From Agelas oroides (taxonomy: Eukaryota; Porifera; Demospongiae; Agelasida; Agelasidae), in assembly GCA_949130485.1 (NCBI GenBank), contig OX422183.1, positions 22,369,202 to 22,433,201 on the forward strand: a DNA stretch of 64,000 nt. Direction: 5' to 3'. The translations under genes and the position numbers were made by a program. Positions 1 through 64,000 of the stretch are shown piece after piece (position 1 is the stretch's first letter; every line of letters begins with the position of its first letter). The notes beneath the pieces were generated by a model. It saw only the letters and a list, made by a program, of their open reading frames with translations. It was not told where the DNA came from and made no database searches.

Positions 1-1759
1 ACTGTATAGTTATCAAGAATCTGGGAGGAATATGGGTAAGCAAAGTCACTAGGCCCTATCCCCAATTTTTGGTGTGGGCGTTGGAACAACCGGACTCTGA
101 ACCCAGCTGCCACTACTGCTAGCTATGTTTTTGGTCTTCCTACAAGCTATTGGAACTTACTTTCGTTCCATGTTCGTGTCCCTACCAAACAGCAAAAAAG
201 TAGCTTGCAGGGGGGCGATGTTTAGATTGGTCACTGCCGGGCGTACGTCATCCATACATCAACATAGTTTGTACTAAATAGGACGGGACCTCCTCTGCCG
301 TAATTTGTTTTGGACGCACTTTCGAGGGCATGCGCCGAACCACACCCTCTCTATACTTGAGAAGGGCGTCGTTGAGCAAAACGACGTACTCAATTTTAAT
401 TAACATTCCAGAGCATCTAGACATCAGTTTCTAAATACAGATACAGTACAAGTACAAGCAACACCAACACAGAAAGATTGTACATCTATGCTCACCACAA
501 CATCTGTCACAAGCATGAACAGTAGTTCCGCTAGCGTAGCATTTTAATTTCTGGCGCGTAAAGCGGAAGTACGTAGCACTTCCTGTCAATGAACGGTCAA
601 CTTACCCAAATGTGCGGCAACTTCAACCTGATTTTTCTCAGGAACTATACGGTCTATGAACACGCGGTTTTCACAGTTTTGACAAGCGATGAGTCCTCTA
701 TTCATGTTTCAACCCACTCAAACACCAAAGGGAAACCAGGTAAATGAGGAGTAGTAAAGCTTCCTACTGTCAAAATGTTCACCAACTGATGTGGTACACA
801 TTTCTACTGCACAAATCCAGCTCACAAACAGAATTCCATCAGAAGTGAGATCATTTGAAAGGGGATTGGTACAACTTCTTTGCATGAACTAAAGACGTGT
901 GTCTATCCATTAGTTTAGCTACCACAGCTCATAGAAAATGACTTAAATTTCATTAAGAATGTACATAATAATCTACATCAAATACAGTTACTATTATGTA
1001 ATTCAGAATTTACAATACATAAACAGATCCTCACCAATGCCATCATTAAATCTAGAGCATTTGAAGTGCACAACTGTACTTGTAAAAATATTTATCAAGT
1101 CGAAGTGCTTGAATTGATTAATCTTCAGCATGGCCGATCTCACTCCATATCTGAAAGGCTAGAGCACTCAGGGCAAGCCAGGTCCATCCAGGTGTGAATG
1201 TACACATTGTGCAATAAAAATGACAACTGTTATGCACATTCAGTTAACTGGAGGCCAAGCGAAGGTATCTTTCTCCGACTGGCTCCAGATGTAGCTGGAA
1301 CAGTCTGTATCTGTCGGGCTTGTGGTGAAGAGTATAATGTGTGTGATGTCAAGGGTACACACAAGGTAGATACACCTTAATTGCATGCATCTCAGAACTT
1401 GTGATCATGGCAAGTGTATGCATTGTTACAATGGCACGAAAACAATTTGCTACAACAGCCATAAACTGCAATGTAGACGGTGCAGTGGATTCCCAGCATG
1501 CAGGATACGGCACCTGACTGGCAGAATGGCCAGTATGTTGTTTGTTGAGCATTGTAAGCTAGCATAGTTATTGTCTGCAAGTTGTTGACAATGACCCAAG
1601 AAATCAACTAGTTTCGGTGTATATCGCTGTCTATATACAAACAGAAGGTAACACACTAAAGCCATACCCACTCAAAAGAAACTATAGTAGTCTTGAGAGC
1701 GCTTACGCTTGAATGTGTGTAGGTATCCTGGTCAGCCAATCCCTGTGTGATTAAGTCAT
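1..1759. other. No gene recognised
   Basis: AT-rich sequence with only short, unconvincing open frames on both strands. I see no domain, no splice-consistent exon series, and no clear repeat boundary. It ends at the 9-bp target duplication of the next element. Confidence 0.5.
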
Positions 1760-1768
1760 GTCTACCAT

Positions 1769-2170
1769 TAGTCTCGCAAGCCCGACCTACTTCTGCAAGA
1801 GAAGGGAAGGGTCTGGTGAACTGCATATACAAGCAGTGTCCCACCTGAATGCAATTAGTTGGATGACGTAATCAGATTTCAAATTTCAAATAATGCACTC
1901 TTGAATTACCTGTTGCGGAGTAAGCACGCTCCCTGAGAAGTATAGTCTAAGTGTTTTTACAGTTCCTACAGTAGCGGAAAAGATGTCCTAGCTCTCTTTA
2001 GCCATTTTCAAGACTGCTATTGCTACTCAAACAGTGATGTAATGTGTCATGTGACAAAATACTGCAACATGATTGTACTGCACTGTACAGTGCGGCGGGA
2101 CACGGTTTGTATATGCAGCTCACCAGACCCTTCCCTTCTCTTGCGGATGTGGGTCGGGCTTGCGAGACTA
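1769..2170. mobile_element. Foldback (Mutator-like) element with 9-bp target duplication
   Basis: The 402-bp element begins TAGTCTCGCAAGCC and ends with its complement GGCTTGCGAGACTA. The inverted arms run about 72 bp (1769-1842 against 2097-2170) with a few mismatches. It is flanked by an exact 9-bp direct duplication, GTCTACCAT, at 1760-1768 and 2171-2179. There is no coding capacity. A 9-bp duplication with long arms is typical of Mutator-like elements, so the superfamily is inferred. A relative without a visible duplication lies at 31214-31469. Confidence 0.8.
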
Positions 2171-2179
2171 GTCTACCAT

Positions 2180-2831
2180 CATGCATGTGATAAAAGATAC
2201 CAGGCTCTCTCCCTTTTCAGTGGGAAGAGCCTGATTATGAGGCTAGCTAAATAGATAAACTCAAATTGTGAATAAAATTATACACAACACCTTAGGAGGT
2301 GAGTTCAGAACATGAAGGTGAGGAGAATGAGATACAGTGAAGAGGTAGTCGCTTGTATTTCCCCTGTTGTAGCGTTTGCAACCGGGATCAAAATGGAATG
2401 AAGTGATCGTCTTTTTAAGAGCTGATTAATGGATTAAACGAACTGCAAAATCAATGAATCAATGATACCAAGAACACACGGCTGCCAATTTGGCCTTTGA
2501 GCCACAGGAATGAAGCGATCAAGAGCTTCAGAAGGGAACAATAAAGCATTCAAGCGCATTTTCGCCGATCAAAAATCTTGATCCTGGTCGCAATGCTTCT
2601 CAGGCAACATAATTTTATGATTGACTACCCCTTGACAGTGTCTGGAGGTGGATGATCCAGAAATTGATGAATTACTAGACTTGTAAGTATTTTATCCCCA
2701 TACAACAGCAGTCAGTACCATTCAAGCTGTATACAGTGAACATTGAAAATTTATCAAAATTTAACCGTCTCTAGCTACCTAACTAAACTAGAGACACAGG
2801 CCAAATCAGACTTGTGAAGCCTTCCACCCAT
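2180..2831. other. No gene recognised
   Basis: Nothing was recognised between the two elements: no long open frame, no clear tandem repeat. Confidence 0.5.
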
Positions 2832-3511
2832 GTAGAGTAGCTCATCAATCACCGGACACCACTTAATTCTGGACACCATCAAAGTGTCGGACAACAAATC
2901 TTTAAAGGTTGTATAGCTGCTAGCTGATCTGACCTACTCTAGTGACATAATCAACGAATTTCTCCTTTCCATGTCCTCGTTCCCCATTTCCCATTTCCTC
3001 GTTCCACACTTCCCCTATTTCGTTTCGAAGGCGCGCCATGTGCTAGGGCAAACCACTCCCGTTCGGTTTGCGAGATGTTGTAGGCAGTGTTGACATTGAC
3101 CCAAGCTGTTTACATTGAGTTGGTTGTAAGCCCCCCTCCAGCGAGCGCCTGCATAGCCGCATGCATGTACGCAAACATTGCCGTGGCTTCCGGGTCGAGA
3201 GTACGCTCCGATCGAACATCGGAGTGCTAGCTAGCTATTTGTGTGTAGCGCAGCTGTAACCTATTTGCTAAAACCCTACAGAAACATAGTCCGCAGTTAG
3301 GGGTCACTTTCCGAGTACCGATGGTTCGGACAATTGCTACTTTTACAACTGTGACTGCATAGATCTTAATCGAGTGAGTCTGGCAGTTATCTATCTTGTT
3401 TGTCTTGATGATGTGAAGAAGCGTCCCAAGTACCGACGCATAGCGTTCAGCAGTCCGAGAGATATCGTGCTGTCCGCGTGATGGTGTCCGATAACGGATG
3501 GGTTACTCTAC
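2832..3511. mobile_element. MITE-like element with ~30-bp inverted ends
   Basis: The left end (gtagagtagctcatc... followed by accggacacca) is matched in reverse complement by the right end (tggtgtccgataacgg... then gggttactctac). The imperfect inverted repeats are about 30 bp around a 680-bp non-coding body. No clear target duplication was seen, so the class is unassigned. The motif CCGGACACCAT recurs near 61815, suggesting other copies. Confidence 0.6.
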
Positions 3512-3956
3512 TAAACATATGTGGGCACAAACAGTCCATACCTGCTGTGAGCTGGGTGTCTGCAGTAGCTTCTGTGACCACATCGCTGCCTCGCGATTTG
3601 GAGGAGTCTGATATTTCCAGTTGTTAAAACCCAGCACTTCACTCTGCATGTTTATAACAAGATTCGTTCGAAAGACAATGCTTTCAGCTACCGTCTAGCA
3701 CAAACCGCTTTGCTGTGGCCCACACGGTTCTCAAGAAAATTCGAGTTGAAAATAGCGCTTATTTAGGTCGCTCAATCCGTGCTGACCGGATGTGTCCCTT
3801 GTACTTATTTCCTGTGTAAATAAAATGTACGTAAATTCGGCCGCTTGCGGAACTACTGTGAAACACTATGTTTTTGCAGTTTGGCAAGTGATTAGGTAAG
3901 TGCATAAGTGATAAAACAAAATGGTTCAGGCAGTCTGAGGGAGGAGTTGGATCAGT

Positions 3957-4379
3957 GGCGTAGGAAAGGGTATTTAGTAAGGGGGGGGGGGGGGGGGGGG
4001 GGGGGGGGCTAAGCTTTTAATAGTAGTGTTGGTAAGAGATACCACGCGCGCGGCGAAATTTTTATTAAAACCACGCCCACTAATTAGTGAAAAACTCGCC
4101 TTTGGATGCGCTCTCTTCTCCAACGTGGAATCGGATTTAGCCTCGTTCCCAGGCCCAGGCTAGGCATGATTCAAAAGACGATAATCGCTTCATTTGCAAC
4201 CTGTTGCTGTACAAGCTACAGATACTCCCGTATTTTAATTACCCGTGGACAAAGAGTACGTGGCACATAAAATGGCGAGTACCTATATAAATACAGTGAA
4301 CGAGTGGGGGCTAAGCCTCCCCAGTAGTTGTGAAGGGGGGGGGAGCTACAGCCCCCCTAGCCCCCCCTATTCCTACGCC
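3957..4379. mobile_element. Short-TIR element with G28 tract and G/C-run ends
   Basis: The ends are GGCGTAGGAA (3957-3966) and its complement TTCCTACGCC (4370-4379). Inside is an uninterrupted run of 28 G (3981-4008). Near the right end are runs of G and C around gctacagcccccctagc. A related, inverted end lies at about 24284-24350, next to the C48-peptidase fragment. The G run could form a quadruplex and is also a place where assembly length is unreliable. Confidence 0.5.
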
Positions 4380-4761
4380 CTTGAGTTGGATTGCAATGTG
4401 TACTATCAAAACATTGGACATGCTAGCTAACACTAAGAAAAATATGTTTTAGCTACTGACAGTAGTCAAAGTTGCGAATACATTATCTAATTGAAGTCTA
4501 TATTAGCAGTTGTAGAGTTGTGGACTATTGTGCCACTTGATCCTCCTTCCTTTTTGGAGATTCAGTATAATTATGAAAGGTGGATCTCACTTGGACCCTA
4601 AACTCTGACCTCCTATGTGTAAAACATTTTTCTAAAATGAAATGCTTAGAGGAAAAAGCAGCAATTTTCTAAAAATAAAACAAACAAAAATCAACTTCCA
4701 ATTTAAGTCCTTATAAAATCATAGTGTTCAGTCAAAAAGAGCAATCACTTTCCTAAGCTTT

Positions 4762-7612
<2,851 letters not shown>

Positions 7613-7670
7613 CTTCAAGCTCCCAAGTTGGCTGCAAACTTGATATGGATAAGATTGGAATAAATGTTCT

Positions 7671-7678
7671 CTTTTATA
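7671..7678 (-). promoter_or_regulatory. TATA box of the MACPF-ApeC gene
   Basis: TATAAAAG on the minus strand, about 60 bases upstream of the start codon at 7612. The distance leaves room for transcription to begin near 7645 with a short 5' leader. This supports 7612 over the longer reading frame that extends to 7708 across the TATA box. Confidence 0.6.
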
Positions 7679-7789
7679 GGTTCTGACAGCCATATGCAAC
7701 CTGTTCACGCATTTCTTTTGAACCCTTTCTCTACTTCTTAGTGAACTGTACTTTAATCAGAAGTTCACACCTAATATCTGTAATCAGCA

Positions 7790-8280
7790 AGCGACTACTT
7801 CAATGGCCTGTTTGCACAGTCAGGGTCATGGTCTGGGTCAAGTTTGGGGTGGACATCAAGGTGAATGAGGTCATTAACCATCATGCTTTCATACCTGTAA
7901 CTTTCACATCCTTTGAGACTTCATAGCTATTAGCCTACCTGCTCAGCAGAGTCAGGCCACATTCTGGGTCAGGTTCAGGTCTGCATCAGGGTTAATAAGG
8001 TCACCATCATGCTTTTAACTTTCACATCCTATATGACACTTCACTTCTTCACACAGCTGTTAGCCTACTTGCATCAGCAAAATTGGGTCACAGTCTGGGT
8101 CACATTCAGGCCTGTATCAGGGTTAATAAGGTCATTAACCATCATGCTTTCATGCTTTAACTTTCACATCCTATGAGACTTTACTTAGTCATAGCTATTG
8201 GCCGACACTTGCATCAGCAAAAGCGTGGGCAGGGCAGGGGTCAAGGTCAGGGTCAGTGTCAGGTCAGTGTCAGGATGGGT
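7790..8280. repeat. ~131-138-bp tandem satellite, about 3.5 copies
   Basis: Units share (a/g)ttagcctac..tgc..cagca, gggtca..tctgggtca, ggttaataaggtca and aactttcacatcct. Successive landmarks fall at about 7928, 8059 and 8197. The last copy decays into short GGGTCAG/GTCAGTGTCAG repeats at 8225-8275. Non-coding. Confidence 0.8.
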
Positions 8281-9439
8281 GAGTCAGGTGTATAAGCCAT
8301 TACCTACCTGTTGCTGATATCTTTCTCCTACAGTGTCTTGTTGCCTAGGCAATAGGTTATTTCTCCCAGTGGTGGTCTTGCACATTGGTGTATGTCTATG
8401 CCTGACACTAATAAAATAATGATTTCTTTAGGCTAACTCTTTGACTGCATGGTGAATTATAGAGTAATGTCAAGAGTGACTATATATATGTAAATGAGGA
8501 CCATGCAAACACAATATAAGCTGCCAGCTATTGTGAGTATACATGTTGATAACTGCTAGTATCCGAAAAGATTTTCAATTGGATCACAGATTTTCTGCAG
8601 ACTTTTACAGGTGTGGACTGCAGCTTGCTAACTATATTCATTACTAGATCTCTCTAGCATGTAACATTCTGAAATTTTGTTAGGTAGATTTTGTAATGCC
8701 TATAGCTACAGTAGAAAAGAATAACTACTGTAGATTTTTCCTAATTTGTTTAAAGTCCCTCTATCAAAGAATCATGTATAGTAAATGCAGAAAATTCATG
8801 AACACCATGTATGTACTGGACACACAAAGTTCAAGGCCAGGGGTGTATCCACTTTAATCGTCTGCACTTTTTATGGCATTTTTTGTACAAGCACAAACAT
8901 GCATGTGTTCATTTCTATGTAGATTGCTGGACAAACATGTATGGTTGATTCTTAGCTAGCTACCACAATTCTAACCAATAATGGAGTACACCTACATTTC
9001 ATAGCCTCATTCCCAGGTCGTTCCCGCCTCCAGTTTTTGATCGCTTGCAGTATAAAAACGCATTTCAGGTCACCAAAAAAATCTTCCCCTAAAACCTCTT
9101 CCAAATTAAAATAGAGCTCCTTGGCTCACATATGCAGAAACGGATGTGAACAGTGGTAACAACAGCAGCTTCTTGAAAGGCACCACTTCATTAGCTCTGT
9201 TGTACACTATTGCAGAGGTTGTGTAGCTACGAGTCACTCAAACTCGAATCTACCAGCTTGGCATTCACAAGGAAATGGTAAAATGCAAGGTTTTCTGATC
9301 CCCACACATCAACCATTAAAGGGGTGTTCATGAATTCAAGCTGCTCAGGTCAGAATCAAGTATTATTTTGAGGTAAAAGGTAAATACAGTAAAACGTACC
9401 TCCTTCTACTAGATAAGTGTGTCCAAACAAAAAGTAAAT
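8281..9439. other. No gene; one dispersed repeat fragment
   Basis: No gene recognised. Bases 8320-8395 (…ttgcctaggcaa…ccagtggtggtcttgcac…) match, in reverse orientation, the sequence near 26533-26615, so this is part of a dispersed repeat. A partial TAGCCTC-ATTCCCAGG end lies near 9002. Confidence 0.5.
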
Positions 9440-10066
9440 TTTGCAATACAGAAAAGATAGAATTACTGGCTTAAACAACAGCTTTAGAGTAACTGAAAAA
9501 TGCGCATATTGCCTGGATTACTTCATTCTACCTCAAGATATGACTTTCTGAAGTTAAACGCCGTCGTACTCATTGACTAAAAATAAAAATACATGCAAGA
9601 ATTTTTGAAATGGATTTTCTTACCAGTAGAATTGGAAACAGGAACCAAAACGCTTCAATTTGATGTGTTGTGAGGCTACTGATCAAAATTTCGACCGTGG
9701 TTGCGTTCTCGAAAAAGGTTATGCAAATTTGCACTTATTAGTGAATTCAAACAAGAATTTGGAATTACTGCAGCCTTAGAGCAACTGAAAAATATGCATA
9801 TTGCCTGGATTACCTTCATTTTACCTCAAGATATCGGTTTCCAAAGTAAAATGCTACGCACCATTTCTATAGCCTCGTACCCAGGCTCCTCCCCATGCCG
9901 AAAAGCGGGGAGGAGCCTGGGTACGAGGCTACCATTTCTATATAAAAGCGGTTAAAACGAAAACACAGGCAAGAATTTTTGAAATGCACGTTCTTACCAG
10001 CAGAACTGGAAAAAGGAACCAAAGCGCTTCAATTTGATGTAAGGCTATTGATAAAAATTTTGACTG
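9440..10066. repeat. Direct duplication of ~300 bp
   Basis: Copy 1 (about 9455-9700) and copy 2 (about 9748-10066) share long stretches, such as gcatattgcctggatta, caagaatttttgaaatg, cttaccag and gcttcaatttgatgt. The second copy is interrupted by the 62-bp foldback at 9870-9931. No coding sense was recognised. Confidence 0.75.
9870..9931. mobile_element. 62-bp Mutator-like foldback, 9-bp target duplication
   Basis: Starts TAGCCTCGTACCCAGG and ends with the exact complement. The arms are about 25 bp around a 12-base loop. Target duplication CCATTTCTA lies at 9861-9869 and 9932-9940. It is almost nothing but two arms, so it must depend on transposase supplied elsewhere. Confidence 0.88.
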
Positions 10067-10822
10067 TGGTTGTGACCGCTACGCAATTTTGCGTTTGGAC
10101 ACGCTACTTCTACCGAAGCTAGGCCACACATACATGTAATGTCCTGTTCTTGGTCAGCTGCAGAGGTGCGTGACTTATGTAAACTCTGCATTCAGCATGC
10201 AACCACAGTGTTTACACAGTCTGAACCCAGTGGCTTCACCCCCTCCTGCTCCTCTAAGGATGCTTAGTGTCCAACTTATCAACATCTGGGGCCCCATGCT
10301 GCCCTGATAACTGTGTACCTTTTCCAAGATAAACATAACTGTGTTCACTTACTGTTGGGATGTCGTCTTCAATTCAGTCATTTGCTTATAAGCGAAGTAC
10401 ACTGCTGACAATATTAGTTCCATCTCATACCATCCTCTTTCTATGCACATGCAGTCAAGTTGAGCATAACCCCCCGTTTTATCGGAAAGCTCAAACCTGA
10501 CACACAGGAAATAAGTTCTATACGGAATGCTCAACCACCAGCACAAACAACCACAAGTAATTTACACTATATAGTTCTTTCTGAGCAGTGTTATTGATGT
10601 CTCTTTGCAGTTACACTGTTTCCAGTGAGTATGATTATTGAAAATTAGTTACGTGTAGGTATATAGTTGCATATACACAATCAGTCTGGAAATAAGATAG
10701 CTGATACATCTGTGTATGTTACAAACACTGTGAAAAGATATCCATGGTATGATGTGCATACTTTAGCAACTTTCATCATCTGCAAGCACTCATCTAACAT
10801 TTTTTTAAGCTCAAACTCTGCA
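10067..10822. other. No gene recognised
   Basis: Sequence downstream of the TPR gene (which is on the minus strand). No domain or repeat boundary was recognised. Confidence 0.45.
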
Positions 10823-11825
10823 TCAGTCTATATACTGCTTTGCTAGCTTAGTCAGCAAAGGCAGGCGTGCCTCAATGTATGACACGAGACTGTCAAGATT
10901 TTCAAGTGTGTACTGTTGTTTTGCTAATTCGGCATATTGAGTAGCTTTCTGGTACTCTTTTCGCCAAAGGTGGAGATCTGACATAGCACGATAATAGTTT
11001 CCTTTAGTCAATGGGTTCATTTCATGTATATCTACTTCAGCAACTCGAAGGCTTTCTTCAGCTTTAGAGAGGTCATCTAGAGTAGGTTGATGCTGAAACA
11101 GGTCGTCTTCTGAAATAGGGGGCTTTAGCTTTGATATGTAAACACACTTGAGATGATAAACTGCTTTTGAAATCTGCATAACACAGAGATCATGGTCATC
11201 TTCTAGCTGAGAACCGAATCTTGCATGCTCAATTGCCATAAAGTAAAGGTGTTCATGTCCACTTCTATCTTTATTGTGGTCACTGAGAAATTCTCGTAAA
11301 ATAGCTTCTTCATAAAACACGTTGGATGTGCCCCCTGATGGGGCTGTGGTAAAATACATACACTTTGCTTGCTGAATATGTTTGAGTGCATCATCATAAT
11401 GGTGCTGCATACGAAGTGCTGAAGTACAACAAGCAAAGATTCTTCCTTTCAATAGTTGACTATTCATACAAGATGGCTGATCAGCAAGCACTAAAGCTCG
11501 GTCAAGAATTGAAAGACTTTCCCCTGGTAGATATCTCAACTGCCAGATGCTTGAAAACACAATGCTTCGATCTTAATATCTGGAGAAAGGTTTTGATTGC
11601 TGGTGATAGTACTTACTAGCTGATCAACTTTAGCTGTGTGACTACCACTGTACAAAAGGTTGTTGAATGTTACATCAAATTTACGATAGAGTGCCTTCTT
11701 ACATGGAACTTTATACTGTGTGAACACATGTGGCATGCTTAGTATAGAATTTGCATACTGGTCAACAGCCCGCACCACACATTGGCACTTCTCACAGCTG
11801 TATCCAATGTATTCGATACCTTCAT
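10823..11825 (-). pseudogene. TPR-repeat protein, 3' part, with a frame break
   Basis: Two overlapping minus-strand frames make one alpha-helical protein: about 11825-11530 and 11560-10823 (245 residues). The C-terminal part has tetratricopeptide pattern (around NYYRAMSDLHLWRKEYQKA and the segment before it with ...HYDDALKHIQQAK). The first part has a CEKCQC segment. The frame changes near 11530-11560, where the upstream frame reaches TGA just as the downstream frame takes over. A 1-base deletion explains this. A 77-base intron (GTAAGT at the 5' side, CATCTGGCAG at the 3' side) would also restore frame but would remove a stretch that looks coding. The N-terminus was not found. TPR proteins are scaffolds; no specific role can be given. 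Confidence 0.6.
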
Positions 11826-11839
11826 TATCAATGATGGAA

Positions 11840-12517
11840 GTAAAACCATTAATTAGTTAAACATACAATGACTGCCCACTCTCTAACATGCACAGATGTG
11901 AAAACACACACTTGACCCTTTCTCAATACACATATACATAATTGTACCAGATACTACTACCAATAACCACTAACCCATATACCAGATACAGAATACTGCA
12001 CAAACACAACATTGGCTATGACTATCTACAGCAGCACAAACATCATCGGTGGAACAAGTCTAAACGAGATAACGTGTGTCCAATTATATGAGCATCTGTT
12101 GAAGCGAAATTAGCAGTTGCATTTCAGCTACTTGCTGAGGCAGAGCTGGAGTTGGGCTCCTCCTCTGGATGCATCACCAATTAATGACCTGCTGGCAGTA
12201 TTGCTGACTCCCCAAACTTTGGGTTTTCCTTCATGTGCCATTTTAGTATCTTTATTGCCTTGTGCACATTAATGTTGACATATACATTTCTGCAATATTA
12301 CTCATAATGTCCATGTCTAGAGGTATTAGTGGCAGTGTGAGGTTGTTGTGTGGTGTGTACGTAATGTGATGATATGTGGCCTGTGACAAATGATAGGAGC
12401 AGGACACCAAAGTGAACACAGTAAATTGCCCACCACAAATCTGGCTGATGTCATTAATGAGAATTCTAATCACGTGACGAACCACCCTCGCGGTCAAACA
12501 GGTCAGAATCTCGTTAT
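11840..12517. other. No gene recognised
   Basis: Upstream of the TPR segment. Further 5' exons of that gene could lie here, but none is clear. A minus-strand frame at 12533-12252 begins MSKSV only because the inverted repeat carries the start of the F-box gene; the rest is unrelated. Confidence 0.45.
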
Positions 12518-12768
12518 GTACAGACTTGCTCATGAGAAAAAAAAATTACGGGTTTACCCCAAATTTAGATTTTAACCCTCTCCCTATGAGATTTAACCAC
12601 CGAATTTCTGCCTACAAGCATGCATTCAGGGAGTATACAGCACATCAAGGAACAAGAGAACAAGTAAGCATGGTATCAGTATGGTATTAAAACTAGTCAG
12701 TATTGAATATCAGAAAAGGGATGCATTTCTGGCAGTTGTGTAGCTAGGGGGAAACAGACTGACATTTC
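12518..12768 (-). repeat. Inverted copy of the F-box gene's 5' flank and first codons
   Basis: Reverse complement of 16971-17224, with scattered substitutions. It includes the equivalent of the F-box start codon and the next four codons, then diverges. Just beyond it, at about 12786-12820, a ~35-base segment (tatggaggcctaag… tcgtgggcag) occurs in direct orientation at both loci (also near 16928-16961). Confidence 0.85.
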
Positions 12769-12820
12769 AGATCAGCCCTCACAGCGTATGGAGGCCTAAG
12801 TTTTGTGTTCTCGTGGGCAG

Positions 12821-13671
12821 CAAAAAAGCTTGAGTTATATTTTCTACTTCTATCCATGATCCTTGACTGATCAACAGTCTTGTGTTTGGTGCATAATTAG
12901 CAAACCTGCTGTGCAATGGCTGTGGTGTGCATTTGTGCACTACGTTGCTGTACACTGCAAGCTAACTATGCACCAAGGGTCAAACATTGTTGAAATTGTC
13001 GACGCTGTGTGCTGAAATCAAGCTTAAAAATCAAACTATTTTATGTCTGTTCAATGTGTTCATGTTCCTATGCTAGAGGCCAAATATTTCTCAGACTGAT
13101 ATATTTTCGGACCTCAGACTTCAGTCTAAGCACGTTAGCAACTGTGCCGGATCATCAGAGCAACAAACAGTGCTGGGGCTGGGATAGTTTTTGATACCAG
13201 AAACTATTGTAGTACACGGGAAAAGAACACGTAACTTATTTGCTGTCTCCTCTGAAAAGGAAAGACTAAAACACTTGCTCCATTGGCCTTGCCTATGAGC
13301 CCATACCATGCTGCAGCAATTTCCAAATTTGGCTAGCGACATGATATAATACATGATTATCAGACTTGTCCACTAGTAGAATCCTTTTTCCGAGGATAGG
13401 TGCTTGAACAGATGTAGTATTTCTTTTGCTAAATCCCAGGTAGAAGACTGTTTGGAGTTGAATTTCATGTATAATATATTATATTCTCAAACATTAGCCC
13501 ACCTATCCTACAGTTCTTATGTCTGCTGGACCTCTGCACATGCAACAAGAGCGCAACATTTCATTTGTCCGACCATCAATTAGTTCCTCTATCAGTAAAT
13601 TTGACGAAGTCCTTTATAATTGTGTAATCTATACATGTGACAAATTTCTAGTGGCAGAATTAGCAGAAATT
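12821..13671. other. No gene recognised
   Basis: No convincing open frame, domain or repeat boundary. Confidence 0.45.
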
Positions 13672-13680
13672 ATGAAATTG

Positions 13681-13734
13681 TAGCCTCGTTCCCAGGCCCT
13701 GCCCAGCTTTCCGTTGCTTCTGGGAACGAGGATA
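13681..13734. mobile_element. 54-bp Mutator-like foldback, 9-bp target duplication
   Basis: TAGCCTCGTTCCCAG at the left, ctgggaacgaggata at the right, with one altered end base. Target duplication ATGAAATTG lies at 13672-13680 and 13735-13743. Same family as 9870-9931, 19675-20242 and 24008-24116. Confidence 0.85.
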
Positions 13735-14224
13735 ATGAAATTGTGCATGCTTAAGAGCTTCAAATGCACATATTCAAATTATGCATACCATCAGCAATAT
13801 CTAAAATCCTTACCTACTTTGATTGCATCCGTTAATGCTGTGTTCTTATTTTCATATCAAGCAAAATTCTCATTTCTATACTGTTGCACTTACATACGAA
13901 ACCAGTCTCATACTGCAAGCTCAGGATGTGAGGAGAGCCTGAGTAGGAGACTATGAAACACTCCCTCAATTTATTAACCCTCGGCGCGCATGCGCAGCGA
14001 GGGTTACAGTACTTTGTTTGTCTGTCTGTCTGTTACAACTAGCTTGGCTCACCTGGTGGCTAAATCTCTGAAGTTTGGATGCAGATAGGCTTCAAACTGA
14101 ACGAGGATGTGTTTAAATTAGCCGATTTTGCCAAGAATGTTTCATTCAAGAGAGTTATGCTGCGATTCGTTTGCCACGGTGAGCTAGTCGGCGAGGGGTC
14201 TGTCACGGCGCGGTTCAGCGTACG

Positions 14225-14340
14225 AGATTTCGAAATCCAGTGGATTTCAGGTGGATTTCTGGATTTCAGTTTGTTTGGATTTCTGGATTTCTGGATTTCA
14301 AAGTGGATTTCTGGATTTCAAAGCGGATTTCTGGATTTCA
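14225..14340. repeat. GGATTTC minisatellite, block 1
   Basis: Repeats of the form TGGATTTCTGGATTTCA(n)AG, about 15-20 bases per unit. The peptide frames it creates are repeat artefacts. Confidence 0.9.
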
Positions 14341-14674
14341 TGAACCACATTCCTCTCAGCCTATATGCTAACAGAATACAATGTCACAGGCAGTTCACCG
14401 CTACATAGCGTATAGGCAGCGTGTTCGTTGATTGTCATACATATTCATACCGTACTGCATGTTCGTCATACATAATGCATCTGACGATTGCAATTACATC
14501 ACCTTGGAAGAATGACCTTTGTACCCAACCGCGAAGATCGGCCGGGTACAAAGGTCATTCATTGTGGTGACGTTCTATTACGTCATAGAAAATCGGTGCA
14601 CGTGCATGTCCTTGTAGTGTAATTAATGTAAAGTAAACGGATATTTGCGGAGTATTTTAATAGAATCCTGAATC

Positions 14675-14875
14675 GGATCTCCGGATTTAGAGTGGATTTC
14701 CGAATTTTAGAGTGGATTTCCGGATTTCAGTGGATTTCTGGATTTCAGAGTGGATTTCTGGATTTCAGAGTGGATTTCTGGATTTCAGATTGGATTTCTG
14801 CATTTCATAGTGGATTTCTGGATTTCTGGATTTCACAGTGGATTTCTGGATTTCAGTTTGGATTTCTGCCGACGG
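14675..14875. repeat. GGATTTC minisatellite, block 2
   Basis: About ten variant units of AGTGGATTTCTGGATTTC, in the same orientation as block 1 and inside the same TTAA element. Confidence 0.9.
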
Positions 14876-15909
14876 TGTACGAGATTTCTTTCGTGACGGA
14901 CCCCTCGCTAGTCGGCCATATTCTTAGTCTCGGAACCTGATCGATCCCAGACCAGTGAACTCGTTCTCAGACTAGAATGTGGCTGACTAGCGCTCGCCGT
15001 GGCAAACGAATCGCAGCATAACTCTTGAACGAAACGTTCTTGGCGAAATCGGCTCAATTTAAACACATCCTCGTTCGGTTTGAAGCATACATGGTCAATA
15101 CTGCTACAATATGTATGTACAGGCACGGCACATATCCAGGATTACCAGGGACTGTCCCACAGATTCCCTACTCACTACACATGCTCACTACATTAGGGAG
15201 GGGTTTGTTGGGGCAAGGTAAAGGGATACTAGGACAACTTGGGACACTGTTATCCTGTACGACTTTGTGTAGTCTCAGCTAGCTATCTAGTGTACCATCA
15301 TACCACATGAATTTCCTTCGCGTACTTAGGTACATTGTATGTCCTGTGACTCTGCATTAATACTACGCGCCGAGGGTTAAGCACTTCAGTGCTCTTCATT
15401 TCCAATGTAAAGATAAATGTACTGCTGTTTGCTTGACCTTGCAAAATATAAACAAACAAGCTGTGCATATGAATATCATTATGTGGGAAAGTTCTTTACT
15501 GGCTAAAAGGGAAAATAACCACATAATTATATTCATGTCACAGCCTTTTGGTTTGTAATTTTAAGGTCAAAGCATGCAGCAGTGAATACAGACATCCTTC
15601 TGAGAGACTACATATAAGTTCTCCCCTAGCACCCCTTTCAGAGTACTAGCGGACTCAGGACACTGCACACAGATGAACCTTCCCCTAGCATCCCTCTCTT
15701 TGAGCACTGTAAAAGACAGTATAATCAAAGAGAGGCTGGGTGTACATTTACACCTTTACTTCAAGTGTTAGGCATCCCATCCATAATCCTGTAGTATCAT
15801 CTCCAAGCTGGATAAAGCTTGCATTTGACTGATATTCATTTGTTCAATTGATGTCATAAACTTAGTACGACAAAAAATTCAACTTGAAGTAACATATGTA
15901 TGTTTAGCA

Positions 15910-16632
15910 TAAGGTAAGGTGGGATAACTTGGAACACGGCACTTTCTTCAGCTTCTTACTCTGGGACAAAGACTGTTAGACTAGCTTCGATGGTATTGGA
16001 AGGTACACTAGTGCACTTTCTTAGCATGGGTTGCAAGTCTCTGACACCAGCTTTGTAGGGTCTTTTGCAGGCATTTTGCATTCCATACGCAAACAAATTT
16101 CGCAAATTAATTTATCAGACGACTCCAAACTTCTGACAATGGCCCCCTGCACATCAAATTACTATCTACAGATGTCAGGTAGGCCTTCTACACTTGCTCT
16201 GAAAGTTTGGTGCTGGTACTTGAAAGCTACAGGTAATTGCACGATACTGTTTGCTACTGTTTGCATTCAATAGGTAAGAAGTTGCAAACAGAGCAGGCCT
16301 CCAAGGCATGCACAGAGAGGAACTAGAGGCAGTTAAACAGCCTAACATCTAAAAGGAACTCAATACTTGTATTTCCATGGTTTCTGTGCAGTACAACAGC
16401 TGCTACGTGCCCAAACAGGAAACATTCCAAGTTACCCCACCTACCAATATTTGTACCCGCAGCAATTGATCAGCTGTGTGCCCAAGATACAAAAGCGAAG
16501 TCAAGCAACTTTTACCAGCTTTCACTGTTACAGATGGGCCTCCCGCACAATGTTTTGGACTTTGAGCAAAACTTTCTTGAGCAGCAGGTACCAAAATCTA
16601 ATTTCCGTTCCAAGTTACCCCGTTTTACCTTA
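15910..16632. mobile_element. MITE-like element with ~25-bp inverted ends
   Basis: The left end aaggtaaggtgggataac followed by ttggaac is matched in reverse complement by the right end gttccaagttaccccg followed by ttttacctt. A similar ttccaagttaccccac segment lies inside at 16428. It is non-coding, and the target duplication is not clear. Confidence 0.6.
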
Positions 16633-16970
16633 CAAGTATGCTAAGTAATGATGTTCGATAAATGCATGATTGTATTTTTCAGTAACCACTTTGCCTTACC
16701 TACCCAGAGCTTGTAGTGTGTGGCTACACTAGCCCCTATATAGCACTCCTTCAAACTATATCTTCCTGGCACTTATGAGGTAGTGTTCAACTTGCTCCTT
16801 TGGATTCTTTGTATGTTCTATCATCGAACATGGCATGCAGCTAGCATGCACACCTGCAAAACGTCTGCATGTGCACATGCTGCCATGTAGAGTCAACTCT
16901 TATTTTGTCCACTCCATCATGTAGTGTATGGAGGTCTAAGTTTTGTGTTCTCGTGAGCAGCAGTGATCTG

Positions 16971-17224
16971 AAATGTCAGTCTGTTTCCCCCTAGCTACAC
17001 AGCTGGAAGAAATGCATCCCTTTCTGATATTCAATACTGACTAGTTTTAATACTATACTAATACCATGCTTAGTTGTTCTCTTTTCCCTTGACGTGCTGT
17101 GTACTCTCTGAATGCATACTTGTAGCCGGGCAGAAATTCGGTGGTTAAATCTCGTACGGAGAGGGTTAAAATCTAAATTTGGGGTAAACCCGTAATTTTT
17201 CCCATGCATGAGCAAATCTGTACG
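16971..17224 (+). repeat. Right arm of inverted repeat; 5' flank of the F-box gene
   Basis: The sequence directly upstream of, and including, the start of the F-box gene. Its inverted partner is 12518-12768, about 4.2 kb away. If the promoter lies here, a copy also points outward from the other arm. Confidence 0.85.
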
Positions 17225-18491
17225 AGGTCACAGTCCCTCCTTCCTTGGCATGAGCGTGGACCTACCTCCTGATGTGTTCCTCCCACGGGATGTTTTCCCA
17301 GTTATCTTTCGCCACTTGTCCCAAGCAGGACTCTGTGCTTGCCTTCGAGTCTGCAAGGCCTTCTACCACATGATCACCAATGATGAAGTCCTGCTCGCCC
17401 GCCTCCAAATCGTCCACTCGTTCAGTCAGTTCAAGAGCTATCTCGAGGTCGGAAAAAACTACTATCACGCTGAATATTACACTGACATTGGGCAAAACGA
17501 CGAGGCTAAGTTCCCGTACTGTGAGCAGTTTGTGGTGACGGAGCTTTCCCATCGAGACAAACCGGAAATGCATTTATCCTACGCTAGTGTTCCGCCCCGC
17601 GGGGAGCAATCTCGCTGCAGGGGATCTAGGCTATTTGCAGAAAAGCACATGATGGAGCGTACTGACGTCTATGGTGTCAACAAGTTTGACGTCTTGCTGA
17701 AGCTCTTGGAGAAGCTCTGGGAATACGTTACTGATCCTGACAATACTGAGGGAATACTTAAAACCCTTCCCTTTATCAACACCAACATGCGCAAGGCCAT
17801 AAAGAAACTGAAACGACACGTGAAGGAGAACTCCCAGTTTGGTGAGTTTGCAATGCTGCAGGCAGGTCATACCCAGTGGTTCAAAAAGGTTATGGATCTG
17901 CATCCAGAGGAGGAGCCCGAATCCAGCTCTGATGAAGAACTCTCTCAGGAGGTGGCTGAGGAGGACGTGGGGAAGGTTCCTGTCTACTTCTGCAAGATGT
18001 GCAAGTGGCAAGTAGGTGGCTTTACCTGCCGAAGTGAGAAGAAGGGAACCTGTGGAGAGCTTTTGGTGCTGCAGCATGACGCAACTTTGCGCTGTTCAAA
18101 GGGGTGTGGGGTGATGGGTGCTCCCATCTGCTGTAGACGAAGAGCAATGAAAGCACAAGTTGATCCAAGATACGTCATCAGTTCATCAAGCTCTCAAGGT
18201 GGTGATATCTTGTGGAAAGCATGTCCTGTGTTTAGCTGTGAGAAGTGTGGTTTTGGTGTTGATGGTATTCGCTGTTTTGCATGCTCTCTCTCTGGACGAG
18301 ACCTTGAACGCAATGGCTTTTTTGAACGTGTCTGGTGTGCATATGTGTGGACATGTCCAGAGGGCTGTGGGCGGCGTGAGAGAGGTGGTCTCACACACAG
18401 TGGCTTCATTAGCTGCAAGTGCCAGTTGGAGAAAGACACCCCCTTGATAGAGCATGGTTACATAGCAGAGTTCGGACACCCACGGAACTAA
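17208..18491 (+). CDS. F-box protein with paired C-terminal cysteine-rich (zinc-binding) modules
   Basis: A single uninterrupted 427-residue frame. Residues about 19-65 are an F-box (LPPDVFLPRDVFPVIFRHLS, then CLRVCKAFYHM), which would bind Skp1 in an SCF ubiquitin ligase. Residues about 235-258 are acidic (EEEPESSSDEE). Residues 262-427 hold two related cysteine-rich modules, each starting F/S-C-x2-C-x4-V-x-G-x2-C. One has CSKGCG, the other CPEGCG, and each ends in a C-C or C-x-C. They look like zinc ribbons and may recognise substrate; that is inference. Starts at 17208 or at the second ATG (residue 15), just before the F-box. It is intronless, unlike its neighbours, so it could be an old retrocopy, though no poly-A tail is visible. 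Confidence 0.85.
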   Translation: MSKSVRGHSPSFLGMSVDLPPDVFLPRDVFPVIFRHLSQAGLCACLRVCKAFYHMITNDEVLLARLQIVHSFSQFKSYLEVGKNYYHAEYYTDIGQNDEAKFPYCEQFVVTELSHRDKPEMHLSYASVPPRGEQSRCRGSRLFAEKHMMERTDVYGVNKFDVLLKLLEKLWEYVTDPDNTEGILKTLPFINTNMRKAIKKLKRHVKENSQFGEFAMLQAGHTQWFKKVMDLHPEEEPESSSDEELSQEVAEEDVGKVPVYFCKMCKWQVGGFTCRSEKKGTCGELLVLQHDATLRCSKGCGVMGAPICCRRRAMKAQVDPRYVISSSSSQGGDILWKACPVFSCEKCGFGVDGIRCFACSLSGRDLERNGFFERVWCAYVWTCPEGCGRRERGGLTHSGFISCKCQLEKDTPLIEHGYIAEFGHPRN

Positions 18492-19665
18492 CCATCAGTG
18501 CATGGGACTTAATGGTTGACTGTTTTATATTAGTTTTCTCTAACTGCATGGAACTTTCCATGTTCTCTCCCAGCTGAAAGCCCATTAATGTTGTCAGTAT
18601 TTGGAATAATTATGATGACCACAAAAACGAGGCAGAAGGAGGGAGAGAGAAGTCTGGATCCAGTTGGTAGAGTAAGTGAAGCTTATGCAGCTATCAGTTA
18701 TGCCCCACCCTCCCAGGTTGGTAGGTGGGGCATAACAGGGGATTTGAACAGGGCAATTATCTAATTCCCTCTACAGGGGCAGTCTCTTTCGTCAAATCAG
18801 TATTACACATGTGCAAATGTGCAGTAAAAATCTCAAATGGTCTTGGAACGAGTCTACCACAAGTTTCACATGTCAAGAATTTAGTAGTTGGTAATGGATG
18901 AACGTGATTCCTCTACTCCAAACGAAGACTGCTGACACAGCACATACGGGAAGTAACACCATGCCAGGCCCCTTTCCCGATTTTTGGGTGGGGCCAGGGG
19001 ACAAGGCTAGACCAGACAGCTGACAGTCGTTTCGCCAGCGTTCCAAATATGCGTTTTCTTTTGCAACGGCCACGCCTACCGGAAGTACAAATTGTCACGT
19101 ACGTGGAAGAAGAGCAGCCGCCTTTGGTTTGTCCAGTAAGATCTCAGGTGAAGTACCAAGATACTGGCTGTTGGCTGTATCAGGGAGTTGCAGTAGGGAT
19201 CAAAGAGTGATTTTAGCCGATTGAAGAAAAAATTGAGCTAAGACTGTTCAAATATACTGGCTGTTTACGGAGAAAAACTACTATTTGATTTTTGCATCGT
19301 CTGAGTGTTATCATGTATACCGTGTACAGATCAGCTTCGCCAGTGTGATTTCCACTTTTCGGAGGTGTAATGATGCCTCCTTTGTCCAAGACATTTTGCT
19401 ACTGGAGTAGGCGGAATGAAATGTATAATATCCAGCTCAGGTAACTTAATTGTAGTAGTATCAAAAATAGTCACACAACATCCAATTCACTTTAATAGCA
19501 ACATAATAGATACCAACATGTTCATTTTTCGTTTATATATTTTTAGCACAATGTTTCAGTACCTGTGAGGTAAAGAGAAGAGCACAAGTATCACTTTAGG
19601 CTTAGCCAATTGATCCATCGTGGGCAATAGAGTTAGGTAGCACAACTGCTGTAAGGTCATAGCAG
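18492..19665. other. No gene; one hairpin
   Basis: 3' flank of the F-box gene. A perfect 13-bp stem (gttatgccccacc, 18697-18709, with its complement at 18724-18736) stands out. Nothing else was recognised. Confidence 0.5.
18697..18736. repeat. Perfect 13-bp hairpin
   Basis: Arms 18697-18709 and 18724-18736 with a 14-base loop. No U-run follows; this is not a bacterial-type terminator. It lies about 210 bases past the F-box stop codon. Confidence 0.8.
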
Positions 19666-19674
19666 GGAAATATC

Positions 19675-20242
19675 TAGCCTCGTTCCCAGGCTCGTGCGTG
19701 GGCGGGGAGAAAAGAGCCTGGTACACACTGTTTGCGCATGCTCAGTTCCACCAGGATTTCTGGGAATTTGGAAATTTCCGTAAAATCTGCTCCGTTACAC
19801 TAACCTCCGCAAGGCACGCCGACTTCTCCCGTATAAAAGATGCCTGCCACTGACCACGCTCTGTGTACACGATGACGAGGGAGCGGTGAAGGTACTCAGC
19901 TCTTCACTTGCAGGAGTTGTCCACGTGTTTGTCCATTCCAGCTAAACGCTGCGGCACGTGACTGATGCAATCTTTCCCTTTGAAGTTTACCGATCGCCTC
20001 GAACGAAGCAGTGCAGACCGTTACCGTCAAAGCGATATTGTTTTTGACTTCAAAACCGCCCATATGTATCCCACAGGGAGTATAACCAGGCAGTGCAGGC
20101 CTTTCAGAAGGTAAACAGAATTGACCGTAATTTTAGTGTAGCGGAGTAGTATGCAGGTTACCAAGGGAATTTGGCGCATGTGTGAACAGTGTGTACCAGG
20201 CTCTTTCCTCCTCCCCCGCACAAGAGCCTGGGAACGAGGCTA
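19675..20242. mobile_element. 568-bp Mutator-like element, 9-bp target duplication
   Basis: The ends TAGCCTCGTTCCCAGGCTC and GAGCCTGGGAACGAGGCTA are exact complements. Target duplication GGAAATATC lies at 19666-19674 and 20243-20251. The interior is non-coding and includes further partly inverted sequence. This is the longest member of the family here and shows the ends can flank a real body. Confidence 0.9.
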
Positions 20243-20513
20243 GGAAATATCCTGTTTCTCATCCTGGAAATGACTGAAAATCAGTGTGGGCGGGCGCAGA
20301 ATTAACAAAACACATTTGTAAAAACACAGCAAAATGCAGCTGTTTATGTAAAGACACAGCCAAGTTTCTACTGTGTTTTCCAAGGGCTTCTATAAAAGTA
20401 TTCAATGCGGAAGCGGTACATATATAATTGTATTGTGTTTACACTGTGTAATCTGCACTTTCACTCTCCATTTCTCTGCAGTCTATGAGTTCACTGTCAT
20501 CATCTCACAATAG

Positions 20514-20625
20514 ACCTGGAGGACCAAGGGAGATGATGTAATCATATATAACAACTATTGAGGACCAAGGGAGATGATGTAATCATACTACAACTATTGA
20601 GGACCAAGGGAGATACTATTAGCCA
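20514..20625. repeat. ~43-bp tandem repeat, 2.5 copies
   Basis: Units contain gaggaccaagggagatgatg followed by taatcata and caactatt. The third copy is cut short at ggagatactatt. Confidence 0.9.
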
Positions 20626-20913
20626 TGTATAAGGTACATAACCCTACTATGGTGGGTGCAACTCCAAGACTACATAAGCCCCTGGGTGTGTTTGATAACT
20701 GTCTTGTTGCCAACTTGTGCATGTCATACAGTGGACCCTTGCTTATCCAGCTGCACAAGGTTGCTATCTGAATTGTTACGAGTGTGCAGCACGAATAACA
20801 ATGCCAACGGCAACAAACAAGTGATTTATTTTTGCCGGTATACCATAAATTCGGGAGTATAAGTACCCATCAATTACAAGTACCCTGTGAATATTAGTAT
20901 CATGAGCCCTTAA

Positions 20914-21420
20914 CCCTTTACCAACCAATGACGCCATATGGCGTCGTCAGATTTTGGCCGCATGTTATCAGTTGGCGCAATCCGTTTTGAAGATAGACTC
21001 TGCGCTAGCAGAAAGGGTGGGACAGGGGGAGGTGGGTGGGTGCACCGCTCTGGCTGACAGTGCATGGCGGCGGTTGCAGCTGCCTGTAGAAAAGCCTTGG
21101 TCAATGCCGGGTGGGCCATTTGTCTGCTTTCTTGCACAAATGGGCGTAGAAAACGCTCCTTTCACCTTGTAGGGACTCCATTTCTGGCATTTTAGGCAGC
21201 TTTTAGTCCGGAGGAGCGTTCTCTGGTTGGAGGGCCCTGACTATTGAACGCTCGCTAATGAGTGGGTGTGTCCAAGGTCATGAACCTACAGAGAATGTGT
21301 CAATAAAGCTTTGAGTCAAGTTTCCAGTGCTAGCTCCAAGCAGAAGTGAAAATACGGACCATGGAAGGTATCCATAGCCTAATAAACACTTCCAGTAAAT
21401 AGCCTACGGTTGTTAAAGAG
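20914..21420. mobile_element. TTAA MITE, family A (full-length reference copy)
   Basis: Left end CCCTTTACCAACC, right end GGTTGTTAAAGAG (complement CTCTTTAACAACC), flanked by TTAA at 20910-20913 and 21421-21424. A perfect 16-bp palindrome, GACGCCATATGGCGTC, lies 17 bases in (20930-20945). No transposase. Other copies: 49156-50197 (with nested insert) and 50534-51008; the 33006, 52016 and 61080 elements share its interior but have different ends. Confidence 0.88.
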
Positions 21421-21424
21421 TTAA

Positions 21425-22210
21425 CTGGGGTCTGGGGGCAGAATTGCTTCAAAGATAGCAGTAGCTAACTTTAGTCGTCCCAGGAGCAGCAGCAACAATA
21501 CTGGGGCCCAGCCAACAATTGTGAGATGCTACTTCACGGAAGTTGGCCACAATCAGAAACAGTGTGTGGGAACAGATTATAGTTATAGCTGTGTTGTATT
21601 TTAGGCTAGAGGATCTTTTTGTGCTATTTTCTGTCCCATGTTTATAGCTTTTTTAGAACCAGAGATACATTCAGTAATCAATCAATCAATTGTTGCCAAC
21701 CTCACCCACCAACGTAAAACACTAGGAACTAATGAATCTGTGAAGGGTTGTTGTTAATTTCTGTATATGTTTCATCACAGGCCTTGCCTAAATATCCTGT
21801 CTTGATAGGTTGCTTACAATTGGAGATAGACACTGGTGAAAATTAGCCACTACATTCAAAAAGCCGAGTCAGCAAATCCACTTCTGTTTGCGCAGTAACG
21901 GGTACCTTTTCAGATGGGGTGCCTATTTTATAGGGGTGCTTATAAACATGATCTGGTTGTTGTAATCAAAATATGTGGCTGTATTCATGGATGCTTATTT
22001 TCTATGGGTGCCTATTATCCTGATTTTACGATTTCACGGTATGTGACAGTCAATTGTATAGTGGTGTTAACGGCCCAAAAGGTAGAGCGAAGCAGTAGCA
22101 TGAAATTGCATGGAATGAAAGCTTTTAGTGTGAAGAATTTAGTCTTGACTTGGAAAATCAATATCTTGTCACAGAAGAGAGTTATTTCATTAAATATCTT
22201 GCCACAGTAT
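21425..22210. other. No gene recognised
   Basis: Includes variant repeats of gggtgcctatt / ggggtgcttat near 21915-22015, probably repeat-derived. No domain was seen. Confidence 0.4.
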
Positions 22211-23495
22211 TACCGTAGCTTTTCTAACAATTCGTACACCCTAGTAATTCGTACACCCCCCTTTTCCGGGCGGTAATTTACGTACTCTAATTTATTCGTA
22301 CACGTAAAAATGAAATTATTATTCTATTCGTACAGCCAAAGCGCGTTCGAGCACAAGCACTCTGAGTTTGCGGTAACTATGGTGAGTGTGTTTACAACGT
22401 CCACAAATGCAAATGAATAAGTTCTTTTGGCTCTTCGTTCTGATCATACGGGCAGAGATGATGTCGAAATAAGCTGGAGTAAGGGTCAGTCCATGTCTCA
22501 GGTATATTAAGGCCTGGCTCAACTTGTTTTTGACAAAAATGTTTGTCATCTTTGTGATGCTATATCTTTGCACATAAAAGTGTCATAGGGTTCTGATCTG
22601 CACTCAAGCAAAGGTCCAACAGTATGAATTAATAAGGTTTCATAGTTGACCACGCCCATTTATCATGTGCTGCTGTACAGTCGTAGACAATATGTCTGTT
22701 GCGGGTACTAAAGCAGCAATTCCGGAGATGTTAGAGAGCACTTTGGAGCATGAAATTTTGCATGAAGGCTAAGTACAATGTCACTTGATTTTGTTTTGGG
22801 AAACTTGAAACATAGCTGCGTTTGTTCAGAACTGACAAAAGAGGCCCTCTTGGGGGTGTGGTCCAGGCACTTTTTGGCTTGCCCAAAGACTACAGTAGAC
22901 GACTGCCGATTTCCCAAAATAAAATTGTAGAGTAAACATGGGTAGCTTCCTCCAGAAGACACAAACGGGCTCCTGCAACAGCTGCAAGAACTCTGTCTCG
23001 GTATCACCATCGCCATCTCGCAAACCAACTCTGCCATTTTCATGACCTTGGCACGAGATTTAAAGAGAGACGAAGACTAATTCTCTGCGCGATGAACTAC
23101 CAATCCACTGTAGATTCCAAACAATTATTAGCAAGCAAGCGCAAAACACAGCTACTTCGCATCGCACCCGCAAGGTCACTTCCGTGCACCAATGAGATAT
23201 TATCGTAATCTCTCCGTATCACGCAAAATTATTGAGCCAGGCCTTGATATGCCTGAGGTGTTCCGCAGGTTTATTCGCTATTAAATGTTAAGCAAATGCT
23301 GTACAGCATGCTCTAAGTTCATTCTTCAATGTTGGATAAGAGTCAAAAACTTACACGCATTTTTCTTCTATTCACTTCATACAAATACTCGATTTATTCG
23401 TACATCCCCTGCTTCTCGGAATATTCGAAAATTTTCGTACTCGAATCAAATCGTACAGCTAAAATTATCTATTTTTGTATGAATTATACGGTAAT
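22211..23495. repeat. Possible element bounded by ATTACCGTA ends with TTCGTAC repeats
   Basis: ATTACCGTA at the left and tacggtaat at the right are complementary. Near both ends are several copies of attcgtaca(c/g). The middle holds unassigned minus-strand open frames of 84 and 111 codons (22573-22319 and 23043-22708) without a recognisable domain. The boundaries are tentative. Confidence 0.35.
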
Positions 23496-23499
23496 TCGT

Positions 23500-23998
23500 G
23501 TACTGTCCCCATGGTGTAAAGGTGCTAATAGCTTCAGCAAATGATCACAAAATTCTTGATATGATTTCTGTTGCTGTTACATATAATCATTTTTGCCTCC
23601 TCTGGCCAGGGCAAGCAAGACAAGAAGAGCTCGTGACAGTGAGAATGGAGTGCTGAAGACAAGAACAAAATTCGTCTTCATTCATATGAATTTTATATGC
23701 CAATTAATGAGAGTTAGGGAGGGGGAGGAAATACCTTGTTAATACACCAGTAGGTGGAGCTGGAAAGCCAGAGACGGCATTTGCAACACTCTGTGTTGCT
23801 GTAGCTTGCCGCTTGCTAGATCACCGCTCAACAGCTGCTTGTGTGCACATTTTAGCGCCTTACAGTATGTATACAGTTGTAGTCTACTTGTGTAAAAATT
23901 GGTGTAATTTTTCTTTATGATCATAGCAATGAAGATAAACAAATTTTACTGTTGTAAGGGAAGTGCTACGTAATAATTACCGATCTCGCAATGTCGTT
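23500..23998. other. No gene recognised
   Basis: Nothing recognised. Confidence 0.4.
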
Positions 23999-24007
23999 GG
24001 TCATTAC

Positions 24008-24116
24008 TAGCCTCGTCCCCAGGCCACTCCCAGATTATATCTCGTAGCTGTGGAGAAAAATCGGTTTTCTCCACGGCTGCGAGATAAAATCTGGGAGTAG
24101 CCTGGGGACGAGGCTA
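24008..24116. mobile_element. 109-bp Mutator-like foldback, 9-bp target duplication
   Basis: Long, nearly perfect arms from TAGCCTCGTCCCCAGGC to its complement. The loop lies between two copies of a gagaaaa(t)cgg-type inverted segment. Target duplication GGTCATTAC lies at 23999-24007 and 24117-24125. Confidence 0.9.
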
Positions 24117-24339
24117 GGTCATTACCATTTTTGGGTAATAAGCCCAAGAAATTCGACTTCGTTCACCAGACCGTTTCTCGCCAGAAGGCACACGCGGGCG
24201 GGACACGAGAGTAACTAACCATATCTGCAGGACAGTGTAAAGAGAGAACAATGGCTTCGCTACAACAATTGCAGCTGAGTTCAAGGGCATAGGAATAGGG
24301 GGGGCTAGGGGGGCTGTAGCCCCCCCTTCACAACTATAG

Positions 24340-24790
24340 GAGGGGCTAGCCCCACTCCTTCCTATTGGCAGTGCGGAATGGTGATCAACACACTGACGTC
24401 CACATTGCAGCTGTACAAAAACTTATTCAAAAACAGTTCCCACATCTGGATGGGTTGCAGAGTCCCCTACTTAGCCAGGGTGATCAATTCCTGGCAATGG
24501 TAGATGAAGGTGTACAGATTCATCACATAGGCAATCACAGGGTGACTTCCTCAAGCATTGGTGGAAAAATCACTGTGTATGATAGCTATTACAGCTACAA
24601 ACTCTCTACTTCACTTTGCCATCAACTGGCATTGTTGTACAAGCTGCTGGTCATCACAGAAGACGGCGAAAGAGTTAACCCTCACCTGGTGGTAGATGTG
24701 CCAAACATCAAGCAACAACATGGCACAAAAGATTGTGGTGTATTTGCAATTGCCTATATGCATACCATGCTTCTCTTGGAGATGATCTAA
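24340..24790 (+). pseudogene. C48 (Ulp1-like) peptidase domain fragment, transposon-type
   Basis: An open frame of about 141 residues with no ATG at its start; it runs in directly from a G/C-run repeat end at 24284-24350. It matches the cysteine-peptidase core found in many metazoan DNA transposons: His in GNHRVTS, Asp in VYDSYYS, and Gln/Cys in the KQQHGTKDCGVFAIAY segment. The usual Trp after the His is Arg here. The family cleaves SUMO-like linkages or serves unknown roles in transposons. With no start and no flanking transposase, this is probably a broken fragment. Confidence 0.6.
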
Positions 24791-25260
24791 GCACCATCAT
24801 GCACAGAAAAAACAAGCGTGTAATTTTGACTTGAGTTAGTGTGCTAAAACTGCACAGTGTGCTGATTTTCACTTTTAGCACAGTGTGTGTGTGCTACACT
24901 GCACTACAACAAATCACGTTTAGCACACTTCTGTGCACTTCAATGTGTCAAAAAGAGCACAAACCAAATTGCACACAAGCACAGCACATAAATGTGTATA
25001 TTCAAGTATTGTACAGTCGTACTGCGCATGCGCATCAATTAAGATCCCGCGTGACTGCAATTTTGCAACCAATATAGCACATTATTTTTGTCATGTGGCA
25101 GCTGCGTTTAGTCTTTCTCAATTTCAAATGTTTTTGAAAGCTCGAGGGCTGAAAACTACCGTCTACAAAGCAGCCAGTTTGAAAGTCGTCGTCGTACAAA
25201 TTAAAACCGCTCCCCGGGATCTCGAGATGTGAGCGAATTGCTGCGAGCAAACAACATGCC
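24791..25260. other. No gene recognised
   Basis: Contains loosely repeated gtgc/cac words (tagcacactt, gtgcacttc). Nothing else was recognised. Confidence 0.4.
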
Positions 25261-25948
25261 CGAAATTCAATTTCAATGTCTTGGCAAGACAGTGAGTTTT
25301 GTATGTTACTACAGTGATGTACTCTTGTCAGACAGCCATGGTATATAAAGACTCACCTCACAGTCACCAGTCATCAACTGAAGAAGACTCATCCCGAAGT
25401 CGAAATATTGAGATTAAGTTTATTTAAGCCACTCGGGTGTTAAAGTATCTACCGCAAACGCGGACTGCCAGCAGCAACGATGGACATGCCAGCTACTTCG
25501 CGGAAGCGCCCTGCTTCCTTGCCCCTCAACGCTCAAGCTCGCCAGCCTACCGTCAGCGTCATGAGCATTTCTCCGCCTCGCACTTCCCGCTCGCCCCCCA
25601 CTCCCCCACCCTCACCCCGTAGCATATATCAGTGATCTTCAAAGGCTCGCAGCCTGCAGACCATGCTGGTCCGAGCAACTGCCGGAGCAGAAGAGTCGAT
25701 GCGTGAGCACCCCACTACAAATTGAAGCATGGAGGCAGGCGCTCGCACATCACCTGGATCCAGCATTCCGACGCTACATCATGGAGGGTTTGTCTGAGGG
25801 GTTCTGCATTGGCTTTGATCGCCACCAGCCCCTGCAGTCAGCTAATAAGAACATGCCATCAGCTGTCCAACACCACACAGTGATCACCGAGTATGCTGCC
25901 AAGGAAGGAGCCCTCGGATACTACAATTTCCACCACACCGACTACTGA
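25261..25948 (+). pseudogene. DIRS-type retroelement remnant (leader, ORF1 start, polymerase fragment)
   Basis: A TATATAAAG box at about 25342 is followed by a short frame, 25480-25632, starting MDMPATSRKRPA and rich in Pro/Ser/Arg, as at the start of such gag-like ORFs. Bases 25705-25948 encode a piece (…EAWRQALAHHLDP, then GFCIGFDR, then EYAAKEGALG) that I recognise as the entry to the reverse transcriptase of cnidarian/sponge DIRS-like elements. It ends at a stop before the catalytic region. The intervening gag body is missing. Confidence 0.5.
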
Positions 25949-26762
25949 TAACAAGAAACACCAATCCAGTGTGTGTCAGCCACTGTCAAGTGCACAGTAC
26001 ATGAACTTCGAATCAGTTCGTACACCACTAGTTCGTCGTTCCTATTCTGATCCACCACAATTTAATTCCTGTGGATTCAGCAAGCAGCTTGAGTCTGATG
26101 AGATGTTTTCATGCAGCCCATCACCTCCTTTTCTTGGCCTTGTAGTTATAGCAACAGCTCTGCTATTGAGAGAAGCCTTCATCGGTTTCAACATTGTGCT
26201 CAGGCACAGAGGTACATTGCCTTGCTTGATGTATAGCTTTGACCCAATTCCATTTTATTCCAGCTATAGTTAGGCATCTATAGCTGAAAGTTCACTAACG
26301 GGCTACAATTACCCTTTCGATGGAGGATACCTTGCTCGACTTCTACAATCCTCTCTCCGCAATCTGAAAATGGACATGCTAGCTTTAAAGCAGAAATCCA
26401 AGAGGAGGTGTCCTTGATCAAGGTGTCGAAGAAGCCTCCCAGGAAGGTATAGTCTTCTTTTTTTTTGGCTTGGCTGCAATAGTTATATCCTATCCCTCTT
26501 TGGTGGGTAGTCATTTACACATAGGTGTTGGCTAAAGTGCAAGACCACCTCCAGGGAGGGATATAATCTGTTACCTAGGCAAGACCATCCCTACAAGGGA
26601 GAGAGATATGACATAGGAAAAACCACTGAGATAGGAGCAACATTCTTAAGAAGGTAAAAACGGGACAGGCCTGGGAACAAAACTATAGTAATAGCATATT
26701 ATTCATACCATGTTCTCTACTCAGACACACCTACATAGTTCGGTTGTGGAGAATGAGTTAAG
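25949..26762. other. No gene; dispersed repeat fragment
   Basis: Bases 26533-26615 match, inverted, 8320-8395. The end of a Mutator-like copy (gcctgggaac…acta) may lie near 26670. No coding domain was recognised. Confidence 0.4.
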
Positions 26763-26766
26763 TTAA

Positions 26767-27381
26767 CCCTTTGCCCCCGGCGCGCATGTGCAGAAATCAA
26801 TCTCGTAGCCACGAGACAAGATATTAATAAAATGGCGATTTTGTGTCATGATGATTCATAGCGTTATATCTTGTAAACTAGCCGAGTTCACAGGTTGCTA
26901 GTTAGGCGTAGCTTAATCAAAAACAAACCTGCTTTACTCAGGAAGTAGTTATATGAGTTGACAGTGAAGTTGGACTAAGCTAAAACGGAGGAAGTGCGGG
27001 GACTTGCTATCCATTGGAAATGACTGGAAAACTGTGGCCAAACTTCCAGCGAAGGTACGTTTTCATTGTTGTTTAGACGACTAGCTAGAAACAATTCTTT
27101 TGACCATAGAACCAGTAGCGCGTGGGATACAAGCTGTTCTGTGACAATGCTAAGTTCAACATGATCAGCAGGCAAACTTCGAATGCAATTTCTGGGGAAA
27201 GTCCGTATGGGACACCCTGGCTAATTATGCTTCGATCGACTTCCTGTGGTTTATAATAACTATGTACTAACTCCAAAACGTGCAGCTGTGGCAATAAATA
27301 GCCGGAAGCTAACTTGGGCGCATATGGGTGCTATCAGGTTTTAAAGGTCGTAAAAATTCCAGGCGCATATGAGCGCTATGG
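26767..27381. mobile_element. TTAA-flanked MITE resembling piggyBac ends
   Basis: TTAA at 26763-26766 and 27382-27385. The left end CCCTTTGCCCCCGGCGCGC followed by atgtgc resembles the left end of the piggyBac at 41366, including the following aatctcgt(a/g)gc segment. Near the right end are two gcgcatatg(g/a)g(t/c)gctat repeats, laid out like the two repeats at the piggyBac right end. The ends themselves are poorly inverted. Confidence 0.5.
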
Positions 27382-27699
27382 TTAACCAGAACGAGCAGAA
27401 GAGTGAGGAGAAAGCAGGTACATAAGCTATAATATCAATAAGTAGAGGGAGAAGGCCTAGTGACTCTTACGCATGTGATCTGTGGCACAATTTGGAGGGC
27501 TGGAGCTGCTGGCAGCAGCTGCCACGTCAGTACCCACGGTGGCCAAATCCACTCCACTGATCCCAGCAGTCAGTTTGTCAACTCCAGGCCCATACAACCG
27601 AACTGCTGTCCTGCCACGGTTTGTAAATAAGATCCCATATAGATCTCGAATTTGTTGAGATAGCAGAACACACCACAGACACGTGGCATGACGACATGG

Positions 27700-28720
27700 C
27701 CTCGGATCCATCCAACCTCACCCGTTGCCCCAGTCACAGGGTCCCAGTTACCGACATTTCTTTATGGCTGGAACACTATATATTCACGCATGGCTACCAT
27801 TCTGGTCACCCGTTTCCCTGAAAAGGCCCCAGAACTCTGGGCATACCAGGCCACCATTCTGAGGGCTGTGAGAAATTATGAGGGGACAGCCTGGGTGGCC
27901 TACGATTGGCAGTTTTGGCGCAAGGCACTGGTGAGGAAGGATCTAAATTGTTTTGCAACGGACCCTTGCCTCTATATAACGCCTACTACCAGTCACTTTA
28001 CAACGTATGGAGCCGCCTCTTCTCAAGAACAGAGAACAAACTTTCGACATCTTCCGCGGTAAGTGTCCAATAATCGTTTCCTCCTTGAGTACCGCTACCG
28101 CATACCTGTCAGCACTGTTGGTTGGCTCCCTCCTGCATATCAGTACTTCCCCAACTGCAGTCCCCAGATAGTCTTGTATACATGGTACCCTCTGGCACAG
28201 CACGCCACCTCCTTTTCCTCCATATCTGTACGCGTGCGAGCTTTCTCAATTAATGCCCACCATGCATAGTTGTAAATTATTTTCGTTCAGTTTGGTCTGT
28301 CCGAAAATTTTTTAACGCGAAAAATTTTTACACGAAAATTAGGTAAACGAAATAAAAGTGAATTACGGTAATGAGGCCTTCACGGGCAGGGCTAAATCGA
28401 TCCCTTGGTGCCCTTACTGCCTCAGCGAGAACCATGCTGGCTTGTATTGCCCAGTAAACCCCAATCCCCCACTGGTTAGATGGCTTCCAGACGCCTGGCA
28501 GCTGAAGCCCAGCATGGCTTCCCCACAGGCCAACTGAGAAACTGAGGCCCGGCCAGGAGGTCTGTCGGAACTATAATGACAACCGGTGCAGGTACAACAA
28601 GTGCTGTTACCGTCACTTCTGCTTTGGACCTCACCCAGCAGTTTGCCTGCCCATGCACCCCACATCCCAAGTAGACCAGTTGATGGAATGGAGCCAGTCA
28701 CAAGTTAACCAACCCCGGCA
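27700..28720 (+). pseudogene. DIRS-like gag with two zinc knuckles, broken and interrupted
   Basis: The first part (27700-27976) reads …RFPEKAPELWAYQATILRAV followed by a tryptophan-rich segment, typical of this gag family, after an early frameshift. The second part (28371-28720) resumes the same reading with NEAFTGRAKSIP, then a CX2CX4HX4C knuckle (CPYCLSENHAGLYC) and, after a frame change, a CCCH-like RCRYNKCCYRHFC segment. The two parts join directly if 27977-28368 is removed. Inactive. Confidence 0.6.
27977..28368 (-). mobile_element. ~392-bp insertion carrying a HIRAN-like frame
   Basis: Lies exactly within the gag frame, with a probable TA target duplication. Its minus strand (28203-27943) encodes an 86-residue frame with GEVLICRREPTNSADRYAVA, GHLPRKMSKVCSLFLRRGG and CKVTGSRRY. 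I recognise this as the HIRAN-like domain common in marine-invertebrate transposons. There is no start codon; it is a fragment. Its right end, …gaattacggta, is a motif also seen near 35490. Confidence 0.55.
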
Positions 28721-29553
28721 GGGCCCGGCTCAACTGCCCGGACCAATTGGTGTTACCAGACTGACAAAGACTATATACATATATACACTATACAGTTCAG
28801 TACAATCATATGGTGATTTTAGATGTTGTGGCTTTGAAGGTAATATATATTCATATGAGTTGGTGACTGTCTAACATAGATTCTCACACCTGTCTGGGTG
28901 CATAAGGGGTGGCTCATTATTTGGAGCCCCTCTAGAGGCATTATAACATCCTTCTCGCCCAGTATATAAGTCATGGGCTACACCATGGCTTTAGGATTGG
29001 CTTTGACTGTCACTCACCCGTCAAATCAGCTTACTCCAACATGGAGATATAGTGAGATACTATGTTGACATAGTAAAGGCCCACATAAAGGAAGCAAATA
29101 ATACAAGAAATGAGTTTGGCATAATATTCATATGAAGAAGGTACCTACAATAAAAGGTTGAATTCTAGGGACAAATTCCAGCTATACCAGCAGTTGTACC
29201 AAGAAACGTATCATCAACAAACGCACCAGAAACAACTACCAATACTGCAGGTTGCAGAAAAGCATGAGTGTGGGGATGAAGAAGAAAGGTGACAAAAATG
29301 AAATTTTAGGAACCATAAATCCTAAAAGCAAACTCCAATTTTAAACACAACTAGTGCCAGTAGATAAATAGCTGCAAAGTGATGGCAATTTTATTAGGGT
29401 ATGTTTTATAGTTTTGCATAAATGCCAGTACCAGTACTTTAAGATATTTACATTAGCGAATCTTACTTGCTACAGTGCTGGTACTAAACCTCTTGCTGAC
29501 AAAAAACCACCAGAAGAATTCAAACCTACTGTCAATGATAGCTGATGTTAGCA
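28721..29553. other. No gene recognised
   Basis: No domain, splice series or repeat boundary was recognised. Confidence 0.4.
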
Positions 29554-29557
29554 TTAA

Positions 29558-29890
29558 CTCATTGCAAGCGGGAGGCCACTTCAGTGACCCAATAATTGTG
29601 AGTTAGCCCACTTAGCACTTCAAAAGGACAACCGTTGGATGTGAGCATTAACAAACTATTCAAGCAGATGCTGAAGAACAAGTGGTCACACTACATGAAG
29701 AGCAAAGTAGACACCTGGACACACAAGCTCTCACCACCAAAGCCAAAATTCCGACAGTCACAAAACAAGAGTTGGTGCAATGGACTGCCACAGTTTTGGA
29801 AATCTTGCAAAAAGATCTCATTAACCGATTATACACTAAGTTTATTGGGATTTAATTAATCCCAAACGCGGAATTTTTAATGTCACGTGA
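29558..29890. repeat. Two TTAA-element end fragments
   Basis: At 29558, after TTAA, CTCATTGCAAGCGGGAGGCC matches the right end (inverted) of the element at 47334-47985. At 29825, after TTAA, CCGATTATACACTAAG and the following ~60 bases match the right end (inverted) of the element at 57736-58284. Both are truncated. Confidence 0.7.
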
Positions 29891-29903
29891 GGTCAACAAT
29901 TAT

Positions 29904-30330
29904 AATACTTACAAAGCTAATACAATGGGGACAACAAATCCCAGAATTCACCAACCCAAGCCTGGATGACGGACCAAGGTAACCTAATAAAGGCAAGTTG
30001 GTGTGAGCAGTACATGTTAAAAGTTATCGTACAATTTGGCTAAAACTTGGAGACAGACCAAATCTTCTCAATTAAGGGTGTTCATTCAATACTTACAAAG
30101 CTAATACAATGGGACAAACAAATCCCAGAATTCACCAAATTAAGCCTGGATGATGGACCAAGCTAAGCTAATAAAGGTAAGTTGGTGTGAGCAGTACACG
30201 TTAAAAGCTGTCGTACAATTTGAAGATAGCGAGCTTTGTGATGTGTTGCAGATAATGTCATGAGATACCATACTGGCATCATCTGAATGTGGACCACACT
30301 GAAATAGCCTGCCTCAAAGCCTTCATCCAG
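29904..30330 (+). pseudogene. Nuclear receptor LBD unit 1: helix 3-5 (twice) and helix 8
   Basis: Two direct copies (29904-30050, 30088-30220) encode the LBD signature: L-I-Q-W-x-K-Q-I-P-E-F-T-K-L-S-L-D-D then, after a frame slip, Q-A-K-L-I-K. In receptors this helix 3-5 region is W/LAKxIPxFxxLxLDDQxxLL. Bases 30255-30330 encode HEIPYWHHLNVDHTEIACLK, the helix 8 region (compare IQIDDNEYACLKAI of HNF4-type receptors). Stops and frame slips interrupt all pieces. No DNA-binding domain was found. Confidence 0.75.
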
Positions 30331-31213
30331 TTTTCTTCGTTCTATTGTAATGTGTACCAACTTTTCAACACATCTGCTATTTGTGCATAAGAACTATGCA
30401 TGAAAAGTCAGGGAGTGTGTTTCGAGTCAATAGAGGTCAGTATGAGGCGAGGATTAATCCATACTAGCTGCAGACATGCATGACCTGATAATAAAATTGG
30501 TGAAGTTTTAGTTGGCCAAACGATGCTGCTTTGTCGTTGAGTGTACCTAATCGCTGGACTGAACTGGACTGGACTGGACTGTCAATGCGGCACAAGTCAT
30601 GCACATGTGCAGTTTTAACAGCATGACGGCACAGCTACGTTAGGTAGTGTCTGTACTTTTGTGTCTACTTTTCAGTCTTTTGTATCCGCTTACGTCAGGC
30701 GAATGATGGCTACGGGTGGAGCAGATGATCCCATATTGGTTGGAGACAGCAGGAGCGGTAGTGAGCACAGTGGGAGTAGCCCAGTTTGCCTTGCCCTTCG
30801 ACCTCGTGGTCTGCTTTGAGAATGCTCAGAAAGATCGTAGATTCAGCAGAGTTGAGGTAGGGATACTGTACGTCTATTAGTAATCCTTGTCAGTTGACTT
30901 TTATGTTTGAGACTAATTTGCAAACTTGGCAACAGTAGGTTTGTTAGGAATTGGTTGGCTCAACACTCTCAGAGATGTCCGAGTGAGCAAGGGAAGACCT
31001 TCCATTGGACGGATCTACAGTGTTTTTTTTTTAGATAGAACCCTTTACTCCGGTTTGTATGCACCAGAAACAAGTTATCAATCCTGTGCCCAAATTCAGT
31101 ATAGCCTATGCAAACGACCAGGGTTTAGATGCCACATATACATTAGTTAGTTTTCCTCCTCCCCTCTCCCCATACTAAAGAGTGCTTAGTTTGTTCTCAC
31201 CATGTGGAATGTT
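30331..31213. other. Unassigned; possible exon fragments
   Basis: A short run of CTGGACTGGACTGGACTG lies near 30555. From 30704 an ATG-led frame MMATGGADDPILVGDSRSGS runs 38 codons to a stop and looks coding-like in composition. An overlapping frame reads on to a possible donor near 30855. No family was recognised. Confidence 0.3.
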
Positions 31214-31469
31214 TAGCCTCGCAAGCCATAACCTTCGCAGAAAGTGTCTGGTCATGCTGCAGCCGAGTTGTCGCTGAGAAACGCAATTATCGAACATAGA
31301 TAATAGATGCTGACATCCGCTAAACACATGATGCAACTACTACTCCATGGCAACGGATGCGATCTTCAAAGAGTGTGGATTTTATCGGTCACAGCAAGTT
31401 TTTGATAACTCGATGGTCACAGTGTGACCAGATCCTTCCTCTCTGCGAAGGGTGTGGCTTGTGAGACTA
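31214..31469. mobile_element. Foldback element, TAGCCTCGCAAGCC type
   Basis: About 50-bp imperfect arms from TAGCCTCGCAAGCC to GGCTTGTGAGACTA, related to the element at 1769-2170. No 9-bp duplication is visible, so an end may be altered. Confidence 0.65.
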
Positions 31470-33000
31470 GTTGTCCCCCTTTATGACCTTTCGTCTCTAA
31501 GCAATCACTGTTCGAGCCATCGTTGCTGAGCTCAGTGATAGTGATAGCGAGGATGACATCCTAGTCTGATCTTTAACAGTGAAGAAAAGACTTATCTTAG
31601 GCAAGTGTAGATCATGTAATTATCACCTCATAATTAGTCTGTTAAAACAAACCCTTTTTGGTGTTGTTGTTAGGTAGAATCTTGCTATTGAAAGTGAAGT
31701 CGTAGCACTGGTTGGTCACTGACTGTAGCCCATAGGGTTTTCCCATGCAGCCCTAAGCCTGCAAGAGTTGTTACTGGACTGTGTTCTTGCTTGCAACAGA
31801 AATGTGTGGCAAGTTACCTCTATAGGTGATCCTCAACATTGAGAAGTGTACTTCTCAGACAGAACCTAGCCTATTTTGTAGTAATCTAACCCTGCATGAG
31901 AAAAGCTTTTACCTTCGCATAGTAAACTAATACTTCCACAGGTCAAGTGGCCTTCCACATGCAGTGCTGTGTACTGGAAGTCGGTTTGTAGTAACATGGG
32001 GATAAGCGAGGCAGAGGAGAAAGTGATTGAAGAAGAGAATAAAGAAGTAGATGTGCGGAGGTATCTACATAGAGCTTTTATCCTTTACTGAGATCAATTG
32101 TACGTATTGTGAGTTCTTGCTTTAACACTTAGGACGAGCTGAAACTATTATGAAGATTTTGCTGAATCCAAAGAGTTCATGAGTGAGTCGAGTGTGCCCA
32201 CATCATGTCACAAATGTTCTGCATACGTTATTGATGTGACCGCCTTTGCTCATCCTGAAGATGTAAAGAAAGACGACTTTCGAAAGTGTGATTACAAAGG
32301 CTCACACCCGTAGCCTTATGTGTTTGTTTTAGGAGGGATGGATTAATTGGAATCGAGTGTTGTCTTAATGAAGAGAGCCAGGGTGATATTCTTTACCTGT
32401 GGTGACTCTACTATACCCACCCATCCAATCCAGAGATGAAAAGGATGCTTGCATTTATCACAGGTCTGTTGAACTGGCCAAGTAATGTTCAAGCAGTTAT
32501 TTCCATCTGCCTACATGTATGTGTTTTGTTTCTAGTAGCCAAGATTGCGTCCCCCCTCCCTCTTTCACCTTCAACCTCCTAATGGATATACATGTAGCTC
32601 AGAAGTTGTCAGTTTTATAGCTGTAGCCTATTAGCAGCAGCTTTATGAATGCCTGATGCCATAATGGTTGCTGATCGGCCCAATCTTCTGACTTGCTGGC
32701 CATGTTTTTTTCTCAATGTGTATACTATATATATACCTACAAGGGTGCAGCAGCGCTCAAGCTTCACACATATCAGGGTAGTTGTGAGACTACATCTAGC
32801 TCACATCTCGGATGAGTACAATTTTAGATAAAGGCTTTTATGGTAGTTGACCTCACTACATTCCAGTAAACTTCTCAGTGTACTTAAGGCCTGGGTCGGC
32901 TTAGGTCAGCCCGGAAGTGCGCACGCCACCAATTATTGCTACGTGCGCCGTATTTAATGTGCAGATGTCATGTGATGCTAGTGTGACTTACAGTTAGCAA
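31470..33000 (+). other. Coding-like fragments without an assignable gene
   Basis: 31500-31569 reads TVRAIVAELSDSDSEDDILV then a stop, like an acidic protein end. 31996-32058 reads MGISEAEEKVIEEENKEVDV followed by GTATCT. 32136-32300 reads YYEDFAESKEFMSE, then PTSCHKCSAYVIDVTAFA and FRKCDYK, ending near a possible donor. These may be exons of one decayed gene, or of several. No family was recognised. Confidence 0.3.
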
Positions 33001-33005
33001 AGTAA

Positions 33006-33483
33006 CCCTTTAACTACTGATGATGAGTGCACTCATCATGCAATTTGGCCACGTTATCAGTTGGTGCAATCCGTTTTTAAAAATGCACTAGCAAGAAAGG
33101 GTGGGATGGGGGAGGTAGGTGGGCATAGCCATGACATACCATGCACATGGCAGCTGTCTTGGCTGGCTGTAGAAAATCCTTGGTCGGAAATTTCTCCGTG
33201 CTTTTTAGGGCTGCAAGTGGTGCCATCAAACGTATTGAGGCGGAGAATATATTATGTCACTACCTTAGCTAGATTTGATCTTTCTTGGACCTACATTGTT
33301 AACTCACTAATGAGTGGGAGTGGCCAAGGTCATAAACCCCAAGAGAATTGAGAACCCCTGGCTCAAGTTTGCAGTGCACGCTATGTAGCTCGCAGCGGAA
33401 GAGGAATTACGGTTCATACAAGGTATCTGTAGCTTCAAAAAGACTTCTAGAAAAGGAAACGCAGTGTATAATAGTTCAAAGGG
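33006..33483. mobile_element. TTAA-type MITE in the LBD intron (unit 1), family B
   Basis: Left CCCTTTAACTAC, right gttcaaaggg (complement CCCTTTGAAC). The flanking TTAA is mutated to GTAA/ATTG. Carries a perfect 20-bp palindrome, ATGATGAGTGCACTCATCAT, at 33020-33039. The interior is similar to family A. The same element sits at the same intron position at 40022, 52016, 61080 and 63322. Confidence 0.75.
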
Positions 33484-33544
33484 ATTGATGCATAGCAATC
33501 ATTTCTATTATAACTGATCTTTTACTTTTTCAACCCTTACCCAG

Positions 33545-34150
33545 ATACCAAGAGTCTCAGTCCAGCTGGACAAAGAAAAGTGGAGGTACTTCAGGATGAA
33601 GTTCTCCAGTCCCTGGAGAGCAGAACCAAAGCCACACACCTTTATTTATTCTAAGACTTTCAAAAACCTCATTTGCGCTTATGCTCTGTACATCGAATCA
33701 GTCTGGAGCTGAAGAACCTTGATAAACTCACTTTTTACTTTTCAGTTCCATTGAAGTACTTTATATGCAATTGTTATACACATGTATTGGAATGTTGTGT
33801 GTACACTATGCCGGTATGTTAATCTATAGTTTTATTGTCCTCCTTACCAACCACATTCATTGTCCAAAAGAGAAAGTTGACCCACCAGGGCAAAATAGCT
33901 GTCCCTACTCACTGGACTGGGACTAGACTACTGGACTGGATAACTGGACTGGACTACTGGACTGACCTTTTTGCCACTAAAAATCTTTTTTATGCTCTGT
34001 AATTAGTCTCAGTTTTCCTGTAGTGTTGTATACTGCCTAGAAAGACAGCTTTACACTACGCAAATGCAGCCGATTCCTGGCAAATAAAAGTCTAGTAAAT
34101 GTTCTATAATTACATATAGGAAAACACATGGGGTCTGGTAAACTACTAAC
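33545..34150 (+). pseudogene. Nuclear receptor LBD unit 1: helix 9-11 exon and 3' block
   Basis: After acceptor ccag (33541-33544), the exon reads DTKSLSPAGQRKVEVLQDEV, then LQSLES, matching helix 9 after the receptor motif NPD. After a frame slip it reads RLCSVHRISLELKNLDKLTF, matching the helix 10-11 region ([20 protein letters not shown] of RXR-type receptors). A stop near 33650 and the slip make it inactive. An AATAAA at 34083-34088 could be the gene's poly(A) signal. The 33484-34150 block is duplicated at 52457-53095. Confidence 0.75.
34083..34088 (+). promoter_or_regulatory. Poly(A) signal in the receptor 3' block
   Basis: AATAAA within ggcaaataaaagtctag; the same string is kept in the paralogous block at 53016-53021. 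Conservation at both sites and its place after the last LBD exon suggest a real signal of the ancestral gene. Confidence 0.45.
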
Positions 34151-34636
34151 TTGCATTTACACCACAGTTATAACTTCGTGCCGCATGAGGACAACAAGTT
34201 ACCATTTCCGCTCTGCAAACTAGCATGAGTAGTGTGGCTGAATATGTCGCCAAAAAAATGTTTGGGAGGAGTAGCTGTAGCGTGAACATTTATGGTGTGA
34301 GGGCTGGGAGTTGTAAAGACAAACTTGGTATAGGACAAGCTCAGAATATCACATGACAGCAGGCCATTAGTTGCATACCTGAGCAAATTAAAACTGCATT
34401 TACTTCTTCCACATTGGTTTTTGCTTGGGTATCAACCCAGTCTGGGTGCCAGCTTTCTCCAATCTACCGATCAAAGTGTTGTTTCTACTATTCACCAAGG
34501 GTTGCCATGTCATGTGCTCCACTTCCATCATCTGGGGAAGATGGAACGTCTGACAGGGAAGCAGTTGTCCAGTTTATTACTGGCAAACAAAGTGCAAGCA
34601 ATGAAGTGGTACCAGGTATGTAGCATAGATACTTAA

Positions 34637-35662
34637 CTCTTTAACTTATTGAACACGGCAACAATTTTATGTCACCGTGTAACTAGGCTGGACTAGTTTA
34701 TCCAAGTAACTGATCACTGCTAGGTAAGCTACTTCTACATGTTTGAAGCCATTTACGTGTGGCTATTCTCGTAACTTAACGGCATTTCAAAACGGTGCCG
34801 ATTTTCCCAGTGATTACCGACAGCCCCAACAGATTCAGCTGTTTTCTCGGTTATTTGAAGGTAGTACTTCTGTATTAGGCCAAAACTGGAGGTTGTTAGC
34901 TTATTTCATTTCAGAAAAAGCTTCTTGCCCTTGGCCAAATCACAATTACACATGAAGTAGTACCACCCCTTCCTGCTTTTCCTGGATAGTGATATAAGTG
35001 AAAAGGCGTGGCCTCAACAATTACCTCTAAATAAGAAGGGATTTACCTTGAGGAGCTGCTTGGCTTGGCTTCTTCGTGCAGTAGGGGCCCAAATGTAACA
35101 CAGGTGTATAACTAGAAAATGTAGAACATTGTGGGGGCGAGCCTGAGCAAGCAGCTAACATGCACATGAATAGACTAAGCTTCACACTGAAACGATGAGC
35201 TGAATCGGTAGCATTTATGAGTGTCGTTTATGCACGACCCTTACCTGAAGCGATCTCAACCAGGCTGCGGTGTATAATTTTGCAGCTGCCATTGATGGTA
35301 GGTCCATAGCTGCTGTGACAAACAAGAAGGTGCCATGTGTGCTTAAACTTGAGCTGTCTCCGCTATAGTTGCCAACGCTGCATTCTGGGTAGTAGCCCAG
35401 CATTGCCATGCCATGTCCTTCACCTATTGAGGCTAACTACTAAGTGCACGAGGACGTTTAATTTTTGGGAAATATTAAAACGCGTAATTAAAATTTACGG
35501 TATATGGGCGCAAGCAAGCACATACGTACGTACGTACGGTCGTATACACACACACCTGCGCAATGCAGTCCCGCTAGTGTGGGGCTCGCTCAGGCTCGCC
35601 CCAAATATGCCGCTAGCACTCATGGAAAGTAGCATATAAATACGCCTATCACGTTCAAAGAG
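34637..35662. mobile_element. 1026-bp TTAA MITE
   Basis: Left CTCTTTAACTTATTGAACACG, right cgttcaaagag (complement CTCTTTGAACG), with TTAA at 34633-34636 and 35663-35666. The interior shares a ~250-base core (aggctggactagtttatcc…) with the elements at 47334 and 51293. It is longer than its relatives, holding extra sequence at 35000-35640. No transposase. Confidence 0.75.
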
Positions 35663-35666
35663 TTAA

Positions 35667-36284
35667 ACCCTCTAGTGCACTTTTGGCTACATCATACTGC
35701 ACACTGCACACAAAGGAACTATCTGTGCACTTGTGTGCAGGTTCTGCATCAGCAGAAAGGGTGGGACAGGGGTAGGTGGGTGGGGTCACCCGCAAGATGA
35801 CATGCACATGGTGGCTGAAAGGGTGGGACAGGGAGAGGTGGGTGGGTTCATCCCAGTTCAATTTCTATTTATCATGACAGATCTATTTGTAAACTTCCAT
35901 TGTCTAACTTTGGAATAATTTTGCAACTGATGAAACCACTATCAATTTCCAGCAAGTGCACTCATATTTAGAGAGGATTTCTGACCACTGCTTCTGCTGA
36001 AGAACCATCTAAAGAGGAAGAGAGGACTAAACAAGAAGTGGATAGGAAACTACTCTCTCAAGATTTGAGTCCTGAAGCACCATACCCTGAGTGTGAGAGT
36101 GCAATTCACATGAGCTCAGCTTTTATTCTTCGCTTTTGTTCTACACATTCACATACATTGTAAATAGTTGTATGGCCACACACAATATGGCTTAAACTTG
36201 GAAGAGAGCTCAGACCATGTCAAACATCCAGAGCTTCGCTGTGTGTAGCAGAGAGTACGTGATTAAGAATCTTACTGGCTTTAC
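35667..36284 (+). other. Possible hinge/linker exon; otherwise nothing
   Basis: Short MITE-like ggtgggacaggg(t)aggtgggtgggg segments lie at 35755-35850, parts of family A. Bases 35996-36090 read SAEEPSKEEERTKQEVDRKL, then LSQDLSPEAPYPECE, an open acidic frame that could be a receptor linker exon. Confidence 0.35.
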
Positions 36285-36955
36285 TATAGCAATGTAGACC
36301 ACGCTGAAATAGCCCGCCTGAAAGCAATTATCTCTGACAAAAAGAAAGGATTTATGAATGAAGGTCTTAGCATTTCTCATATGCACATGATATACTTAGA
36401 GAAATATGAGTCCCAGGTGAAGAATTCAATCTGAGCTTTGGTTACCCACGGAGCGATACTTGCTACATGCAACCATACAGGTTCCTTATCACAGAGAGCA
36501 AGAACAGTGTTGTTTCAATGTCCAAGGATTGTAAAGCTTAGTTACTGCAAATATTACACCAGTACAGAAAACCAGGCCATTCATGGAGTAAAAAGGGAAG
36601 AATTACATCATTTTTGGGACCAAAGTCGAACAAACGCAGTCACTCCAATGACATTTCTATTTTTGCAGTCACAGGTGAAAGAAACAGTTAGCAAGATTGA
36701 TTTTACTGGTTCAGGCAAGCTGATGAGGTGGTTATGGTGTAACACGTGAAATCTTCCTTCTTTGAAGCTGATATAACTTCCACGTATCTTAATGAGCTCC
36801 TTCTTTTGTTAGCACTACCAGGTCAGGATTCATCTCTCTGAGATCCACCAAATGGAAACTCAAAAAAGAGAAATGGTCTTCACAGTAAGTAATGAGCCTA
36901 GTGAGCAGCCATCAAGTTATATAGTCCAGATGCGTTTGGTGAGACTTGCAGCTTT
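36285..36955 (+). pseudogene. Nuclear receptor LBD, type-B unit: helix 8-9 and C-terminal exons
   Basis: 36285-36420 reads NVDHAEIARLKAIISDKKKG, then a helix 9-like segment. 36669-36740 (after ttgcag) reads SQVKETVSKIDFTGSGKLMR followed by GTGTAAC. 36813-36955 reads HYQVRIHLSEIHQMETQKRE and on to SSYIVQMRLVRLAAF, where the receptor helix 10 pattern [12 protein letters not shown] would fall. The C-terminal exon recurs at 38770 and 54521. The frame is open over long stretches, so this unit may have been expressed until the TTAA insertion just after it. Confidence 0.55.
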
Positions 36956-36959
36956 TTAA

Positions 36960-37597
36960 CCAATTATACGCGGTAGACGCCAATTGGTGTCATACGCATA
37001 CATGTCACAAAACGCGATAGACGCCAATTGGCGTCACGGATACGGCTAAGCATTATCACTGCCCAGGGCGAATAGCTATAACCTTTGTATCCAGTCTGTG
37101 ATAAGCTTGGGGTTTCCCCTACTACTACAAGTACGTATGTTGGTCCAGAAGCCCTCAAGGGGTGGAGCATAGTGAGTGACAACAGCCCGGGTGGTTGTCG
37201 ATCTCCTTGATCGAGAAAACGACTTATTAGCCATGTTTTCTTCTCAACACCAATAAGCAGAAGCACAGCGCTAACTATACAGAGGTACAGGGACTCTTGG
37301 GCTTCATAAATATCTAGACAGATCTCGACCCATCCCTGGTTAATCAACGACCAAAGCCAAAGACGGTACACACAACATGCGGGTATGTAAGCGTCCTCCG
37401 TAATCCGGTTACATATGACTTCAGAAAACATATCTAGGTTCAGAATAACCCTGGAAAGCCCTTCTCTGTCCCTTTTTTCTTTTCTTTTGACTTCCCTGAC
37501 GGTTTAAAAAAAGCTTTAAAAAATTGACATCACGTGAAGCTGATCTATTGCCGCCTTTCTGGTTAATTGCATTCCTTTTAATCTCGCGTATAATCGG
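36960..37597. mobile_element. TTAA MITE, family C, inserted in a receptor exon
   Basis: Left CCAATTATACGCG, right cgcgtataatcgg (complement CCGATTATACGCG), TTAA at 36956-36959 and 37598-37601. Two near-terminal palindromes lie at 36976-36991 (GACGCCAATTGGTGTC) and 37020-37035 (GACGCCAATTGGCGTC, perfect). The paralogous copy at 38.76-39.03 kb lacks the insert. Same family as 57736-58284. Confidence 0.88.
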
Positions 37598-37601
37598 TTA
37601 A

Positions 37602-38769
37602 AACTTAACAAAGTAACTAGAATACCACTCAATAAGAAATTTTGTCGAATGTGTTCATGCCCAGGAAAATCAGGTACTTCACAAACATGGGAAAGTTCAC
37701 ACTGTAAGGGGGCTAAACTTACAGCAACTTTTTTGATGCCCACTCACAGCACATGACATAGATGAATCGAGGTAGAACTATAGTGTGACGTGTTGACATG
37801 GCTAGTTGTAACCAAAACTAAACATAGCTCAGACAGCTGACTTGTTTGAGTATCAAGCCAGAGATACATTTATAATATAAGAGCATCTCTTAACTGTATT
37901 TACTTTTGAGGGTGCCCGCAGCAGATTGCTTCTATGCCTGAGAGTTCATTAAAATCTGAACAGTCCAGTGAGTCAAGTCATCACCATGACCAGGGTTCAG
38001 CTGAGAGTGAGCTGAACCATCAGGTCCAGAGTCTGCACCAGGCCGTTCAGACCTGCTGACACACTCACCAGATGTAGCTCAAACACAATGCCAATCTACA
38101 GCTAAATTTCCAACAGATAGCACAAGGGCCTCGGGCCTCTACAACCTTCAGTTCAACAGTGCATGAACTTCTACTACTGTTTGCAATAAGAGGAGGTCAT
38201 TCAATTCTGAGTGTATAAGAAATAATAATGCTTGGAATATTCAATAAAGATGCGGCGGTTTGCTATGCTTGTTGATTGTTTGCTACAGCAAGTCGATCTG
38301 CTAATACATTCACTCAAAAAAAAAGATTTCATAACTGGAAGCATGAAACCAATCAGTCAGGAATGTTGCTAAAACATGTAACAATCACAAGCAATCAATG
38401 CTATCATGGTGTGAATATACAACCAAAGGGTACCACAATAGCATGTGAAGAGATACCATAAGCATTATCTTCACCTGGCGCAGTTACCATAACTCCAGTC
38501 TCGCCGTCAGCCTTATCTGACAGAGCAAGAGTAGCATAGTGCATAAAAAACAGTCTTGGAACCAGATACCATGTAGGGTGGAGCCCTGGTTAAACTAGAT
38601 TCAATTTTGGTTTGTCAGATGGAAGCAGTGCCAAGACTTTGCAGCTGAATGATAAAATGAGTACTCGCCCTATTTAGCAAGAAAAGTTCGAGTTCTGAAT
38701 GCAGAAAAAGCTTTATGAAGCTAATCTGAAAAGTGTTACGGCTGATTTAGCTCCTTCTTTTGTTAACAC
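37602..38769 (+). other. Receptor-derived flank and one exon-like piece
   Basis: 37602-37690 continues the receptor block that is also found at 38920-39015. 37917-38060 reads QIASMPESSLKSEQSSESSH, then HHDQGSAESELNHQVQSL and a stop: an open Ser/His/Gln-rich frame, possibly an N-terminal or linker exon. Nothing else was recognised. Confidence 0.35.
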
Positions 38770-39030
38770 TACCAGGTCTGGATTCATTTCTCTCCAAATG
38801 GAAAATTAAAAAAAAAAGGAAATGGTCTTCATAGTAGATAATGAGCTAGTGGGCAGCCGTCAAGTTATATAGTCCAGATGTGTTTGGTGAGACTTGTACT
38901 TTTTTTTTTTAAAACTTAACGAAGTAACACAAGTGTCATTTGCAGAATACCAATCAAAGAGAAATTTTGTTGAATGTGTATATGCCCAGGAAAATCAGGT
39001 ACTTCACAAACATGGGCCGTTCAAGAGCCA
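38770..39030 (+). pseudogene. Nuclear receptor C-terminal exon copy (empty-site paralogue)
   Basis: Matches 36820-36955 and continues without interruption into sequence matching 37602-37690, so it shows the state before the TTAA element inserted at 36956. It has an A-run and base changes that break the frame. Confidence 0.65.
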
Positions 39031-39207
39031 TTGTGAGTGGGGTGGTGGGGAGAGGTGAGACTTGGACAATACTCCATGTTTTGTCACTGCAGGGTGATGA
39101 CAGCCAATCAGAAGACCAGTGAGAGATCTTGGTGTGAGTGGAACTTGTTTCTGTAAGCTTACCACTTTCTTACCCCTTAAGACCCCCTTTTCCTTCCCCA
39201 TCACCAC

Positions 39208-39420
39208 CTCCACATCCACAGCTGCTTTCTTTCCTTTCACACCATCACCACTGGTACGTTATGGAGTACGTGAACATGCTGCTACAGGAAGTTACATGCA
39301 CAGGGAAAACATGACAACATCCACAGCTGCTTTCTTTCCTTTTACAACGTCACCACTGGTACGCCTATGGAGTATGTGAACACACTGCTACAGGAAGTAA
39401 CATGCACAGGGAAAACATGG
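39208..39420. repeat. ~105-bp tandem duplication
   Basis: Two copies starting acatccacagctgctttctt and ending ggaaaacatg, about 92% alike by eye. No coding sense was seen. Confidence 0.85.
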
Positions 39421-39787
39421 AGCAGACTTCCTTTAATTGCAGTGTTATTGAGTAATTAAGACTAAAGATTTCATATTGGATGATGGAAACAACCTTAAGA
39501 TGTTTTTAGCCTTAAGATGGCAAAGAGAATCCTACTGCTACCTATTCACCTCAACATAACCAAACCTTTGTATGTACCTGTAAGTTATTATATACAATGA
39601 TTATCGGTTACTATAAGAAATTAAGTACAAGGTATTGCCTGGTTGACGAGTATACATCAGTAATTTATTCAGCACATGAAACAGATACCATAGAGCGTTT
39701 TGAGATGCAACCACTACCAGATTATATCAGATGGGTTAATACCAGTGAATTATCTCAGTCTTGTAAAGCTTTTCAAGGGTGTTCACT

Positions 39788-40100
39788 CAATACTTATGAA
39801 CCTAATCAAACAAATTCCAGCATTTACCATGCTAAGCCTGGACAACCAAGCAAAGCTAATAAAGGTCAGCTGGTGTGAGCATTACACACTGAAAGTAGTC
39901 ACACAATTTGGCTCAAACTTGGACCATACTGGCATCATATGAATGTGGACAGGGCATGCCTTAAAGCAATCATCCTGGCAAATCAAGGTATGCACTTCCA
40001 TAAAGTTAGCAAATTAAAAGCCATTAACTACTGATGATGAGTGTACTCATCATGCAATTTTGGCCACATGTATTAGTTGGTGTAATCTGTGTTTAAGTAC
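39788..40100 (+). pseudogene. Nuclear receptor LBD unit: helix 3-5 and helix 8, then MITE fragment
   Basis: One frame reads LMNLIKQIPAFTMLSLDNQA, then KLIKVSWCEHYTLKVV: a full helix 3-5 signature (HNF4: IPAFCELxLDDQxALLRAxxxEHLLL). About 39935-39987 gives WHHMNVDRACLKAIILAN and a GTATGC donor. The helix 6-7 stretch is deleted. From about 40022 to 40100 lies the left end of the same family-B TTAA MITE found in the other units. Confidence 0.75.
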
Positions 40101-41361
40101 TCGACCCACCATCACCAAGGTATAGTATACATACTAAGTACACGTACCTGTGATACTGGTACAACTAATTCAATTCAATGTGCAGTACATCACTGTTCTG
40201 TGTATGCAGAGGCCGAATATGGATAAAGACAATCTGACTGTGGATGAAGAGAATGCTGAAGCGACCAACAGCCTTGCAGTATGTTAAAGACATAAATCCA
40301 TGGCATTTTTACCTATATGAAAGAAATGAAGTAGATGGTGCATGTGTAACTAGTAAATGGACCAAGAGAACATTTGGTACAACAGTCATTCAACGTGTAT
40401 AATATTTGCTGGTTTGGCTTTGTACTGCCTGGACTTTCCAGCATTTAGATGAATTACAAGGCATGCATGCTGTTAAATCGGAGGGTGTTGGTGTAGCTTC
40501 TGAATGTATCACTTTCAGATTGCTTATGAAGATGAAGAACTAGACTATGACCAAGCTTGTGATACAGATAGTGAAGACAATGATGATCAAGAGTTGGCTG
40601 TGTATCAGAAGCAAGTTCAGGCATTCCATTGATAAGCTCATAGGAAATTGATAATAGGAGTGAGTTTGAACTGAAACGTGCAAGAAATCTAAATTCTTTT
40701 TAGATTAAGCAACATTTAACGCCACACCCACTACATGTATATACCCATAGCTCACCAGGTCTATATACATTTAGCGGGTGTGGCGTAAAATGTTTTGATC
40801 GTTGCTTGGTGACACTGTCACAAAAGTGTGCTCTAGACCAAGAAATTCGACCTGGTTCACTAGACCATTTCTCCTCAAGAGAGGGGATGAGACAAGTTTT
40901 TTCCCCGTTGCATTCAAAACAATGTATGGGAGCAGAAGAGCAGTAAATAACAGGCCTTGTAAGTGATCATCACATGAGTGGACACAAGGTGGTCATAGGG
41001 AAGTAGGGGCTGATATTCAAATATGTACGCACTGAGCCTCAAAGCAAATTTCTTTACTGGTCAAGATGAGTAGTTTTGGCCACACTAACACTTGGAGTCC
41101 AAAACTGCAGTACGCTCAAATGGATAATCCGGTGCATTGTTTTTGCAGTTGGGCCCCTCCCCTCTATGTCCACCTCCTTCTGATGTCATTCATGTGATGA
41201 TTGTTCCCAGCCTTCCCCATTTTTCACCACTCTTCCACTCCATTGTGAACGCTAACCGAACTTATTAATGGAAGAGGCCTGGGAATGAGGCGGTGGCTCA
41301 TATGCACTTTGTAGAATCATTAGATATTCATGCATCTACGAAGCACGTATGAGCCCCGCCC
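40101..41361 (+). other. Acidic exon-like pieces; otherwise nothing
   Basis: 40210-40278 reads MDKDNLTVDEENAEATNSLA; 40519-40632, after a ttcag acceptor, reads IAYEDEELDYDQACDTDSED, then NDDQELAVYQKQVQAFH and a stop. They could be two exons of a small acidic protein or receptor linker. No family was recognised. A hairpin of ttaacgccacaccc with gggtgtggcgtaa lies near 40716-40790. Confidence 0.3.
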
Positions 41362-41365
41362 TTAA

Positions 41366-44176
41366 CTCTTTAGGGCCGAAACTGCGCATGCGCAATTATT
41401 GCGCAATGCCGAAGTTAATCTCGTGGCTAGGAAACGCGATGTAGTAGTCTGAAGATTTCGCTCTCGAGAAGACGCACGCAAGAGCTGGTCTAAAGTTGAA
41501 TACACAGAAAGGTACCTACGTGATCGTAGTTTATTACTGGAGCGACGACTGGAGAGAAAATGCGGCATTAACGCCAGAAGGAGGGCTGAAACAGGACAGC
41601 GATAAAAATGGTGAGTTTGGTGCATAGGCAAGTTATTTTATTTTTAATATAAGCACTGATACGGCACATTTTGAATAAAAGAAACATACACGGTCATGAT
41701 TCTAGTAGTATGTAGTATACACACACACAAAAAGAAGTGTTTAGTGCTGGGAGGAGTGCCAGAGACTGTAGCAGTCCGAGCCATCATCGAGTCCAGATAG
41801 GCAGAGGGGAGGCTGGCCTTCACATCCAGGGCAATACCAAACTGTTTCTCTCCTCTGAGTAGGGCGCCTGATTTTACAACAGTACAAACACCTAGTGCTT
41901 TTTGCTTTGCGTGGGAGATGGCTCAATAATGCTCTCTGCTGTGATGACTCTCCAGTACTAGGTAGGGGTGGCAAAGGGTGAAGTCTGCGACGACCTAGTC
42001 TCACCCTGCTGCAGTAGCTGCCTATCAGTTGGCTTGCGAGCTTCAGTCTGAAATTCTTCAGGCTTTGCTTACTGATAGGTCCAGGGTTGGTAGTAATGGC
42101 GTATCGGGACAAGATGTGGGAATTGGTCACTACTACGTCAAAGAGAAACCAAAACACGTACTTATAGAATTTTCTTGACTTGAGCCTGACGTGGTAGTAT
42201 GACCGCAATTGATCACCACGATCTACCCCACCCATGTACTTGTTGTATGCAACAATGGAGCTGGGACAGTCGACTATCAGAGTTGACCCATCTTTTTGTT
42301 TCCTTTTCACAGGATGGGAGATGTCAGGGTCACTCATGGTAGACAGTGCACTGACAATCTTCTTGTCCATCCACACTGTGGCAACAATGCTCCCTGTTTG
42401 CCGAAAAAGGAACTTTCCCTTCTCAAGGCTTACCCCTCTGAGATCAACAGGAAAATTTCTGCGTGTGGTGAGGATGGTTCCACAGGCATACACCTTTCGC
42501 TGGAGGAGGGAAGAAAACAGGTCAACTGAAGTGAAAAACCTGTCACAGAAGACCTGGTGGTTGAGACCGGATATGTTACTGGTGAGTTTGTGAACCACTC
42601 TTTCACCTAGATTGTGCTCTGTTGTGGTATCAGCCTTCCCTGTGTACACTTCAAATTCACAAAAGTAGCCATTCCAGGAGTCCGCCCTTACCCACACTTT
42701 GAAGCCTCGCTTCACAGGCTTTAGTGGAACGTATTGTTTGAGGCTAGAGCGTCCCTTGAAAGGAATCATGGCCTCATCAATACTGTTCTCCCGATTTGGC
42801 CGATAGTTGTCAATGCATGCTTTGTTGATGGCATTGACAATTGGGAGAATTTTCTGAAGTCTGTGGTAGCCTTCATCCCCACGAGCAGGCAGAGCATCAT
42901 TGTCAACAAAGTGCAAGTAGCGTGCGATCTCTTCGAATCGATCACGTGCGATGCGGTCTGCGATTGGTGAGTAATGAAGGGAAGGATCCTTTGCCCAGTA
43001 GTCTCGGATTTCTGGAAGCTGGTTGATGCCCATCAGAACCATAAACCCAAAGTAGGCCTTTAGCTCCTCTATGCTGGTCTTCCATTCACGTTGGTTACTG
43101 CTGGGCTGTCGGGAGGCAAACTGGGCTGCATAACGATTTGTTTCCTCGACTATTGTTGTCAGCAGCTCATCGGTAAAAAATGAGGAAAATGTCGTCATAG
43201 GGTCATCACAAATGTAGCATGATGGTCCAGGTGATCCAAGGAATGGCTCAACTGTTACTGGGGTAGGATCCTTTGACCATACATAGTCTTCCTTCTCAGT
43301 CCGTGATCGCTTTGCAGGAAGGGTCGATTGACCTTTGCCTTGCCCAGTCCTCCGCTTCCCCCTTTGACCACGCCTCGGCCGGTGCACTTTGGAGGTACCT
43401 ACAAATTTATGGAAGTCTGAAATACCACTACTCTTGGTACACAATGTAAAACCCCACCTGGAGTAGTAGTAGAAGCTTGATCTACTCCCTGACTTGTGCC
43501 ATCTGGCTCCTCAGTTTCACTCTCCTTGTCCGAGTCCAGTGCTGCATTAGAATGTTTGTTTTTGCCAGACACGTACGTACGTATGCTTATACTGATTCTG
43601 TAGTTCTTAGTTCCTTACACTGTCGTTCGTTTTGTTCTTCTTCTGCAGGTCCAGGGCTGGTGCAGATCAGGCCACCGACTACTGTAGTTGTAGAATGCAA
43701 GCAGTACTCATGTTTTATTTATCATAATTTCCATTTTTGCAACCTTACCGTCGTCATCTTCATTGATCTCAATCTCATCATCAAATCCCAAGTCATCATC
43801 ACTTCCATCCATAATAATTTCATCCAAAGCACTCTCCTCTCCACAAAAAAAGCTAATCACTTCATTATCTGTGTAGTGTAAACTTGCCATACTTGCCTAA
43901 GCACTTGCTAAATCAGCCTGAGGGAAGCCCGTTATTACTGACTGTACCCTGTGTTGATAGCAGCTGCATACTACCCCCGCCAGGAAGATTGTGACTACGG
44001 TTGACCGTCTTGGTAATTGACAATGGAATGTTATGAATAATATTACCTAGCCACGTTCCACTACTTGGACTGGAGCCATGAAAGGTGAGTCTTCTACAAT
44101 AATGCGGATATATCCGCTATCGTCGTTCGTGTGTACCGCAAATTGCGCGGATATATCCGCTATCGGCCCTAAAGAG
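41366..44176. mobile_element. Complete piggyBac transposon, 2811 bp
   Basis: The ends are CTCTTTAGGGCCGA (41366) and its exact complement (to 44176). Both sides carry TTAA (41362-41365 and 44177-44180), the classic piggyBac target. Near the right end are two perfect 14-bp palindromes, GCGGATATATCCGC (44104-44117, 44147-44160). Near the left are TGCGCATGCGCA (41383-41394) and gcgcaattattgcgc. The body encodes a three-exon transposase on the minus strand. Intact ends plus an open gene make it a candidate for a recently active copy. Confidence 0.93.
41741..43890 (-). CDS. piggyBac transposase, 3 exons
   Basis: Exons 43890-43749, 43541-43458 and 43416-41741, all joined in phase 1 with GT/AG borders; the last intron is only 41 bases. 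About 633 residues. The N-terminus is acidic (SDDDLGFDDEIEINEDD), followed by a basic Arg/Lys segment. The DDE_Tnp_1_7 core has all three aspartates: SIDEAMIPFKG (about residue 289), VFCDRFFTS (367) and MGGVDRGDQL (474). The 78-residue gap between the first two equals that of the moth enzyme. The C-terminus is a cysteine-rich zinc finger (CLYCCKI…WYCPGC), which in this family binds palindromes in the transposon ends. No frame breaks. Confidence 0.95.
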
Positions 44177-44180
44177 TTAA

Positions 44181-44737
44181 TGGAAGTTCAGCAATACGGA
44201 GCAGCAAACACGGCGATGCAAAAAGTCTCACTGTAATCCAATTGTTGTGTTGGTACAATATTGTTGGAAAACCGGTGATGGAAAATTTGATGTAAAAAGA
44301 AGCATTTTACATTCATTTTACAACAATTGTAACCTTGTAGCTTTCCCTGTGCACCCCCTTTTTTGAATGAAGTAGCAAAGGGTCCTTTCTCTCTTCAAAG
44401 CACGCCCAACTACTTGTGCGGTAGTACATGCTGTTATGTTAAAAAGCAAGAAGCACCAAAGAACCAGTACATTGTAAGAGGAGGGACTAACAAATAAGGC
44501 AGGCATTTGTTGTTAATTGCATAAGCAAGTGAATGACAAAAGACAAATTGCAGAGTCACTGCATGAGCATACAAATAGAGTTAGACTAGCTGCGTGTGAA
44601 GTGGGTGTACTTTCGAGAGAAATCTCAACTCTCGAAAATATGACCACCCCCCTCTTTGAGGAGTCACTTTCATCGCCCATGGGCGTACTTTCGAGAGACA
44701 TTATGGTACCTGTTTTACAGGAGGCATAGGGCTTTAA
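44181..44737. other. No gene recognised
   Basis: Contains short inverted tttcgagag/ctctcgaaa near 44615-44640 and a repeated gtactttcgagaga. The right part (…tacaggaggcatagggct) is the receptor intron block also seen near 46505, 53930 and 62150. Confidence 0.4.
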
Positions 44738-44741
44738 TTAA

Positions 44742-45359
44742 CTCTTTAGGGCCTATATTTATTTTGAAAAATTTCTCAACGTGGTATAGCTGCTTGCGAC
44801 TATACTCAAACTGCATGTAGCGATCTCTATCGTGCCCTACGGCAATAGTTACAGCTTGCCCAAACCTCGGGGGTATGTCCCGGTAGTTATTTGTAATGAT
44901 TGTTATCCTAGGCAGGAAGAGGTGGGGGGTGTAAGGGGTGGGGCGATCATTGAGATAGGCACGCGGTAAGTGTGCAAGTCACTGCTCGATAGCACGATCT
45001 GTTTTCTTGTTTACCGGTGCTGTTAGCCTTGCTGCTGAAGAGAACGGGGTTACAGCAACTCACATCAGGAGCGTTACTCCAGGTAAGCATAAAACGAAGG
45101 CAAAGCAGGTGATAGCATCCAACCAGAGAACCGACAGCTTTACATTTTTGACTAGTACTCCCGCCGCGTGGCTACCTCAGTGTGGCCCCACTCCTTGAAT
45201 CCCTCCCCTTCCTGCCATCACTAATAACTATCGGGGCATACCCCCGAGGTATAGAGAAGACGTAACCATCGCCGTAGGGCAAGATGGGGATCGCTACGTA
45301 GTTATATCAGCAGCCATACCGCGTGAAGAAGTTTCCAGACAAATCTGGGCCCTAAAGAG
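44742..45359. mobile_element. 618-bp TTAA MITE with piggyBac-type ends
   Basis: Left CTCTTTAGGGCC matches the first 12 bases of the piggyBac at 41366; right gggccctaaagag is its complement. TTAA lies at 44738-44741; on the right it is two bases off (ttTTAA). Long imperfect inverted subterminal arms of about 130 bp (44788-44885 against 45232-45330) carry tgccctacggc and ctcgggggtatg. No coding capacity. The matching ends suggest it could be moved by the neighbouring transposase. Confidence 0.8.
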
Positions 45360-45555
45360 TTTTAAGTACATGTAGGAAGTATACACTGGCAGCATTTTAA
45401 AATTCTATTTTGCTTGTTCTTAACAGGGCATGTGCAGTCATGCCACCCTGTTGCCAAGAGATGTCTATCAATGACAAGTGTGCAAACTGTTGCAGAAAGA
45501 AGATTTAAGCTATTGAACATTACATGCAAAAATATAGTTAGTTGTGTAAGACAAA

Positions 45556-45960
45556 GCTAACCTTATCAAGGCAAGTTGGAGCGAGCACTACAGGTTAAAG
45601 TTATCGTTGGCTTAAACTTGGGAGACAGGACCACATTGAAGATAGAGAAGCTTTGTGGATTGTTGCAGATGGTAAGTCATGAGCTACCATACTGGAATCA
45701 CCTGAACATGGACAGGACTGAAATAGCCTGTCTCAGGGCCATCATAACTGTTCAATCATGCATTTCCTTGCAGATAGAAAATTAAATATCATGGTCGATC
45801 TTTACTTCCATTTTATTTTTTCAGAAACCAAAAGTTTTAGTCCATCAGGACAAAAAAAAAATCTTAGCACTATAGGATGAAGTTCTCCAGTCCCTGGAGA
45901 ACACACCTAGGGCAGCACATTTTTTATTGACACAAAAACTCTATATATACCTGTTTGTTC
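45556..45960 (+). pseudogene. Nuclear receptor LBD unit: part of helix 4-5, helix 6-8, helix 9
   Basis: Reads KANLIKASWSEHYRLKLS, then (another frame) HELPYWNHLNMDRTEIACLR followed by AIIT, then at 45824 ETKSFSPSGQ before an A-run and stops. The helix 3 part is lost. The helix 9 exon repeats gaagttctccagtccctgga exactly as in units 1 and 5. Non-functional. Confidence 0.7.
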
Positions 45961-45989
45961 TGTATGTTATATTATTTGCTGTTTTGTTA

Positions 45990-46385
45990 TCATCCTTATC
46001 GTACACATCCATTGTCCGTAAGAGAAAGTTGACTCAGCAGGGCAAAGCTACTAAAAGGCCGAAGACCAAATAACCTTCTGTAGAAGGTTACAAAAAGTAG
46101 AAATTCAGCATTATTCAAGATTCTCGCTAATAGATACACGTAAAAATAGATTGAACATGCAAAGCTGTATCCTGACATCTGTCATCATCAAGAAATGCAC
46201 ACTGAGTGACAACTATTCTACTCTACACTACACTGTGTCTGCCTAGCATTGTTTCAAGGCAGGCCTTCCCACCTTTTAAGCAGCTGGAATGAGGCTAGCA
46301 TGTACCAAGATCTAGGAGGGCATTGAGCTATTATGATATTATGTCATGCATTAAAATTTGGAAGTGTTGCTATGGTGATTAATTG
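45990..46385. repeat. Segmental duplication block (paralogue at 61700-62040)
   Basis: The two blocks share long runs such as gagtgacaactattctactc, gccttcccaccttttaag, ggaatgaggctag and gaagtgttgctatggtgatt, in the same order and orientation, about 90% alike by eye. They follow the helix 9 exon in both places. Confidence 0.85.
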
Positions 46386-46427
46386 AATTTTGGGCATTGT
46401 GCTTTCTAATAATGCAGACTTGTTCAT

Positions 46428-46620
46428 ACTAACGTGCCTTCCGTTGTGGATACAACTGCTTCTCACAAAGAGAATACAAATCTGCAGGTAAAACGCTACC
46501 ATTTTACAGGAAGCATAGGGTTATTAACTTAAGGCTAGACAACAAACCCATGCTACTGAAAGCAACCTGGTGTGCATGAGCACTACACTTGGAAAATACA
46601 AAAACACAATATGGTTTAAA
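46428..46620 (+). pseudogene. Nuclear receptor linker exon and type-B helix 3-5
   Basis: 46424-46489 reads VHTNVPSVVDTTASHKENTN, then LQ and a GTAAAAC donor; the same exon occurs at 51120, 53846 and 62080. From about 46533, RLDNKPMLLKATWC matches the type-B helix 4-5 at 53960. A stop follows. Confidence 0.6.
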
Positions 46621-46724
46621 CTTGGAAGAGAACACAGACCATGTAGAACAAAGCAGTACAGACACGGTATCCGTGCAGAATCACAAAAGACCAGGGCCAA
46701 CTAAAGTAGGAACAGGAGTAAGAA

Positions 46725-46850
46725 CAAACTGATGATATTGAATTTTGGACTTGTTGTGACCAGTGCTACTTATGGTTTCATGGAATATGTGTGGGAGAAA
46801 CAACACACCTGATATCTTTGAGTGTGACTTCTGTCAAACTGCATGATTGG
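46725..46850 (+). pseudogene. PHD finger fragment
   Basis: The frame reads DDIEFWTCCDQCYLWFHGIC, then VG, the canonical second half of a PHD zinc finger (W-x-C-C-D-x-C-x2-W-F-H-x2-C). After a frame slip, FECDFC gives the last CX2C pair. The first CX2C is not seen. PHD fingers read histone tails, and also occur in some retrotransposon ORFs. This is an isolated, broken piece. Confidence 0.6.
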
Positions 46851-47329
46851 GAATGTTTAAATGTCATTCTTCGTTAATTCTACAAACACTCACAGTTCCC
46901 TGTCACACACTGTCTATAACAGGGAGCTATGGGGTATTTGTAAGGGATATGTAGGGGGATGGTACACAGATTTGTGCTCCAGGTGTGTGGGGGCTTGTTC
47001 TATCAGCCTTCTTTAAAACCCAGACCGGACTGGACCGGACTGGACCGGACTGCACCAGCCAGAAGTGCACCGGAAGTAATTCTTATTGCGTGCACAGTAC
47101 GCTAACTGGATAGGAGAGCCAAGTAGTATTCTGAGTGCTCAGCTTTACCACGGAGTCATCCCTGTCTCATGTGCATAAGCTGTGAGTGCTGCTCTTGACA
47201 TTACAATACGTGCAAGGCAAGCAAGTTGAATGCAGATGACTGGTACTCGTTACATTGTAACTGAACGGGAATGACTTGATGTACGCTCAAATGATTCACT
47301 GTGAAGCTCTCTGACTTCAAAGACGATTG
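46851..47329. other. No gene recognised
   Basis: A short CGGACTGGAC repeat (about 47023-47052) corresponds in place to CTGGACTGG repeats near 33920 and 52885. Nothing else was recognised. Confidence 0.4.
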
Positions 47330-47333
47330 TTAA

Positions 47334-47985
47334 CTCATTGCACGCGGAAGTAATTTACACGTTACGGTTTAGCAAGGCAGAAATTGCCCAGAATCAGTGT
47401 TGTCAAGTTTGAAGGTCAAAATTGACAAGCGTGCTAGCAAAGGTTGCCAGTGGCTTGAATTGTTTACATAGCGTGTAACTAGGTTGGACTAGTTTATCTA
47501 AGTAGCTTATCACTGTCAAGTAGGATATTTCTACTTGTTTGAAGCCATTCTCATTCTCTGCTGCTATACAACGTAGCTGACTAGCAATTTGAAACGGCAC
47601 AATTCTACCACTGGATACTTACAGCTCCAACTTATAAGCCGGTTTCCAAGTTATATGAACGCAGAACTCCTACCTCAAGTGAAAACTGGAGGCTGTTTGC
47701 TCACTGTTTGAGTAAAAGCTTCATGTCTGATGGACATGGCTAAACTCGCGATCACCCCCAAACTAGCACCGCCTCTTCCTGTCTATCCAGTGTGATGATG
47801 TCAGCCAAAAGGTGTGGTCTAGCCTCATTACTACTAAAAATAAAGAGGGCTACACCTGAGTTTCGCTCAGCTTCCTAGCTTCGTGGTAAAGGGTGAGTTC
47901 TACTTTACAAGCCACTTTAGTGGCTTTCCGCACAGGCTAACTGACAATTATTGAGCCTCTAAAGTGGCTTCCCGCGTGCAATGAG
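47334..47985. mobile_element. 652-bp TTAA MITE
   Basis: Left CTCATTGCACGCGG, right its exact complement (ccgcgtgcaatgag), TTAA at 47330-47333 and 47986-47989. The core is shared with the elements at 34637 and 51293, although their ends differ. A partial copy end is at 29558. Confidence 0.88.
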
Positions 47986-48069
47986 TTAACGTGAACAAGC
48001 TAGCCAGTGCTTGACTGTGATCCTCCTCAGTCACTGTCGGATTTGACTACAGCGGCACCACTTATACGT

Positions 48070-48676
48070 GCTTCTAGCCCGTTACTATGTGGTTGCTATG
48101 TAATAGAGTGCATTATATTTCAGATAAAGCCTTGTAGTTTGTATCCCGCGGGCATCAAGTACAGGTAACTTTATTTGCCTGGATTTACGCAGAATTTTTT
48201 ATGTGCATTCTCAACCGCTCAGCATTGCGATAACAGAATGGGTCGACGACAGCGATAGCCAGTCCGAGAACAAGCCGCACAGAAAAGCCTCAACAAGCCC
48301 AAAGAGACGAAAATCAAACCGGTAACGCTCTGTGCTCACGATGGCTACGAAGCTAGCTTTGAGGCTTGTTTCGTGGACTTAGGATGCCTTGAGAAACACA
48401 ATTTTTCAACAGCGCTGTTGTAAAACAGCAGAAAGCATCACGGCATAGCCACTCGGGCCCGTTTCCGGACTGGCTGTCGTCACCCATCGCAGTGTTGAAC
48501 GGTTTCAAAGTCGTAATATTTGCAGCCACGACAAAACTGGTTTGTTACTACAAGTAACTGAGTACCTGTAAGCTAGCTAGACTACTACTGCAACCTTCGA
48601 AAAACAGCTGCGTTCACAAATAAACATCCGCTGACATAGCAACACATTGAAGCGCATGCGCAAACGGGCTAGAAGC
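48070..48676. mobile_element. MITE-like element, 14-bp ends
   Basis: GCTTCTAGCCCGTT at the left and its exact complement at the right, 607 bp, GC-rich compared with its surroundings. No obvious target duplication. Class not assigned. Confidence 0.6.
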
Positions 48677-48677
48677 C

Positions 48678-48780
48678 AGTTATTAACCGCACCCTCGGGC
48701 TTTAGTTGATATATAAGCAACACCGCCCTCGGGCGGTGTGCTTATATATCTACTAAAGCCCTCGTGAGCGGTTAATAACT
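48678..48780. repeat. Large near-perfect hairpin, 103 bp
   Basis: Arms start agttattaaccgc and end with its complement. Inside are gggctttagt/actaaagccc and atatataagc/gcttatatat. The centre is ACACCGCCC-TC-GGGCGGTGT. It abuts the element ending at 48676. It may be a foldback MITE of its own. Confidence 0.85.
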
Positions 48781-49151
48781 ATAACATATCATCTTCCGTC
48801 AGTTTCGATGCACGACTTTTATTAATCTCCAGCTACAAGCTGTAGACACTGGATAAATACCAGTGTGCAGCTAAGGCCTCTCAGAACACATCCAATAATC
48901 AGCAAAATTGTCCTAGAAATAAGTTATTTCCAGACTGCCACAACTTAGTGGGTGGGGCTTAGGCAATGATCGAGTGAAATAGTATCAGCGATTGTCTAGC
49001 TGCTTGGTTTTGAGATGTCTTGCTTGACATCCAAGTAAGAAAGAACCATCACATGTTCCTGCTACTGCTCAGCCACTGGCTTTTCTCTAACTCGTTTACT
49101 GTGCTGTGCACGCAATAACAACTACTTCCAGTACACAGTCCGGTATGGGAT
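48781..49151. other. No gene recognised
   Basis: A short segment (ataccagtgtgcagctaagg) recurs near 61050 next to the gypsy integrase, so part of this is dispersed repeat. Confidence 0.4.
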
Positions 49152-49155
49152 TTAA

Positions 49156-50197
49156 CCCTTTAACAACCAATGACGCCTTCTGGCATTGTCAGTTTTTGAC
49201 CGCATGTTATCAGTTGGCGCAATCCGCTTTGAAGATAGGTTCTGCGCTAGCAGAACAGGTGGGACAGGGGAGGTGGGTGCCTGTAGGAAAACCCTGGTCA
49301 ATGCCCTGGTCAATGCCAGGTGGGTCATTTATCTGCTTTCTTGCACAAACAGGCGTAGAAAACGCTCCTTTCACTTTATATGGACACTATTACTGGCATT
49401 TGGACAGCTTTTAGTCCGGAGGAGCGTTCTCTGGTCAGAGGGCCCTGACTATTGAACGCTCGCTAATGAGTGGGTGTGTCCAAGGTCAAGAACCCACAGA
49501 GAAAGTGTCAATAAAGCTTTGACTCAAGTTTCCAGTGCTAGCTCCAAGCAGAAGGGACCATGGAAGGTACCTATAGCCTAATAAAGACATCCAGCAAATA
49601 GCCTACGGTTGTTAACCCTTTTGAACGTGTAATGTCTGGTGAGCAAGTCACTGAAAATGTGTGTAGCTATCTTTACTATGCCCTGTAGCAATAGTTACAG
49701 CTTACACAAGCCTTGGGGGTATGCCTTGACAGTTATTTGCAATGATTGTTATTCAAGGCAGAAAGGGGTGGGATTCAAGGGGTGGAGCGTTCACCAAGGT
49801 AGCTGTGCGGTAAGTGTAGCGTTTGGATCTTTGCAAAACTTCTCGTTCTTTTGTAGAATAGCGCTGCTTTCTTCACTGCTGGAGAGGAGGGGTCCGTAGT
49901 AACTCACAACAGAAGTGTTATTCCACATAAGCATAAAACGAAAGCACGATAAGTTTTTATACTTGTACCGTTCGAGCGCTATTTACGCTAGCAGACCTGT
50001 CGTTGCCAAAACAACTGCTTGCTATGATGCTCAGCACCCTAGCCCGCCTTTATTACTACAATTTTAAAGAGGGTGAGAACTAACAAACAGCTAGAAAATG
50101 TCAGTTCTCGTGGGAATGGCTTGCAAAGTGAGATGCCACAAAACTGTATAAAGTCAGTTGCACTGTTTGGCGCTATTGGCCCGAAAGGGTTAAAGAG
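49156..50197. mobile_element. TTAA MITE family A, host of a nested insertion
   Basis: Left CCCTTTAACAACC after TTAA (49152-49155). The right end is split: …ggttg at 49611, then the nested element, then AGAG at 50194-50197 followed by TTAA (50198-50201). Removing 49616-50193 rejoins the family-A right end, ggttgTTAAagag. The near-terminal palindrome is degraded. Confidence 0.88.
49616..50189. mobile_element. 574-bp TTAA MITE nested in another
   Basis: The ends are CCCTTTTGAACG and complement-like cccgaaaggg. TTAA on both sides (49612-49615 and 50190-50193) lies within the right end of the host element. The interior is related to 44742-45359 (aatagttacagctt, gggggtatg…agttatttg, aatgattgttat). 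Confidence 0.85.
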
Positions 50198-50533
50198 TTA
50201 AGTGTTGGTAAAAGAGCCGAAATTTGGAGTGGGAAGTTTTGAAGTAGCTGGCAGGCTAAACTTGAATTTAGCCTTAGGCCTCTGTTTAATCCTTCACAGA
50301 TTGTAACCCTGTCAGGTGTGTCATGAATGTCATCTAAGGCTATGGATCTCATTAACAGCCTTTGGCTTTACATTTGGACTATCATGACTGCCATTAACAG
50401 CCATGCAAAAACTGGTGACAGCTAAGTCTGTGTGATAGGTCTTTACTTGACAGCCTGACCTTACCTGTGTCCCCCCCGTTCTCATGAATATCATTAAACG
50501 GCTGCTTTATGGGCTGTTTCGTTCTCTGATTAA

Positions 50534-51008
50534 CCCTTTAACAACTGATGACGCCATTTGGCGTCATCCGTTTTTGGCCGCATCTTATCAATCCATTTTT
50601 GAAGATAGGTTCTGTGCTAGCAGAAAGGGTGGGATAGGGGGAGGTGGGTGGGTGCACCACTCTGGCCGCCACTGCAGCTGCCTGTAGAAAAGTCCTGGTC
50701 AATGTCGGGTGGGCCATTTATCTGCTTTCTTGCACAAACAGGCATAGAAAATGCTCCTTTCACTTTGTACAGACTCTATTTCTGGCATTTTGGGCAGCTT
50801 TTAGTCCAGAGGAGTGTTCTGTGGTCAGAGGGCCCTGATTATTGAACGCTTGCCAATGAGTAGGTGTGGCTAAGGTCATGAACCCTCAGAGAATGTGTCA
50901 ATAAAGCTTTGACTCAAGTTTCCAGTGCTAGCTCCAAGCAGAAGTGAGAATACGGAGATATCCATAACCTAATAAAGACTTCCAGCAAATAGCCTACGGT
51001 TGTTAGAG
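50534..51008. mobile_element. TTAA MITE family A, third copy
   Basis: Left CCCTTTAACAACTG after TTAA (50530-50533), near-palindrome TGACGCCATTTGGCGTCA at 50549-50566. Right ggttgttagag, then a decayed TTGA. The interior closely follows 20914-21420. Confidence 0.8.
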
Positions 51009-51292
51009 TTGAAGGAGGTGTGTTCTATCAGGATATGTCAATTCCCTTCCTACCCCCCATCAAGCCCCAGGTATTGTAGGTAGGGCATACCACTGATAGG
51101 CATTATGCTTGTTTGTACTAAAGTGCCTTCCCTTGTACAGAAAACTTAATCTAAGCAAGCCAAGCTTATAAAAGCAAGGGAGCACTACACTTCAAAATTT
51201 AAAACACAATATGGCTTGAAGAGAACACAGACCATGTCAAAGATCTAGAGCTTTGCTGTGTGTAGCAGAGAGTACGTGATTACGTACCTTAA

Positions 51293-51930
51293 CACTTTGC
51301 ACGCGGAAATTATATACACGTCACCGTTTATTAACGCGGAAATTAAAATTATCTGTCTGAGGTCAAAGTGACAAGCGTTGCTTAGCAAGCCCCAGCTGGG
51401 CCTTGCCAACGGCCTGATTTGCATAGGTGGCATGTAACAAGGCTGGACTAGTTCATCTAAATTGCTGATCACCGCTAGGTAAGCGATTTGTACCTGTTTG
51501 AAGCCATTATCTGTAGGTGTATATCGTAGCTTACCAGCAATTTGAAACGGTGCCGATTTTCTCATTTGTTACGTACAGCTCCGACGGACTAAGCCCTTTT
51601 CCAAGTTATTTGAAGCTAGTACTCCAGCCTTATGTGAAATCTGGAAGCCGCTTGCTCCATATGTTGAAGAAAAAGCTTCGCTTTGACAGCCCTTCTTAAA
51701 ATTCACGAACGATCACGAACTAGCACCGCCCCTTCCGCCTTCCCTGCGAGGTGATCTAAGTGGAAAGGTGTGGTCTACACTTATTACTACTCAACAGGAA
51801 GGGATTTACCCCAAAAGCTCGCTTGGCTTCGCTACTTACCGCGTAAACTCTCCCGCGCCAATATATTGGCGCATCGCGCTACGCGTGTACAGCCCGTGCG
51901 CCAATATATTGGCGCTTCGCGTTCTAAGTG
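51293..51930. mobile_element. 638-bp TTAA MITE with twin 18-bp palindromes
   Basis: Left CACTTTGCACGCGG, right cgcgttctaagtg (complement CACTTAGAACGCG), TTAA at 51289-51292 and 51931-51934. Near the right end, GCGCCAATATATTGGCGC occurs twice, perfectly, at 51855-51872 and 51898-51915, 43 bases apart. The core is shared with 47334 and 34637. Confidence 0.88.
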
Positions 51931-52015
51931 TTAATATAGTGATGTGGAGCATGCTGAAATAGCCCGCCTGAAAGTAACCATTCTGGTATGCATTTCCTTA
52001 CAGTTGGCAAATTAA

Positions 52016-52456
52016 CACCTTAACTACTGACGATGAGTGCACTTGTCATAAATTTTTGCCCGCATGTTATCAGTTGGTGCAGTCCGTTTTGAATATAGGT
52101 GTTGCACTAACAAAAAGGGTGGGGGATGGGGGGGTGGGCAGGCATAGTCCGATATGCTGTACACATGGCAGCTGCCTTGGCTGGCTGTAGAAAAGTCTTG
52201 ATGGCACTCCTCTGCCTTTGTTGGGGCTCAATTTCTGGCACTGTAGGCAGTTTTTCAGTCAGGAGGAAGTGTTTGCTGATTGGAGAGCCTGATTATTGTA
52301 GGCTCCTAATGAGTGGGTGTGGCCAAGGTCATGAACCCAAAGGGAAGAACCCTTGGCTCAAGTTTCCAGTGCAGCTCAAATCAGAGGGTATGGTTCACAC
52401 AAGGTATCCATAAGCTTCAAGAAGAATGAAACTCAAGTGTATAACAGTTTAATGGG
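52016..52456. mobile_element. TTAA MITE family B in the LBD intron (unit 5)
   Basis: Left caccttaactactgacgatg after TTAA (52012-52015). The right end …gtttaatggg is followed by attgatgc, exactly as at 33484. So this is the same ancestral insertion as 33006-33483, now diverged. Confidence 0.75.
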
Positions 52457-53095
52457 ATTGATGCTTAGCTATCATTTCTACTATAACTGATCTTTTTACT
52501 TATATTTGATCCTTTTCCAGACACCAAGAGTCTCAGTCTAACTGGACAAAAAAAGTTAGGTACTTCAGGATGAAGTTCTCCAGTCTCTGGAGAGCAGAAC
52601 CAAAGCCACACACACACCTTATTATCTATTCTAAGACTTTCAAAACCTCATTTGCGCTCATGCGCTGTACATGGAATCAGCCTGGAGCTGAAGAACTTTG
52701 ATAAACTCACTTTTTACTTTTCGCTTTCATGGAAGTACTTCATATGCTATCATTGTACACATGTACTGTAATGTTGTGTGTACACTATGCCGGTATGTTG
52801 ATCCACAGTTTTATTGTCCTCCAAGCACATCCACTGTCCAAAAGAGAAAGTAGACCCAGCAGGGCAAATCAGCTGTCTCTATTCACTGGACTGGACTGCT
52901 GGACTAACCTTTTTGTCACTAAAAATGTCCTGTAATCAGTCTCAGTTCCCTGTAGTGTTATAATACTGCCTAGAAAGACAGCTTTACACTACTCGAATGA
53001 AGCCGTTTCCTGGCAAATAAAAGTCTAGTAAATGTTCTATTGGAAAACATGTGGAGTCTAGTAAACTGCCAACTTGCATTTATACCACAGTTGTC
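52457..53095. repeat. Segmental duplication block (paralogue at 33484-34150)
   Basis: Shares the helix 9-11 exon, ggactggact repeats, gacagctttacacta, and ggcaaataaaagtctagtaa with 33484-34150, in order, about 90% alike by eye. AATAAA at 53016-53021. Confidence 0.85.
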
Positions 53096-53099
53096 ACTC

Positions 53100-53650
53100 C
53101 AGCGTGATCACTGTTGTGAAGCAAACGTGCCTCAAGTGGGCATGATCAATCTGCCAGTATAGTGAAGTGACCAGTTCATGGGATACAGAGTGCGGTTTAG
53201 GCAGGGTTAGCGTGCAGGGTTAGCGTGCAGTGTAGCTACGCGATAATGCAGGCAAAGAAGCATTCCATCAATCCCTAAAATGAGTGACAATAAAGTGAGA
53301 TATACAAGTAGAAGCTTCTATCAAGGCAAAAAGGTCAACGGTACTGGCACCTCTTGATTACATGGTTGCTCTCCAAAGTAGTTGGCCCTGCCCATTTGGA
53401 AACTATTTGTAGTCAAAAGGGCATTGGACAGCAAAAGGCGATGTTTTACAGGCTAGTATAATGTAGCTTGCAACTCTACTGGTAGGTGAGTCTAATTTAC
53501 AGGGCAAAAAAAAAAGATTTTTAGTAGTCCAGTGCAGTAGTCCAGTAAAGTGAACAGAAACACATGGGCAAAACTGCTAAAAGGTAGAAGACAGAATGAC
53601 CTCTTCTAAAGAGGATGTGAAGATCGTGGAGATTATAATTAATCTAAGCC
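53100..53650. other. No gene recognised
   Basis: Includes a gggttagcgtgcag duplication near 53205-53235. The right part resembles the 46.0-46.1 kb receptor flank (gggcaaaactgctaaaagg). Nothing else. Confidence 0.4.
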
Positions 53651-53652
53651 TG

Positions 53653-54660
53653 GATGACCAAGTGGGGCATGAAAGCAAGCTGGTGTGAGCACAAGGTTAC
53701 AAAACAATAATTTGGAAAAGATCAATCTAGGAGCTTAACTGTGTGTTGCAGAAAATCTGTGAAGAGATATCATATTAGCTAGACCATGCTGAAATAGCAT
53801 GCCTGAAAGCATGACATGCAGATAGAACCACAGGAAGAATTTGCATTCATACTAAAGTGCCTTCCACTGTGGAGAAACTGCTTCTGAAGAAGAGAATACA
53901 AATCTGCAGGTAAAACACCACTATTTTAGAGGAAGCATAGGGCTAACTTAATTAATCTAAGGCTAGATGACAAACCCATGCTAATGAAAGCAACCTGGTG
54001 TGCACGAGCACTACACATGGAAAATTAAAACACAATATGGAAGAGAACACAGACCATGTAGAGCTTTGCTGTGTGTAGCAGAGAAGGAAGGATTCACTGA
54101 GGATGATTAGGTATCTTACTGGCCTTACTACAGTAATGTAGACCAAGCTGAAATAGCCCGCCTGAAAGCAATCATCTCTGACAACAGGAAAAGGGAATGA
54201 AGGCATTAGCATGTCTCATATGCACATTTAATGCTCTTCACGGCGTATGTGCAACGATTCCTTTGAGAGCGAGTTCTTCGTTGATATGGATATTAATGAG
54301 GATTTCCTCACGACCGCGTCTATTGCTCCTTTTCCCAGTGCCCCTCCCTGAAGGTCCCACCCCTCCAACCGGTCCTCCCACTCCCCCCTCCCCCCCCTTT
54401 CCCCCCTTCCCCCTCAGCACCAGCTCTGCCCATGCTGCTGCCACTGACTGGCCATGTGGGGGGTACTGGAACCTGATACAACTTTCAATTGTCTTTATAA
54501 GCTCCTTCTTTTGCTAACACTACCAGGTGTGGATTCATTTCTCCAAGATCCACCATGGAAAATTATAAAAGGAAATGGTCGTCATAGCAGATAATGAGCC
54601 TAGTGAGCAGCCATCAAGTTACATAGTCAAGATGTGTTTGGTGAGACTTGCAGCTCTTTA
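53653..54660 (+). pseudogene. Nuclear receptor LBD fragments, mixed type A and B
   Basis: Helix 4 remnant SLDDQV at 53646; helix 8 remnant near 53780; linker exon 53846-53911 with GTAAAAC donor; type-B LRLDDKPMLMKATWC near 53955; VDQAEIARLKAIISD near 54125-54175; C-terminal exon at 54521-54660 (…EPSEQPSSYIVKMCLVRLAA). Between the last two is a GC-richer stretch (54238-54480) with an open frame NDSFESEFFVDMDINEDFLT, possibly an unrelated insertion. Scrambled and broken. Confidence 0.6.
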
Positions 54661-54669
54661 AAAACTTAA

Positions 54670-55053
54670 GAATCTGGGCAAAAGTCCAAGGAGTGAGGAG
54701 GAAGCCGAAAGTGAAAGGTGTGCCTAGTCTCTTAAACCGGTAAAGCAGTTAACTCTTGCAGAATCACTAAGTAGTTGTACTACAAACAAGATAGCTAGCA
54801 GTACAAGCTAGAAAGCTTGCAGTTTTTGTTGGGAGCTCGAATGTAGCCAATCGAATTGTAGATGCGAGTTCAAATGCAGCCAATCGAATTGCGGAAAGTC
54901 CTGAGTTTAGGGATTTGCTTCACTGTCTTGATCATTGGTATCAAGTGTCTGGTAGAGCAGCAGTGAAGAAAGAATAGCTTAAGGTGATGATTACATACAA
55001 GAAGCCAACAAAGTGTCCATCTGTGCTGACATATGATTGATAAAGGGCCTAAC
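54670..55053. other. No gene recognised
   Basis: A short direct repeat of agccaatcgaattg occurs at about 54845 and 54878. Nothing else was recognised. Confidence 0.45.
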
Positions 55054-55057
55054 TTAA

Positions 55058-55773
55058 GGTTACGGGTACAAGTTCATGAATAAAATTAGTATGTCAAAAA
55101 CTTGCCTGTATAACTTTTCCTACATAAAAGCTACTGGATATTTACAACAGCCAGTCACTACAGAGGGCATTCAGCTATAGTTCAGCATAATACTAACTTC
55201 GCTACAGTACACAGTCGAGTGACAGCAGGCGGCTGCTCGGTGGAGTACGAGTACAAATTTCTACGTCAGTTCGCTCGCGTTGTTGCACACAGAATGCCGT
55301 ATACAAGCGTTTTATCTATTTGTACGACATCGCTGCAGGGCCACACGAAGCGTTTTTGAAAGAAAAATTTTCCAGTTCGCCGTAGTTTGTTTTCGAAGTC
55401 TCTCAGTACCGGTTTTTCGAGTATTCAGTAGCCTTTCAGCCGCTGCCGCTCAGTTCTGTTCCGAGATATGAGCAAAAACGCTTCGTGTGGCCCTGCAGTG
55501 AGTTGCTCTGGCTCTGTTTAAGCCATAAATAGCAGCTAGTTCCTCCTACTGTCGTAGTAAACTGACGTAGAAGTTTGTACTCGTAATCCACCGAGCAGCC
55601 GCCTAGTGTCACTTGACTGCGTACTGTGGCAAAGTTAGTATTATGCTGAACTGTGGCCGAATGCACTCTGTAGCGACTGGTTGTTGTAAAAATCTGGTAG
55701 CTTTTTTGTAGGAAAAGTTATACAGGCAAGTTTTTGACATACTAATTTTATTCATGAACATGTACCCGTAACC
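55058..55773. mobile_element. 716-bp giant foldback with TTAA flanks
   Basis: Arms of about 215 bp (55058-55271 against 55560-55773), about 90% alike by eye, starting GGTTACGGGTAC and ending with the complement, with TTAA on both sides (55054-55057, 55774-55777). A second, perfect 26-bp inverted repeat inside (55333-55358 against 55473-55498, ctgcagggccacacgaagcg…) folds the centre again. Non-coding. Confidence 0.88.
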
Positions 55774-56009
55774 TTAATCTTATCTAGCCACTTTTTACAA
55801 GACAGGATCACAGAAGACACTGACACTTACTATACACGGTATCCCTTCGCCACACACAGCTAACCATGTCAGATAGCTAGTGGACGTAATTCTGGAAAAA
55901 TGGGACATTCCAACCAGCAAAGTCTCAAAGTGTTGTCACAGACAATATGGTTGCTGCATTTTGTACATATCTTGCTGCACCTAGTGAGGATGGTGATGGT
56001 GACGTCTAG

Positions 56010-56110
56010 CTTGACAGAAGAAATTTGAGGCAGTTTAGGATAAAGTTTTGCAGTTCATGGAATGCCGAGCCAAAGACACACACCATTATTCACACAAGGT
56101 TCTCAAAAAC
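56010..56110 (+). pseudogene. Nuclear receptor helix 9 fragment
   Basis: Reads KKFEAV, stop, DKVLQFMECRAKDTHHYSHK, aligning with KVEVLQDEVLQSLESRTKAT of unit 1. Isolated and broken. Confidence 0.55.
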
Positions 56111-57731
56111 TCTTGTGTTTTGGTTGATGGAACTGTAACTTTAATTATGTTCGATGGTTTTATAATTACAAAAACCTGTGATGACCGGTTTAGGCTTAAT
56201 TAATTACCAAAACTGGAATTGTTGTTTGTCAACTATGATTAGAGAAAGAATCTCTATTTAAACAAACAACATATTGTTCCACATTTTGAGGGAGGTGCAG
56301 TTCGAGAGACCATAGGATTGAGGCAGCATCTGCCGTGCAGTAATGATCACAAGACGACCATATCCTTGGCGCATTCTATTCTGAATTGAGAAAATGAATC
56401 AATAAGAAAATAAGAAATATTAGTATCATTTCAGCCATTCAGGTATGTAATCCTCTCTCCAAGAATCTTTTAGATTCAAAAATATGCCTTGCTATCACTG
56501 GTTGAGGCTTATGATTTAGATAACAATGCCATTGATCTGGAAAGTCAACTACCATATTCGCTCTAATTTATGGAATGGCAAAAAACAATTGTATTGGTGA
56601 CCGTTCCGTGCCAATGTGTTAAAAATCATGGCACTGGTCGACTGACAGATTCGCCGTGGCCGTTGTTATACGCAGTGTTGATAACAATACCACTCAGGAA
56701 AAGTGAGTGCAGAAGGCGATGGTGCTCTCCCATCATTCACGGCAGATTGAAGATTTCCTGCTACGCAACGTTCCATGGGAAGAAGAAATTGGTAATACGA
56801 CCGAGAGACATTATACTTGGAGAAAATAAAACTGAATACATAGAACTCGCCCGTTTGAGTGATCAGAAAGGTTATTTATTTCAAAATTTCATTCGTTCAA
56901 TGAATTAGAGCAAATTAAATTTGGCATTCCAATAAGTAGAACATTCCATAAATTAAAGTGAAAACAGTAGCCAAGAATACACTGTAAGAATATCAATAAC
57001 AACAGGAGAGATGCAGGACATTCAAAACTTCTTTCATAAAGTGCAACCTTTGGTCTTTGCAAAAGTTCAATACCTATACACCAGAAGAAAGTTTTCGACA
57101 AGCTCTATGGAGTGTCACCAGTTTCCAGTTGCACATCCATGTACAAGAAAATTACGTGCACTTTGACTTCTCACATACAAACATCCATTGAAGCAAAAGG
57201 TGCACCACTTGTACCGCACCCATTCATAAGATACAAATGTGTGAAGACCATTCAAAAAGGGCAAACTGTGGTATGACTTTCCAGTATAGGTACTCAAATA
57301 AGGTGGCGGGTAAGCTATCCAATCAAATGCAATAATTGTTTCCGGTTTACGTCCACCATTGTGCAGCTGGTTTTCTTCTTGAATAAAGCAAATCACTGTA
57401 GCAGCAGAATCAGTAGCTTATCAAAGAGATACGTAGCCATACAGCCATACTACAAGTGACAAAAGCCAAAAGGAAGGCCTGAGAAGTTTCTACGTCGTCG
57501 ATTGCCGTACATCAATGGCCACGCCCACCAAGAAGGCCATTGATACATTCTTCTCACGACACTTCCTGAATCAGGTAAATGACTTTAGCAACTCTCTTTA
57601 CTATAAACAGCTTCTCCAGTGGTTAGTCAAGGGGTAACGTAAAGTATTCGTGACTAACAAACGCCAGGGATAGTTCGTACTGTGAAACGCCACGAAAGTG
57701 ACTTCCAATAACAGTTTCAACTCGCCATCCG
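56111..57731. other. No recognised gene; two unassigned open frames
   Basis: A plus-strand frame at 56570-56908 (112 codons, ATG) and a minus-strand frame at 57396-57115 (93 codons; WCTFCFNGC, HGC) have no recognised domain. The latter's cysteines could be chance. Repeat-derived origin is as likely as a gene. Confidence 0.3.
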
Positions 57732-57735
57732 TTAA

Positions 57736-58284
57736 CCGATTATATGCGATAGACGCTTATAAGCATCACGGATGTGCTTGAGTTTTATTACAGCCGTGGG
57801 CTCTTAGCAACAAGCTTTGTATCCGGTCTGTGGTTAGGTTGGGGCCTCCCCTAGTAATATGTGAGGTTTCGTTCAGAAGCCCTCAAGGGGCAGAGCGTAA
57901 GCGTGAGAAGCCATGGAGGCCGTCAATTGGCTCGATTGCAAAAGTGACTTATTGGCCACGTTTTCTTTTCAACGCCTAAGAAGAGAGACAACGCTAGCTA
58001 AAGAGGTACAGCGGACCTCAGGCTTCATACCTATCAAGACAGTTCTGAGACTGCATCTCACTGTCTACGAGAAAAGCAGCTGCTGTGTGCTTCACCAACA
58101 CTTACCTAGGTACAAATTAAGCAATAGGAAGCTTTTTCATCAAATTAGCTCAGGAAAGCTTTGTTCAACTTCTCTGGTGCTTACATTTTCAGATAAAAGC
58201 TTTTACAATTGCTGACCTCACGTGACATTAGAAGATTCCGCGTTTGGGGTTAATTAAATTCCAATAAACTTAGCGTATAATCGG
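57736..58284. mobile_element. TTAA MITE, family C, second copy
   Basis: Left CCGATTATATGCG, right agcgtataatcgg (complement CCGATTATACGCT), TTAA at 57732-57735 and 58285-58288. Near-palindrome GACGCTTATAAGCATC near the left end. A truncated relative is at 29825. Confidence 0.85.
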
Positions 58285-58288
58285 TTAA

Positions 58289-58857
58289 GCTTTACAGCTT
58301 TTGACCAAAATTCTATGTAGCCCCATCTAGTGACTGTTGAACTTTCTCCACTCCAAGAATGGAGGATGTGGCTCTCGTACTGCGCAAGTGAAACGTGATG
58401 AAATGTCAATCACTGCTCTCCACGCTATTTTCTGTAGCATGGTATCAAGGTTTGTTACACAGATAGTACTTGCCATACAGTATTTGAATATCAAGTTTGG
58501 CTCAAAAAATGAAGAAAAAAACAAAAAAAAACAGCTTATGTACAGTCTACAATGAGTGAACAGAGACTAAATAATTTTGCAATCCTTTCAACTTGCAATT
58601 CTGACAGTTATCAGATAGAGTTGTTTTCTAATGCTATGTATTGTGAGAGTATGTGTTTCCAACTGACGGTTTTTAACTTTCTCCACCATGTACCATGGTA
58701 TATGTAAGCTGTATGTACATAGCTGTACACTGTAAATCATGTCAGCCACACCTGACTAATGTGGTGTTTTTTGGATTGCGTAAGCAACATGCAACTGAAA
58801 TCCACTGTAGTGCCCCTTCAAGGCCTTGCAAAGTTTTATACTCTAGATATGCAACTG
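58289..58857. other. No gene recognised
   Basis: Nothing recognised before the next receptor fragment. Confidence 0.4.
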
Positions 58858-58985
58858 CATGTATTCAATCAATACTCCTGAAACTCATACAATGGATCCA
58901 ACGAAAGATTTTAAGCCTAGATGCCCAAGCCAAGCTCATTAATTGCAAGCAGGTGTGAGTACTACACTCTGAAGCACAAGAAAAT
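58858..58985 (+). pseudogene. Nuclear receptor helix 3-5 fragment
   Basis: Reads CIQSILLKLIQWIQRKILSL, then DAQAKLI: the LBD helix 3-4 signature with the IPxF core altered. A frame slip follows before the (W)CEYYTLK part. Confidence 0.65.
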
Positions 58986-59399
58986 ATGGTTTAATTTAAG
59001 TAGAAATTATACACTGGCAGCATTTTAAATTCTAAATTTGTTTGTTCAGGGCATGTGTAGTCATGCCACCCTGTTGCCAAGAGTGTGCTTGTCAACACTA
59101 TTAATGATAAGTGTTGCAAACTGCTGCAGAAAAATCTCCAAGCTATTAGACATTACATGTGTATCGATGCAGACTAGAGCTGGTACGATATTTCAATATA
59201 TTGATATATCGCAATAGTCACTGGCATGATAAGATATTGATACTGTCTGTTCAGTTATCGATATGGCAGGTCAAGGTTCATGTATGTTTTACTGTTCATG
59301 GAGGAAGCAAGCCAGGGGTACCACCTTTTGGCCTTCGGATACAGAAGCTACAAAGACCACGTACAGGAGACTACACTCGACTCACATTTGACCACATGC

Positions 59400-59592
59400 A
59401 GAATCTAGCAGTAGCACACGGCCACATTGAAGTGCTGGAGCTGAAGAACCTTGATAAACTCGCATTTTATTCTTCACTTCCATTAAGTATTTTTTACGAT
59501 TTGTTCCTGTTCAAATTGTAAATAGTTGTGTGTATGGCAATATACCTATTTGTTCAACTAGTCATTCACTGTGTAACAAGCAGAACAATAAA
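59400..59592 (+). pseudogene. Nuclear receptor C-terminal fragment with poly(A) signal
   Basis: Reads EVLELKNLDKLAFYSSLPLS, then IFYDLFLFKL and a stop at 59521, matching the helix 11 end of unit 1 (LELKNLDKLTFYFSVPL). No acidic AF-2 helix (with the usual Glu) is visible. AATAAA at 59587-59592 follows the stop by about 66 bases. Confidence 0.55.
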
Positions 59593-59639
59593 GACTATGG
59601 CTATAGACAAAGTTCTTGTCTACCGTTAATTTTACATTG

Positions 59640-60030
59640 TCTATATAATTACTGCTTGTATTTGCCACCTGCATTAGAACATCAGCTCTGGAACTTTCTC
59701 TGATTGTACCTATAAATACCCCATGCTCTATACCGCAATGAAAACATTGTTACATTGGTAGCAGAGGATGGTTGCTTGTTGAAGCAGACACAACGGCAGC
59801 ACACGTCAGTATCCTGAAACCGTTCGCGAGTGCAGACGTGACTGAATGGTTCAAACTGTTCAAGATATGCAGCAAGGCAAATCAATGGAACGACGCAACA
59901 AAGGCTGTCAAGTTGCCGACGTTACTGGAAGGGGAAGCGCTTGCAATTCGGCTCTGACTCAGTGAAGAGGAACAGGATGACTTCAGCGTCATGAAAGAGA
60001 AGCTGATCAACGCAATGAACCCTACTGCGT
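59640..60030 (+). pseudogene. Ty3/gypsy leader and gag N-terminal fragment
   Basis: A TATAAATA lies near 59713, and ttggtagcagagg near 59755 looks like the junction of an LTR end and primer-binding site. From 59772 the frame reads …LKPFASADVTEWFKLFKIC, then NDATKAVKLPTLLEGEALAI, a Ty3/gypsy gag start. It meets a TGA at 59955 and continues in frame as a pseudogene to about 60030. The rest of gag, protease, reverse transcriptase and RNase H are missing. Confidence 0.7.
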
Positions 60031-61014
60031 TTGTCAACAGTCAAAATTGCCATCTCCACAGCGTGCACCACTGGTGAACATTCCAATCGGATGCCCATGG
60101 CAAATGATATCCTTGAAGTGCCAATTTCCTCCAAAAATAATCGCTACTTGTTGGTGATACAAGACTATTATACAAAGTGGGCAGAAGCCATTCCCTTACA
60201 GGATCAAAAGACAGTCACAATCACAAATGAGCTCATCAAGGTGCTATCCAGACTTGGCATACCAGAGATCCTACACTCTGATCAAGGACGTAATTCTGAA
60301 AGCATTGTTTTGGCTCAAACCCTGAATGCATTTGGCCTTAGCAAGTCCCGTACAACCGCCTACCACCCCGAATGTGCTGGGATGGTAGAACGATTCAACA
60401 GAACACTTCTACAGCTCCTTCGTTCATATGTTGACACTGAAGAGAACTGGGAGCAATATTTGCCTCTTGTTTTGTACGCTTATCGTACATCTGCCCATTT
60501 TTCAACAGGAGTTTCTCCATTCATGATGATGTATGGAAGACAACCCAAGCAGTCAGATTTGTCAAACCCAACAGCCTTTAATTCTCAATCATACCCAGCC
60601 TATCTACAAGACAAGCTTGCCAATCTTCAGGACTTTGTTGAGTCCAATTTGGCTGCTGCAGCAGATCAACAAAAATCTTCCTATGATGTACACTCTTCTC
60701 TTCGAACTTTTAACATTGGAGATCATGTCTGGCTGTCTGTTCCAACAGCTGGAAAATTGGACCCACGATGGAAAGGAAACTGGACCATCAAGTCTATCAA
60801 GTCTCCTGTCAATGTTGAGATAACTGATGGCCGACAAAGTAGAGTTGTTCACATCAACCATGTGCAGCGGCGGGTGCAAGCTGCACCACAGGAACTACAG
60901 AATGGTAATATGTCAAGTAACCCTCAGAACATTTCCACAAAATGGGACCAACCGTTGATTGACCACATGTGCATTCCCTCGCACAATCAAGCACCCCAAC
61001 GGCGTTACCCATAG
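60031..61014 (+). pseudogene. Ty3/gypsy integrase, 5'-truncated
   Basis: 327-codon frame. The integrase core has the D,D(35)E triad: Asp in NDILEVP (residue 26), Asp in HSDQGRN (84), Glu in MVERFNRTL (120). After it come YAYRTSAHFSTGVSPF and the GPF/GPY-like C-terminal region (GDHVWLSV, LDPRWKGNW, VVHINHVQRR). The apparent start at 60031 is out of frame with the natural lead-in; a small frame-shifting deletion lies just before NDILEVP. The internal deletion joins gag directly to here. Not able to transpose alone. Confidence 0.85.
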
Positions 61015-61079
61015 CGAACAAGACCACCTGACAGATATGGATTTTAAAACTCAATACCAGTGCACAGCTAAGGCCTCTC

Positions 61080-61480
61080 AGTATCTTGTTATCAGTTGGT
61101 GCAATCCGTTTTGAATATAAGTGTTACACAAAATGGGTGGGATGGGAGGGTGGGCAGCATAGTCACGATATGCCGTGCACATGGCAGCTACCTTGGCTGG
61201 CTGTAGAAAAGTCTTGATGGCACTGTCTGGGCCCTTTCTCTAACTTTTAGCACAAACAGGTATAGAAACCGCTCCTCTGCCTTTGTAGGGGCTCTATTTC
61301 TGGCACTGTTGGCAGTTTTCAGTCAGGAGGAAGTGTTTGCAGATTGGAGAGTCCGATTATTAAATTAGTGGGTGTGGCCAAGGTCATGAACCCCAAGGGA
61401 AGAACCCTTGGCTAAAAGTTTCCAGTGCAGCTCAAATCAGAGGGTACGGTCCATACAAGGTATCCATAGTGTATAGGAGG
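61080..61480. mobile_element. TTAA MITE family B, left-truncated, in LBD intron
   Basis: Starts within the family interior (gttatcagttggtgcaatccg) and runs through gtgggtgtggccaaggtcatgaacccc to the family right part, followed by the same intron flank (…actttctattat…gacttttactt) as at 33490 and 52460. The left end is missing beside the gypsy element. Confidence 0.7.
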
Positions 61481-61554
61481 TTAAAAAAGAGAATGATGTA
61501 TGGATACCACTTTCTATTATGACAGACTTTTACTTATTTCATCCTTGTCCGGAT

Positions 61555-61640
61555 ACCTGGGGTCAAAGTCCAGCTGGACAGAGAAAAGTGGAGGCAGTGC
61601 AAAATGATTTTTGTGAACCAAACCAAAACCGCATACTCTA
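61555..61640 (+). pseudogene. Nuclear receptor helix 9 fragment
   Basis: After ccgg, reads DTWGQSPAGQRKVEAVQNDF. Same exon as 33545 and 52523, but the acceptor AG is altered. Confidence 0.6.
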
Positions 61641-61699
61641 TCAGCTACATGCAGGCTGACTTTTTTTTTAGATTGCCGTTGTAACCAAAACTTTGAATA

Positions 61700-62040
61700 C
61701 ATGTCCGTCATCCATAACAGAGAGTGGACCCAGCAGGGCGAAACTGCTAGAACAGAAGACCGAATGATTTATGCTGTAGAATGTTCTGAGATATGATGCA
61801 GAAATAGTCTGTATACATAAATCCGGACACCATCAAGAAACGTATACTGAGTGACAACTATTCTACTCTACACGACACTGTGCCTTCCTAGCATTGTTTC
61901 AAGACAGGCCTTCCCACCTTTTAAGTGGCTGGAATGAGGCTAGTATATACGAAGATCTAGGAGGGGGCATTGAGCTCCTATACCATTATGTCATGCAATA
62001 AAATTTGAAGTGTTGCTATGGTGATTAATTGAATTCAACC
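61700..62040. repeat. Segmental duplication block (paralogue at 45990-46385)
   Basis: See the paralogue. Same order of gagtgacaactattctactc, gccttcccacctttta, and gaagtgttgctatggtgatt. Again it lies directly 3' of a helix 9 fragment. Confidence 0.85.
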
Positions 62041-62079
62041 AGAAATTCTGACTAGTGGGATCTATATAGGAAGGCACTC

Positions 62080-63305
62080 AAATACCTTCCCCTGTGCAGG
62101 AAACTGTTTCTGAGGAAGAGAATACAAATTTTCAGGTAAAATGCTCCTATTTTACAGGAGGCATAGTTAACTGAATTACTCTAAGCCTGGGTGGCAAAGA
62201 CAAGCTAATAAAAGCAAGCTGAAGTGAGCACTATACGTTAAAAGTAGCGCTGGGACTGCAACTGATCTCTCGGAAAATTCGAAGAAAAAAAAAACACTGT
62301 TTGCTGAAAAAAAAAAAGTGGGGGCTGACACAAAATTGTATACCAAGTGCACTTGGTCTTGCTGTAAACATAACTAAATGCATTATGTAGATATGCGTAT
62401 GGAGGACATTTCACTCCATAAATGGTTATGTGCACCACATAACCCAAATACATAAAGCTGGTATGTATGTATACATGTAGACTTAGCATAGCAGAACATT
62501 TTCGTGAAAATTTTCACTCTGTTTTGACAGGGAAAAATGCCATGGTGACTCAGACTCACAGTAGAATGTTCTACGTATGCTATTTGTATATATTGCCTTT
62601 CCAGTAACCAATAATTCCTGATTTGTGGTACTTGCTGAGTCATAACATCATCACTGGCTACAATTAGCCATGCTCCCATTTCTACTCTTCTGTTTGAAGC
62701 CATTTGCATCCAACATAGCCGAGTTTTCAGGCTGGGCAAGGCTACATCCAATGGTACTAAAACATTGGCTAAGGGTACAATGTATTGTCTTTTTGAAAGC
62801 TCTAATTACATGGCCCAACACCTCTGAAAGTAAGCAACTATTTAGGCTTAAAAGTTATAACATCATATGGCTTAAACTTGGAGGAAACCAATCTTGATTC
62901 AACTCCCATTAAAGCAGCCAACCAACTGGACACCTCGGTTTCGATGAAAGCATGACATACCGACAGAACCATAAGAAGAATTTGCACCTGCTAATGATAG
63001 CCTTAACTTCGAAGATCTTTTCAAGGGTGTTCATTCAATACTTGTGAAGCTAACAGCTAATAGAATTGGAGAAACAAATCACCATGGTAAGCCTGGATGA
63101 CCAAGCGAAACTAATAAAGGCCAGCTGGCACTACACAGTAGTTGCACAATTCAGCTCGAACTTAGAGACAGACAACACTGAAGATGTGGGAGAGCTTTGT
63201 GGTGTGTTCAGTCATGAAATACCCTATTGGCATCATCTGAACGTTGACTGGACTGAAATATGTCTAAAAGCAATCATCCTGGCCAATCCAAGTATGCATT
63301 TTCTT
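62080..63305 (+). pseudogene. Nuclear receptor LBD unit 9: linker, helix 4-5, helix 3-8
   Basis: 62080-62134 is the linker exon (TQIPSPVQETVSEEENTNFQ, GTAAAAT donor). About 62190 has a decayed helix 4-5 (KDKLIKAS, stop, SEHYTLKV). 63066-63317 is the longest open LBD stretch: MVSLDDQAKLIKASW, VVAQFSSNLETDNTEDVGEL, HEIPYWHHLNVDWTEICLKA, IILANP. Here helices 4 to 8 are in one frame of about 75 residues, as in a real receptor. The donor after NPS is lost (AAGTATGC). Confidence 0.75.
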
Positions 63306-63321
63306 GCAGTTAGTTAATTAA

Positions 63322-63400
63322 CCATTAACTACTGATGATGAGTGTACTTGTCATGCAATTTTGGCCGTGTGTTATCAGTTGGTGCAATCCGTTTTGAATA
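63322..63400. mobile_element. TTAA MITE family B, left-end fragment
   Basis: TTAA, then ccattaactactgatgatga and the family interior to gcaatccgttttgaata; truncated there. Same intron position relative to the helix 8 exon as in the other units. Confidence 0.7.
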
Positions 63401-63777
63401 CAGTGAGAACCCACTGACACGCCTACCAAAAATATAAGTATCGAAAATACAGACATCTCTATATTCCGGACACACAGCTATGGTACCAACGGTTCTACTG
63501 TAAATGTGACCCACAAAGCGAAAACCCTGGCACTTCGCACAAATATTGAATTTGAGTTAAAGGCAATTTTATCCGTACAGGTCATTTCCCAGCTAAACTC
63601 AGATTATTGCACCAACGTGTCACAGGGGGCCTGCACTGTATCATGCTGAATTATGAAGCCCAGCTCTGCTAATATAACAACGATATAAGCTCGAACTTGA
63701 AAGTAACACAGGCGTACAAATATGCCGTTCGCACTCATGGGAAGTAAACATTAGGTGTATACCCATATAGAAAAAAC
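63401..63777. other. No gene recognised
   Basis: Nothing recognised. Confidence 0.4.
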
Positions 63778-64000
63778 TAGGTTGTAACAACCTTGTAACA
63801 ACCATGGCACAACCTTACATGCATGTTACAACCTTGTTGTGAGATTGTGTATAGGTTGTGAGCAGACTGTTGAATAATTACAAGTTAGACACAACCTTGT
63901 GGAGAGATTGTAGTCTACATGCACAGGTTCATTACAAGGTTGTAAATGGATTGTGGTTATGTGCACAAGTTGAATACAACCTTGTGAATAGATTGTTATT
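63778..64000. repeat. ACAACCTTGT palindromic repeat array, runs off the window
   Basis: At least eight copies of caaccttgt / acaaggttgt in both orientations, spaced irregularly, with gagattgt(g/a) words between. The last two stretches form an approximate ~70-base tandem. Open at the right edge. Confidence 0.8.

Follow-up and report, generated by a model that had tools for sequence, protein, structure and literature searches.

Dead, intron-bearing copies of a nuclear-receptor gene form a local array in the genome of the demosponge Agelas oroides

A 64,000-nucleotide stretch of Agelas oroides contig C1 (OX422183.1), here called the window, contains fragments that are dead, intron-bearing copies of a nuclear-receptor gene related to an intact SpNR1-like gene on contig C23. 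Together they very probably form a pseudogene graveyard, in which SpNR1-type duplicates multiplied on C1, were constrained for a time, and were then all broken. The initial annotation had read the region as + orientation fragments of a receptor ligand-binding domain (LBD), nearly all of them broken, and had proposed that a receptor gene expanded and decayed locally, noting that early-branching animals are usually credited with very few. The fragments are real, as DNA profiles match them and find nothing in reversed sequence; every copy examined is disabled by truncation, a stop, or a frame change, and the evidence supports expansion followed by decay. The field it outlined, 29904..63317, is indeed filled with relics, but the array starts at 29104 and ends at ~92.3 kb. 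DNA-binding-domain relics, the reach beyond the window, and a division into two subfamilies, types I and II, had been missed.

The relics run past the end of the window (29.1 to ~92.3 kb in window coordinates) and lie on the + strand throughout, with LBD fragments at 30.1, 33.5, 36.2, 39.8, 45.6–45.9, 46.5, 51.2, 52.5, 53.6–54.2, 56.0, 58.9, 61.6, 62.2, and 63.1 kb (Table 1). Even the most complete relic, 27 kb past the window end, is broken. A DNA profile (nhmmer) of the helix 3–8 exon, built from six copies and the intact C23 gene, gave 15 matches at E ≤ 1e-3, 9 of them non-seed, and a profile of the helix 9–10 exon gave 9, some of which are seeds. The DNA-binding exon model, with the 29.1-kb copy among its three seeds, gave two matches, seeds included, and no other copies retain this exon. 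Four DNA models run against the reversed 134-kb sequence returned no match at E ≤ 0.1, and an Rfam scan of 28000–64000 returned none.

Table 1. Receptor relics in the window (window coordinates)
Feature	Position	Strand	Remarks
DNA-binding-domain exon relic	29104..29307	+	second zinc finger readable; zinc cysteines lost; splice-donor position retained
c29, helix 3–5 fragment	29904..30054	+	in tandem with c30 (184-bp spacing, 90% identity)
c30, helix 3–8 exon relic, type I	30061..30338	+	profile seed; Hormone_recep 27.3 bits, X at joins
c33, helix 9–10 exon relic	33531..33740	+	seed; one in-frame stop; acceptor CCAG/ATACC retained; no Pfam match
c36, helix 6–8 exon relic, type II	36179..36336	+	two stops; no Pfam match
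c39, helix 3–8 exon relic, type I	39729..39993	+	seed; large internal deletion, frame change
c45, helix 3–8 exon relic, type I	45537..45759	+	seed; no Pfam match (45.6–45.7-kb piece)
c45 helix 9 exon relic	45816..45943	+	seed; ~57 bp 3′ of c45 helix 3–8 exon
c46, helix 3–6 relic, type II	46508..46659	+	profile match
c51, relic, type II	51146..51291	+	profile match; last part probably at 51929–51987
c52, helix 9–10 exon relic	52507..52719	+	seed; recent sister of c33, similarity over 1.2 kb
c53a, relic	53638..53811	+	profile match; no Pfam match
c54, helix 3–8 relic, type II	53813..54237	+	profile match
c56, helix 9 exon relic	56004..56117	+	profile match
c58, helix 3–5 relic	58861..58974	+	profile match
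c59, helix 10 relic (weak)	59435..59471	+	nhmmer E 3.3e-4; helix-12-like string next, at 59489
c61, helix 9 exon relic	61539..61641	+	profile match
c62, helix 3–4 relic	62175..62248	+	profile match
c63, hinge + helix 3–8 exon relic, type I	62891..63297	+	seed; no Pfam match

Inside the window, Pfam alone is weak. The initial annotation had staked its reading on Hormone_recep matches at 39.8, 45.6, 33.5, and 63.1 kb, and what was found comes close to the outcome it had named as contrary: only the 39.8-kb piece matches (E 2.3e-4), at 21.2 bits and thus below the cut-off of 23.5. A six-frame search with PF00104 gave no window match at E ≤ 0.001 among the 7 candidates scored, and Hormone_recep found nothing in the 33.5-, 63.1-, and 45.6–45.7-kb pieces, the 30.3-kb helix 8 piece, or the c53a and c36 pieces; one 30.1-kb piece, joined with X, exceeds the cut-off. 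The receptor identity of the window pieces therefore comes from homology to the intact C23 gene and to a relic beyond the window, which scores 48.5 bits against Hormone_recep and 60.3 against zf-C4 (pieces joined by X). The C23 gene itself, SpNR1/RXR-like, scores 98.5 bits for zf-C4 and 109.3 for Hormone_recep. In the helix 3–5 block, the one 38-residue block in which affinity was measured, the best relic has 26 residues in common with this gene, compared with 19 for HNF4 and 15 for RXR, and the two additional residues that precede helix 9 in the gene are retained in c91 and c33. The 29.1-kb DNA-binding relic is recovered at nhmmer E 9.3e-43 (as a seed of its own model), at tblastn E 3e-7 against the C23 gene, and at 28.9 bits (genome search) or 30.2 bits (hmmscan) against zf-C4. 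Both DNA-binding relics match zf-C4, yet their zinc cysteines are partly lost and they are remains only.

The copies also preserve gene structure. At both introns, the borders equal those of the intact C23 gene in copies that retain them, so copying occurred at the DNA level and retrocopies are ruled out. One border cited initially, CCAG/ATACC, is present at 33541; the other, AATCCAG/GT, is absent from the window's part of the array, its sole exact occurrence in 28–95 kb being at 91887. Likewise, pieces of the protein motifs quoted with them exist, but the strings are composites, and YWHHLNVDRTEIACLKAII is unbroken in no copy.

The pattern of changes among copies bears on whether they once worked. 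Copies were aligned at the DNA level, anchored on the intact C23 gene, and pN/pS was evaluated in the 56 of 91 copy pairs with at least 28 codons (28–79 per pair), pairs that are not independent and consist of short pieces. The ratio was lowest in the true frame in all but four pairs (52/56), with a median of 0.47 there and medians of 0.85 and 1.17 in the other two, and it lay below the pair's own substitution null at p < 0.05 in 34 pairs, 22 falling short. Against the intact C23 gene, all 14 copies compared gave p ≤ 0.02. Low values recur across copies and in both subfamilies (c91/c39, 0.27; c39/c45, 0.24; c46/c54, 0.11). The true-frame minimum thus indicates that most divergence accrued under protein constraint, and suggests that several copies were formerly working genes; those constrained would presumably have been expressed receptors. 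The wrong-frame comparison was chosen because single noncoding controls gave position counts too noisy to provide a clear null: mod-3 counts were uneven in five such alignments too (18–99 differences; largest share, 0.40–0.52). Parsimony places 58/39/84 changes at codon positions 1/2/3 on terminal branches and 55/40/87 on internal branches, with several nodes weakly supported; since the third-position excess is alike on both, it gives no time of death for individual copies.

Some later duplications are clearly copies of dead pieces. For c29/c30, pN/pS is 2.48, so that this duplication postdates the loss of constraint, and the differences between c33 and c52 fall 5/5/5 over the codon positions.

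The subfamilies differ from the intact gene, and from each other, near the ligand pocket and helix 7. In both, copies have lost overlapping segments, 27 nt or longer, close to the pocket. The gap is exactly 27 nt, in one place, in c36, c46, c51, and c54, four of the five type II copies; at the same site it measures 36 nt in c91, 33 nt in c63, and 31 nt in c45, is larger in c30 and c39, and is split differently in c53a. A single event in the founder would explain this deletion. Type I has a 3-nt deletion of its own in all five copies covering the site. The helix 7 RxxxE motif, intact as RVFNE in the C23 gene, has lost its arginine in type I c91, c45, and c30 and is deleted in c63, while type II c36 and c54 retain the arginine; given the loss in type I, we class the relics as a derived branch rather than as SpNR1 itself. 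An AF-2 helix 12 is not clear in any of the four copies that reach the site (c33, c52, c59, and c92). Of eight matches to a loose helix 12 pattern, seven lie elsewhere and one, IFYDLF in c59, falls near the expected site shortly before a stop and is a candidate, though not a decisive one.

A less probable, though serious, account is that one working C1 gene repeatedly shed dead duplicates and then died, so that several working receptors never coexisted. Such a gene could mimic part of the constraint signal, and the copying of dead DNA in c29/c30 and c33/c52, the retention of the DNA-binding exon by only two copies, and the slight third-position excess among copies in the helix 9–10 exon (0.29/0.24/0.31 for positions 1/2/3) are all in keeping with it. 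However, the signal of constraint recurs in comparisons among many different copies, spanning both subfamilies, and each subfamily carries its own deletion, so that shedding fits only if the source gene changed fast between sheddings.

A graveyard of several once-working copies would account for the homology, intron borders, location, decay, frame-specific constraint, and overlapping deletions at one place by the following history, the order of which we infer. A duplicate of an SpNR1-type receptor gene would have arrived on C1 and lost nine or more residues around the ligand pocket (beta-turn/helix 6). Local DNA duplication would then have multiplied the shortened gene into at least two subfamilies, several copies of which evolved for a time under protein-coding constraint, presumably as working receptor genes. 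Subsequently, stops, frame changes, deletions, and insertions of mobile elements disabled all copies found, some of the dead pieces were duplicated again, and two intact receptors persisted on C23. More tentatively, and with somewhat less than even confidence, the array may preserve the remains of a sponge receptor branch that died out, with at least two working subfamilies that kept the DNA-binding domain and a pocket-shortened LBD, type I lacking RxxxE and perhaps helix 12; these may have been ligand-independent or repressor-like partners of SpNR1, all since lost.

It is improbable that the exons are still in use, as a giant alternatively spliced gene or as short decoy receptor fragments. 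Some exons do keep splice signals, and c63 has a long open frame (63054–63290), the next helix 9 match being weak and at 72.4 kb, but the lesions in all examined copies, the lost zinc cysteines, and the absence of a clear helix 12 argue against function. Slightly less likely still is a mobile element that captured and multiplied receptor exons. Dispersed repeats abound in the array: a 464-nt repeat query has at least 52 genome matches (best 40 of 1665 candidates scored), and another repeat follows the c33 exon. The array also contains an open piggyBac-type transposase ORF. A carrier would, however, scatter receptor sequence, and genome searches (best candidates scored) restrict it to C1 22.398–22.461 Mb, always on the + strand, and the C23 gene; this explanation is therefore rejected. 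Of the 17 matches that a composite LBD query had genome-wide at E ≤ 10, 15 fall in the C1 array and the other 2 in the C23 gene; a type II protein query gave 9 (8 and 1), and no receptor fragments were found within one shared element across many unlinked loci. That the array is a source of small RNAs targeting the intact receptor is scarcely credible: the relics are repeated and have just one close intact relative, which would allow it, but exact identity to the coding sequence of the intact gene extends over no more than 19 nt, in sense, with no antisense match of at least 15 nt among the matches listed.

Sponges are central to rooting the nuclear-receptor tree. A dead local radiation in such an animal means that present receptor counts can understate past diversity; loss, not merely the absence of duplication, would have held the number at two in this genome, and the array would be a natural record of pocket regions dispensable to an early receptor while still constrained.

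Published accounts describe two nuclear receptors in a demosponge (PMC2950128), SpNR1 and SpNR2 as the only receptors found in sponges, with amplification noted in calcareous sponges (PMC8092661), and, in what PMC3038971 says of sponges, no evidence of receptor radiations. The expansion and decay proposed as new by the initial annotation stand, but amplification of SpNR1 as such is already published, with four paralogues (P1–P4) in calcareous sponges (PMC8092661). The relics match the SpNR1-type C23 gene (Amphimedon AqNR1 being SpNR1) in the DNA-binding domain, helix 3–5, helix 8–9, extra residues, and intron borders, and the RVFNE of that gene is the helix 7 RxxxE motif of SpNR1 as described in PMC8092661; they differ in lacking at least nine residues before helix 7 and a clear helix 12, and in being all broken. 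P1–P4, compared by description, are likewise a lineage-specific SpNR1 amplification, and P3 also lacks RxxxE, but they are reported as receptor paralogues (PMC8092661), whereas the C1 copies found are all dead. Duplicated (unprocessed) pseudogenes share clustering, disabling lesions, and introns at the parent's positions; in contrast, the genome searches (best candidates scored) recovered no intact gene of the branch to which the array belongs, and such genes are presumably absent outside the assembly as well. Most C1 LBD pieces, like the ctenophore receptors described in PMC3038971, have no adjacent DNA-binding exon, although the array once had one, now decayed to two relics.

The initial annotation saw no intact parent nearby; an intact relative does exist, but on C23, where the two intact receptor genes found in this genome lie head to head. 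DNA-binding domains genome-wide comprise these two, the C1 relics, and one weak match at C1:29999354 (zf-C4 E 0.017), rejected as a third domain because tblastn with the C23 exons gave chance-level pieces. The second, divergent C23 gene is probably SpNR2, a name that rests on a zinc-finger insert and the literature. An HNF4-like assignment was discarded, as solved structures place its DNA-binding domain nearest ERR-type receptors; among them, its first LBD exon is weakly nearest NR4A1 (E 0.005).

The array of receptor fragments on contig C1 of Agelas oroides is a genuine receptor-gene graveyard, of an ordinary kind but informative for where it lies. The ligand-binding-domain fragments named in the initial annotation are present, all on the + strand. 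Across 134 kb (the window plus flanks of 10 kb before and 60 kb after), DNA profiles gave 15 matches for the helix 3-8 exon (6 seeds, which match by construction, and 9 non-seed), 9 for the helix 9-10 exon (4 seeds by construction, 5 non-seed) and 2 for the DNA-binding exon (both seeds by construction, none non-seed), while the reversed 134-kb sequence gave zero matches for any of the 4 models at E <= 0.1. The helix 3-8 matches at 51155 and 51942 are probably a single copy. Inside the window lie 13 helix 3-8, 6 helix 9-10 and 1 DNA-binding match; the remainder fall beyond it, the array ending at ~92.3 kb in window coordinates (C1:22461481). A query composed from the copies returned at least 17 matches from 18 candidates, restricted to the C1 block and one gene on C23, the contig carrying the intact receptors.

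Pfam matches had been anticipated at 33.5, 39.8, 45.6 and 63.1 kb, and none of these pieces scores above cut-off. A six-frame PF00104 search listed no window match at E <= 0.001; in hmmscan the 39.8-kb piece fell just under (21.2 bits vs. the 23.5-bit cut-off), and the 33.5-, 45.6–45.7- and 63.1-kb pieces, like those of c36 and c53a (relics are numbered by kb position), had no Pfam match. Nevertheless, on sequence grounds the receptor identity of the fragments is secure: in hmmscan the 30.1-kb piece passes at 27.3 bits and the most complete relic, beyond the window, passes for both Hormone_recep (48.5 bits) and zf-C4 (60.3 bits), and the array copies align exon by exon with the intact gene. 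That relic still has its introns and runs in order from the DNA-binding exon through the hinge to the helix 3-8 exon and then the helix 9-10 exon. It is damaged by a CA-repeat insertion, a stop and frame changes, and has lost zinc cysteines. The DNA-binding exon donor, the ligand-binding exon acceptor and the helix 8/9 junction keep their intact-gene positions. Of the two splice borders originally proposed, CCAG/ATACC is found at 33541, but the only exact AATCCAG/GT, at 91887, lies past the window's end, and the window copies have altered versions. The duplicated blocks are up to 1.2 kb long and carry mobile elements (32987–34175 is duplicated with 51997–53098, 76%); copying therefore occurred at the DNA level. 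Two array repeats are dispersed across the genome and the receptor sequence is not.

Between-copy difference rates at codon positions 1, 2 and 3 are 0.27, 0.20 and 0.40 in the helix 3-8 exon, and 0.29, 0.24 and 0.31 in the helix 9-10 exon, where the third-position excess is slight. For 34 of 56 tested copy pairs, which share branches and consist of short pieces, pN/pS lies under the null at p < 0.05, and in 52 of the 56 the true frame gives the lowest value (medians 0.47 vs. 0.85 and 1.17). These patterns indicate that the bulk of the divergence arose under protein constraint and that the latest duplications came afterwards. Among the 4 exceptions is c29/c30 (pN/pS 2.48), evidently a duplicate of dead DNA. 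Weighing against this reading are the shared branches and short pieces, together with a codon-position pattern that is the same on terminal and internal branches, so that one gene or several may have been alive at a time.

A 13-copy tree separates two subfamilies, type I (c91, c71, c63, c39, c29, c30 and c45; bootstrap 57) and type II (c36, c46, c51, c53a and c54; bootstrap 90), with c58 outside both. At one site 27 nt are missing in c36, c46, c51 and c54; there c45 lacks 31 nt, c63 33 and c91 36, losses are larger in c30 and c39, and c53a has two smaller gaps. In type I, a 3-nt codon is also absent from all five copies that span its position. In the alignment, and by the structural naming of RXR, the stretch deleted across copies is the beta-turn/helix 6 region.

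The genome (259 Mb, 141 contigs) shows two DNA-binding domains that are intact, each of them on C23. The SpNR1/RXR-like gene has three coding exons (zf-C4 98.5 bits, Hormone_recep 109.3 bits), and among solved structures it matches RXR best. The divergent second gene also passes (zf-C4 66.5 bits; Hormone_recep 27.7 bits for one exon). The first gene bears, as RVFNE, the RxxxE motif described for sponge SpNR1, and the second, like SpNR2, has additional residues within the first zinc finger (Beinsteiner et al., PMC8092661). SpNR2 has been placed as HNF4-like, but solved structures do not bear out that label for the second gene: nearest are ERR-type receptors for its DNA-binding domain and, weakly, NR4A1 for its first LBD exon. 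A receptor pair of this kind suggests a sponge. The two genes stand head to head, their DNA-binding exons ~4.3 kb apart, a linkage that bears on a possible origin of both receptors by local duplication.

Bridgham et al. report two receptors for Amphimedon (PMC2950128), Reitzel et al. write that they lacked evidence for radiations of sponge receptors (PMC3038971), and four SpNR1 paralogues are reported from calcareous sponges (PMC8092661). Given those paralogues, amplification of SpNR1 is in itself no novelty. Searches of an open library, which lacks most subscription papers and all bioRxiv preprints, listed no report of a sponge with a dead array of receptor genes. The graveyard records a lost local radiation alongside the genome's two-receptor state.

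Receptor loci and other elements in and near the window
Feature	Sequence	Position	Strand	Remark
Intact SpNR1/RXR-like gene, DNA-binding exon	C23	6478055	+	
Intact second gene, DNA-binding exon	C23	6473544	-	
Most complete relic	C1, window coordinates	90761-92280	+	
ApeC (apextrin C-terminal) open frame	window	4765-5418	-	165 bits
548-aa open frame	C1	~5.3-7.0 kb before window	-	
Its partial near-copy	window	10826-11572	-	no Pfam family
F-box in 431-aa open frame	window	17196-18488	+	
Ulp1-type protease fragment	window	24350-24787	+	Peptidase_C48
589-aa ORF	window	41744-43510	-	inside array; DDE_Tnp_1_7 (piggyBac-type) transposase domain
Dispersed repeat	window	49152-49615 and others		
Retroelement integrase core (rve) open frame	window	60019-61011	+	

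The dispersed repeat, which starts TTAACCCTTTAAC, has at least 52 genome matches from 40 scored of 1665 candidates, and in c33, c52 and c61 related sequence also stands ahead of the helix 9 exon.
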